Source: Argopecten irradians (lineage: Eukaryota > Mollusca > Bivalvia > Pectinida > Pectinidae). From it: DNA of 64,000 nucleotides. The translations under genes were made by a program, and so were the position numbers. Each line of letters starts with the position of its first letter. The first letter of the stretch is position 1. The notes below the pieces were generated by a model. The model searched no databases. It was not told the DNA's origin and saw only the letters and a program-made list of their open reading frames with translations. The stretch is from contig NC_091142.1 of assembly GCF_041381155.1 (NCBI RefSeq), forward strand, positions 4,157,778-4,221,777. The letters are read 5' to 3'. This document shows, one piece after another, positions 1 through 64,000 of this stretch.

Positions 1-201
1 GTATTATAATAATGCATATTTAGAACTTTTGCATCAGTTGTAATCGTTCCTTTATACGACAAACATTGTAATATGATATATATGAATATCAGAAAAATCA
101 GAAGCAATATGACTTAAATCATTACACCAAAAGCAAATTGATTGTTACATCCATAGAAGGATAATGAAATGATAAAACCAAATGTAAAATTGGTTTGACA
201 G

Positions 202-385
202 TAATACGCTGGCAGCATACACTTGTCCCGGGAGCACAGTATTTCTGTAACGTACAAGCGTGTAACGGAGCTGGATTATGTACATCAGTGTCATCCAATG
301 GCTTTACTACAGACACTTCTCCACCAGTCCCAGGTGTCGTCCATGTAGGAATTGATGGACATCACTCCAGATACTGGCCTCATCC
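202..385 (+). CDS. Exon a of the left FN3-like gene
   Basis: The acceptor is TTTGACAG, ending at 201, and the donor is GTAAGT at 386. The exon encodes the end of one module (Y-F-C-N-V-Q-A-C-N-G-A-G-L-C) and the linker DTSPPVPGVV that opens the next. The paired Cys around 'NGAGLC' recurs in exon b as 'CNEAGLC', which marks one subtype of the module. Earlier exons are outside the window. Confidence 0.8.
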
Positions 386-3300
386 GTAAGTAAAACAATA
401 AATTACTACGCATGCTATGGTAGTTAATGATGTACCACAAAAGAAAATTAAAAATGAGATAATTTCTTTATTCCTCATAAACCTATTCACCGAAACAATT
501 TATTTTCCAAATACCAGGAGAGGTTGGGAATAGCATGCAATCCACGGTTATCATTTCTTTGGGTAGCACGTGACGTCATATATGTGCTACATTAGAACCA
601 TTCGAAAAGTTCTCTCAATGCACCCTTTCCCTGTATATTACAATTTAAACATTTGGCGTGAAATTGCACGTTATAACAAATATTTGGGTTCTGTATGTTA
701 ATACAGTTTTAAATTATAATAGCTTTGTAAGAAATAAAGCTCCCAGTGGGTTACCGAACTAAGGTACATAGTCACCAGATCAACACAAAACGGTCCATTT
801 TAACAATTCATATTGGATTCTTGAATATTCATTTTAAAAGTAACCGGCGGTCAAAATGTTATATATCCGTGTAAATCATTGAAAACATTTGCAACAATAA
901 ATTGTGAATCAGAGCAATTACAACGCGGAATCTGTAAACACTGTGTCGTCATCGTGACGTCATCAGATTTTATTGTGATGCATTAATTGCAACGATATAA
1001 AATATCGTACAAAATTGTATCTTTTGCAAAGTGTCCTCTGAATGATAGGCGACAATAACTCATATGCGTAATCTGTTATGTAGTTTTGCTATGCAAATAT
1101 ATCCCTATGGTAGACAAATTTGGTAACAACATAAAAAAATGTTCTATTTTGGTACAGAGATACGATTCAAGCCCAGTGGTTTGGCTTCTCTGATGTGGAA
1201 TCTGGGATAAGAAGGTACGAAGTGTGTATCCGAAATATTGATAATGAAACATGTGACGTTTTACCTTTCACCAATTTCCTCCTGGCCGACTATATGACTA
1301 TCCCAGTCACCCTTCCACTAGACAAGACCCTGTGTGTGATCGTCAGGGCAGAAAACCATCTTGGAATGTCTACGGAAAGCGTCTCCGACAGCTTCGTCGT
1401 GGATCCAACCCCACCAATACTGGTCACCAAACCAATTATCCATACTGAAGAAGGATACACTTCACTGAACAATTTGTATCAATTTGACCCTTCTGTTCTT
1501 AAACTTTCATGGAAGTTTCAAGATTCCGAAAGTCCTATTGTAAAGCACATTGTTTCAATCACAACGCATCACGAAGGTCACACACCAGTAGAAAACATCC
1601 ACTTAACGAATATTAACGAACTACGTATGTCACTTCCAAATAAAGACTGGCTTAAACCAGGAGATACGTACATCGCAAGAGTGACAGCTTGTAACGAGGC
1701 AGGACTTTGTACTTCTGAGAAGTCAAATAGCCTTCCTATAGACCCAACTCCTCCTCATCTTGGTGGAATCACTGAGCCGATGACCTGGTACTCTATAACT
1801 GAATCAAATATTACAGTGTCAGCAATAAACATCACTTTATCTGGATTCATAGATGTGGAATCTGGTGTCAAGCTGTACCACGTGACCGTTAGTAAGACAT
1901 ACAGCGGATCTGAGCTTAGTGACGGCGTTATTTCCTTTACACCATCAGGCTCTGGGATAGAAACCATCCAAGTCTTATTGAATGACACAATCGATGCAGG
2001 ACAGTTACTGATAATCACAGTTTGGGCTGAAAACTTTGCTGGACTTCAAAGTGAAGATGGTAAAGTGACAGTGACTGCTGTGTCCTCAAGTCCTACTAAT
2101 AAACATGGAGAACTGGAAATTCTAAAACATTCCTGTGATGTACATTATTGTAACAAGGATTGTACGTGTGCTGTTGTAGGACAAAAATGTCACGATGTTG
2201 ACGTACCCACTGAGTGTGAGAGAGACAACACAAGTTCCTCTATATCATTGTATATTGATGTCATACATGGATCCGTAAATACCCTGATATCGGCGTCTTC
2301 AGCTTGTATATCTGCTCGCTGGACAATAAACGGGTCAGATGTCGAGGACATCAAGAGATTCGAATGGAGCATAGGACAAAATGATATGCCCGTTGGAACT
2401 GGAATATTTGATCCCCTGTATGAAAATCTGTGGTATGACATCGGAAAACAAACATCAATTGTTCATTGTTTGAGAGGTGAACGCTACCTTAAGCATGGAG
2501 CTAGTTATGTGGTCTACGTCAGAGTTTGGATGTCTGCATCAGAGTTTATTGTGTTTACGTCATCTCCGATTGAAATCGATAACACCCCTCCATCTGTAAG
2601 GAAAGGTAGTTATATCAGAGAAAATGGCCGAGGGTCTTGTGACCGTGACCTTGACATTACCACGACACTGGATTCGTTAACTGCATGTTGGGGAAAAGTA
2701 TTTAGTGACCATCAAAGTGGAATCTATTCCTTCTTGGTGTCTCTGGGAACCATTCCAGGAGGTAAGATATTTAGGTCTCATACAAAGTCAGTTGCTATCT
2801 TATTTATCATTTCAAAAATGTCAATAAATGATTATTAAAATAACCAAGCTGTTTCTTTATAGTAACCTATAATACATTACTTCTTCCCGTGTTGATTGCT
2901 TGATACATTGACAACTATTTTGAGCGAATTTTGCCATCACTGAACTTCTGCATCATTTGTTTTGACAGCTGATGACATCATAACCATTGATGACGTAGGT
3001 TTGAACACTTCAATGTCCTGGTCTGACTTGACTCTATCTCCAGGAACAAAATATTACGTCACCGTCACGGCTACAAATCAAGTCGGACTCCATATAACGC
3101 TTGTATCGGATGGTGTATTGGTCGACCAAGAAAATCCCTATACAGGTGAAGTGTTTAATACAGCGAAGTTCTATAATTCACACTCTCAAAATTATCAAGA
3201 TGTTGGAGTGTCGTTCCGAGGATTCGCAGACCGTCATTCAGCCATCAAAACGTTTCTTGTGGCTTTCGACAGATCAGGAAATGGAAGCCAAGAACTGTTA

Positions 3301-5641
3301 AAATTTGAAAGAATCGGTATACAGAATACACACCGTTATACGAATATGAATCTTACAGATGGACATTGGTATAGATTTGCTGTGAAAGCATTGGATGCTG
3401 CGGGATTTGAAAGTGAAACAATATTTTCGCCTCAGTTCATGTATGATTCTTCAACGCCAACTGGATTTGCACCGTGCGAGTACACGAATCTATTTAACGA
3501 AACATTAGAATCAGAAAACGGAACTTTAGTTTGGACGAAACCGCTAGTCAACAACACGCACCCATCTGTGTATAGAGTTCATTTGGTATTTACTGAGATT
3601 GAAGACGGTGAATTGGTCGAAATTTCGTTTGAAGATCAAAGACACATGTATCCCATTCAATCTAATATGTTCGATGCCAATGAAGTTCATGCATCGTTTC
3701 TGAGTTCGCCACTCTTTAACGACGACCGAAACATTGTTGTACAAATGGACAAATTAGACACCAATGTAAACGTGCAGCTTCTGATAGATGTTAGTGACAA
3801 CATCACACTTACAAACAACACCGACAATTCTGTGATCGTGCGACAAGTTTCGCCATCAGAGCTTCACGTTACTGTCAACGTACTCGACGAAGAAAGTGGA
3901 ATCAAAAACATTTTTGTGGGGGCAGGTTCCACACGCGGCGGGTTTCAGATCCATCCGTTAGTTATTGTGCCATGGTCATCAACACTCTTCACAGAGGCAC
4001 TGCACGGACAGGAGGTACATATCACCGCTATAGCAGAAAACCACGCCGGAGATCGGAGTCACTTTCACGCCAGTCCTGTTATCGTGGATCACACACCACC
4101 ACAGATATCAAACACAAAGATGACAATAAACTACAAACAAATATCGGAACAGACATTGACCAAGGTCACCCTTACTTGGGAGGTGACTGACGCAGAAAGT
4201 AAAATAACTCAGTGTGCCTGTGCGATAGGTATGTCTATGTAATAATATTGATAAATATGGCATATCATGTGCATTAGTTTTAGAGTTTTTCTGACTATAT
4301 ACCATAAAATCACAAATAATAACTAAGTACTCTATATCGATAAACATACGTGAATGTCTTAAATGTGAGTCAATGCATTTTTATTTCTGTTTCAGTGGAT
4401 GACGACAACATACCAATATATGACGGTATAGATGTCTCACTCAGACAGTTTGTTACACCATCGATTCCTCTTACACATGGTACAATGATATCCGCTCACG
4501 TCACATGTTACAACGATGCTAACATGAAACAAGTGACTACTGTTGGACCGAAACTTATTTCTTATCTTCCTCCAGACGTGAAGGAAGGTGAAATATCCTT
4601 CGTAACAACAGCTGAGACATCGGCCGGAATTCCTGTTACCTGTCCGAGTTCACCATTAATGTTTACCTGGGAAGGTATCGACGACTCATTTGGAATCGAA
4701 GGCTATTCGTACCGTATCATCCAGGGTGACCGGGTTACAAAGGACTGGGAGGACACGGAGATGCGGACCTCGGTATCGGTAGAGGACATCAGTCTCACAG
4801 ACAACCGTCTGTACACTGTGGAAGTCATGGCCAGTAACTACGCTGGGGTTCATAGCGAGGCCATCAACGCCTCTATTCTCGTCCTCGGGCATGCTCCTAT
4901 TCTCACAGGTTAGTGTAAAGTTATCGTCGTCCTCAGATAAATGCACTTGCTATTTGTTCATAATTTTTAGGAGTGAACATGGATCAAAAGAACAAGAAAA
5001 TATCAATTTTGTAACGGATTGCTAGTTTAAACGTCATGATAAATAATTTTTTATGATTTGATCATATATTAATTTCTAAAGGAAGTATCGCCAGATATCA
5101 AAGAAATAATGTATCGTCGTGCATGATTTACGTCTTAATAATGATTATCAAGAAATTCATGATTGATGACATTTTGTTTTACAAAATTGTATCTGTGAGG
5201 TGTGAACACGCTTGAAGAAAGCTTCTTTAGCGACTTATCTATAACGCCTAACCGAAATAATGCATGAATGACCAATTCATACAGAGTATATTTACATAAT
5301 TATTAGTTATGACAATGTAACGGTAAAATGTACATCTCAGGTTATCTAACCTTTGTTATTTATCACATTCAGGTAAATATCCACGAATCACAAGAACAGG
5401 CAAGACTTTAGATGTTTCATGGAATGACGTTTTTTCTGTACGACCTGAATTACAGCCTTCATACACCGTTACATTGGGGTCAGAAGAGGGTTTTACCGAC
5501 ATTGCAAGTCATAAACATTTACAAGAGCAGCGACACTTGTTTGATGTCTCCTATACCGGGAATGGCGTATTCACCATCATAACCTGTACATACATAACAG
5601 GGACATCGGACGTGTTTCGTGGGAGGGTGACAGTCTCATAG
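202..5641 (+). CDS. 3' part of a secreted FN3-like repeat protein gene (five exons, 5' end off the window)
   Basis: Five exons join in frame: 202-385, 1158-2761, 2969-4228, 4396-4908 and 5373-5641. They encode 1,275 residues before a TAG stop at 5639-5641. All introns are GT-AG (donors GTAAGT, GTAAGA, GTATGT, GTTAGT). The protein is a chain of Ig-fold, FN3-like modules. Each has the pattern 'F-D-x-ESG-[IV]-x-x-Y', then 'G-x-x-Y-x-V-x-V-x-A-x-N-x-x-G', then a linker such as DTSPP, DPTPP, DNTPP or DHTPP. No transmembrane helix, EGF domain or anchor is visible after the last module, so this end looks secreted. The gene runs toward, and is convergent with, the giant minus-strand gene at 15.5-58.6 kb, which carries the same repeat family. 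The missing 5' part could hold any N-terminal domain. Function is unknown; an extracellular matrix or adhesion role is only an inference. Confidence 0.85.
386..1157 (+). other. Intron with two CRE-type palindromes
   Basis: This is a 772-nt intron between exons a and b. It contains no coding evidence. Two exact TGACGTCA palindromes lie at 571-578 and 955-962. Confidence 0.6.
1158..2761 (+). CDS. Exon b of the left FN3-like gene: several modules plus a cysteine-rich insert
   Basis: The acceptor is GGTACAG and the donor GTAAGA. The join to exon a gives the continuous reading WPHPDTIQAQWFGFSDVESG, a normal start for a module. The linkers DPTPPILV, DPTPPHLGG and DNTPPSVRKG divide the exon into about four modules. 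A short cysteine-rich stretch lies at about 2128-2218 (C-x4-C-x3-C-x-C pattern followed by two more Cys). It is comparable to a Cys cluster in the FN3-like part of the giant minus-strand gene (about 21,464-21,530). Confidence 0.85.
2969..4228 (+). CDS. Exon c of the left FN3-like gene
   Basis: The acceptor is TTTTGACAG and the donor GTATGT; the exon is phase 1 at both ends. It encodes about three further FN3-like modules, with 'YYVTVTATNQVGL', 'YRFAVKALDAAGF' and the linker VDHTPPQISN. Several N-x-S/T sites suggest glycosylation, as expected for an extracellular chain. Confidence 0.85.
4396..4908 (+). CDS. Exon d of the left FN3-like gene
   Basis: The acceptor is TTTCTGTTTCAG and the donor GTTAGT; phase 1 at both ends. 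The exon completes the preceding module and encodes another, with 'LYTVEVMASNYAGV'. The open frame runs into the intron for only two codons, which fits the donor chosen. Confidence 0.82.
5373..5641 (+). CDS. Terminal exon of the left FN3-like gene
   Basis: The acceptor is TATCACATTCAG. The reading frame continues from exon d and ends at TAG (5639-5641) after a last beta-sandwich-like module ending in 'RGRVTVS'. The exon is too interrupted by other-frame stops to be noticed as a long open frame, but splice phase and hydrophobic pattern support it. There is no membrane anchor at this C-terminus. Confidence 0.78.
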
Positions 5642-5857
5642 AACAGCTTGTGTGCTTTTAGTTTATTGCATTATCTGTATTCTTTTCTTTAATGATTCAC
5701 TGGCTATGCTGATTTGTGACTTTGATTATTATATGGAATGACTTTGACCAATCCATAAACAGATATAACAATGTGTTTTGAAAAAGTATCTGTAATGGAA
5801 ATGTGCATTTCACTAAGCTGCATTAATCTTTTCATGTATAGATTTATGCTTCAAATG

Positions 5858-5863
5858 AATAAA
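5858..5863 (+). terminator. Poly(A) signal of the left FN3-like gene
   Basis: AATAAA lies 217 nt after the stop codon and is followed within 25 nt by a GT/T-rich stretch (GTTGTCTTTGTTTT). This is the expected layout for cleavage and polyadenylation near 5,880. Confidence 0.65.
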
Positions 5864-5899
5864 ATGCTTATCTCTAAGAAACGTTGTCTTTGTTTTCAC

Positions 5900-7530
5900 T
5901 TGTGTCTATAAGGGAAAATTTAGAAAAAAACGTTAATTCAGATAGCTCCAGGACTCTACTTAATAAGAAAGTTACTCAGATAAATGGATTTGAGCCTTCC
6001 ATTGTTCCAAGATGAAGAACCTACAATGAATCTCCATTTTATGAAGCAGAATAGTCACTTGATATATATTAACATATTATGTGCCATGCTTCTTTGAAGT
6101 TTATTTAACATACACATATTGATTTCCTAATATACTACCTAGCCATAAAAATCTTGCATGGAGAATTCTCGACTTAAAGGCTACCTATGATATCGAAGAC
6201 GGTAACAAAAAATACCAACGGACACGGAATCAAAAGATAGAGTTATGAAATAATTAGCATTTGAATTTTTAAATTCTGGTTGGAAAGACAAACTTTTGAT
6301 AAGAAAAAAAACATGTAACATTGAATGATTTGCTTTGAAAGGGTAATTTTGACTGTAGCTATGGGTAAATTAACTGTTATCATATTACTATATAATACCT
6401 ATCTATAATATTCCACATGTACACAGACTTTAGACAGCAAAATCCATTTTGTAATGCAAAGGGTCTTAATGAAGTTTAAAAGGGTAATTACCACGAAGCA
6501 AAATATGACATAAATATATTGTTCTACATTTCTTATGAAACATATAACAAGACATTTTGACAAATTCCATGATATTGTTTAGTGTTTTGATTTATACCGC
6601 TGAAATTCCAAATCGTCGACCAATACGTTTAAGCAGGTATAACATGTATGCTGTACCCATAACCGAGCCAAAGTCACGTACGTTAATCAGATGCAATACA
6701 TAACAGTTGGGAGTTTGTGAAATTATATTTAGACAAGAACATGCACCTAATAACTTAAACACTACTGTTAGAGCGATTTGAGTAGTTCTAGACAAAAATG
6801 TTTTACTACACTGGCAAGGGCCGGGTTCAGCATACAAGACGTCCGACCACAATGCGTAATGGCGGACAGCAAGCGAGTTGGAACATTTCACATACATTTC
6901 ACTATTTTTCTTGCATATCACAGTAAAATCAACTAATCTAATTTCCATTTGAACTGGTTTGTTTCCAATAGATATATGCAAATTTTAATATACTCTTAGA
7001 CTGAATTGTCCTTTTAATACTTAAGACCACATAAATTAAAACGATGTTCATCTGCCAAGTTAAAGCAGAAGTAAGGGATGACAGATTAAGCGTTTTGAGG
7101 TCTGTCTACTTGAAGACATTGACAAAATAGCTGTTGTCACTCTGCACTAAAATGAAACATATTGCATATATATTTTTATGATTGCAATGAAATCATTATC
7201 GAAATCAAACTAATAATCAATACATTAATAAATGTAAGCTTCTGCTTGTTTTTCTTTGAGTCACATGTTTTGAGTCTACTTAAAAGATGATTGTAGGATG
7301 GTTTACCTTATATTTCTCATCAAACACCAAAGTGGTGTGGTTTTGTATGTATAGTGTAATTATGCAATAATTTATTCAAATTTTTAACGATAATTTTCAT
7401 TGTTTTAATTTGTTTATTGTAACATCCCATCAAAGAAAACATGATATTGCCGTTTGTAACGTCGCTTCTGCGTGATACAAAAGGGAATTATTTCTTAAGA
7501 AAAGTGTCCCTGATTAAGGTTTTTTTAAGA
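5900..7530. other. Intergenic DNA, no supported gene
   Basis: AT-rich sequence downstream of the left gene. A 129-codon open frame on the minus strand at 6,592-6,981 shows no recognisable domain, splice context or neighbours, and I do not call it a gene. Nothing else stands out. Confidence 0.5.
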
Positions 7531-8539
7531 GATAATCTCAAATATATTGAATTATATGGATTAATTTCTATTTTTATAATCAATCTTTCTTTGTTTTCAT
7601 ACTTAATCTAGATTTCTAATTGGTCAATTTCTCCCATGCAACTATGAAAAAAATGGGCGTACATCATACATTATCGTGACGTCACAATTGAAACATTGAC
7701 ATTGCGTATTGATTTGGAAAAAAAATCTTGAAAAACCAATGGAAACGTATTAAAACGTATTTTCTTTCATGATAAGTTTTTAATTAAATATAAGCATTCA
7801 TAACACTATTTCTTTAATTTCATCTGATTATTAAAATCCTACTACTAATCCGAAAATACAGCTGCCTTAACCCGAAATCCTGCATGTATGTAAGCGAATT
7901 TTTTTTATCTATACACATTTTATATTTAAAATGCATGTGTAAGCAAGGTTTTTTTATCTAAATCACAGTGCAATATTTCTGAAGGAATAAAACCTTATGT
8001 TTTTGACAACGAAATAACATACCCCGGTTGCGAACCCTTATTTCACCTCAAAGGTTTCATTTTAAATTTGAGTCTGAAGTGTTTAAAGTATTACAGGTTT
8101 TGATAATTGACTGGCGTGTCGATCGATTACCTTTCTTTCGTGGGGTCTGATAATCTTCACATAGATAATGATATTTACTTTTACATCAAGGTTAGATTTC
8201 TTTAAACTCAGAGTAAATAAATCTCACATTTAAGTGTCAGCGATAACACCCGGAAGTAAAAACATTAATTCCAATCGATTGAAAACTAACCAATAATCAT
8301 CGACAGTCTTTTCAAATAAAAGAGACCAGAGATCATGTTATATCAGTAAATCTTGATAAGAAAAAATATATGAGAATGAACTAGCTGTACTCACTGCTAA
8401 TTGTTATTGACGATCTCAATTAAAAACGATATAATGCATCTCTTTGTTTTTGTTTTATTTCCCATAAGAGATATAGAATAGATTTTAATATTTAGGAAAA
8501 GTCAGAGCAAAGTCTACTATTATCACCTACTATGTAATA

Positions 8540-8602
8540 GTTACCTTTTGCTGTGGAATAGTTTGTGAACTATTCCACGGGAAAAGGTAACTATTCCACA
8601 GT
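8540..8602. repeat. Hairpin built on CTGTGGAATAGT
   Basis: CTGTGGAATAGT (8551-8562) is followed by its inverse ACTATTCCACG (8569-8579) and again by ACTATTCCACAG (8590-8601). 'TAGTTACCTTTT' before and 'AAAAGGTAACTA' after extend the pairing. Confidence 0.7.
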
Positions 8603-9120
8603 TGAAGGTAAATGTAGAGACCAGTGAAATAGCTTAGCATGTAGTCTGAAATACATCCTCATTCACTAAATCCACGGAGAGTTGGATTAAAGATTAACCC
8701 ATGCACTTGTCAACGTTGTCGTGGTGTATTTGTAAACTTATTTTCATAATACCGATATATACAATTTTCATCACTTCATTCAAAAATAAATTTTATCATT
8801 TCTTTCACAGCCTCTGTATTCAAAATCAAGAAAAGAATTCACTTAAACAAATCCAGAGGAGAGAAGATTAAGAATAAATTCCATGAGACAAATGCTGATT
8901 TATCTGCCAAAATGAAATTACAGACTGATGCAATGCTTGACATGATTTTTCCATATTTCGTTATCCAGATCACTTCATATTCCATAAAAATGGCATCTAT
9001 CAAACAAATTTACATCCCAAAACCTTTCATTAGGAAAATAATCCCAAACGCTATGCACCGATAGTATTATGATCCAAAAAATGGGAATATTCTGTTTGTT
9101 TGGTTTTTCTGTTTGTTTGG

Positions 9121-9141
9121 TTTTTTTTTTTTTTTTTTTGG
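9121..9141. repeat. Poly-T tract
   Basis: A run of about 20 T that follows repeated TGTTTGGTTTTTC. This is simple-sequence DNA, possibly the tail of an old retroposon on the minus strand. Confidence 0.5.
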
Positions 9142-9550
9142 TAAATTTTGATTACCGGTAGCTCCCTCTAAGGGCTGTGCTTCATGGGAAAAGATTTTTG
9201 TCCAAATCACTTAAAATTTATATCCAGAAATCATCACTTCTGTGTTCAAAATCTGCATACAGAGCTACATATGTATGGTCCTCCATGTTGAACTGTGAAA
9301 ACTAAACCGAGTTAATGTTTCAGTGTGAGTACCATATAGTACCTGTGAATGGTTCTTTAAAAAAAACATGCAAATCATGATTCTTGTTTTCCGAATGAGG
9401 TAATTAAATGAATCATGAATAGGTTTCAAGGTTTAAATAGGTAGTAAGGCTTAACCTGGAGCTGTGGAATAATTAAATAATACCCAGTGTAATGGTGGAG
9501 AGTACCAGTGACTTTTCGGTGCCATGCTTTAGTATGAGAAACACCTCAAA

Positions 9551-9622
9551 CTGTGGAATAGTCAAGATAATGAAAAATTCTCGGCCCTTACGGGCCTCGA
9601 ACAATTCTTGACTATTCCACAG
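9551..9622. repeat. Inverted repeat with CTGTGGAATAGTCAAGA ends
   Basis: The left end CTGTGGAATAGTCAAGA and the right end TCTTGACTATTCCACAG (with one extra T) are inverted copies about 40 nt apart. Between them the central CGGCCCTTACGGGCC is also palindromic. The compact form is MITE-like, or that of a large foldback. Confidence 0.7.
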
Positions 9623-10786
9623 TTTTCGGTGTTTCTCCTATACTTATATACTTAATACAATGTACTATGTAATCAACCGAATAAACCTGAGTGCAGCGCT
9701 ATTTAAAATTAGTAATATAAACATTTGACGAGTGACATATATCGATTTTTTGGGTGCCGTAGATCGTGGGCTCGAGGCCCGGACAGGGCACAAGTCAATA
9801 AATTGTCATCCTTTGTTAAATTGTGTTTCTTTGATATGTTAGACACAATGTGTCATATGCACTATGTGCTGTTGTTGATCCAAAGGTCTAATTTGAATTC
9901 CCTGTTGAACTTGTACTTCGTTGATGATTAGAAAGAATTGCCAACTGTGACATATTCATTCTTCCCTAAATTAAATTAATATCATTGGTGACTTTTAGAC
10001 TCAAATAGCGGATTGCTAGTCGGATGCAGTCGAATGTCATCCCGCCGCCACAAATTTAATTTGCTGTGTACCCGACGTAAAAGACAATGTTTAAATATTT
10101 TTTATACAAAATTTTTTTGAGATCTCTTTATGTATGTCTTTTAGTATCTGAAAATGATTTATATTTCTGTTTTTTCACAATACAACGAGATGACAAAGTA
10201 AACAAAACGCTCAAATATAATGAAATTTAACTAATTTATATCTGTTTCGTTTTATTAATTCGTTTATTAGTAAATTTTACCATTATGTTTTGGAAATAAC
10301 ATGGACAGAGTCGTTGCTTGGAAACAAGATAATGTTCCTTTGTTCCTTAGAGTTCGTTACAAGCGAGTTTTATTCTAACCATTGCCCAATCAATGCATTT
10401 ATCAGGGCTGTGTCCTAAGACCATCATTTTTTTATAATTGTTTTTTCCCAAATATTTTCATACATATGTACATAAAAGATAATGCATAATCACACTTACT
10501 ACACACATTTAAACACATATAGTAGTATAGCTTGTATTTCATATTGTAGGCTATCATCACTTATACTCATTACCCATCACAGTTATTGTGAAATTTCGTT
10601 ACTTGTTTTTGAGCTTGTTATATCTTTCAATCCCAATATTCATTGTCATTTACGCTTACCAGATATAGGATATATTTATACCCCATTCTATACACATGAC
10701 ATTTTATATTCACACACACAAAAATTGTCAGACAGATACGGCGTATTATTCCATACGAAAACTATTCCTTCATTGAGTTTATTTTG

Positions 10787-12620
10787 AATAGATAATCTAA
10801 AATAGATCGAATTATAAGCATTAATTTCTATTTTTATGATCGATTTTTCTTTGATTCATACTAAATCTAGCTCTCTGATTTGTCGATTTTTTCTTACAAC
10901 TATGAAAATAATGGCACCAAAATCCGACGTTATCGTGACGTCACAATAGAAACATTGACGTTGCGTATTGATTTGGACAATAATCCCTTGAAAAAGCAAT
11001 GGAATCGTATTAAAATTTATTTTATTTGAACATTAGTTTTTAATAATATGATCATTGATATCACTATTTCTTTAATTTCATCTGGTTATGAAAAAAAAGT
11101 GTTTGCAAAGAATCTACTACGCGGATTCATACAGTTTGCAGAGATTTTTTTATTTTACCCTGGTGAAGTTAAAAAAGTTACATGAAATGTTATAGATATA
11201 AAAAAAGAAACAAGAGTATGTTTTCCGCATAAACTGCCTCGCGGTCTATCCATAGTACACTCATATTGTTTGGTTGTTTCTTCTTACCTACAACTGTATT
11301 CCACTTACATACAGCTTCCTCAACCAAACATCGCACAGAAAAAAACGCTTTTAAGTAATGACATTTAAATGCCATTTAATCCAAACAATGATACACATTT
11401 TGCATTAATATTGCATGTGTAAGCAATATTTTTTACCTAAATAACAGTGCAATATTTCTGAAGGAATAAAACACCACAGTAACATTTTGTTATTGACAGC
11501 GTTATAACATAACCCGATTTCGAACACTTTGTTTCAACTCAAAGGGTTCAATTTAAATTTTAGTTGAAGGTGTTTAAAGTATTACAGGTTCTGAAAAATG
11601 ACTGGCGTGTCGATCGATTACCTGTCTTTCGTGTGGTCTGATAATCTTCACATAGATAATGATATTTACTTTTACATTAAGGTAAAGTTTTTGTAAACTC
11701 AGGGTAAATAATTCTCCTATTATGTGTCAGCGATAACACTAGGAAGTAAATTCATGATAATTCTATTCGATTGAAAACGAACCAATAATCATAGACAGTC
11801 ATTTCAAATGAAAGAGACCAGAGAAATATTGATAGAAATATAGGAAAAAATATATTAGAATAAACTATATGTACCTACTTACAGATAATTTTAATTAACG
11901 AAATCAATTAAAAACGATAACAATGCCGTGAGCGTTATCAATATTTGGTTTCATTTCCCATAATGGATATAGAACAGTTTTCAACTGGTACTAATTTAAT
12001 ATATTTAATACTGTGTGATTAACCAAGTAAGCCTGACTACAACGCTTTATAGTATTACTACTAATATAATCGGGCAGTTGCCAGGTACTGACCGCTGGTC
12101 GGTGGTTTACTCCAGGTACTCCGGTTTTCCTCCATCAATAAACCTGCCACGTCCATACATGATACTGGCTGTTAATAGGACGTTAAACAAATAAAACCAG
12201 TAATATAATCAGTTGTACAACGCGTGCTATATAACGAACTTTCTTCTATTATAAATTCAGTCTTGTCTCGGTTCATTTAATTCTATTAAGAATTAAACAC
12301 TAACGAATGTTAACGAATATTGATAACCGCACTTCTGGTGAGGGCAATATTTCTCTGTCTTACCGAGGGCAAGACGCCATATGTAAACATCGTGCCGTGT
12401 TGAACTTTGACCTAATCATCATTTCAGTCAGATTTCACGCTGTTATCACACTTTTAATTCGCTGTTTAACCGACGAAATGGTCTGTGATTAAATGGTTTT
12501 GATACAATATTTGTTAATATCTCTTTATGCATGATTTTAAGTATCTCGAAATTATATAGATTCTTGTTTTTCACAGTACAACGAGTTTAACAGATTATCA
12601 GTCTGTCAACAAAACCCTCC
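10787..12620 (+). repeat. Copy B of the diverged direct duplication
   Basis: Second copy of the segment at 7.5-10.3 kb, in direct orientation. It has a private stretch near 11,095-11,395 and a SINE fragment at 12,072-12,198. Both copies keep the motif GTGACGTCACAAT. A third partial copy is at about 12,905-13,110, and a fourth, of the 5' part only, lies inside an intron at about 33,805-34,075. Confidence 0.6.
12072..12198 (+). mobile_element. tRNA-derived SINE fragment (3' body only)
   Basis: Contains the SINE body motifs seen in the fuller copy at 47.4 kb: GGGCAGTTGCCAGGTACTGA, CGCTGGTCGGTGG, a CTCCGG block and the tail CTGTTAATAGGACGTTAAAC. The tRNA-like head is missing, so the copy is 5'-truncated. 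Confidence 0.75.
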
Positions 12621-14120
12621 AATCTGATACTCAATTTAATTAAGCAATACCCATCATCATGGTGTCCCTTAGCGTTGTCTTCTAAGACGATCGGTTTCTT
12701 TTTTTTTAATAACCATGCAAAAGAAATGTTGCTATTGAAACTATATCAACTTTATACTACAAAACACTAAAGACTTGTGATTTGGTAAATGCGGTGCGAT
12801 CCACTTCAATTCAAAAGTGCCAACATAAATCAGAGTGAAGTATGTTAAGTACTAAAATATTTGTCAACTTAACTGGTATTCTCATTGATAATGTCAAACT
12901 CGTCGGACCTAAAATCTAGGCTTGGGTATTTACTTTATATTAAGTTGATGATTTATAAGTTTATTGTAAATAAATCTCATCGCTGGGCGTCACTGATAAC
13001 ACCCGGTAGTAATTTGATTCAAAAATAATTATTCGATATTTTTCGATAGCTTTTGTTACCAAAATAGCGATAATGGTTGAATGATACTTGTGAATAAGTA
13101 AATGAGACAAATTAATGCTTATGTTTGATTAAGAAAGGAAGCGTCAGGAAACGACTTTTTTAATGTATCTTTTTTATCACGAAACAGATATACATTTCAG
13201 AACAATTTAAACATAGCATGACCTAAGAAAATATATTTGTACAGTAACACCGTGCTCCGAAAACAGTGTTTTGTGTCTATTTTCTTTCTTAACCCGAATC
13301 ATAAACTAACAAGGATGCATTATATTTGGCTATGAATTTCTAACTTGTTAACTGGATAAACTAATTTGCCCCGTCTTAAATAGCGTAATCGATAACACAA
13401 ACAATAAGTTTTATCGCATAGTCCGCCTGATATCCACTGATTTCACACATTATTTTCTTCATATGTCACTAAAATAATATGAACTGTAACGCCTTTCATT
13501 GACTGGTAATTCATTATGAAATCATTAACGGACACAATAAAATGACATATGTCGGGACTTCGCGGATGACAGGACTAAATGACGGGATTTTGGCAATAAA
13601 TCTGAACCTGAGATTATTCCAAATAAATGATGATGTAGCTATGAGATAAAAAGTATCTTAAATTCGTTTTCATTTTGTATGAATTTATGAAACTCGTCTC
13701 GAATATAAAATATTTGCTCACCGAAGGTTCGCAAAAATCAAATTTCTTAGGTTCGTTTTATCAAACCGCATATGACATGAACACATGATAATATTTCAAT
13801 TTATGTATATACTCTAAATGATAAATTTTGCGGAAGGAATGTAATCGGCTTTGGAAAACACCATTGTTTATCGAAATCAACAGCAAACCAATCCAAACAA
13901 TGCTTCTGATTGAATAAACATATCAACACGATTGTAAAGTACTTTTTATCTATCAATACGTGTTTGAGCTAATTGATTATAATTACGTGTATATAAAAGT
14001 AGGTTCTGTGACTGTAAGCTTATTTGTATTTTGCACATCAGCATGCCTTAGTTGTCACAGGCGAAGGTTTTATTAAATGACCTTCAATAGGATGATAGTT
14101 CGATCGTAACTTTAGCTATA
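12620..14120. other. Intergenic DNA, no gene seen
   Basis: No coding or RNA-gene evidence. Near 12,905-13,110 there is a short diverged copy of the duplicated segment at 8.2-8.3 kb (shared 'GTAAATAAATCTCA' and 'GATAACACCCGG'). Confidence 0.5.
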
Positions 14121-14127
14121 GTAATCA

Positions 14128-14254
14128 TGGGACAAGGAAGTAATTCCAACCGTGTGGACAAAACAAAACGTGTTTTATCCACACGGTTGGAATTACTTCC
14201 TTGTCCCATAACGTTTTGTTTTGTCCACACGGTTGGAATTACTTCCTTGTCCCA
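14128..14254. repeat. Perfect 44-nt inverted repeat with an extra inner arm
   Basis: The left arm at 14,128-14,171 is the exact reverse complement of 14,211-14,254. A 31-nt copy of the same right arm also lies between them at 14,178-14,208. The arm core is GGGACAAGGAAGTAATTCC. So one left arm can pair with either of two right arms. Confidence 0.9.
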
Positions 14255-14996
14255 TATTTACCATTTGAAGTAATTTGTATCCAACAGACTTTTGATTGCA
14301 TCCTGTGTCACCTGGAAAATCCTGCTGATATTACTTCTTTTAACCCTTATAGCAACCATGGCTACATTATCAGTGACATGTTTCTCCAACCATTCACTGA
14401 TTTGTCACCAGTTTTAGGCGTGGGAGATTTCTCTGTCAACTCCTAGGGTATGACACGACAACAGAACCATTGAACTATCGTCTCTTCCTGTTCTTTTGTA
14501 TATGTGAGAACAAAATAATTCCCTACCTACATGTATGAGGATGTGACAACAAAATTACATCCCTCAAGGGAATTCCTGAATGTCCTATCATCGGCAAGCC
14601 TCGGGTTGGACGTTCATGAATTTTCCTTGGGTAGTGATTTCGTTGGCACACCTTCTAGATAGGGACAGTTTCTATTAATCAACTCGTGTTTATTAGATAG
14701 AAATCTTAATGCATTGATTTTTACTCATACACTTTATATAAATTCCGTGGGTGTAGAATTTTGCGATATACTGTTTGGAACTAACTCGCTAGGAATTATT
14801 CCATTGCAGCCTATGAAAGCGTTATTTACGAAATTAAAAGTCCCATAAAATACTAGCAACTCTATAATCCTGTAAACAAACTTCCTTTCGCGGTCATTAA
14901 ATTTCGCTGTTTTCATTTCAAATCAAGTTTGCAAAGATTAATATTCTCAATAAATAGGAGGAATCACTATCAATAAATAGGATGTAGATAGTATTT

Positions 14997-15070
14997 CGCG
15001 AAAGTAAATCACACGCGAAAGTAAATCACGCGCGAAAGTAAATCACGCGCGAAAGTAAATCACACGCAAA
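14997..15070. repeat. Short tandem repeat, 18-nt unit, about four copies
   Basis: The unit CGCGAAAGTAAATCACRC is repeated in tandem with 0-2 differences per copy. It lies about 160 nt beyond the likely poly(A) signal of the giant minus-strand gene. Confidence 0.85.
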
Positions 15071-15230
15071 AGAAACTTGGTTTGCAGTATCATATTGTGT
15101 ATCATAATATATTTTATAATATGATGATACCGTCCGAGACATGTATGTGATAATTTTGTTTCAATTAGTCTGAGAGATTGAACTTTATCATATTCATTGA
15201 TAAACACAAAAATTGTCTAAGTGCAAGCGT

Positions 15231-15236
15231 TTTATT
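15231..15236 (-). terminator. Candidate poly(A) signal of the giant minus-strand gene
   Basis: TTTATT on the plus strand reads AATAAA on the minus strand, 272 nt beyond the stop codon at 15,508-15,510. It is the nearest good hexamer I saw, but others farther away cannot be excluded. Confidence 0.5.
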
Positions 15237-15507
15237 GTTCAACAATTAATATCTCATTCAAAGAATCTGTGCCATTTTATAGGTGTTTGTAATTAGTATT
15301 TCTCTGTTAAGTCTTGATAATGTTGTTTTTATTTTATACAAATGAAACTTCATAACTTTACCAAAGAGAAAACAAAATTACTACATTGATTGTTCTCTGA
15401 ATATTTATGTTAATTATCTATCTATTGAAATTATAAAACATGCTTGATAATTCGATTCCATTACACACATATATGGCCAATCAGTTATTGATAGCAAACC
15501 TACATTC

Positions 15508-15877
15508 CTATACATCTACTTCAGCCAGTTGCTTATTGCTCATCTTCACAACGTTTCCGCTGCTTTGCTGACGTTTAAAAAGTGATTGATAGCCTTTCAT
15601 TTCAACCGGATTACGCATAATTCCTGGTGCTAAAATAGGACTATCTAACAGATTCAGCGGTTCAACATCGTGTTCCTGAAGCATCCTTGGTATCGGTTCC
15701 GAATCCATCTGCACCTTGGCTGGCGGAGGATCCTCGTCTTGAACGTCGATAGGATTGTCAGTCCCTGTTTTCGATAACAAGTTTGAGCCGAGGAAGATAG
15801 ACTTGGCGGAGGCCATTCCCGGATTGAGCTGGCTTGTTGATCCTTGATTCCACAATTCGTCCTCTAAACTCCACGTG
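15508..15877 (-). CDS. Giant gene, exon 46: cytoplasmic tail and stop (residues 4895-5017)
   Basis: The terminal exon encodes most of a 136-residue tail and ends at the stop (15,508-15,510). The tail has no catalytic domain. It contains '[17 protein letters not shown]' and a C-terminal EVDV. The end has valine at positions 0 and -2, which fits a class II PDZ ligand. There are no classic NPxY or ITAM motifs. These are weak motif matches; a link to scaffold proteins is only a suggestion. Confidence 0.8.
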
Positions 15878-18800
15878 CTGTAAATAAAACATGATTATAT
15901 CCACTTACACATTGGTCATTCAGGCATAATAATAAGATTACTGTAAGAGAATAGGCATTTCCTGCTGTTCGATTCCTTCTCAATTATATTGTGTATAAAA
16001 TAAAAATTATGTTGCTATCGCATAATTCTGTATCGTGTCTTAAAACTATATATGTGTTATATTTACCTATAGACGCAAATCATGAAGGAAAGAGTAATTA
16101 AGATGTATCCGTCTTTCGTAATAATTTATTTGAAAGTGCAACTCGAGCAAATGTTACTTTTAGATATATCTTTTTTCGTTTGTAACATTTGAAAAAGTCA
16201 ATGATTATCTTACCTATCCACGCGTACAGTGTACTTCTTCAGCTTTTTGTACCTGTAGACAATGAAGATGCATAACCCAGCTACAACAATACTGGAACAG
16301 AGAATTATAGCTGTTAGTTTCCCGGCGTTGATCTTACATGTGAAGAAGGCGATGTGATCAGTGCAGTCATAAAGAGGAGGACAGGGGTCGTCGGCACATT
16401 CGTTGATTTCCTCGTCACACCATTGTTTGTGGTACCCAGAATTACAGGTGCATGTATACATGTCATAGCTGTCAGCTCTTGCGCTGTCATTACAAGGGGA
16501 ATTGCCGTTATCTGCCTGTGTACATCTGCCATAGTTACAAGGTGAAATAAGCACAAACACATGTAAGTCTATTCTAGCTGTCCTTTGGCCACCTCTGTCG
16601 CTGCCAATCATTTTATAATGTAAATGCCCATGGAAATCAGTCTCCGTTTTAATCCTCAAATCGGTGCGTTTGTATGAGGCACTTTGACTAGGCGTAAATG
16701 TGTTATTCGGTACAATGGGATCAGCCGAGTCTTCTTGGACAAGACGCGCTCCGGTTGGATGCATCTCACGGCTAACGAACGTCAGGCTCTCCCCTACGTC
16801 AGCGTCAACCATCAGCAGAGATCCAATATGGTGTTTCGTATTGTTACCTTCTAGGAAAATAACAATTTCAGCGTCTAAATGATCCGCCAGTGTAAAGTTA
16901 TCATTATGGGAGAGGAACCCTACAACTGGTGGGTCATCTACTTCAGTCACGTGTACCGTTATGACCTTTGACACTGGATGGCTGTTACTACAGGGTGAAG
17001 TCCCCTGTGCTTCGATTTCAATATATATTTGTCCAGAAAACTCTTGTGGTGGTATGAAAGTCAGTAACCCGTCAGCAGTGACTGTTAATTGGCCTGCTAA
17101 TGGTTGCTTGCTGGAGAATGTCACTGGGTCATTTTCTGCATCAGACCATGTTAATTGGTGAATTATTGTAGTGTCCTCCGCGGTATGTATGACGTCAGTT
17201 GTGATGTTGGGTGGGGTATTAAAACACGTGCTGCGCATCGTAAATAGTCCAAATTGGAATGGTGACGTCAGTGCAGTATCCGCGGCAGCAGCACGTTTCT
17301 GTCTAGTAACATCATCTTTACCTTTACCAACGAGTGTTTTATGGCATACCTGTAATAAACCATACCGTATTGATAAAAACATGTAGTGGGTATAACGAAC
17401 GCGATTTAATGAAATTGCGAAATCATTCTGTTGTTTTTGGCGTATGGAACGAAATACAATTATGTACAGTACATGTATTAAAGTCCGCAATTTTTAATTG
17501 CATTATCGGGGGTTGCTTTTATTTTTTTTGCAAACGTTGTTATCGCTTTTCACATCAATGCAATCCAGAATAACAAGAAATTTAACTTGATTTTTTTTTT
17601 AAATTATTGTACTAGCATATTTCAATAGTTACATTTCCTGATATCTTTTCTCATATATGATTAATACAAGTAATTTTTATGAACCATATTGACTGCAAGC
17701 AAATGCTTCCATAGGCTTGTTTTAAAATGTGAAATGGTGACCGTGTGTAATATGCAACCTTACCTTTGTTATCAGATATGTGCCGTTGTTTAGTTTATTT
17801 ATGCTTTCAGGATCACATTCCTCTTGAACATGTAACCATTTTCCGTCCTCTGTGAAAACGAATCTAGTTTAATATCGGTATGAGCATACGTGAAAATATA
17901 ATTGTTCTGCCATTTTATCGGCATTTTATACAATTTTATGTAGGTCTTGAGCCGAATATCGACTTTATACCCTAAAACGCTAGAATACTCCGGACTAGTA
18001 TACGAGCAAACACCAAATTTGAAAATTGACAGAAAGAATTATGCATACCGAAACAAAAAATATAATTAATTTGCTTTAAAGATTGTTCTATTTCAAAGGC
18101 AAAAACATATCTCAAATTAACTTAATATAGATTTTACTATTTTAATTATGCATTCCGGAATAAAATACATATCATTATTTTGCTTTCAGAAATTGTTCTA
18201 AACGCGAAAAGATATTGGCGAAATTAAATTAGAAATAGACGAAAATATGTCTGATTTGATAATGTGTATAGAATACTATTTATACTATAAAACCACATGT
18301 ATATTTACCAGTTGTAGGGTTATCCCAAACAGCCAGGGCGGGCACTGTGTCGTCGTTATAATCAGCCGCGTTGATCCTGACGCTGATCTTCATTTCTAGT
18401 TCGGATGACTCGATAACCGGCATCGGAGAAATGAAAAATGACAGTCCCTGGTAGTCCTGGAGTCTAAGAAAAAATATTTTGCCTTTAAGAACTACAAAAT
18501 GATATTGGGAAATTTAAAATACGATTCCAACCTCATAGCATACCATCCAATAGCCATTACATTGCTTTGTGATCCATTTATTACCTAAACGAACTCTATT
18601 GTCTATAATAAATATACGACAACACAATACTACAATGCGCCCTATATCAGAGTATTGATTTACCTGTTTGTGAGAAGTCTTGATGTATACATCATTGTAG
18701 TTTTAGGGTCGACTATTGAAGGAGAAAACTCGTCGGACGCATCAGTGCCGTAATTCTTTGTGACGTCAACGGTCGAAAGAGAGCCTATCATTATACCACT

Positions 18801-21800
18801 GCGACGTGCTATGATACAGGAAAGAAGGATGTTTTTAAAACAAAATACACGTAATACTGACAATAATTTGATTATGCATCATATCACTTGATCATTGAAG
18901 TTATGAGTTTGAAGGAAGCTATGTAAATAACACATAGTTCAAACAAAGGATACAGACTCTTTTTATTATCCTGAAGGATATTACATATACGTCGTACTAA
19001 AATCAATAATTATCTATTATTGCCTGGTTGAGAGGGCACTATTGCCTCATAGTATTGACGAGGGATGGAATAGTCCCACTATCCCATCACGAGACAATAC
19101 TATGAGGCAAAAGTGTCCTTTCAACCAGGCCATAATGGGTTTAGTACATCACCCCCACATGTGACTCGCTTTCATGGCATCATAACAGAAGCACGTCAAG
19201 CGACACTTCACAACACTTCACAACGCTATCTTCATTTCGACACCACGTTGTTACATTACTAGTACAACATATGAAATATGTGTTTCTATAACAGGATTCA
19301 GTTTCATGAAGATTGAAAGTAGAAGAATATAGAACAAGAGTAAACTGTCTTCTGTAGAAAAGCAACATTTGCTTCCATCCCCGCACACAATAGCCTGTGC
19401 GCCATCTTTACGTCTTGATCGAAACACAACGTTATATTGACGTCATGCAATGGTGACGTCACAATGCATCCACGTTCAATTTTGCGCCACATCAATAGTG
19501 GCCGCTTGCCCTGGCACTATTTCACATATTACGAATACCGCTGAAGAAAAATTTAATTCAATATATGCCTGATTTATTCACAAAAATCTTCACAAAAAGC
19601 CTTAACAGCCATACATTTATACGAGAAAAACAAAGATTGCTTCAAACAAACCTTTTATCTCGATGATCACATTAGCATTATCCGTAGATGTCGACGTTTG
19701 CTCCAGTTTCTTAATTGTTCCATCTGAAGCCATCATCAGTGTTATTTCTTCGCTTTCATTCAACATCAGCCGGAAATCCTTGCGACCTTTCAGGACATTT
19801 TTATAAGATTTTTAATTTACTATTTAACATTTTAGGTAAAATTTTTGCTTAACAGTTCAAGCATAATTTAATAATCTTTAAAAAAAAATACGAAAGCAAA
19901 CAAACAACATTTTTTTATTGTGTAAGCAGGAAATAAACATATTTCTATAACAAACTGGTAATAATAAGTCTAAAACAAATACATATGCCAATACCGCCCA
20001 ATTAAATATATACATTTTTTCTTGCGCAATGCTTGATAACTCTATATGCCATCCGCCATGTAAATTTTGCAAGCGCATAAGCGTGTTATCACCAATGACC
20101 TTTAAAATGGCGTTTTAAGGCTGCTTAAATAATTACGTGTTGATTGCTGTAAACAGTAAAGCATAAAATAACATCTTTCTGTAACATACGTGTGATACAT
20201 GTAGGTTTCATGGGAATTGCACTTCTCAGGTGAGATCTCCCCACAGCCACGAGTGAGTGATGAAGACAGCGACCAGGCTCCAGTAGGAAAGTAGATCCGC
20301 CATGTGTGTTGTTTGGATGATCTCGGAATTTTGACACGGTTGAGTTCATGTTGGTGCCGTTGAACCAGAAATGTCCGTGGATAATTTCTGCCTGTCCCGT
20401 TTTTGATATGCCAGCCTTGATCATAGGTAGAATGTCAGACGTGTTCTCAGTTGTTCCAATACTCCACTCTGTACTCAAGAAAAATAAAATAGAAAAAATA
20501 TAATTGCAGAATAAGTATGGAAGACAATATTTTTCTTAGTTGCATATACAATCAAGTCATAACTAGAGATAACTTAGTTAACGCCTTGTGCTTATGTTTG
20601 TCTAACAAATATATATTTTCATGCCAGTTGATACTTCAATAAAATAAAATCACAAAATCTGACAAAAACTATTGCACATTTGTTCTTAAAAATGTATGAT
20701 ATGCTAAGACCTTTTAACAATAACATAATATTATAATCGTATTAAATATATCATTCAGTTACTCTACACCAGACAATTTTATTCTTACCGTACACATCGG
20801 CTATATCATTTTTACTATTCCATGCCACGCCGAAACTGTCCTCGACTTCTGTGAATGACACATCTTTAATGGGATTGCCATTTCCATCAGTAGCGTCATA
20901 TTCGAATAAAGATTTCGATGCCACATGTTTGACATCTGGGGGATACAGCTCGACATTGAACTTACAAGAGAACCTTCCCGTCGTTCCTGCAGCATTGTAG
21001 GCCCAGACATTGAAGTAGTATGCATCGCCGTGGATGAAGAACTTGTCATCATCTAGGTAGATTTGACCATTGGTTGCCAAGCCAACGTCAGTCATATTGT
21101 ATAAATCGGTGTCATTCTCAGAAGTTCCAATGCCGATAGAGTAGGAGTAAACCTCACTCTCAGGATCTATACAGGACCAGTAGGCCGCTACAGTGTTGTT
21201 GGATCCGATATACTCCGTAGGCTCGTCCATGCTGTTCAGGGGATCCAAACATCTGACATATTCACATATAGCTGGGGTTGTATCTACCATAATACCGTTG
21301 GATCTTGATACAGATTCCTGTCCGGCGAAGTTCACAGCCTTGATATTTACGTAATATGTATGCGTGTCCGTTATTTCATATTCGTATTCAGACCCATTAC
21401 CAGGAGAAGCTATTGTAGGCAGTAAATCCAGGTCACCGATTTCAATTTTCATGAGATCAAAGTCACCTGGTAGACATGTTTCTGGACAGTGATCGAGACA
21501 ATCTTGTTCACAAGGCAAACACATTGTCTGATACAGCCGCATAGCGGATACACTATCCGTTGAGTTTTCATTGTCAGTTACTCCTACCCATATCTCCTTT
21601 ATGCTACTCTCACCATCATAAAATCCGGTTCCTTGCAAACAGGGTTTTCTGATATCGGTTGGAATGAGAATATGGGTAATTACAACCTCAGACCGGAAGG
21701 GATCGAATACGTCCTGGATGCCTGGTTCATTGTCGTTGTCATTTATCGTGTTAACAAAAGTTTTCAAACTTTGACCGAAATCGATTCCATTTGCAATCGC

Positions 21801-24800
21801 CTTAATGACTCCGTTTATATATAACTTAATATTGTATTTTAATTCATCGCGCGAAGATTCCGATACCAACGCAAATGTAACAATTTCTCGCGATTCATAC
21901 GGATTTGCATCTAATGTGATCCATTCTTCTACATTTTTGTATTTGCCAACGACCCAAAACATAGCATCCCATATATCACTTCCATTCTGCTGTGTCCCCA
22001 TAATACTTAAGCCGAAGCCGAACTGTTGAGGATTTGGAAGTTCGCCGTATTCGGTATCTGTGAAATTCCTGCCTTTAACAGTCGTAGTGCCGAACGTTGA
22101 GGGCGTTTGTGTGGTTGGCGTCGTGGGTTGCTGAGTTGTAGAAGAGTTAGATTCATCATCTGACTGCTCTGGTATCGTCATATTGAAACTCACCTCGTCG
22201 ATGGTCGTTCTGTATGGTGGAGTATAATTAGTCGGGAAGAGCTGAGATTCCGATCCAAAAGAAATAATTGATACAATATTATCTCCCCTTGCTGCTTTTA
22301 ACGATACTGTGTAGTTGCCAGGTATTAGAGAAAACTCAGTACTCTCCATTCCACTTTTGATAAATTTGGTTTGGGCCGTGTTATAACCTATTGTGAGAGT
22401 GGCTTTGGTTTCAGTAAAGTCGACGAATTCTGGACTGTATGGTGTGGCCATCTTTTCCCATGAAACACCACTTGAATTATGAGCGGGAAAGGTTGTTCTT
22501 TGATTCGGACAAAGGAAATCCTCTTGCGTTCTGGCAATAGCGATCCACGACGTTATTGTATCTTTGGAAGATTGAAACGTGGATATTGAAGACCAATCTG
22601 GAGTTATCTTCACATCACCATTTAGAGGGCCGGATGTGTCCACTCGGAATCTGGAACTGCTGACCGAGGAACTAAGTCCAGCCGTGTTGAGTGCGGTCAA
22701 ATGCACGAAATAAAATGTGTTAGGCAATAACGATAACCGATACATTGTAGCTTTGGTATCCCCTGTCACTAATATTGAATCAACCTTGAATTCATCAGCA
22801 ACGGTTTTCAAATCACAACTCGTCATTTGGTATAACGTTACCTCAAAGGATGCGATACTGCTTTCAGATTCTGTAAAGTTTCTCCATGAAACATCAAGTT
22901 TATCAAAATCAGCGACAAATAAGTCATCATTTCTGTCGTCTATCACGTTTCCGATTTGTAGTTCTATAGCCGTGAAATCAGGAGGAGTGGTGTCCACCAA
23001 AATAGCTGATGACGTCACAGACTGACACATATCGGCCTCGTTCTCAGCTACAACTGTGACGTAATAGGAATGACCATGCACCAGGTGAAGGTCTTGTATC
23101 TCCGCAAGAGTATCCAGCCCATACGAAGACATCGGTTTCTCATCAAACTGCTCAAATGATCTATACATTGTATCACATGCCGACGTGTTGTTATCACTAT
23201 TAGATAAGTTGAATGCGGAACTGTTGCTGGAAACTCCGACAAGGTATTGTCTTATCCCTATATCAGACTGAAAATCTGTCCATGATGCAATTATTTTTGA
23301 AACGTCTGACTGCACATCTGGTGTTTCGATCGATCCTAGAACTATAAGATCTTTGAATCCTGCCTTGACGCCGTTCGAGGTTGATTTTTCTTGACTTCCA
23401 GCCATACTAGTAGCTCTAACTGTTACATAATACGTCACGCTCTGGGCTGTCAGGTTCAGATTACGGAACGTATAAGATGTGTTTAACCCTACGTTAACAT
23501 AATAGTGAATATTTGATCTGGTTTTCTCGTAGCGATTATTATCACCTAATGCTACCTCATAGTATCTCACTGTCTGTGTAGGACTTCCGGTGTCGTCTCC
23601 AAAAGTGTCCCAATTAGCAGATAATTCCACGACGCTCTGCTGGTAGCTTATGTCCTCTTCTAGACCATCGCGGACATCGCCAGGGTTTGGTGGCTGGATA
23701 CGGACAGTGACACCGTCGGACGCAGACGTGAATGTTCGATTTAAAGCGTCCCTGACTCTTATAATATTTATGTAAGTAAACCCATTCTTCAGACTGAATT
23801 CGTCACTATAAAATGTGTGTGCGTTCTCAACAACATCTTCGAAGTCTTTGATTACGTTTCCTAGGAGATCCTCGATTTTCCACTGTACCATTTCTATAGG
23901 ACATGTATCAGAAAAGCGCCAGAATCCACGAATTGTGTTAAGACTACTTTGGTAATCTTCGTCCACTTCGGAGCCCCCATCACCAACGGTCAGCATGGGT
24001 CGAACACTGACCGTTACACTGTCCGAGTAGAACATTTTGGACAGACCGCCTTTATTTGTTACTCTTGCTGTCGCATAAAACATGTCCCCATGGCCAATGT
24101 CTAGGTTTCCAAAGAATATTTTACCCGTTGGTGAGATATCTTTATAGCGGCTAATATCAGTATGTCCAGGCTTGGAACCAAGTGCTACCTCCACCCTATG
24201 TAAGAAATTGCAAATTCAATGTAGCTTCATCATTCTATTTTTGTTCAACATCAACAATTTCGTTCAACCATATCAACCACGTTCTTTAAAAAAATGTATA
24301 TACGAGATTGCCATATGCTATATGTAGAAGTACAACTTGAATTACAATAAAAATATTTGTTTTCGGATTACCATTTTGATTTAAGATTCAGTATGAAAAG
24401 CCATACTGACTGAAAACAACATATTTATCATGTGGGATACATGGAAATTTTCGGTGCCGACAGCAATAATTTTGTGACTGAATATCTAAATGTTTATATA
24501 GTGTCAAATAATCAGACAGAGGTAAGTCGAAAGTTTAAAATAGACAGTTTATGCATATGCATGGTATTTCGTTGTTAACATATCATTAGATATTCAATCT
24601 AAGTTTTGAATAATAAAAAATAGAGAATAAAACACACCAAATTACAGACCATTTAAAAAAAGAAATATAAAAGTAATAATATGTATGCTTACTTTTCGAT
24701 TTCAGTTTCTTCGTCCGCGACATTCTCCACCAAGACTTCAACGTATGTCTGAGGGATTTGACATCTTTGATGAACAGTGATTTCTTCCCGAGACATTTTC

Positions 24801-27800
24801 GTTACAACTTTGACGCTAGCAGAAGACGGAGGGGTACGATCGACGGTAACAACTCGAACGTACGTCGTGTTTTGATGCAGGACATTTGAAATTGTTAGCT
24901 GCACTGAGACTTCTTTAATTGCTGTTTCAACCAAAAATTCAGCCACATCGACAGATGTCTTGCGTCTACCATGCGGTATATCCCGTCGGATGGGTACCTT
25001 GTTGTTAGGCGAAAAGAAATTTACTGTCAGTGATTTCACAACACTCTCTTCTTCAACGACGAATTCCCAAGAACATGCCACCATGGACCTTTTCACAGAG
25101 ATTGCTTCGGTACATTTCAGAGAGCGAACCATAGGTGGTGATATATCGGCGATAACAGGATCAGTGTTCTTAATTTTGACATTACCAGCGGAATCTTCTA
25201 ATTCTAAGGCCAAAAACGTAGCAATACCAGATTCAGGAGACAGGAAATCAGCTGGGGTTTTCATAGTCTCAATTAATTCGGTGTCTTTCACATCTGTCAG
25301 GAACGGAAGACTACCGGCAGAAATAGACATAGTATTAACAGCAGAGTCATCAGAAACATTCCACACGAGATTGAGAGAATCCGTATTAGATTGGTAAAAC
25401 ACATCTCCGTAATGTATATAATGTGTATCGTCGACTTCAGGCCCGATGTAGTTGATTTCCGGAGCCGAAGTGTCGAGTTTGATGCCGTCCGATGTAGATA
25501 CTATATATTCCTCATTGCAGTTGTGACCAGGCAGAGCTCTAACAGTAACATAGTAGGTATCCCCTTCTGTAAAATCCATATGAATCTGAGCTTGTCCGTG
25601 TGACGAGTTGTGAACCATCAGTCCGTACCCAGTGTAAGGTAATACATCAGATTTGTAAGCATCAGAACCAATTGCCCATTCATACTTCCTGATGTCACAC
25701 GCTTCACTTTCAAATCCAGCAAATGTCACGTCTAAGGAAGCCCGGTCGATAGTATAGTCGTCGTCGACATATTCCTCCCTACCATCAGATATTTGTCCCG
25801 GTACGTTTGCCTTGAGTACCACAATTGGTTTAGAGGAAACTACGTCCGATTCCAATCCAGCGCCGTTGGTTACTTTAACGGAAACATAGTATTCTGAATT
25901 TGATTCCGTAAACGTTTCAAGTTCGAGGTTGGAAACTGTCATGGTGATTTCGTCTCCTCTGTATTCTATAAAGTTTCCAGTGGTTGATAAATCTCCGGGG
26001 GATGTGCCGACTCCTACCCACACCTTGCTGATTCCACTTTCTGGATCCTGTCCAACCCAACTTAATGTTAAAATGTTAGGATCGGTATGTAACACTCTGT
26101 TTAAGTCGTCCAGTTCTTCATCTTTCATTGGAAGTCCTATATGTACCTAAAATCATACAATGAAAACAGAATTTGTAATACTTTTTTACATTGTTTCTGA
26201 TACTATTCTTTTACTTTTTGCTATATCGATGCAGTACAGTTGCCATGTACTAACCGCTGGTTGGTTTTTTTTTTTCATGCAGTTTCGAGGACACACTTTA
26301 ATTGATACTTTGTAAAATTAATTGTAATAGGTTTATTGATTTTACACTTTATATTTTCTCTTTTTATGATGAATACGGTACATTTTATCTTTGATACTCC
26401 AGTTGTTAGTATCACTACCGTAATATGCAAACCTAAAAGCTATACTGTCAACTTCATTTTTTTTTAATTTAAATCTACCTCATCATCCATGGTTGCATAC
26501 AGAGTATTCAGTTTTGAAACAAAAAATATTCCAGTGTGGATATTGCGACAATAAACTAAACTGTGGAATATCGAGGTTGGGTTCACCAGTGTTTTTGAAG
26601 TCGTCAAGTACTTTCGAAGCAAACCAAAACCGAAGCATTACGATGATTGGGTGTGAATGATTATAAAACATTTCCATATATTGGTGCAATTTATGCAGTT
26701 AATTAAGTGTTTACATATACCTTTGTGAGTAACGGAGCTGTCCCATCAATCACGACCCCAAATGATTCGTGGGAGGTGGACAGAAGAGCGTGGTTTATGG
26801 CTGTCACAACAAGTGAGTACTTTGCACCGTCTACGAGATTTAGTTGATCAATTTCCATCTTGACCGGCCCGTCGTTCAGATCTGGATCTGTCGTCATGTA
26901 TGGCGCACTTTTAGGCCACGCTTTATGTTTGCTGCCTTGATGTTGTCTGTTGATGAAATATCTGTATTCTTTGATGCCGGAATCATCATCTTCAAATAAC
27001 CAGGATACATCTAGGTGGTCGTTAAAGCTTTGGTAGCGGTGTCCTGTCTCTGTGTCATGGAGGTAGTGCATGATTGGTGTTGTATGATCAACAATGAATC
27101 CGTCTGACGTCACTTCCACCGTAAGCCCCGCCCCATTCTCAGCAGTTACCACAAACTCTACCTCATCGCGATGATTCATGGCAATTGACCTTTCTGTAAA
27201 TTGGGTCAGGTCATCCACCTCAAAAGTCTGAATATGTTTACTGTTGATGAATAAGGAAACATCATATTTGGAGATGTGGCTTTCAGGATCGGTGAAGTTA
27301 TCCCAGTTACAGGATTTTGTAGCCCTTTCAGACGAAAAACCAATATCGCTTCCTATGTTTGATCCGTCGAACACAACGCCAGGCAGTGGGTGTGTAGTAT
27401 CAATAAGTACTGAAATTTGATACAAAGTTTATATATCAGTTGATTAAAACACTGCTTCTTGCCGTTATTGTTCAATATATAGTAATTTTCATTGAAGGGA
27501 AACGTAAACTGACCGCTTGAGACAGTGTTTGATTAAAGCAATATTTCACGTTTTCTTTCAAAGTATTCGCAAATTTATGTCTTAAAGCACTGTTGCGAAA
27601 TTACGTGAATTTGCGTATATCATAAAAATGTTAATCGCTACTTTCCAAACAATAAAATTATCATGACTTAAACATTATCATGACTTTAACACGAAATAAA
27701 ATATGATACAAATGGTATATATAAATAATAATAACAACTCACCTCCGTCCGACGTGGTGCTGTTCCCTTTCGAGTTGATAGCTGCGTTGTACGCCTTCAC

Positions 27801-30800
27801 AGTGGAATAGTATGTCGTGTTGTGTATCAAAGCAAGGTCCTCTACACACGATCGCTTGAAATGGTGGGTTAGGTTGTGGAAGGTAACAATGTTGTCTTTG
27901 CCAGGAGATGTACCAACGCCCCATATAAAGCTGTATATCAATGGGAAAACATAAAACTAACTATTGATTTTTTTTTTTTGCTATTGTAATACAGGATTTT
28001 TTTTTTTTAATTAAACATAAACAGTTATTCCGTAAAAAAAGATATTTTTGACTAGAGGTTTTGATAACCTTTGTAAGTCATAACAGAGAAAAAGAGAAAT
28101 AGATCAAATTATGTTGAAATTGTCATTTGGAACCATAGATAATGATCAACAAAAGATTTAAGACTTTAAGATTGATGGAGCTGTGATTGTTGTAAAGTTG
28201 CCATCATAAAATAATTGGGAATTACACGTTGTTTACTGTATGATGTTGGTACTTGTTGTTACAAGTTTGCATACGTTATCTATCTTTATTCTCCTAACTA
28301 ATCTAACGGAGTCTTAATTTTTTATATTAGTCAGATATTACGAAAACAATTGATCTAACCACTTGTATCGTCAAGGTATTTTTTTCTAAACAATATTCCA
28401 AATATTACAATAAGTATAAGTTTACAAGATACCGATATTACAGTTAAACACACTTGATACACTCGGTAAATAAAGCCAAATACATACTCTTTGATACCAG
28501 ACTCTTCGTCATAGAACTTCACCCACTCGGCACATATAGTGGACGTATCCCACTGATAGTCTATGTCTGTGTCGAGTTTGTCGCCATCATGGACGACTCC
28601 CACACTGGGCGGGGTCAAATCAATTAGGATCTGTTCGTCACCATGCCGGGCGGTATTCAGGCCAACTGAAAAAATATAAGAAGAATAATTATACACGACA
28701 GTCACATAATATGCTTTATAACATGAAATATTTGTGAGTTCGTGTTGCCGTGGTGTGAAGCTTTCAAAGTGGGTAGAAATATTCGTGGTTGGGGTGTGGA
28801 ATGACATTTAAACCGACACCTACGACGAAAATAACGAATATTTCTTCCTCAAATTATGTAATGTTACACACACAGTGCATTCCACAAAACCGACACCTAC
28901 GACGAAAATAACGAATATTTCTTCCTCAAATTATGTAATGTTACACACACAGTGCATACACATATTCCTCTTTTTATTCTAGCATAATTTAAAACTGAAT
29001 GTCGAAACCGTATGAACTTTCAATGAGGAAGTTATGAACAAAAGTCGAAATGAGAACATGATAAATGCGTAATGTAGATTGGATGTACAACCAACGTTTG
29101 GAATTGAATTCAAATTGTTTATGAATCATGGTATACATTTCATCTTTTAAACAACCATGTCTCCATTTCTAGTGAATATAGAGGAAATCACATGAACAAT
29201 ATGCTATAAACAAACCATTGTTGACTGCTCTGAGACGTAACCATGCTGGGATTCCATGACCAAGTCCGAGGTGCTCAATGGCCACATACGGCTCACCTCT
29301 TGTGATGTAAGTCTGTAGTTCATATCCTCGAATAGTGACGTCATGTTTTGTTTTACCAAGTCCAAAGTCAACTCTCGCAAGCTTAGAAAGTGGATCGGAA
29401 GCATTGAAATAAACTGCTAGAAGGTCGAAATCTTCGTCATAGAATATTTCAAGGACTTTAGTGAATATGGGTGGTGTCGTATCAACCGTGAACGGTGTAC
29501 TATGGCAGACTGTTGTCACGAGAGCTCCGCCGAAGACGATGCTGTTCAGAGCTCTAACAGTGGTATAGTATTTGCCATCTTGGAGGTGAAGGTCCTTTTG
29601 GTAGCCGCTGTTTGTCCAGTACTTCTTACTCGAGTGATGTTGGTGTGGATCGGCCTCCCCCACGACATCCTGCGTACACATTGACTTCCCTACCATCCAG
29701 GTATAGCCCCAAATATCACTCTCGTCGTCATGGAAACCGTCAAAGTTCACTGTAATGACATATTACAATAATCAAAATTTAAAAAAAAACAGCTAAAATA
29801 GATATGTACATGTACGTTCAATGCTAATAATTGTGATCATGGTTTGTACGGAAACTTAAATTGAACGAACCTATTTCTTTTGTTTTCATTGAATCAACTG
29901 AACATTAGAAACAAATTATCAGCATGCATATAAATTCAAATATTAAAAAATGCATTACCTGAAGCTAAGTGGTTGTTGATGGTATATTTCTCGTCCTCTA
30001 GAGGTTTATGGCCGTTGAATACAGTTCGAGATTCCTCGTCATCAATTACCATCCTTAAATAATTAAACACATATGTCGAATCAGCTGTATAGGACAAGGC
30101 CTATAACATTGATTCATGTTAGCAAATCAAAACATATTTAGGCATAAAAAGTCATTGTCATGCGACCTTAACGACATGTTAAATTATATTTTTACATAAT
30201 TGTCTTTTGGGTATAAGATTTTATGCATACATAAATTAATTTCTTTTAGGTATATTCTAGATTGGTTTGACAAGTTTAACAACCTATTAACATCAAGGTT
30301 CACTTAAGGAATGCACAAGCTTACATAGAAAGTAGAGTTGTCAATATCATCACCATTTAAAACAGACATTTCGCCTTACCTATGGTTTTCGTTCCACGTG
30401 ACTTCCACACATCTCTGAGTAAGGGCTGCTGAACACCCACTGGCATGCATTGTCACTTTGGCGTCTGGTCCCAAAGGACCTGTGAACGGAGGCGTGAAGT
30501 CTACGGTGGTACCTACAGATGACAAATAGGCTGTATATCCTAATACATTGTTGACTTTAGCGTTGATATAATAAGCCGTAGCGTGAGCAAGGTCTAAATT
30601 CTCGTAGAGAACATATGAACTATGACCTACGCCAAGACGTTCGTAACTCTTATATGTCCCGCTCAGACGCAGTGAAGCTCTTGGTCCCTCTACAACTTCA
30701 TGCAGGTCACATATTTCGGAATGGTATTCATAATCAAACGAAACGCACTTAATTGAATATTCCAAACAGAGCTTAGCACAATCTACGGCTGACCTTGCTT

Positions 30801-33800
30801 TAGCTGATTTAAAATTAGGAGCCGTGAGTTTACCATCCCGAGGGACTCCGAAATACTTTAGTTCGTCATTAACTCCATCTCGAGCTGTAGTCTTGTCAAT
30901 ATCAAGAGAATCCCAGGGTATGAATTCGCTGCCATATTGACCGGAACTAAATCCAAGAGCCTTTTCATGTGAAGGTATCAATGTGCTATCATCAAATACC
31001 ACCACTGTTCCGCTGATTTTGTTGGGATGACTAGAGAATTTATACGATGGGTCCACTCTACCATCGGGAATAGTTGTATCATATGTTGGTAACATACAGT
31101 AGGAAAAGGCTTCCAGTCCTTGTGTGTTCCTAGCCTTCACTGTGAAGTATAGAGGTATACCACTTGGTAAGTCGTTGGTAGGTACTAGAAGAGACGCGCC
31201 ACCCATTTCTGTCCAGTCTACTACATTTGTTCCACCGTGTTGTGTTCCGATTGCATATAATAGTGTTACTTGGCTTGTTTCGTCTAATGTTGAAACTTCT
31301 AGCTTAAAGGCAGCGTCAAGAGGACTTCGGTTTTGAACTTGCTCTAGCAAACATCCCCGAGGACCTTCACGCCTTTTTCTGGAACCTACAGTGTTCGGAG
31401 GAAATTCCGGTGGGGAGGAGTCCTCGCCTTTCATTGGTGTTGTAAAGATGTTCTTTTTAATTGTAGGTGTTGTGTATGACCAAATACTCTTATCAAATAC
31501 TGTTACTGTCTTGAATAAAAGGAATATCTCTGCAAAACCCCTAAGGTCCAGTTTCAAGGGCACAAGAACAAGGTCCATCTTCGCTCTTTCGAAAAATATA
31601 TAAATAGCATTTAAATGGCATATGTTGAAAAGAAAAATGACGGAATATGTTCCATGATAGCATCATACATTTCTCGTTAACATAATTTAAGTTCATGTCG
31701 TGACCCTGAAAAACAATGTTATCTCATATTCACATATTAAAGAATAATCTTAATATAAAGCTGATCAAAACAAATATACTTATTATATCAATGTATCAAA
31801 ACATCATAAACTAGAGATATATTTATATCAAATAAAAATATATGAATATACATGTATTTTTCTTCCGCTATCAAAGTCTTGTTCGACTGGTCGGGACAGA
31901 ACAACGAGGTGCATAATTAAAATTTTATGGGGATATTGTTTTTCTTTTTAATTGTATAAAGACTAAGGAAAAGATATGTAAACAAGAAATCTAAGAGTCA
32001 CCTACATGTGCGTAATTGGTGCAATACGTAAAAACGCATATGTGGCAGTGTAGTGTGAACTTCTACATTGATTTTCAGATATATATATATGTATATTTCA
32101 AAATGATTATACCAATGATCCGATGATTTAAATAGTTTTCTTATTAGTTCTGATGTAGAAGATGGATACGTATCATCAAACCCATACTGTAGTTTCCATA
32201 GTTATCAACGTCCGATGAATGACTTGGATTACTGTACTTGTCTAAATACATATATGTACAAGCTCTTATCGTTACAACTTTGTATTTGCAGCTCCGACGT
32301 TGTTTAAAATATTTCATTTTTCCTCTACCGGCACAGACGCACGCCTGCAGCTGTCTGCCTATCATTCGCAATGTTTGACAAAATTGTTTTTCCAACAAAA
32401 TCGGGATCTTAGAAACGCTTAAATTATCAAATTTATAATGCGTGCCGCATTCAAACGTTCAAATGACTTTGACGCTTTAATGCACTGGTTCGGGAATTTC
32501 CGATTTATTTATAGACAGATCGGACAATCTTTTTTTTCAGTAAATTTGTACCAATCGATCATTGTTTTATAGCGGATCACCTGGGTTACCAAGAAAATAA
32601 TAACATTTATTTAGCATTACATATCTATATATAATCAAGATCCCAATATAAGTATTAGAGATCACTTTCGACCTATATCGAAAACTTACACGGGAATGAT
32701 AAAATTAGCATTACCGTTACCATTTTCATAATTAAACTAATTAAATGTTTCTTTTTTGATCAACTATAATTTTAGAGTGCGATGGGTTTTTGTAGCAGTG
32801 GTTGCTGAATATTTAATATGCGAAAAGTGGGGAAATCTAGATATTTTCACTAAAGTTTATTATCGATATCTATAATGAAAACATGAGCATTTTTTTGTTA
32901 TCTTCAAGAATTATCTCACAGTACTATTGATTTCCGTTTGATCTATTCCCCTTCCTATTTCCGTATTAATTTTCAAAGTCGGTACTCACGCTACATCCAG
33001 CGGAAACTTGCTGAATCCTATACTGCCCGTGGTAGGGAAACTCGTTTGTAATAGATAGCCGATAAGCTTTATACCTCCTTTGGCAAACCCCAAATTAATT
33101 GCAGCTGTACCCCAGACGGTCGCGCCCACGCCGGGAGTAACAGTTACCTTAGAAGATAAAAAAGATTATAACACAAACAGTACATGTGTCAAAATTAACT
33201 TTACAATGATATCAAAGTTTAAAGCTGATTTATAGGTAATTATCAATATCCTAAAAAGATAAATGATTATAATGTTAACGAATAAATAATTTAAAGCATT
33301 ATGTTTACAACAAGATGTACGTATCTAACACATGTCAAATCTAGCAGTTCATAAGAGAATTACACCAAAATGTGCCATGAAATTTAAAAAAAATCCAGTC
33401 GTTCACACTAATGAAAAAAGATCCTAATAAAAAGACGCTTCACTCATTTTTGAATCACCTTTTTCAACATTGAGCAAAAATGTGAACACATTAAGGGAGG
33501 ATGTTGGTTAGTTTTCCAGTAAATGTGTTTTCAGCGCAGATTTTGTTTTAAAATATGTTTCAAAATAAAAGTGTGTTCAGCTCAGATTTTGTTTAGTTTT
33601 ACTGCAGTAAAAGTGTGTTCGGCACACATTTTGTTAAGTTACACGGTAAAGGTGTTTAGTATGAAACAAGGGTCTCACTTACTCTTGCTTTCATGCTAAG
33701 GAAGCAGACTCCCAGTGAAACATCAACGGTAAGCGATCCACCCGCTCCAAAACCTAATAGCAAAAAGGGTAATGTCAAAGAGATGTCAAACTTTAAAATT

Positions 33801-36800
33801 GATTTTATTATCTTATAATCGATTTCCTTTGTACCTGTTTTTAATTCGATATTGAATTGATTGGTCTATATCTTTTCTTCACGCCTCTATATGAAACATA
33901 AAACGAAATACGAGATTATAGTGACGTCACATTAGAGAGGAAAAATAATATCTAAGAAAATCGATTGAATCGTACATAACACGTGTTTTATTTTATAAAG
34001 TAGCATGAAAATAATAGTTACATTTATCTTTTGTATAAACATTGATATCACTATTATTATATTTTATTTTCGGTGATTGCTAAGTGTCAAACAGTTTGCA
34101 AACAAAAACCATTAAACTTCTATAAGATTGAAATTACAGTGACATCAATACTTGAATGTATATGTTTTCATTTTTATAAACACCGAGTCAATATTCATTT
34201 GTTCATTGCACAAACGCTGCATTCTCCATGGTACCGTGCTTTGATAAACAATCTTATTATTAATATGAAACATTAGATAATCTTTCTGACATGTTTTGAA
34301 GAAATGACATATCTTATATAAAACTTAAGGATCTTTCTATCCATATGGTGTTCTATCGCCCTTGTAAAATTTGAAATAATGACGTCGGCGACACCCTCGA
34401 TGATCATGTTATCTAATCATGCGATATTATAAATATTTTTCATATGTGGATAGGAAGGAGAGGAATATTCTACATGAGGGTCACAAAATGATGTCACACC
34501 CAAGGCTTGCCGAGGGTTTTTCAATATATTGTGATCCCGAGGGTAGAATATCCCTATCCGTCATTTCCATGTATGAAAGTGTATTTTTCTCTTAACATCG
34601 ATGCTTTATTGCAATTTTACTACTATGTATTTCCGCCATTTTGAAACAATTTAAAAAAGCGACTGCAAGTCAATTCTCCATATATGAATATTTTGCTAAC
34701 ACTGTGACATCACGAGGCTTTATTGCATGGGTAGCCATGCAATACAGCCTCGGATGACATGAGTGTATTGTCCTAGACCAACCAGAATTGCACGTGTTGG
34801 TATGAGAGGAAACACTATATGGACCTCAACAAATGTCCATAATTGGTATGTATGTCCTTTTCAGAATTTATGTGAGACGGATATATCCTGTAAGGAAAAA
34901 CGCTGTCCTTACTGTGGATCATAAAATGTAGCTATTCAAAAAAACTAAACGGAGAAAGAAAGAGAAAGTCCACTTACCTAGAGTTAACGGAACAGGTCCA
35001 ACCATAAAGAGGCTTTGTAAATTGAAAAATGTGATTTCAAACGGATCTATGGGAATGTCCACGTCGATACAGAAATCCATCTTGTCCTGAAATTCTTTGC
35101 CTAAGATTTTCAAAAGGCCTTTTGGGTTCTTGAAAAGCTGAAATATCGTAATGTCTGATATTTTCATCCATAAAATGAATAACTAAACCGCAAACACCAG
35201 TATCATTACCATTTTTCTTTCCATATCGGTGCTGAAAACTATAAAACTTATACAATAATACCACACTGACGACTTCTATTCAATTATATATATATATTTC
35301 GACGACTTTTTTTCTATAGCAATCCTTTCTATATTCCATGTATTTCTAATTTCTAACAGATTTTAACAAAACAAACAAATAACTGATATTTGGAATTTGC
35401 TTCAAAAGATGTAATTAATAAACAGTGATTTTCTCGCCTGAAGAGAAAAGATTAGTATCGAGATGTACGAACTTACCTCGGACACAACTGAATCTCGAAT
35501 TTTTCCAATAAGATGCATGTCATGTGAATCCATGACGTCGTTTTGCGATATCGATAGAATCATATCACCGAGTGACATTTTTCCTATCTCAGGTAGAGAA
35601 ATCCCTCCAAAACCGGAGCCTAAATGTGGTAGATGAATTCCAGAGCCTAAATTTGGTAAGCTGATGTTCGGTAAATGGATACCGGAGCCTAAATTTGGTA
35701 TCGAGATACCGGAGCCTTAGTGCGGTAAAAGAAAAAAAAACACATTCGGTATGAATAGGCAAACAGAGAGACAGAAATATTCATTTCCTTTTTTTTGATT
35801 TAAATCGTATGTTCCTTTATATTTCATATTCATATTTTGTTCAATTCATATTCAATGTAAATTTTGAAAGGTCAATTATGAAGCTTAGTCATCTTTCTCC
35901 ATTGGTTACAACATATCCTTTGCTGTCTAAAATGGTGAACTTCTAAGTTAACAAAAATGATAAATTCCAACTGATGCAGAAATATGAGTCAAATTAATTA
36001 CATGAGTGGCAACGAGAACTATTGTTGAGCCACTGTTTTATTATCCTTTTTATAGTATAAGTTTTGACTGCAATTCTCTCATAAAACAATTTTGACTGTT
36101 TTAAACATCAATAAATCAGAGGATGCAGGCAGAGTTGACAGTCATGAGTTGCAATAATATTAAGTAGGTGATGTCTAAATCAATATGCAGTACTAAACAT
36201 CAATGGCAAGATATCGAATATTTCAAAAAGCGAACGTTTTCAGCAAAATCAGTAAACACAATCGTGTTATGCTAAAACAAGATAAATGTCACTCTGATCC
36301 TTAATTACCATCTGTTTCTTAAATGTTTACCAAAATTCACCAACTAATAAATTGCATAAATTTTATTTCTACTCTAATAGATATTGATTAGAAATGAAAA
36401 CAGGAAAACATGATTTTCTCCTTTTTCCCTTTGAAATTACCATGAACCCGGAAAAAATCGGATATGAATAGCACACAATATGCAGTTGACCCTAGGACAT
36501 CTTCATACAAATATTTTGCTCATCACCGAGTGGCCGTAAAACTGCCAAAATTACCATTGCTTATGAGGAAACTCACCATCACAGTTGTCTACTCTCGGGA
36601 ATTTGATGTCGGTTGTGATCTTTAGCCGTACAAGACAAGAAAGGAATTCTTCATGACAGAGGGTCACCTCGGCGCTCAGTATCACTTCGTTGTTAATGAC
36701 GTCACCGTTGAAGATGAGATCGGCACTGAGTCCAGCAATTGTCAGTAAATGTATGCTATGATCATGACCTATAAGGAGAATATAAGCATTCCTGACAGGA

Positions 36801-39800
36801 AAATGGATCATAATGTGAATATGATAATGTATGGTATATAGCCGTCATCCATAATATAAATAATGATTCCCAAAGAAATCACTGTTGTGTATCATGTTAA
36901 TCAAACGGTTTATCAGTTTTGAAAAAGAGACTCTCTAAAGCTCTTGTCTTTTTTTTTAATTTTAAAATAAATAACTAGCGTTTAGATAGACATTATATTC
37001 TCGTTTGCCTTCAGGTAAACGAACGACCATAAACTGCGTCATAATATGGTTTCGCCATAAAATCTAGTGCGTGACAGAGAGCCAATATTCTGTTGTATAA
37101 TACTGCGAATAAGCAACTAACTGTTATACAGTAAATGTTATATAAAAAATACGCTATGAAAAGAAGTCCAGGGTTGAAAATCTTAATTAAGATATGTAGG
37201 AGTTGATTAATGAGAGGTGCTGTAGGTGTTTACACACTGGAGTGTGTAAACATCAACGTTAACTAACTGATATGGATTTTTTCTTAGGTTTATTGGATAC
37301 AATAGCGTGTATTACCTTCACTCATATAATAAATACACTATCTTACTAAGTGTTCATTTCATTTGAGATTTTATGAAACGAGTCTTAGTTTTTTTTTAAT
37401 TTTTGCAAGCCTTGGCGAGCAAATATTAAAACTTCGAGATGAGTTTCATAAAATCTCATATGAAATGAACTTTTTTAGATAAAAAACTTTTTTATCACAT
37501 AACTACAAAAACCTATAAAAAGAATTTCACGTCAAAATGTATTCTGAAAATTTAGTGGAGGCCGCCATTTCATCCCACCGTCCTCGTAATCCTGACGTCA
37601 TTTTATTGTGTCTAGCATCGCAATGGTTTTGCAGCCACTGAAAATTGTTCTAGGTCGTATTACACAAGTAACCTATGCAAAAATATCTTACAGGCAAAAT
37701 CACAGGATATCAGGCGGATTACGTGATTAAAAGGTGTATGATTGTCACAGGTAGGATGTACACGATTTCCACGGAAGTGGATGTGTCGCCTGTATAGCAT
37801 CACAAAAAATAGTTAGTTATTTACAGTTGAAAATATTGTTAAATAATTAGGTGAAGTTATCAAGTCCCGTTACTCTTGCAAATATTGATGGATCTGACCA
37901 GTATCGAACCCACCTAAGATCTCATTGATATTTATTTATTATGGCCAGGTTGAGAGGGCACTATTGCCTCATAGTATTGTCGAGGGATGGAATAGTACCC
38001 GAGCCGAAGGCGAGGGCACTATCCCATCACGAGACAATGCTATGAGACAATAATGCCCTTTCAACCAGGCCATAATGGGTTTAGTGCATCACCCTGACAT
38101 GAGACCGTTTTTCATGTCATCGTAATAGACGCACGTCAAGCGATACCTCACGACGCTATTTTCATTTTCACACCATGTTGTTTTGTTTTGTTTTGTTTTG
38201 TTTAGTTTTACGTCCTATTAACAGCCAGGGTCATGTAAGGACGTGCCAGGTTTGTTGGTGGAGGAAAGCCGGAGTACCCGGAGAAAAACCACCGGTCAGC
38301 GGTCAGTACCTGGCAACTGCCCCACATGGGATTCGAACCCGCATCCCAGAGGTGGAGGGCTTGTGGTAATATGTAACACCATGTTGTTACGTTTAAAGTA
38401 CAACATATGAATTGTCGCAGAAATCTTGGATTCTATAAAAACGGGATTCAGTTTCATGAAGATTAAAGGTAGATTCTAGATAAATATAGAACATGTGTGA
38501 ATTGTCTTTTGTGGAAAAGCAACATTTGCTTCCTTCCCCGCACACAACAGCCTGTCCGCCATCTTGAAGTCTTGGTCGAAGCGCAACGTTATAATGATGT
38601 CTTGTAATGGTGACGTCACAATACATTCACGTTCAATTTCGCGCCTATTCAATAGTGCCCGCTTGCCCGGGCGGCACTATCTCAAATAGTAACCATGTGT
38701 GTAGCCAATCAGATTCAAGTAGTTTGTCACGTGATATACTCTAAAGCAATATACCAAATGTGGTTGAAATCGGATAGTAAATACTAAAAGTAATCGAGAT
38801 TTTGACGATTTTAAGGTCTCGTTTCTCTTGCAAATATTGACGGATTTTGCCCAGTATCAAACCCATGTAAGATTTCATTGATATGAATCAATACATCAAA
38901 TGTGGTTGAAATCGGACAATAAATACTAAAGTATTCGAACGGAAACCATGGATTTATCTGTTTTGACGATTTTAAAGTCACGTAACGTTTGCAAATATTC
39001 ACGGATTTTGATACTTATTGAACTCATCCGAGATCTCATTGATATCAAACAATTTATAAAGTTTGGTTGAAATTGGATGATAAATTTTTAAGCTATCGAC
39101 CGGAAATCATAGATTTATCTGTTTTGACGATTAAAAGTCTAGTATCTCTTACAAATATTGACGGATTTGGCCATTATCGAAATCGTTTGATATCACATTA
39201 ATATAAAGCAATACACCAAATTTGGTTGGAAGCGGACAATAAATACTTAAGTTATCGCACGGAAACCGTTTCCCGGACGCCGACATAAGTAGTGATACAA
39301 AAGTGTCGCCCTTGCGTTGCAGGCGACACAAATACGGCATTTGACCGTCACCCATAATATAAAATTGAAGATGTAACCGTGACCGTCAAAAACATGATAA
39401 AAATATGACATATTACCGTAGTCTAAGTAGCAGTGTATGCTGTGCTAGTATTTCTATTATTTATTATTTTACTATATCAAACATTTACTTTAAATAACCA
39501 TATCTTACCGTCTAAACCGATGCCATGGTCTGCAGAATTGACATTTATTTGAAGCTTCCAATCACATGGCCTTACACTGATATCGACAGACACCATTTTC
39601 ATGACTGAACCATATGGCAGCATCAATTCACAAGATAATCCCAAACAGTCAGCGTGAACCTGGCATAAGTGCCCCATCCCTTTGTTCAGACCATCACGAA
39701 ATGTTGGACAAACTAGTTATAAAAGAAAAGAAAAGAATCGAGATTTTTTCCTACTTTTTTTTGCTTCACAATACCAAAATATATGCATGATTGGACTCCA

Positions 39801-42800
39801 AAAAGTTTATATTAGCGTTAAAGTACTGTAGATGGTATCCTTATTGAGAGTCATGTCGCGAAACATAAACTCCCGCGAAACCAAAGCACTTCACGTTAGG
39901 GAAATCTTGCAATCATGCATCCGATATATTATATTACATGATTTTTTAAATGAACAAAAAATAAATCCAGGTTAATTATTACTACAACGCATTAAGATAA
40001 TGGATGGTTTCACGTTTTGTTAAAAAATATAAAAACAGTTTTTTCCAAACTGAAAATAAAAATAAATAATCATTTTGATATTGATATATACGGTAACTTA
40101 CTACTTTCAGTCATTGAGAACAGCTTGTTGATCATCGAGTACTTGTCTCCTAGCCCTTTTGCAGCACCACCGAGAACGTTCCGAAGTTGTGGAATTGATA
40201 ATGATCCAGCGGGAAGAGATGGCATAGTGTTCATTGCCCCAGAAAGCTTATGAATGACGTTGTTGAAATCCGTCGCTAGTGCCGGACTTAGAATATCAGT
40301 TACTTTCGACACCGAATACTTCTTAAGATCGATGATATCCAAGATATTTGGTACTTTCATGCTAAAAATAAATAATAAAGTATGTTTTGTAGTGGTTTAA
40401 AGATGCTCCACCGCCGACAGAGCATAAATGGTATTCATCATTTGAACCATAATTGGTGTTTAATCGTGTATATTTATGCCTAATTAACACAAAAAATAGC
40501 ATAAGATAATTTATTCGCCTTTGATGGATGCGCAATCATTACTTCATTCCATATAGTGCCACGGATTTTTTTCTGGATGCAATTAATTTTTTTTCATATT
40601 TTTAAAGTAAAATTAGAAGCTCAAACTTTTCAATGGTGGTAATGATGTAAAGTTAGTAACTTTTATAACTGAAGAAAAATACTAAATCGTCTGCTCCTGT
40701 TTTTGATAGTGAAAAAAATACCATTTGTCAGCGGTCGAGCATCTTTTAGTATAAAACCAACAATTAATATTAACAAGTTTTACAAACAAAATACTTAAAT
40801 AATTCAGAGTTTAAGTTTCAACTAAAATATAAACGAAACTTTGAGCGACTATGGAAAAGGGGAAATCAAAATTAAGACCAAACATTCGAAACCGAACAAA
40901 TTCATAATTAGAAATTGTCAAATGGCGATTAATGAATTAACCCACTTACCAGTCTTAACCCTTTTATTTAGGTAACAATGGTTCTGAGAATATATATTGA
41001 CAATAGTTTTAAGTGATTTACTAGTAATTTTAAACCCTTACTTGTCTCCAGAAAACATATTTTTCAGGTCAGAAAATGAAGACAGCGAATCTTTCATTCC
41101 ACTCAGGAAACCACTCCCGACGTTTTGCGATGAGTCTGGGTTAAAGTCCGGTTTGTATGCCGGCTCCTTGGCTGGGTCCATGTTATTGATGTCATTGTCG
41201 TTAATGCTGCTATCAACCTCCTCTGTCTCTTCATCGGCCCCCTCCTCATCTAACGCTCCGGCTTCGATGACCTGATCCATTATTATCAAAGACAGTTCGT
41301 TGCATTCTTCTATCCACTGCGGCATTGGCATGAGTCTATCCAAATACGGAGAGGGGTCGACGTAGTTGTAGTCTTCGTCTGGTCTTGGAGGACCCGTAAT
41401 CCTCACTCTCATAGCCAAGTGGATATAATTGGGCATGCATGGAGATTTGTCGGCTCTTCCTATCTTTATACCTGCATCAACGTATGTCCCGTGAGCAGAG
41501 ACGATTTTGTCAGGTTCGACATTATCTAGCACGATCTCGAAACTCTGAAAGTCGGCATCTGTAGGTATTATAAGGAGCTGTGTTGAAGACCTCTTGTACA
41601 CCATTCCATTTACCGGACATGGAACCTGTGATTCGATTTAATATTTTAATTGTTATTGTGTTTTTCAAATATTTGAAAAATGCAAACATCAAACGACCGG
41701 TTCCTTTTTACAAATATGTTATGGTAACAATAATAACATAATAATTTACAATGTACAACTATATTCAGTCTTTTTTAAACGATTAAATGTATTAAAAATA
41801 ATAGTCTGAAAAAGCAACAACAACCAAAAAAAAATAAAAGGCTGAAACAAACCGTTTACTGTTGATATTTTTTGACCTAATGTAATATTGACATCTATAA
41901 TTCGCATGCAAACTCTTACATTATGATCATAAAATGAATATTGAATTAAAGATACTGTACCGCTGTCGAATGATATGATCCTGTCTCCAAAATAGGAGCA
42001 GACGAATTAATATTTTTCTTCGGTTGCAAACGTTCCTTACTTTATACGATTACCACAAATGAACAGTTTGAGATTAAAAATAATGAATTGCGTCACAAAC
42101 AAACTCCATTAAAGTATGCCCTATATGGAATGAAGTACTGATTGTGCATTCACCAAAATAAAAACAAATTATTTGATATGTCTACTGTTTTAATTAGACA
42201 ACATCAGTTATTTATAAATTACGAGTATCGTTTATGCTCTGTCAGCGGTGGAGCGTCATTAATGTCATAATGATGTACATCAACTTATTATATTGTTCAT
42301 TGGTACAGTAACATATCAACAATTCCGAGGATCACTAATTGATGAAAATTAATGAACATACAGAATATACTCACCCTCGACCTTCTGTTGAGAATGACAT
42401 TCACTCCTGTAGTTTTGTACAGTCCTGCAGAGTCAGTGGGCCACACTCCCTGTCCGCACTTGGCATCTTCTTCACGGCGACGTGTAGGGAATTTTATGTT
42501 AAACTTGGGACCAAATATCTTCTGTATCATTGACTTGGCTTTGATGATCCTGATTACGCAAACATGAAAATATAATAAGGTAGCAATCTCCAGATATCTC
42601 GTTATCAATATAATCGTATCAAGTTATTTTAGTTATCTTTTGGATCATTTATATGCTTAAAAAGTGGTTACTTTTAAATTAAACGCTACGATTAACCGGT
42701 ACATAGGACAAATTAATTTCTGTATGACGTGATAATGTATGGTACGTAACAAACATCACGTTAAAATATGACGTTACAAGTATTAAAAGATAGGACTAAT

Positions 42801-45800
42801 CGACGGTATATCGTACTTTGCAGACGTCGTTTTAGGATTTCGAAACCCCGTATTGACACCGTAAGACAGGCAAATTAATAATTCTGAATTTATGGTTTAA
42901 TTGAAAGTAAGCTACATACATATCACGCAGGAATTCATATGTAGACTTGATTCCCTGAACCACATCCATGACTGAGTTAAACGTGTCTATGACTGGTTTG
43001 GCGAGTTCATATAAATCATTGAGTGGTCCCATCGCCTCTTTGAAGTCTTGAATCAGCTCCGCCTTGATTTCTCCTGCCTGTTCTTCCTGCAAATAAGTTA
43101 CCAACTGAGTAAGCGTATCAGTAACATTGATTTTATCATGTAATAGAGCCGATTTCGATCACATTTTGACATTTTATAAAATTTCAACTAACATTGTAAT
43201 ACTTTACTTAATGAAATTACTCTTAACCACCAACGATAAAAACAGTCATTCCATTCACTTTATAAAGAGCGTACGATAAAGGAAACTCTATCTTAGGTTA
43301 TATTTTTAATATACATATTTACGTTTATTAAGAACTACACATCTCCAGTATCAAAGCATTTTGTCCTTACCATATGTTCTATCCCATCGGACACAGTCAT
43401 GGACACATGTTCTATTGTAGAACCGACTATTCCGTCAGGCCCTGGTTTTGCCAGTCGTGCTAAGAAGTCGTGAACGTCAGATATGATTCCAGCAACCTCT
43501 TCGCCGATTGTCATCCAGTAAGGTGTCTTACCTTTTATAACAAATAAGGATTGCAGGTAAAGATAGACAATTCATTATATATCACTCAATATTAATTGAG
43601 AAAATAAATTGCAAAATTGTTTAAGCTTATTATCATCCTGTTTAAAATGTATTAGGTTTTGGAAATTGAAACTGATCAGTTTACACATAAACTCTCTATA
43701 AAAAGCACATATCAATATTTAAAAGAACGTCAGAGAATCACTCTCACTTAACCTGCTTGTAATTAAATCGCACATTTAACAAGATATATATATAAATTAT
43801 TCCTAATATCGATACCTTTTAGGAAGAAGCATGCATCGAGCACTTGATTTTTGACATCCAAGAACATTGAAATTGCCATTTTGATACTGAAAATGAAATG
43901 CAAAACAGACATTAAGCAAATACTTGTTAATATATAGATTGATAAAAACATATAAATGATTGGATTTTTTACTTGCGTACACAAAACGCGATTAGTACCT
44001 GTTAACTCAAAATTAATAAATCAAACATGTGATTTATTTAACCAACAAAATTGCAATTAACTAGCTACATAATCAAAGTCATATTATTTAATGCATTAAT
44101 ATCTCATACTTCATTAACGCCTTCGTCATTCCAGACATAGCTTGAGACGGGTTGGAGAGTACAGATTTGACAGACGAAATTATGGTAACGATTGAGTCCA
44201 TTAACTGCTTGCCTATATATGGTAGTGTGATCGTTACAGCATCAACCACGGTCTGGCATCAAAAATGAAAAAAATGAAATTCAAATAATAATATAAAACC
44301 AAATTACATAGATAGAAAACCGATAATTTCGAATTGCATTACCTAGAGTTAACATTATTTTAGAATTATCTTATGGAAATTGTAAAAGTAAAAAAGAAAG
44401 ATCCAATACAAAGTTATTTTGAATAAAGTGAATTCTATAAGGTTTTTTTATTTATATTTACATTGACGTTTCTTTCACTGTTGATAAACAAATGCATGTT
44501 AAGACTAAAATTAAATGATATGTCACCAAAGAACAAAAGAGTATTTCAACTCACATTATAAAACCCCATAATGTCATCTCTGACATCTTCAATAAATGTC
44601 TTGACGCGGACTACGACTCGTTTGATGTCATCTAGCCAGGGTAAGCCACCGAAGTCAGCAACCTTCTTCATCAGGGCCACAAACTTGTCTGCTGCTGCCT
44701 TAATCACCTGAGGTAGATTCTTCACAGCACTGACGAGGCTGTTGAACATTTTCTGAATACCTCCGTCTCTAAACGTCTGTACCATGGTTTTGAAATCGTG
44801 TACAGCTTTTTTTATTGGATCTACGGTGTTTTTCATAATGGTGTCAAATATGTTCACCAATTCTTTGACACCATTGATACCAAAATCCTAGAAAAAAACA
44901 AATTGTAATTTTGTGACAATCGTAAACAAATTAACGCTCATATTTGTCGAGAACGTATGATACCTACATGATATACTATTATTAAAATACTGATTAGGGA
45001 TGCTATTTCGAAAGACAAATACCTTATTCCAGATACTTTTTTATCATCAAATGTGCCAGCGTTCTGTTAACTTACTGCATTCTCAAGAAATCAAGAGCGT
45101 TATTCAAGCATAAACTGTGTAATATTTAAACGTGATCGAGTGATTTTGATTTTTCATTCATTTCTGCTTTCATAGTTGAATCCAAACAATTTATCATTTC
45201 ATTTAGCAATTGAATTATATGAGAGAAGAAAATCAATTGATTAACACTATCCATATAATCTATAATTCATTAACTGTATCATATACATAGATAATAAATC
45301 AATTTGTTTAGATTTTTATATTATATTACAACTATATAATTATATTTTTTCTAACAAAATCTTCAGTTTTTGATAAAATACCATATGCAAATAATATTAG
45401 TTTTCTGATAACGTTACAAATGGATCGAATTTAAACAATACCTCATTGTTTAATTACCTTGAGAACGTTGAGATCGTATCCAATGTGTCCCTGGTAGCAG
45501 GCTAAGGCGTTAAATACGTCGACTTTGATGTTCAACATACCACAGTAAGCCTTTATAAAGGCTGTATTGTACGAATCGATCAGAAAGTGACCCTGGAGAG
45601 GCTCTAGGGAAATATAGAAATACATTCACTGTTTATCATTGACCAGTGAGAGTATAAATAAGAAATATAAATAAATAAATAAAAAATAAAACAAATGAAC
45701 AAAAAAACGTATTGTATGCATATCATGCTTAGATGGATTTTTGTCAATGCGTTTATTGTGCAATAAAAATAAAAAGACGAGCTCTTAAAACATTGTATAA

Positions 45801-48800
45801 ATCAAGATTTCTTTGTACTCGTTTCTTTTAATATTGTTAATATGTACTTTCACTGGTTCGTAGAAATACTCAATCTCGATAATTCCCGACAAAACTTACT
45901 TAATTCTAGTTCCATCCTATTTCTTATTGTGAGTCCAAACGAAGCTCCAACATCACTAGATCCGATCTGTTTATCCCAGTTGATGCCCGGTATTGTAATA
46001 GCCATCCGAAAGCCTCCCGTCGTGTCAATATCGATGAGTCCTCGTTTAAGCCTCACTAGAGCCGGATATGAGTAGTTTTTCCTGCAATAATTCAGCAACT
46101 TGGTAAAATTTTTGTCTAAGAATTGATGCCTTTTATCGCATATTCCGAAATAGCATAAACGTTTTCCGTTGTCGTTCCTTTGTTAACAATCTTGTTCTCG
46201 GAGAAAAAAACACCGACCAGCGGTCAGTACCTGGCAACTGTCCTGCATAGGATTCGAACTCGCGACCAATCGGCGAAAAGTTTGTCTAGGTACCTTTACC
46301 ACTAGGCCACCGCGGCCCCTTGATCTTCCCATATTTTGCTAAATAAGCAATTTTTTTTGCTAAATAGGCAAAATATTAACACATAGAAATAACTGAAAAG
46401 AATTATAGATTATGAAAGTACTTGTAGATACTTAAGAGACAGTCAACTTAGATAGTAGTTAAATGCTTCAAGAAATCCGGTTATTAGAGTTATCATGTGA
46501 AATGAGGTTGACATTAAGTATTCCCAGTACTAATAAAATACTTTGAAATATAAACAATGTATTCGAGTATAATAAGTTCGAGTTAATGTCATTGGATACT
46601 TGTGACATCCTTTCTCTTACCAAATGCTTAGTAAATCACAAAGTTGACTATACGTTTAATTGATCGGTAAAATCTTCAGTAAGCCAGTATTGTGTGAAAA
46701 AATAAATAAAGAAATATTTTAAAAGTGTTTTTGTCTATCAATGCATCAAGCATTACACCAAAAACAAAAACATGGCATATTATATTTGAAGTTACCTTCC
46801 ATGCAGACTTTTCATTCATTCATCGGTAATAAGAAGTTTTATATATTTTTTGAGTGCGGGAGAGAGAAAAAAGAATAAGAAAGGAATACTTTGGAATGGA
46901 AGAGGGGAGACTTAAAATAATTTACTTACGTTAGTACCATATCATAATGTTCCGGGAGTAGAGTCTTCCCTCTCGGGTGATGGGTAAATGCCTTCAGCGA
47001 GAGTTCCTTCACTAAGTCATGGTCATCGTACAGGGCCGTATGCAGTAAGGCGTTAGCACTCTGAAATATATCCATAAATATTCATCTTTTACCGAAATTG
47101 ACGTTATGTTCTCCTAATGTGAGTAAATATTTATCTTAAGACATAATATTTTAAAATTAAATTCGAAAAAAAAGAACAAATAATTTTCAAGAATGGTCAT
47201 TATTGTATATTTATATCAGAAAATAATTCATAAATCTTTCAAACAATTGTTATTAAAATCTACAACTTTTGAAAAAATCTTAACATCAATATGAAGTTAT
47301 ATCAACTCATTTTATAATAAAATAGTTTTAGTCTTATCCAAATTTGTCTGACGGAGCACCACAGCATGGTGCTTTTTTAGTTTAACGTCCTATTAACAGC
47401 CAGGGTCATGTAAGGACGTGCCAGGTTTGTTAGGGAAGGGAAGCCGGAGTTCCCGGAGAAAACCCATCGACCAGCGGTCAGTACCAGGCAACTGCCCAAC
47501 TTCGGATTCGAACTCGCGACCCAAAGGAGGAGGGCTTGTGGAAATATGTCTAGACATCTTAACCACTCGGCCACCGTGGCCCTTCAAGACATGGTAGTAA
47601 AATATAGATCGTATTCCTTGAACCAGTACGACTAAAATATTTCTGGGTCGCATAGGGTTACTTTAAAGACTACCCTGGACGGACATTAAAACTACATGTA
47701 GTGTCAATGAACGGATGAATATCACATATACGAATTTTAATAAGTCACACACCGTATGAAAAAATTGATTTGGATATAAGGATTTATGTTTGTAAAGTTT
47801 TTTTTATAATTTTTCTCATTACTAGACCTATTAATCATTTCAAAACCTTCTGTGCATGCTTCCCCGACCTTTGACCCGTTCATGAATATAAAAACTAGCA
47901 AAACACGTGCTTTATTACACGTGCGAGAATACGTAACACCCTCTTTTTTCGTACCTTGTTACACTTAAATTGCCTCAAACCGAGAACAGCAGCTCGTCTC
48001 CAGGAAGATGTCCCCTGGTTGGGTTGTAGATAAGATAGGATGTGATCCAAAGATCGCTCCATTCCCGAGTTCCCCAGGGAGTTGATGAACACCAGTTTAG
48101 TGACGATGTGGTTCATTCTGGGTCGATCCACTTCCGTCACGGATCGCTTCCTTCTTTGCTTAAGAATTGGTGCTGATTTAGCTGAAACGAAGTATCTTAG
48201 AATTATAGTGAGACAAAGAGGCATGTGATTGTGTCACTTCTTCCAAACATGTTCAACGTGAAACACGGACATGTATGGTAACAATACATACTTTCGTTAT
48301 GAAGTCCAAGCCAAGCTTCTAATTTTGAAATTATGGTGTCAGATCTTTCTGGATCTGTCTTCCTGATGGCTTTAGCTAGGGATCCAAGTGTTAAACAAGC
48401 TCTCCTTTGGGTCTTCGTCAAAATCTCACTTCCTACAACATTCAATTAACAAACAGATGAAAATGTGACCTTCTGTTGTTTTTTTATTATTCATTTAATA
48501 CAATTTTTATTTATATTTAATTCTGATTGAATTATTACCAAACCATTTGTATCATTTCTCACCATGAAACTCGTTGTCCTTCCCAAAACAAATATGCTCT
48601 ATCTTCATCACCAGTTCCTGAAATAACCATCATCGTCGCCAGTTTAGAAATAAGTATGGAATTCGACAAGGTTGGTCTTTATATCAGCCTACTAAAAGCT
48701 ATCATGCAATTTTAAAACAACCATCGACATCATGTAATGAAATAAATACGCCATTGTTTATGAAGAATAGTTTATAAATTATCTATGTATCGGAAGATGA

Positions 48801-51800
48801 CTTTCCATTTAGCTAATATTTTTCATACTCTTAGGAAATAGAAACCAATGGGGATTTTTGTATCAATTCCCCCAAATATAAATTTATATATCCATGAAAT
48901 AATTTATGAAAGAATATAAATAATCTTGATATTCCAAGAACGTGGAAACCACTGATCAACACTTTGAAGCAGATAAAACTGAAACAGATCTACATGAAAC
49001 GAAATCCGAACAACAAAATTAATATATCAAATCTAAATTTAAATTGTTAGCTATAACATACGACTGTAAGAATGAGAACACATAATTGTGTCTATAATGA
49101 TATAAGTAACAGACCAATAAGCTGTAACAGCACATAAATAAAACATATTATGATCAATAAACTGAACCTACATTCTTCATTTTACTCCTAGTAGAAAGTG
49201 ATTGTAAAGGAGAAAAACAACAGGCATATATTCTGCATTCAAATTTTCATTTAAATTTAAGACAGGGAGAATGAGAAAAGCATAAGCTATACGATATACT
49301 GAGAAAAAAAACTAATAATAGATGTAATAAATAAATAACAAATATAAGGATTGTGAAAATGAGAAAGACATAATCTATACAATATATTGAAAAACACAAA
49401 AAAACAAATAACATATATAACTACATTCCATAGATTGCCTTTAAGGACAACGAGAAGGAGAAAAACAGAAGGTATACAATAATTATGTTATGAAAAAAAT
49501 ATTAATCAAAACAATTAAATCATATTTTGTTCCACTTACAGGCAATGGCGATTCTAAGTTGATTAGATGCACTAAGATTCTGAACGCCTCTTTTTCGTTG
49601 AATTCTTCTTCGCTCAGCGTCAGGTACTGAAGTAGCAGCCTCTGAGAAAACTCATCTCCCTTTCCTCCCACGAAATCAATGAACAGTGACCGCTGGTCAG
49701 CACAGACGGTATTGTTGACGTCGCAGACCACAGCCAAGGCTTGAGTTACCAGTGTCTCGTAGTCCTCATCATGGAGGCCGAAGACAATAGTCCGGAGTTG
49801 TCGCACGCATGCCGTCCTGTTCGCTGAATCTATTATATAGACAAATAAAACAATATTTTACAATTTGTACATACCGTTATTTACATCATAACAGATCTTA
49901 ATTCTAAGCACAATGGCGATTAAACTATGACAAATTATAGCAAATTATATTTTTTCTGGCGATGTTTGTAAGAATGTCTTCAAAGAAATTTGAATCAGCC
50001 TATTTTAAAAAGGTCGGCATTGCCCATGTATCTAGTAAATAATTATCCATGTAAAAGGAAAGGGTCGGGGTGGATTTTACATAGTTTTAAATACTGGTTC
50101 GATTCCTGGTCGGGGCACTGGTCATGGATGTGTATTTTGTCTTGTTCTTAGCTATTGGCGCCCATTCAAAATAACCCTCGAAAGTCTGAGAGTCTCGGGT
50201 TGAGAATTAAGAAAAACAAGGGGAGCAGTGTAAAAATAGCGGGTCGACTTGCTTTTTACATAGACATAGTGTTAAAACGGCTTAGCCAATAAAGCATGTT
50301 TTTGGCTAAGTCGGTAGAGCCGCATATTTCCACACCGGAGACCCGGGTATGATTGCTGGTCGGTTAACTAGGTAGACATCATATTTGTTTGTCCCTGGTC
50401 TTCTTCATTTTATACATATTATTCTACGATTCTGTGGAACATATCCTACATGTGGTGTACCGTAATTTCCTGCATATTGACCACGGATTACATCAGCAAA
50501 TGCTTTATGCAAGCTATATGTAGTAATTATTACGGGTTATCTTAATATAACTTTACGGAAACCATAGCATATGTATGATTTTGCTTCCCACGTACTATAC
50601 TTTGGTCCGGGTAATACACATTAATTGATTTAACCATATTTCTTACTATTGTGAAATGTACTTTTAAAGGAAGACAGAAAGGTAACGCCGTATGCATTAC
50701 ACGATTTGCATGTGTAGTTGAACAGGAACGATCATATTGTTTGTTCGTACTTTAAAAATCAATATATCACTGTCAACAAGGGACAACATTTTCCCACACT
50801 TCCTTGTCCAGCATACCTACATATCAAATAATGACTTATTTATAGTACATCTTAACGTCGAGTTGAATAATAAAAGCTTTGAATACATTTCAAAATATGC
50901 ATTGTAATGTTTACACGTGTCTTACGTAATTTGATTGATTATAGCTACCTGTTAGTGGCAGTGCAAACATATCATAACTAAACGTACAATACGGCATAAA
51001 TCATATATCTTGTTAACTATACTTGTTAACTTCCTGATCTTGTATACTTTTGAACAATGTTATAACAATTGGTTTTCAAGCTGCCGACCAAACCGTCAGG
51101 ATACCGCACGTGACTTTGCATTTTGTATTATGTATGCTACGACATTTTTAGCGGCATCGAATAGGCACACGTGCGCTTGCGAGCATGAGGCATGGCTACA
51201 TACTGCCTGGCGATCGGCCAATGTTCATTTTAAGATATATATAAAAAATATACTTATTCCTGATGATTAAATTTCTATATATAAAAAAGTAAATGAATAA
51301 AAATGATAAAAATGATTTGTTCTTCAAGATATCTTTCGTACGGCAATAGGAGTACAATAGGGAACACCTTTAGCCATTTTATTATTTTCAGTATATATAG
51401 GTGATACGGTACATTATTCATTATTCGTGCCCTTTTATTTGAAGACATCGTTTACATTTGCTTGAGTCTAAACACATATATTTCTCACAAAATTTACTGG
51501 TGAATAAAAATTACCAAAAATCCTAAAAAAAAAGACAATATTATATACAAAACATATGGTTTATCTGTATACTAGTTGTTTTTTATTACATTACGATATC
51601 ATCATACGATGCAATATATATGTAACATAGCCTGTTCATTGAAAATATCAAACTGTTCAACTTGAGCCACTTAAAACGAAACTCGGGACTGTAAACTATA
51701 AGAAATGAATATATATGAAATAGAATCTCTCATTTCTTATACACAGCAAATATTTCATCCCTCTTCCTGCAACATATTTTTGTAAAAGCAAATGCAAACT

Positions 51801-54800
51801 TTTTTTTTGCGCTGGCCTACAGTTTTCAAATTCTATATTATATTTAAGAGGGTGGATAATGAAAATTGTATTTGATGGTTTCACTCACGTTTATCTGGAT
51901 TAGCCCGAATACATTTGAGAGCGGTTTCCATTTCTTCACTAATTTGCTGCAGCGTTGTTTTATTCACTTTCTGAAGCATAAATTCATGTAAAAAACCACA
52001 ATGCTTTTGTATGGTAAAGATATACACAACAATATGATAGTACATCTACAAGTACTCATGTATTAGTATTACATATTGATCAGAATTATATTAAGTTAAA
52101 CCTCTATGACATCACTGACTTATGATAAAAATGATACAATCTGAACACAGTAGATATTATACATATATTCCTTTATAAAATTTTGCCCTTGAAAATAAGA
52201 TCTTGCATACCTTTTTTTGTATGTTCCACTATAAAGAAGTTACAAGCAGCCGTGTCGATTCTAATTATACAAGAAAATATGAGTGCATGGAATTTATCAT
52301 CCTCGATACTCCAGGGGTTACTATCACTGACGATATATCCACTCCTGGAGTATCTTATAGTAAAACTGAAGGCAACACAGATAATTTAATCCTTTGATTA
52401 TGTGCATCAAAGGAATTTTAAAACGGTACACAGTGGTTGACTGCTTTGAAATTTGGCGTCGCTCTCTCTTAAATATCCAAAGGAAGTATCTGCAGGCCTG
52501 TGTTTGGTCTTTTTTTCTCCTGAACTGCCTCCAGTTTTACTAGGTAGTCACGGGATAATCAGTAATAGTAACCCTTGTGATATCAAGGATGTGAATTTGT
52601 GCACTTAATCTTAATTACGCAAATGAAAATGTACCGAGGTACGTATTTTAAGTGTTCAATAAACTTACCCCAATCTGTGGCATGAGTTATTTCCAGCGGG
52701 AGGAGCACAAAATGAAAATATAAAATGTAAACAATATTATAAACATTTTAATATGGTATTTTAATAATAAACTAATATAGGTTTGACTTCATCAATATAT
52801 GATTTAAACATACATTTATTCATTGAATTTCATTTTACTGAGTTATGTCAATTTTAAAAGGGAAGTTATATATACATCATTGAAATAGCTGTTCAATTAT
52901 AGATTATTGGACAAAACGTCTGTTGAACATTTTGGAAATAACATGTTGGGTTGGAAAAACATATGACGGTTAGCTCTATATAGTGATAGCCTTCATTTAG
53001 TAAAACGTACCGATTTGATCTGAATGCTGTCATTGGCTAATGTAACAAGGTTTGGATCACTGTTGAATTCGACTGCATGAAGTCTGGTGGTAAAGCAAAT
53101 AATAAGAATAATGAGCTCTAGTTCTTATTGAAACTCATGTAATAACACTATTGCACTGTAAACCCCTTTATTTTCGCGAGAGATACAAATGTTCGCGAGA
53201 TTCTGCGCTAGAGATACAAACTTACGCGATACACTGCGCTAGAGATACAAATTTACGCGATATACTGCGCTAGAGATTCAAACTTACGCGATACACTGCG
53301 CTAGGGATACAAACTTACGCGATACACTGCACTAGAGATACAAACTTACGCGATACACTGCGCTAGAGATACAAATTTACGCGATATACTGCGCTAGAGA
53401 TACAAATTTACGCGATATACTGCGCGAGACATACAAATTTATGCGATATACTGCGCGAGAGATACAAATTTACGCATCATACTGCGCGAGATATACAAAT
53501 TTTCGCGAGCGAATTTTAACCCGAATTTTTGCAAATCGTATGCAGGTATTAAATTGAATACACAAATGTGTGCAAACGTGAATAAGATGGAAATAATGCA
53601 GTTGCGTGTACATATTGTATACAAAATAGTGGTTTAGAATAATACATTTAGATTTTGAACTTCATCAACTTGGGGCGTTTTAAACCCCTCTCGTATTTTT
53701 TTTAGTTGCAAAGTTTGTAAAGGTCATAAGGTTAAAATGATGACGGTTGGTATAGGATTCAGATAAAATAGATAAATGATTGTTCACCTTTTCTTTGTCA
53801 GCTGAAGCTTGGAGACTGCGTTAGAGGAAATTTGCGGAAAATCTGTAATATAAGTTTTTCTATTGTTGATAAAACCATTAAACTTGTGGTAGTATTTAAT
53901 CTTAGATCTAGAGTGTTTAATGTTATCCTTTTTATTTACTTTTAGAGAACACACCTGATCTCTGCGAATATGTAAACATTACGTTATTAGGAAATACTAC
54001 ACGGATATTTAGAGGCGCATGTACTAGGGCTAGATTCATAGGTTCCAGAAATAAAAGCGACCCGTGACTTGTACTCTACCCTCATAGACCGTTTAGAACT
54101 TTCTCACCCCCTCGTTTTAATAGTGAATTGTCGGACAGCCTAGCCATTTTGCCAATCAATCGAATACTTGTGTTATTCGTGATTGTCTATATAAGAACTA
54201 TATAACTTTGATATACTAACCTCCAGACGACCAATCTTGTATCGGCTCGGCATTCACAGCATTGGTACTGAGAGTATATATCGACATAATTAATTCTTAC
54301 CATTACCCAGATGGATTTGGTTATTCGAAGATATTCATAAACTTATTCAACATACGAACTAGATCAATAATCGACGTTACTAGTGAGTATGAATCTACAT
54401 AACATTGTTGTGTAAATTATTAGACTATAATTCAGATGCAAGGTGAACAACGTTCTCTTTTTAATTCAGCATGTTTCTGCGTAATTGAATAGAAACTGCC
54501 ATATTATTACAGAATTATCAGAAGTAGAACAAAACATGAATGGTTAACTGTGTAAGGAATTAATATCACATTGGTTGTTCTTCCTTTCTGCGAGGACAAA
54601 CTTTGTTTCTATGTACATTTTACTACGAGGAGACATATCAATTAGTTTAAAATCGGTGATTATCCTACCTTACATTACTAGACTTTGACTGTCGTAGTCT
54701 GATGGTGTCGTCTGCCATAACATACTTCACCGTTCCCAGGCTATTGTAGTGCATGGTCTGTAATGAACACACAACAATATGTTTGTGATTTATCAGTATA

Positions 54801-57800
54801 TTAAATATTCTATGAACAAAGAAGATCAACAAAAATGGGAATAAATGTAATAATTTTGAATAAATACTAAGCTATTTGAATCCCTTAAAAACATTGATAT
54901 TGAAGTAAGGATTGAGAATTGACGTCAGAAACCATGTATCAGATTAAACTTTTCTTCTAAAATGACCTATCAAATGTTAATCTTATGTTACCATTGACAA
55001 TCAGTTCGCGATGTATCACTATAAATTACATATTGATATATTACTGTAAACTAACCTAATTTCGCAACATTAATTTTGCGTTTTTATTGTTTGACGACAT
55101 TTTCGAGGCGATTATCTTTGTGATTTATAGTTGAACAACTGTAATTTTACATGTATTTGAACTGTCGTCTCGGCGATTATTTGTCACGAAATATACTCAC
55201 TCGCAAAATAATCGCTCCCAAAAATAAGTAGGTTTTCAGTAGTTTCTTTAATTGGATATGTGACGTTGTCAATATAATCTGCGAATTAAATAAATTTCAT
55301 ATTTGTCATTATATCAGATGACATTTGTAACCCTTACTTTATTGTGGTTTCTGTGGACGTCAGCACTGCTGTTGTGGGATCGCCTCAGTACCATCCCCTG
55401 GGGACCACGTGTCACGCTATACTGGTGTTCCAGGTCACCGGCATGGTCCACCTCACGGTTGCTGAACTCACGTGGGTGGGTACGATGGATCTGTGAGTAA
55501 GATAATTGAACCTTGAAATCAGGAATTAATGTAAAGATCTGTGACGGAACGATTCATAAATAATCATACGATTGTCAGAAAAAAATATTCAGAATTATAT
55601 ATATCACGATATATCTTTCTGTTGATATGTATTGTGCGATTCACCAGAAATGTTTTGTATCTTCTAAGATAGATTTCTCGAAATACAACTATAATTATTA
55701 TCCGGAAGCCTCAGCATAACCCACATTCCCTCCTTACTTAATCACATGAAGGATATCAGTACTGACCCCTACTAACATTAGCCTTTGCTGACAGAGTACA
55801 GGTCAGTATAAACCCTTACTTACGTTAGCTTTAGCTGACAGAGTACTGGTCAGTACTTTCTTCAGCGCTATCACTTCCTCGTCATCCGCGTGGTCATAGT
55901 GAACCATGGCAACAGTCCCGTCATCGTTCAATCGGAAATAAAACCTAGAAATATAAGTATCAGTAGGTGAAATATGACATAGTTTTATTATAGAATACTT
56001 CTATACAAGGCATGTGATAATTGCATTGAAAGAGACAAGAAACATTGTTTAGAATACATTGGCGATATTTCAATAAATAATAGCGTATGTTAAATGTTTA
56101 TAATTAATATAATAGTGTGAACCCAGATAATAATATTTTTCTCAAAATATGGAAGAATAGTAATTTATAGTAGTACAAAATGCAGATAGAAATGTAATTA
56201 TAATGCATGTTATTATTGCAGTTCACGTTGCGACAATCCAAATGCAACACATTGCAGATAGGTATTCAGTAATTACCTTTTAGACAAGTCCCATTGATGA
56301 GGGTTCTCAGCGACTGAAAATTAAACATTTAAATCTTTGTTTATATCTTCATTACTACATTGCTTCTTCATAACTTTAATACATAACATTTAACCAATCA
56401 GCGAGTACCTATCGCATTTTAGTGTTTTAGATTTTCAAACTATTTCAATGATATCGGTATATCTAAAGAGACAGATATCAGCGACCTATTATTGAACCAT
56501 AGATAAAATGAAAACAAATAATTTTCAAGATATGTCTCCCACTTATTGCACCATATTGCATACATGTTTATTGGTACTGGTAATAATTGAACTTATCGAC
56601 GTACTGAACAGATGTTCTTAATATTTGAAATGTACTCGTACAAAGTCTACCTTATTAAAATGTTTCCACCATTCATATTTTCAATCGCTAAATGATTATT
56701 TTCAGTTTTATAGATTTAAATCAGATAGATATTCATTAAAACCCCAAAAACGATTGTCTTAGGAAATCCAAATATCGACAATGTATGTACCACATTACGA
56801 TATTTTATCTATCCCTTTGATACCCATCATGAGTAATAAACAACAGTTATATTTTTGTCAAAACTAGAAACAGGCTCCCATCATGGAACATTAAGTCACG
56901 AGTTCAATCATAAACAGTTTGTTGATTCAAAATCGTAAATTAAAATATATTGATTACATTGTAAGGGTTATATATATTATGCGTATGGTTATTTATCTAT
57001 AATCTTTTCGGTGTATTGGCGTAAACAAAATCTGTATCAATAGCAGAGATAATATCATACCATTGGCATACATGGCTTGAAATAAATTTACAACGCCAAG
57101 CAAACTGTATGAATCTCTTTGCTAATCTATCCTGACAATGAAGATTCTTTTCTCTTCTGTGCCGCTTGTTAAAGTGATAGTCAACAACCGCGCGGTAATT
57201 AGGACGACAGCGGGAAACATCAGATGGCCCGCGTTTGGAAATTTACGACAAATTTAATTTGAAATTGCTTAGGAATTGTGACAATTTTAGTATTAAAGGT
57301 AGGCAAATACTTGCAGGGACGCTGCAGACATCAATTTCGTTCTATAGTTAAGGTTTAAAAATTAAAAACCGATTCGGTAAGGTATGTACCTTAAACCTGT
57401 TATATATGTACCATAGCCAAACAAATGTTTTGCTCTGGACGGAAGATAAGAATTTTAAGATTATTTCGTATAAATGAACGGTAGGTTTTAATTCTACATG
57501 GAGGAACCCATCAGGTGATAACAAACCGAGGCTGCCAGAGAAGTCTTTTTAATTATTTGGTGAAGAAACGAGCACGAAGGGAAGCATATGTTAGTTTAAA
57601 AAGTATGATAATAATATATAATTACATATGTAGTACATACACGATATAGAATACTTGGAAATTGGAAAACAAGCTTAAATCTCATATAAATCCAATTCCA
57701 GGTTGATATTTAAAAAAAATAACAATTTTGTATGAAGCTGCAAATACCATCCATAAATGATATGGAATTATTTCATGATGCAAATGTGTATGAGTAAAAG

Positions 57801-58558
57801 GACTTACTGTAACCATCCTCGGAGTGCTGTACAAAGCTATCCAGCATTAGTGAGTGGACATTCTCGGACGAGTGGTTAACGGGACGGATCCGAAACTAGA
57901 TACGGAAAGGAAGTGTTAAAGTTATGATAGTTAAGCTAAAAGTATTTTGTTTTAAGATGAATCATTATTATAATGATATTTTAATTATAAACCGTATTAT
58001 AACAACTGAAATTCTTGTTGACCAATTGGAACGATATTATTTGAAAACAATCTCCATCGGTAATTCACATTTTTATACCGGCAATACATACATACTAAAC
58101 AATTATTTATAATGTAAAATTGAATTAAAGTAAAAAACATCAAACAAACATCTGTATTCTGTATAAACAATGAATTGCAATTAATGCTTTTTCAGCAATA
58201 TTATATAAATAATTTAGTAATTAAAAAAAGTTATTCTTAAGCTTAAAACGTCGTCCTCATGTTTTCGATAACATTAGAGATAAGCCAAGTCATCAGATCT
58301 TAATAAATACAAATTATTGGAGAAATCAAATAGTTTGTTTTTGTGTTGTGTACAGAATAATTAAATACCATGTTGCTTTACATAACTTACCTTCATTATC
58401 GTAGTAAAATGATGCATACCAAAAAGATCCGACCTTGACGAATAGGTATAGAAATGATCGAAACCTTTCTCGAAGTAATATGCAACCCCCGGCTGACCAA
58501 GACAGCACACCAGAAGGACTACACACCCAAACTGTATAGGGCCCATTGTCGGTAACAT
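15508..58558 (-). CDS. Giant membrane-anchored LLTP/FN3/PAN/cadherin-like/EGF fusion protein (46 coding exons, 5,017 residues)
   Basis: This is the dominant gene of the window. I joined 46 exons by GT-AG sites and frame. They total 15,054 nt, exactly 5,018 codons including the stop, with no frame break at any junction. Order: signal peptide (1-26); vitellogenin-N type lipid-transfer module (27 to about 693) with an internal RRKR site (474-477); amphipathic-helical and beta-rich region; RKRR (1735-1738); FN3-like array with a PAN/Apple-like domain (about 1919-1978); Ser/Thr linker; GPS-like Cys motif; RQKR (4532-4535); cadherin-like modules; EGF domains; one transmembrane helix (about 4861-4881); cytoplasmic tail. 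The known LLTP families bind and carry lipid as secreted or ER proteins; a membrane anchor and adhesion-type ectodomain are unusual. Likely role (inference): a cell-surface lipid-binding or ligand-binding protein. The gene is head-to-head with the gene at 59 kb. The main alternative is that it is two adjacent genes, but no stop, poly(A) signal or signal peptide separates the halves. Confidence 0.8.
16214..17349 (-). CDS. Giant gene, exon 45: cadherin-like modules, EGF domains and transmembrane helix (residues 4517-4895)
   Basis: After the RQKR site come two cadherin-like Ig folds: '[15 protein letters not shown]', '[20 protein letters not shown]', '[14 protein letters not shown]', then 'ADVGESLTF'. 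Next are an EGF domain (S-P-C-N-Y-G-R-C ... [14 protein letters not shown]) and a calcium-binding-type EGF start (INECADDPC ... FTCK) that lacks its last Cys pair before the membrane (16,336-16,545). The single hydrophobic helix [20 protein letters not shown] (16,255-16,317) is followed by basic YRYKKLKKY, so the protein is type I with the N-terminus outside. Confidence 0.88.
17293..17304 (-). other. Encoded RQKR proprotein-convertase site before the cadherin-like modules
   Basis: Codons AGA CAG AAA CGT encode R4532-Q-K-R4535, followed by Ala-Ala-Ala. It fits the furin rule and lies about 325 residues outside the membrane helix. Confidence 0.7.
17764..20468 (-). CDS. Giant gene, exons 40-44: last FN3-like module and membrane-proximal region with GPS-like motif (residues 4250-4516)
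   Basis: Exons are 20190-20468, 19652-19786, 18664-18808, 18309-18463 and 17764-17849. Exon 39 joins exon 40 as '[19 protein letters not shown]', a module core. The rest is a beta-rich region: '[20 protein letters not shown]', then '[20 protein letters not shown]', a Cys, and, in exon 45, 'TKVCHKT'. The order W-D, W, Cys, Cys-H-x-T resembles a GPS motif of a GAIN domain, but the usual first Cys and the His-Leu/Ser-Thr cleavage triad are not clear, so autoproteolysis is doubtful. The exon 41 donor is GTTTGT. Confidence 0.75.
19018..19540. mobile_element. Hairpin-ended repeat element, copy 1
   Basis: It begins with a long foldback (GCCTGGTTGAGAGGGCACTA ... TAGTATTG, then CAATACTATGAGGC ... GTCCTTTCAACCAGGC) and continues for about 400 nt, including AAAAGCAACATTTGCTTCC and TGGTGACGTCACAAT. 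A second copy is at about 37.93-38.74 kb. No coding capacity is seen, so it is probably non-autonomous. It lies in an intron of the giant gene (between exons 41 and 42). Confidence 0.75.
20789..24195 (-). CDS. Giant gene, exon 39: very long exon with FN3-like modules, Ser/Thr linker and Cys-rich insert (residues 3114-4250)
   Basis: A single open exon of 3,407 nt (1,135 whole codons). It encodes about seven FN3-like modules with linkers such as [21 protein letters not shown] and [10 protein letters not shown]. After the fifth or so module a non-repeat section follows ('[20 protein letters not shown]') and then a Ser/Thr/Pro-rich, mucin-like linker (about 22,078-22,160). Next comes a beta-rich section ('[20 protein letters not shown]') that may be a separate globular domain. 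A Cys cluster ([17 protein letters not shown]) lies at about 21,464-21,530, between module halves. N-x-S/T sites are frequent. The exon is far longer than the 37-584 nt exons of the LLTP part. Confidence 0.87.
24693..26146 (-). CDS. Giant gene, exon 38: FN3-like modules (residues 2630-3114)
   Basis: A 1,454-nt exon with about five FN3-like modules. Recognisable cores are '[19 protein letters not shown]', '[19 protein letters not shown]', '[18 protein letters not shown]' and '[20 protein letters not shown]'. Linkers include [23 protein letters not shown] and [10 protein letters not shown]. Phases (0 in, 2 out) match exons 37 and 39. An extracellular structural or ligand-binding role is expected for such arrays. 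Confidence 0.85.
26230..26280 (+). mobile_element. Short SINE remnant
   Basis: AGTTGCCATGTACTAACCGC and TGGTTGGTTTTTTTTT match the middle of the SINE seen at 47.4 kb, with several differences. Old fragment only. Confidence 0.45.
26721..30053 (-). CDS. Giant gene, exons 33-37: FN3-like array, first part (residues 2068-2629)
   Basis: Exons are 29959-30053, 29216-29749, 28488-28665, 27743-27930 and 26721-27409. They encode FN3-like modules with linkers [50 protein letters not shown] and [11 protein letters not shown]. Exons 35 and 36 each carry about half of a module and meet inside it, giving '[17 protein letters not shown]' across the junction. Exon 34 joins exon 35 as '[16 protein letters not shown]', a normal module core. 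A decayed extra half-module lies in the intron between them. The exon 34 donor is GTTTGT, weaker than most. Confidence 0.8.
28699..28822 (-). pseudogene. Decayed half-module exon inside intron 34 (frameshifted relic)
   Basis: On the minus strand, just after an acceptor-like TCGTCGTAG, the sequence reads V-G-L..., then, after a +1 shift at an AAA run, SFHTPTTN...[14 protein letters not shown] and KAYYVTV. This is the second half of the FN3-like module ('VGTSPG ... L-x-x-x-x-x-Y-x-V-T-V'). The frame is broken by one base and no clean donor follows. The flanking real exons (34 and 35) join perfectly without it, so it is best read as a dead exon. Confidence 0.6.
28811..28957. repeat. 70-nt direct tandem duplication over the relic exon's acceptor
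   Basis: 28,811-28,880 and 28,888-28,957 are identical or nearly so, with a period of 77 nt. Each copy contains ACACCTACGACGAAAATAAC, which includes the acceptor of the relic exon on the minus strand. High identity shows a recent event. Confidence 0.9.
30380..31585 (-). CDS. Giant gene, exon 32: furin site, first FN3-like modules and PAN/Apple-like domain (residues 1666-2068)
   Basis: This 1,206-nt exon is where the protein switches type. The first 70 or so residues finish the carrier region (hydrophobic '[16 protein letters not shown]', a Pro-rich linker) and reach GSRKRRE, a consensus furin site. Then an FN3-like module begins ('[19 protein letters not shown]' and the linker [10 protein letters not shown]). 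At about 30,649-30,828 a PAN/Apple-like domain is inserted: '[20 protein letters not shown]', then a fourth Cys at EICDLHEV (Cys1935, 1939, 1946, 1958). Another module ends in [15 protein letters not shown] domains usually bind protein or carbohydrate. The exon starts after a short acceptor (CGAAAG) and its frame agrees with exon 31. Confidence 0.82.
31369..31380 (-). other. Encoded RKRR proprotein-convertase site between the lipid-carrier and FN3-like parts
   Basis: Codons AGA AAA AGG CGT encode R1735-K-R-R1738, followed by Glu. The site sits in a Pro/Ser-rich linker exactly at the change from carrier-type to FN3-type sequence, a natural place for cleavage. Confidence 0.75.
31586..32989 (-). 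other. 1.4-kb intron at the carrier/FN3 boundary of the giant gene
   Basis: Separates exon 31 from exon 32, where protein type changes. No extra exon was found: the longest minus-strand open frame (32,144-32,398) has no flanking splice sites in a usable phase that I could recognise. Confidence 0.5.
32990..40361 (-). CDS. Giant gene, exons 25-31: end of the lipid-carrier region (residues 1238-1666)
   Basis: Exons are 40102-40361, 39509-39712, 36577-36768, 35477-35715, 34978-35137, 33683-33753 and 32990-33147. Contents include a hydrophobic helix-rich part ('[19 protein letters not shown]'), a Cys-containing beta domain (exons 26-27), then exon 28 with repeated '[10 protein letters not shown]'-like motifs, and Gly-rich strands ('[18 protein letters not shown]', '[19 protein letters not shown]'). 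The pattern suggests lipid-facing strands rather than a soluble globular enzyme. No family name can be given for this part. Confidence 0.72.
33490..33665. repeat. Imperfect tandem repeat in intron
   Basis: Three irregular copies of a unit containing GTGTTCAGCTCAGATTTTGTTT, about 40-60 nt apart, in the intron between exons 30 and 31. Confidence 0.6.
34420..34570. repeat. Imperfect foldback in intron
   Basis: GGATAGGAAGGAGAGGAATATTCTAC and the inverse of GTAGAATATCCCTATCC face each other across about 90 nt, with further pairing of TCACAAAATG and ATTGTGATC. A separate palindrome, GAGGCTTTATTGCATGG / CCATGCAATACAGCCTC, lies at about 34,712-34,752. Confidence 0.6.
35590..35715 (-). repeat. Coding tandem repeat encoding (P-N/H-L)GSGIxLP
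   Basis: Four copies of a roughly 10-codon motif ([20 protein letters not shown] and following) lie at the start of exon 28. Each DNA copy includes CCAAATTTAGGCTC or a variant. The peptide alternates Pro/Leu/Gly with hydrophobic residues. Confidence 0.8.
37225..37475. repeat. Two inverted repeats in intron
   Basis: GTGTTTACACACT / AGTGTGTAAACA forms a near-perfect hairpin at about 37,227-37,252. A larger one pairs GTTCATTTCATTTGAGATTT (from 37,352) with AAATCTCATATGAAATGAAC (to about 37,470). Confidence 0.65.
37932..38738. mobile_element. Hairpin-ended repeat element, copy 2 (interrupted by a SINE)
   Basis: Same element as at 19.0-19.5 kb, with the same foldback start and the same GGTGACGTCACAAT block. 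It is split by a SINE at 38,183-38,375. The flanks belong to a satellite-like repeat (GATCTCATTGATAT left, CAATATACCAAATGTGG right), so this copy is itself an insertion. Confidence 0.75.
38183..38375 (-). mobile_element. tRNA-derived SINE with target-site duplication
   Basis: The minus-strand SINE runs from the tRNA-like B box (GGGTTCGAATCCC) through GTTGCCAGGTACTGACCGCT and CTGTTAATAGGACG to a tail of repeated AAAAC. It is flanked by the 13-nt direct repeat ACACCATGTTGTT (38,170-38,182 and 38,376-38,388). The tRNA A-box head is missing, so it is 5'-truncated. Confidence 0.88.
41042..42549 (-). CDS. Giant gene, exons 23-24: basic then acidic segment (residues 985-1238)
   Basis: Exons are 42375-42549 and 41042-41625. 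Exon 23 holds a basic patch '[13 protein letters not shown]' and ends in 'LNRRSR'. Exon 24 encodes a beta-like stretch, then a strongly acidic, probably disordered segment ('[19 protein letters not shown]'), then a Ser/Phe-rich end. The basic and acidic patches could pair or bind ions; no named domain is recognised. Confidence 0.75.
42920..44887 (-). CDS. Giant gene, exons 18-22: amphipathic-helical region (residues 694-985)
   Basis: Exons are 44555-44887, 44110-44252, 43816-43886, 43371-43531 and 42920-43086. The region consists of helices with Lys/Asp-Glu on one face and Val/Ile/Leu/Phe on the other, for example '[17 protein letters not shown]' and '[19 protein letters not shown]'. Such segments are typical of lipid-surface binding in apolipoproteins, but the sequence alone does not prove it. 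Cys is very rare here, in contrast to the flanks. Confidence 0.75.
45458..46081 (-). CDS. Giant gene, exons 16-17: beta-rich segment after the LLTP helices (residues 584-693)
   Basis: Exons are 45900-46081 and 45458-45603. Alternating hydrophobic residues such as '[15 protein letters not shown]' and '[17 protein letters not shown]' suggest amphipathic beta strands, as in the sheets that line the lipid cavity in this superfamily. Two Cys lie in '[18 protein letters not shown]'. I cannot assign a named Pfam domain by eye. Confidence 0.75.
46199..46320 (-). mobile_element. tRNA-derived SINE fragment with A and B boxes
   Basis: The minus strand reads GCCGCGGTGGCCTAGTGGTA (A box TGGCCTAGTGG) and GAGTTCGAATCC (B box), followed by GTTGCCAGGTACTGACCGCT. 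The 3' tail is cut off. It is a retroposon head and not a working tRNA gene, because the cloverleaf 3' half is not preserved. Confidence 0.82.
46930..51970 (-). CDS. Giant gene, exons 10-15: alpha-helical superhelix of the LLTP module (residues 278-584)
   Basis: Exons are 51889-51970, 49540-49823, 48563-48617, 48292-48432, 47955-48181 and 46930-47060. The stretch is strongly helical and matches the helical domain of vitellogenin, apoB and MTP. '[21 protein letters not shown]', '[20 protein letters not shown]' and '[17 protein letters not shown]' follow the family pattern of an N-x-G helix, an RRAAV-x-x-LR helix with a Cys before the next exon, and a paired helix ending in HHPRG. A loop in this domain carries KQRRKRS (site at 48,144-48,155), a consensus furin site. 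The exons are small, as in other LLTP genes. Confidence 0.85.
47373..47584 (-). mobile_element. Near full-length tRNA-derived SINE
   Basis: The minus strand has the A box TGGCCGAGTGG, a B box in GTCGCGAGTTCGAATCC, the body motifs GTACTGACCGCTGGTCGATG and CCTGGCACGTCCTTACATGA, and the tail CTGTTAATAGGACGTTAAAC. This is the most complete copy in the window and lies in the intron between exons 14 and 15 of the giant gene. Confidence 0.85.
48144..48155 (-). other. Encoded RRKR proprotein-convertase site inside the LLTP helical domain
   Basis: Codons AGA AGG AAG CGA encode R474-R475-K476-R477, followed by Ser. The site lies in a Lys/Arg-rich loop between predicted helices and fits the furin rule R-x-K/R-R. 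Whether it is exposed and cut is not shown by sequence. Confidence 0.7.
49824..51888 (-). other. 2.1-kb intron of the giant gene
   Basis: Between exons 10 and 11. Apart from the two retroposon remnants near 50.1-50.4 kb I see no exon or RNA gene. Open frames on either strand here show no domain. Confidence 0.55.
50085..50400 (+). mobile_element. Two remnants of a second tRNA-related retroposon type
   Basis: GGTTCGATTCC followed by TGGTCGGGGCAC (50,096-50,118), and TGGCTAAGTCGGTAGAGCCG with GACCCGGGTATGATTGCTGG (50,303-50,360), resemble A/B boxes of a tRNA with a GGTTCGATTCC arm. The two differ from the SINE at 47.4 kb. Function as a tRNA is unlikely. Confidence 0.45.
52669..52674 (-). other. 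Possible 6-nt microexon
   Basis: Between exons 9 and 10 the minus strand reads ...CATGCCACAG, then ATTGGG, then GTAAGTTT. The six bases are flanked by a good acceptor and a consensus donor and would add Ile-Gly without changing phase (both neighbours are phase 0). Not included in the 5,017-residue model. Confidence 0.3.
53011..58558 (-). CDS. Giant gene, exons 1-9: signal peptide and N-terminal beta domain of the LLTP module (residues 1-277)
   Basis: Exons are 58391-58558, 57808-57895, 56277-56313, 55824-55944, 55338-55490, 54669-54757, 54221-54267, 53788-53842 and 53011-53083. The start ATG at 58,556-58,558 opens a typical signal peptide: hydrophobic [12 protein letters not shown], with cleavage likely after residue 26. 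'[13 protein letters not shown]' fits the opening strand of the vitellogenin N-terminal domain. '[14 protein letters not shown]' with '[14 protein letters not shown]' matches the region where the family has a strand followed by the KK-x-hydrophobic helix. '[14 protein letters not shown]' follows, as in family members. For exon 6 the donor GTAGGA at 54,667-54,668 was chosen over the stronger GTAAGG five bases upstream, because only it keeps frame into exons 7 and 8. Confidence 0.8.
53176..53515. repeat. Minisatellite, 31-nt unit, about 11 copies
   Basis: The unit GCGCTAGAGATACAAACTTA followed by CGCGATACACT is repeated with small changes (CTAGAG/GAGAG, CTTACG/TTTACG). CG dinucleotides are frequent here against an AT-rich background. 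It lies in the intron between exons 8 and 9 of the giant gene. Confidence 0.92.
56314..57807 (-). other. 1.5-kb intron of the giant gene
   Basis: Separates exons 2 and 3. AT-rich; no exon, RNA gene or clear repeat recognised. Confidence 0.55.
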
Positions 58559-59079
58559 TGTACAGGTAAATTGTCTACCTGCCTGCTAAACAGGTAGACT
58601 GAACTGACAGACTTGGTCGTCTATGGTTATAGCAAAAATGAGATAAGCATTATTAGTGGGCGTGGTTGTTTATTAGCTACGCCTACTATTGATTTTATAT
58701 ACTCATACCAACAAGTGTATATGTGTGATTGTGTTGATAAATCGATAATTTGATAGTTGAAACTAAACTATGGGCGTGGTTACATGAACCAATCATTTAC
58801 AGTTTCCAATTGCAAGATTATCTCGGTTAACTTCCTTGTCGGTGAAATGGTTATAAATTTAAAACTCCGTGTAGGTTTTGTATACTTAATATATAAAATT
58901 TAAATACCGATCGTCAATCAAACTACGCTTTGTTGTAGACGAAAGCTCAGATATACGCCCTTCACTGTACCCGTAGTGAGTGGTAGGAAGTTGTATTCGT
59001 GCTGACATCATTCAAGACATGCTACTACAGCGGTACGCATGTATGCTGCATTCAGACACTTAGTATACCTACTGGAGTC
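58559..59079. promoter_or_regulatory. Divergent promoter region between the giant gene and the right-hand gene
   Basis: The two start codons are 521 nt apart on opposite strands. On the minus strand TATATAAAA (58,693-58,701) stands about 140 nt before the giant gene's ATG. On the plus strand ATATAAAA (58,891-58,898) stands about 180 nt before the other ATG. GGGCGTGGTT occurs twice as a direct repeat (58,658-58,667 and 58,772-58,781), a KLF-like GC/CACCC box. TATA assignments are tentative in AT-rich DNA. Confidence 0.55.
58573..58599. promoter_or_regulatory. Hairpin in the 5' leader of the giant gene
   Basis: GTCTACCTG (58,573-58,581) and CAGGTAGAC (58,591-58,599) are exact inverse copies with a 9-nt loop, ending 14 nt before the start codon. 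In mRNA this would be a stem close to the ATG. As DNA it is a pair of CAGGTAG boxes, a Snail/ZEB-like core. Confidence 0.6.
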
Positions 59080-62000
59080 ATGTCTCAATTCTATAGTGTG
59101 CTAGTAATTGTAGGCAGTTTTCTGGTGCCGACAATTCTCGGTGAACACTTTCGGGAACAGTTTACATACCTAACTAACTCAGAGGACACCGTGTCTATTG
59201 ATTCAGCAGGCAAACTAAGGTCTGTTATTGACCTGGACGACAGGGACACTGTCAAGGTAATCATTATAGATATCATTTTTATCTTTTAATTTATATTGCG
59301 TTCGTCAAAATTAAAACTCACATAACTTCCCTGTAATGCTGAACACTTATATTATATTTACAACAATAACAATGTTTAACAATGAACATTTCTATTTGCA
59401 ATTAAGTTATTTATTTGTACTCAAATAAAGTTTAAATTCCATGAAAGAAATATCGGTATGATATAGCATTAAATTTTATGACGATGATTGTGGTTTTGTG
59501 GTATCTTGCATCCCGTTCTTAGCTCGCAATGTATAATTATTTAGCTAATGGATGGCTAACTCAGTCAGTTGTTGATTTCTGACCGAGTATTTCCCTTCAC
59601 CTCCGTTATCAAAACTCAATGCCGATTTTATTGTAACCAATAAATCCATGTATATTAAACGGATAGTAACCTAAAAATAAAATCTTTATTTGTATATTAT
59701 TCAAACGACATAAAAATGACAACTACATCTTGCACAATTTAACTCATAAATAACTGCCGCTATCGGATACTGAGGATATTGACTGGTATCATATGAATTA
59801 TACCTCGAGTGCATAAAATAAGGATAACACCTTGAATAAAAAAAAACTCTTATTTTAAAAGAAGTGACACAGATTCATTTATTTTTTATAACTGTTATAC
59901 GTTGGGTATATTTTTTTCGTGTATGTGTGTAATTTTTTCTAACAGAGAATACTATTTTAATGTTCTAACGTGGTCCTTATTGGACATACAACAAAATCTG
60001 TCTGAGACAATTCCATATTGTAAGAGTCATTGAACAGCTGCGTCCTTACTTAACGTATCTTTATGAGGATATATATATATAGTATAGCTTCATGACATTG
60101 ATGTATTGGTACTGTAAATCAAAATCAAACTACTGTTATTATTTTACATGCATGATTCGTTATCTATGTCGTTTACATAGAAAAATGACAAAATTATCTA
60201 AGGTATGTTTTAAGTATATTATAAATATCCATTTGCTTTTATTAACGGAAGATTTAATTTTGTTAAATTCGCGGTATAGTTAATTCCCGTGAAATTAAAT
60301 ACCCGCAAATAAAAAGGAAAGAACATCAATAAAGGAAACCAGTATTGCATGATGTTATTATTACCAATAAACAAATGTAAGAGTATTATTCCCCAGAAAT
60401 TAGTTTGAAACAGAAGACTGCGAATTTTTCTCCCGCAAAATTAAAAACAGAAATACATTACAGTATGTAGGACAATAAATATCCCCGCCTATGGAATTAG
60501 ATCAGGGTGCGACATAATTGAATCGGTATAACAGTATATGGAAACCGTTGCAACATTACAGAAACAATATATGCAATTAGCTGGATAGCAGGGGATGGAT
60601 CATTTAATCTCAGACAATTTAACAAAGTGTATAGAAATAAAGCCAGGTGATCTAAATAGATCATACCACCAACAAGAAAAATATTCCGGATGGTTTACGC
60701 CATAGAGCAGCTTTTTATCTTATTATGCTTATTATGTTTACCAAAAATATTCAATATGTGCTTACTTATTTTAGTTTCTACTTCATGATTATAATTTTAT
60801 GTATTTTTCTTATTATACATGGCGATGTCAATATTCTTAAGAAATGTATGATATGTCACATAACACAAAGAATTATAAGTTTGGATTCAAGAAATTGAGT
60901 AACCTTTATTAATCTTTACCTAAAGTAATATATCCTTAATCTCCAATATTTCGAAAACATAAAATACACTCACAGTGAGGTATTTCAAAGTTTGTGTAGC
61001 AGATATCTCGAAATAGGGAATTACTAAAGTTTGACCATCAAATTTAACTTCTCATAACTCCACATGACCTGTGATCGGATCTTGTTATCAAGACCACAGC
61101 GTATATGACATGCAAATAGATCACTTTTTGTCATGAATTATACATTTCATTTCGAACTTATATATAACCAGTTTTCAGTATAGCTTCGTATTACTTCTTA
61201 TTTTATGAGCAGTTTAAATATTTGTTTTTTATTGCCCTGAAGAGGATAAAATGTTCAGATCATAGAATTTCGGTGGCCCTGGTTGATAATGAGAACGTCA
61301 GTGTTTCGTGGTCGGCTGGTGATCTTGTGGTAGGGAGTGCTACAGACTCGTGTACGACTGGTAGCCTCCTGTCTGACTCTAGCAGGAGTGGAATATTCGC
61401 TAAAGTAGAGATCATTGAGCGATTTCAACGCCAGGTGGAGCTTCATGTCACACGAGCAAAGTACGTAGATTTTATCTTATATTTTCTATTACTCTTTGTG
61501 AAATCACTGATACATGTACTGTATATTATGTTTAGTATAACTTCACATAAGTATTCCAAAGGGAACATAATTTACAATATACATCATATAAACTGTCTCT
61601 GTTCCAAATTGTCAGGCGGCGTAACCTTTGTCTGGGAAATGAATCGCAGTCTACTGATCAAGTCAACATCTTGCTACCATCTTAATTTTCAAAAATTCTG
61701 AAAATCAAGATGGTAGCAAGATGGTGACTTGATCAGTAGACTGTGATTTATTACCCAGACGAAGGCTACGTACGCAGCCGAAAATTTGAAACAGAGACAA
61801 TTTATATTCTGAACATTCTATTTTGAAAAACAATTCGATTCTTGTGATAAAATGTTCATTTTTGAAAAGTATTTCATATTGTTTTCAAGCATCGTAAATA
61901 CGAGTCGTGTCCTAGGGGCCACAACTCTTGTTAAAATTTGAACATTTTAATGATTTTTTTTTATCTTAAATTATAAACATAAAATGTTTTTCTTTTCCAT

Positions 62001-62132
62001 AAACTTTCAACTTTTATGAGACTTTCGGTAATTCCGGATAATAAAACCATTTAAATATCATGATTTAGCACAATGGAATTGATTGACGAGGCAGATATTC
62101 ACATAACGGTAAACACTGACGTCCGTCCAGAG
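59080..62132 (+). CDS. 5' part of a gene for a signal-peptide protein (three exons seen, continues off the window)
   Basis: Exons are 59080-59256, 61243-61460 and 62069-62132; all junctions keep frame (donors GTAATC, GTACGT, GTAAAA). The ATG at 59,080 opens a signal peptide (VLVIVGSFLVPTILG), likely cut near residue 21. The mature start is 'EHFREQFTYLTNSEDTVSID'. A beta-rich part follows: 'IKCSDHRISVALVDNENVSV', 'SWSAGDLVVGSATDSC', 'SGIFAKVEIIERFQRQVELH', then 'ANTMELIDEADIHITVNTDV'. I do not recognise a named domain. Because it lies head-to-head with the giant gene and the plus-strand gene at the left edge has the same orientation, it could be the start of another large FN3-like protein; that is a guess. 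A 14-codon upstream frame (59,019-59,063) precedes the ATG in the leader. Confidence 0.7.
59257..61242 (+). other. 2-kb first intron of the right-hand gene
   Basis: AT-rich intron. A small plus-strand open frame at 60,092-60,283 shows no domain. No RNA gene or clear mobile element seen. Confidence 0.5.
61588..61804. mobile_element. Foldback (MITE-like) element in intron 2 of the right-hand gene
   Basis: Arms of about 104 nt face each other with a spacer of only a few bases. The left arm contains GTCTACTGATCAAGTCAACA and TCTTGCTACCATCTT; the right arm is their inverse with scattered mismatches. Outer ends are ATAAACTGTCTCTGTT and AACAGAGACAATTTAT-like. No coding capacity. Confidence 0.8.
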
Positions 62133-64000
62133 GTAAAAACAAGAGAGAAACGACACATAAGAAATGAAGCTTACAAATAGTTCATGTTTCTTTTAAGTAC
62201 TAGTTTTATAAAGTTGAGATCTGTTCATCAAAATTTAGGCAAAATTCAACAGCTCTGTTAAATGAGTAAACTATTAACATTCACTTTGAACATTCGAAAC
62301 GTTAACGTTCCGCTTCTGTAAATGCTTTCTATTATTCAGAATTTATTTTTTCAAAACTAACCGAATGTCGACACGAACTGTGAGGTTAATTTCACACACA
62401 AGTTTGCAATTTGTGAAAGGCATATTGTATTCGTTTAATAATTATTCTACGGGAACATTCAATGTTAAACTAAAGTAAGATTTAGATGCGCCTCAACTGA
62501 ATTTAGTTTATTGAAGAAATCGAAAATTCACGACCTAATTAGTACCTCACATAGTTATTTAGATTAAATTATAAGTGTAAAGTCATAGACAAAACACGGA
62601 TGGACATTCCTTTTCTTCGCCCCAATCGCGTCTATGGAAAATGATGCTTATATAAATCGTGAAATAAATGTTTTATGACAACTTAACGTCTGTATTCTCT
62701 GTTGTAAAATACACTTCGCTCTTACTTTAAAAACTTAAAAAGTAAAGATACGTTATTTTACCTTCAAGTAAAATTCTTTTTGGAGTTTTGTGTTTCGCTT
62801 GGCTACTGCATTTTTCCTCCTTTTCAGAAGTCTCTGGAGAGATATTGAAAATTTAAAATTCGTATGACATCATCATTGATAAATGTTTTGATTGGTTGAT
62901 TAAATGATTATGTTAACATCTTATCAACAGTCAGGATCATTTAAAGACAAACTCTTGTGTATATGGTGTCTTGCGTGTGTGAAGTGACGTGCGTATTCTG
63001 GGATAATTCATCGTGTTGTGCCGGTTTGCATTAGTGGGAATTCTAGCCCATTTTATAGTGCTATCTCACTGAAGCATACCGCCAGAAACTTTTTTTTTTC
63101 ATCCAATGAAATAAAATATGTACATTTACATTGAATTGATCAATTAAACACTTCGTATTGCGCTATTAGTTGACATGGTAATCAAATGCTATGTAATTTC
63201 CTCACAAACCTGTGTGTACAACTGTCTGTTCCCCTGTACATACATTGTCAGCATGTTTCACTTGCATAGTCTCAACTTTAATCTCATCTTTATATTGCCT
63301 GTTGTCAGTGTAATTGATGGTATCTGAAACACGTGAGAAATAATGTATTTACAAAAAGATCGAATTTTGCTGTCAGTGGTTGATTTTAATAAGAGTAGTA
63401 AAGTTACCGTAATTTTTATACTAACGAATCAAGATCAGCTTTTGATATTTTATTCCATAAATTACCAACATTTTCAGAATAACAATACTAACAATGCATA
63501 TGTTTTAATGTTAATAAGAGCTGAAAATGGTTTTGTTAGTACTGCCAACATCCATTTATATCTACATCTACAGTGCAGTGCAGTGACTACATACGATAAG
63601 ACCAATTTGTGGTCTACATTTTCATTTCACATTTTATAGTGTAATAAGAACTTATAAAGTTATTTCTGCATTTATATTCCAATCTCTACATTTAATATGA
63701 AAAGTTCTTCTAAACCCTTACTGATCTATAGGCTTAAAAATTCACATAGGTTCTGTTATATTTTAGACACTGTGATCATTTTCCTTCCACAAAATACACT
63801 TATAAACAAATTTGGAATTTTATTAAAAATTTTGAATTACACATCTATATAGTGAAATGTTAGTAGCATAGTGAACTTTATAAAGTAAAGGCGATTCATA
63901 ATTACTACTAATTATTCCTCATCGAAATAATAATGTCGGTGGTTGGTTTAACTGGAAACAAATATCAAATATCTCTCTCGGAAACCACTTCTATCCATTT
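62133..64000 (+). other. Right-edge region, no further exon found
   Basis: Presumed intron of the right-hand gene. A strong acceptor at about 62,827 (CCTCCTTTTCAG) would lead to a stop after six codons in the required phase, so it was not used. The 98-codon plus-strand open frame at 63,343-63,639 has no splice or domain support. Confidence 0.45.

Follow-up and report, generated by a model that had tools for sequence, protein, structure and literature searches.

The window analysed here, C9:4157778-4221777 (64,000 nucleotides of a chromosome-size contig in the 845.8-Mb genome of Argopecten irradians), contains a minus-strand gene that runs from an ATG at 58,558 to a stop codon at 15,508 and comprises 46 exons, 45 introns, all of them GT-AG, and 5,010 residues. 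A first-pass annotation had described 46 exons and 5,017 residues in one frame, which holds to within a few exons. The model was obtained with an exon-chain finder trained on the long open frames of the window; the start codon was supplied to the finder from that annotation, and the stop codon and splice sites were its own choice. Uncorrected, the finder returned 35, 44 and 47 exons under three exon penalties; each of these chains stopped at 15,508 and included the join 32,990/31,585. Two candidate exons of the early models were discarded as repeat-derived, namely, 52344-52211, weakly matched at many other places in the genome, and 38432-38310, also found at about 47.4-47.6 kb of the window; the latter was removed by hand as repeat-like, and in the corrected run both 38432-38310 and 52352-52206 were penalised. 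An exon at 51970-51889 received a bonus after comparison with two sister genes (C9b and C9c, see below), upon which the exon 53083-53011, matched in C9b, entered unaided; the extent of exon 1 was fixed by eye (merge). At a laxer penalty, the corrected run gives 48 exons and 4,993 letters including the stop. The minus-strand stretches 52206-52352 and 38310-38432 are examples of repeat-derived sequence mimicking exons.

The gene belongs to a family of about six, with three members on C9, two on C3 and one on C1, all chromosome-size contigs, and the domain order is kept across the family. The C9 trio is similar in sequence and lies 0.5 to 4 Mb apart. C9b lies at C9:3.663-3.698 Mb on the plus strand and C9c at C9:53808-110075 on the minus strand. 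In C9c, several exons show stops and shifts of frame and the large lipid transfer protein (LLTP) part is diverged; this copy appears to be decaying and served for observation only. In C3a, the LLTP-side exons begin at 61.882 Mb (E 3e-11; a further match at 61.879 Mb reaches only E 2.6) and are followed by the helical and cysteine exons, to 61.894 Mb, the beta tail at 61.9015 Mb, exon 32 at 61.902 Mb and the cadherin/EGF exon at 61.923 Mb. C3b begins at 62.046 Mb (E 6e-11), with the beta tail at 62.060 Mb and exon 32 at 62.061 Mb. In both C3 copies, the LLTP-side exons lie upstream of the exon 31/32 join, in the same strand and order as in the window gene. Two candidate cadherin/EGF exons (C3:62085049-62086097 and C3:62116186-62117232, plus strand) follow downstream of the single upstream part of C3b, so that there may be a seventh partial copy or a duplicated end. 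The C1 copy, on the minus strand, is the most divergent member: its LLTP side is represented by weak matches to exon 17 (27.874 Mb, E 0.018) and, collinearly, exon 24 (27.867 Mb, E 0.235), and its Vitellogenin_N part was not found in the genome search, followed by the beta tail at 27.771 Mb (1.4e-11), exon 32 at 27.769 and 27.767 Mb, and the EGF-transmembrane part at 27.732 Mb. The single ordered architecture described in the first pass is thus retained by the paralogues on C9 and C3 and, in part, by that on C1.

The protein opens with exon 1 (58391..58558; this and all following parts of the gene are on the minus strand), defined by an open frame and a donor, which carries the start codon and a predicted signal peptide, whose hydropathy peak ranks second in the protein. 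Exons 2-9 (53011..57895) encode an N-sheet-like part of the LLTP-type module, with exons 4-8 matched in C9c and exon 9 in C9b (tblastn, 51%, E 4.9e-9). Exons 6-15 (46930..54757) give a match to Pfam Vitellogenin_N (PF01347) over residues 189-552, mostly the helical domain, with E 2.2e-10 and 40.2 bits against a cut-off of 24; the E value was 5e-8 before two conserved exons were added to the model, and the helical part of C9b alone gives 3.3e-6 (26.4 bits). The vitellogenin-N type module of the initial description accordingly stands as a Pfam match, but one that is remote and partial, spanning only positions 295-547 of the 590 in the profile. No Pfam match to the open beta-sheet (DUF1943, PF09172), DUF1081 or vWD was obtained in the pieces scanned, drawn from exons 1-40 and 45, in scans that reported E up to 10 (the HMMER filters drop most matches above 0.1). 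In these pieces, the protein therefore appears to have neither the open beta-sheet and vWD by which vitellogenins are defined nor the DUF1081 that defines Apolipophorin/ApoB. An LLTP of the same genome (C3:36.92 Mb), predicted in the same way, scores 4.3e-98 with Vitellogenin_N and 3.3e-70 with the open beta-sheet, so the method is able to find such domains. As a control of the gene finder, four LLTP loci of this genome were run; these yielded a near-identical pair of 880 and 879 aa, a 253-aa part of a third and, on C15, 118 aa without an LLTP look, and the Pfam scan covered one of these predictions.

Is this likeness a sign of descent, or could ordinary HEAT repeats resemble Vitellogenin_N by chance, with no link to LLTPs? 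HEAT_2 does match weakly, under the cut-off, in both the window protein (0.0022, 18.7 bits) and C9b (4.4e-4), and a genome-wide Pfam scan ranks one window exon only, at E 0.127, which is under the cut-off and behind the true LLTPs. Searches of PDB sequences matched no lipid-transfer protein or LLTP, and hhalign against two LLTPs of this genome, using two-sequence alignments, gave a non-significant probability of 1.2% (E 0.042), so that neither supports the link. A profile of the same two LLTPs ranks the window protein best of 1,001 sequences at E 0.14, close to the 1.7 of the best of 1,000 shuffles. Against a chance origin, the Vitellogenin_N score of 40.2 bits exceeds that of HEAT_2 and the match reaches beyond the HEAT part; the signal stretch stands where it would be expected; and phmmer against the genome's own LLTP returns weak but collinear matches, one of them in the N-sheet (residues 137-187 on 137-187, and 487-540 on 466-520; E 0.0014 among three sequences). 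On balance, we consider a chance resemblance unlikely and the N-terminal module probably a very divergent LLTP homologue; judged from the sequence, the LLTP likeness is remote and limited to this module.

Beyond the helical domain, exons 16-17 (45458..46081) encode a beta-type segment with strand periodicity (z 3.1, a value reached by 1 of 500 shuffles); C3a and C3b both contain matches to it, and C1 a weak one to exon 17. The next six exons, 18-23 (42375..44887), encode some 350 strongly amphipathic helical residues (687-1036), with a helical hydrophobic moment of z 7.2 that none of 500 shuffles reached, compared with only 0.8 for the LLTP helical domain; these exons are matched in the C9 and C3 copies. 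Exon 24 (41042..41625), a cysteine-containing stretch and acidic linker, is matched in C9b, C3a and C3b. Exons 25-27 (36577..40361) form a region with no Pfam family that includes a single unit of a cysteine module of which the C1 copy has several (exon 26 against the C1 repeat, 26%, E 4e-3). At C1:27.779-27.810 Mb, on the minus strand, this module forms a series of 15 stretches with a CC motif, the single unit of the window gene being without CC; two strung C1 units matched no Pfam family. Long, in-frame-open tandem repeats of SSIDGRSE- and GTEYRIQGKIW-like units occur at C1:27.776-27.780 Mb and 27.791-27.793 Mb, apparently in introns of the C1 copy. Exons 28-31 (32990..35715) encode the first part of a beta-tail domain, with strand periodicity over residues 1530-1710 (z 4.4; 0 of 500 shuffles) and matches in six copies; for C3 these are weak across the genome (E about 0.01), and a local comparison gives 1e-7.

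The beta tail ends in exon 32 (30380..31585), which also encodes FN3-like segments, an RKRR motif (31369-31380) and a PAN domain (about 30640-30831). PAN_1 matches at E 9.1e-6, and at 7.9e-5 in letters strung from the C1 copy, confirming the PAN-like domain proposed earlier; searched against PDB, exon 32 gave one chance-level match (E 0.58). Exons 33-41 (19652..30053) encode an FN3-like array in which D-x-[T/S]-P linkers recur; 14 of these, in the loose form D-x-[T/S]-(x)-P, lie between residues 1828 and 4078, with 7 of the 13 spacings at 102-118 residues. The Pfam scan of the array, over exons 33-40, gave fn3 at 25.2 bits in exon 39 alone, against a cut-off of 25.0, and at 21.3, under the cut-off, in a longer spliced piece; exon 39 also matched FN3 chains of PDB weakly (E 0.043 and 0.39). 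The FN3-like repeats of the first-pass annotation are thus weak at the profile level, with one marginal domain in exon 39 that falls under the cut-off in the spliced piece. Elsewhere in the window, at 168-5638 on the plus strand and convergent with the main gene, lies part of another gene, the FN3-like repeats of which are about 24% identical to the main array (best E 2e-15).

Exons 42-44 (17764..18808) link the FN3-like array to the cadherin-like pair and have counterparts in C9b and C9c, exon 42 on C3 and C1 as well. Exon 45 (16214..17349) encodes an RQKR motif (17293-17304), cadherin-like domains, an EGF domain (about 16321-16506) and a transmembrane helix (16258-16314). Cadherin_4 matches in two stretches (E 9.5e-11), the only Pfam families found in this exon being Cadherin_4, Big_9 and, under the cut-off, Cadherin_5, and canonical, classical cadherin repeats would accordingly seem absent from exon 45. 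The EGF domain rests on Notch chains in PDB (E 1.9e-9), and the EGF with the hydrophobic stretch that follows was seen in the alignment of C9b, C3a, C3b (the 62.116-Mb exon of C3) and C1, so that both the cadherin-like and the EGF domains of the original reading are upheld; in the HMM search as a whole, Vitellogenin_N, PAN and cadherin-like families were matched and fn3 marginally so. Exon 46 (15508..15877), defined by frame, acceptor and copy matches (90% identity to C9c, 72% to C9b), supplies the cytoplasmic tail and stop codon. Hydropathy along the protein is highest at two places, the signal stretch (1.91, residue 2) and the C-terminal transmembrane stretch (2.71, residue 4855), in agreement with the signal peptide and transmembrane helix noted earlier; as predicted from hydropathy, the protein carries the signals of a single-pass type I membrane protein, a signal peptide and one C-terminal transmembrane helix.

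Comparison with C9b provides a check on the model. By blastn, 28 of the 46 exons align at 81-97% identity, exons 9 and 30 are matched by tblastn only, and the other 16 lie outside the C9b sequence compared. With boundaries projected from the alignments, AG stands at all 27 acceptors and GT at 25 of the 26 donors that could be read, the exception being the donor of exon 31, which is AT (C9:3679919-3679920); 26 of the 28 aligned exons have no net gap. The dN/dS between the two genes is 0.122 for exons 10-27 and 31 (1,194 codons), 0.103 for exon 32 (401 codons) and 0.152 for exons 33-36 and 43-45 (720 codons), or 0.134 for exon 32 and later exons pooled; for this count, exon 45 was truncated at base 1050, and codons containing N or a stop were dropped. 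The compared codons of both halves are under purifying selection (dN/dS 0.12 and 0.13).

The critical point of the model is intron 31 (31586..32989), of phase 2, where the LLTP-side exons meet the adhesion-type part and where two neighbouring genes, one for a secreted LLTP-like protein (exons 1-31) and the other for a membrane adhesion protein in its own right (exon 32 onwards), might have been merged. The window gene has an in-frame ATG early in exon 32, which, like the lack of a canonical exon 31 donor in C9b, would suit such a pair; the AT in C9b would mean either that read-through stops at once and gives a soluble LLTP-like product or that the sequence is in error, and C9b may thus not make the joined protein. 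However, the five copies compared (window, C9b, C9c, C3a and C3b) all break off exon 31 in phase 2 and continue that frame in exon 32, with GT-AG splice sites in the window, C9c, C3a and C3b and AT-AG in C9b, and the finder used the join at all penalties, as the first-pass annotation had it. C3a and C3b are diverged from the window gene, with 38% and 36% identity in exon 31 and 49% each in exon 32 (93% in C9b), and nevertheless keep the join, so that it must be old. Furthermore, the beta-tail domain straddles the join, beta tail followed by exon 32 is matched in six copies, the order is identical in the four other copies, and intron 31 measures only about 0.5 to 1.4 kb across the five. A signal peptide of its own at exon 32, which the earlier annotation had named as evidence for two genes, was not seen on inspection in any copy compared, and in C3a and C3b this exon does not open with Met. 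Given the conserved phase-2 join, we set the two-gene reading aside as very improbable; the architecture is very probably that of one gene.

Taken together, the order of parts, from a signal stretch through the LLTP-type module, the 350-residue amphipathic helix, beta tail, PAN domain, FN3-like array, cadherin-like pair and EGF domain to the transmembrane helix and a short tail, could describe a type I membrane protein that is tethered to the cell surface and holds a lipid or a lipid-bearing ligand, a reading to which, as a whole, we give an even chance. Under this scenario, the LLTP-type module and amphipathic helices would bind the lipid or its bearer, be it a lipoprotein, a lipid-modified signal or a microbial surface lipid, and the long ectodomain, with the FN3-like array as spacer, would hold the module away from the membrane. 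A furin-type enzyme may cut at the R-X-K/R-R motif just before the cadherin-like pair (RQKR in the window and C9b, RKKR in C3a and C3b), and the membrane stump left by the cut might remain attached to the large outer piece. The lipid-handling role itself is put forward tentatively, from sequence features.

The same gene may also be read with an LLTP-derived module that has lost the capacity to bind lipid and serves as a protein-binding scaffold in a receptor for adhesion or recognition of self and non-self, gametes or pathogens. Only the N-terminal module is recognisable, and very divergent, and no open beta-sheet was found, although it is recovered in a true LLTP of this genome; moreover, the gene exists in about six copies, three of them similar on C9, and copy-rich families are common among recognition genes. 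Yet the amphipathic stretch, kept in the C9 and C3 copies, suits lipid contact, and the low dN/dS in the compared parts is ill-suited to fast-changing recognition genes; we therefore view the scaffold as possible but somewhat doubtful. It is also conceivable that the protein is a proprotein, from which furin-type cleavage would release the LLTP-type half to act as a soluble, lipoprotein-like factor and leave the rest as an anchor. The RKRR between the halves, present in the window and C9b, and additional R-X-K/R-R motifs (residues 467, 587 and 4525) are compatible with such processing. Of four such motifs, however, those of exons 32 and 45 are the ones comparable with C3, and there the RKRR is missing from both C3a and C3b and the motif ahead of the cadherin-like pair is retained. 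Freeing of the LLTP half would thus not be a trait of the whole family, and we consider this route unlikely.

Returning to the surface-tethered, lipid-holding protein, the family could represent an old group of membrane-anchored LLTP receptors and hence a further branch of the LLTP superfamily, in which the carrier module became the outer tip of an adhesion-type giant, a proposition that we regard as evenly poised. If true, a lipid-carrier fold would also have been recruited as a surface receptor, the family would be a concrete candidate for the capture of lipoproteins, lipid-modified signals or microbial lipids in some invertebrates, and the tree of yolk and blood-lipid protein origins would gain a new point.

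LLTPs are generally described as secreted carriers or helpers in the ER. Like the window protein, apolipophorin and vitellogenin, including the LLTP of this genome at C3:36.92 Mb, begin with a signal stretch followed by a Vitellogenin_N module, and they share with it a basic R-X-K/R-R motif inside the helical domain; insect vitellogenins have a cleavage site of this type. The genome's own LLTP differs in its full Vitellogenin_N and open beta-sheet, in contrast to the partial, remote match and the added membrane-anchored ectodomain of the window protein. MTP is resident in the ER and, unlike the window protein, is not known to have a PAN/FN3/cadherin/EGF/transmembrane ectodomain. No description of an LLTP with a membrane-anchored ectodomain, or of this domain order, was found in the open-access literature, and the evidence for novelty is weak because the search covered open-access texts only and some queries were broad. 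In the scheme summarised in one such text, Vtg comprises SP, LPD_N, DUF1943 and VWD, Apo comprises LPD_N and DUF1081, and MTP has LPD_N only, being in this respect an LLTP with the N-terminal domain only, as the window protein appears to be; the snail Biomphalaria glabrata has four LLTP genes (PMC10799875). A coral skeletal vitellogenin-like protein joins a vitellogenin N-terminus and VWD to a protein kinase domain, and thus shares with the window protein an LLTP part fused to an unrelated domain, but is classed there as extracellular matrix-like and not transmembrane (PMC4890752). In the ascidian vitelline coat, ApoB-like and vitellogenin-derived proteins take part in fertilisation at the sperm-egg surface, and are presented as coat proteins, with no fused membrane anchor mentioned there (PMC9265791). 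Set beside these systems, the window protein is, by its predicted domains, an unusual variant of the LLTP kind, real and conserved within its genome.
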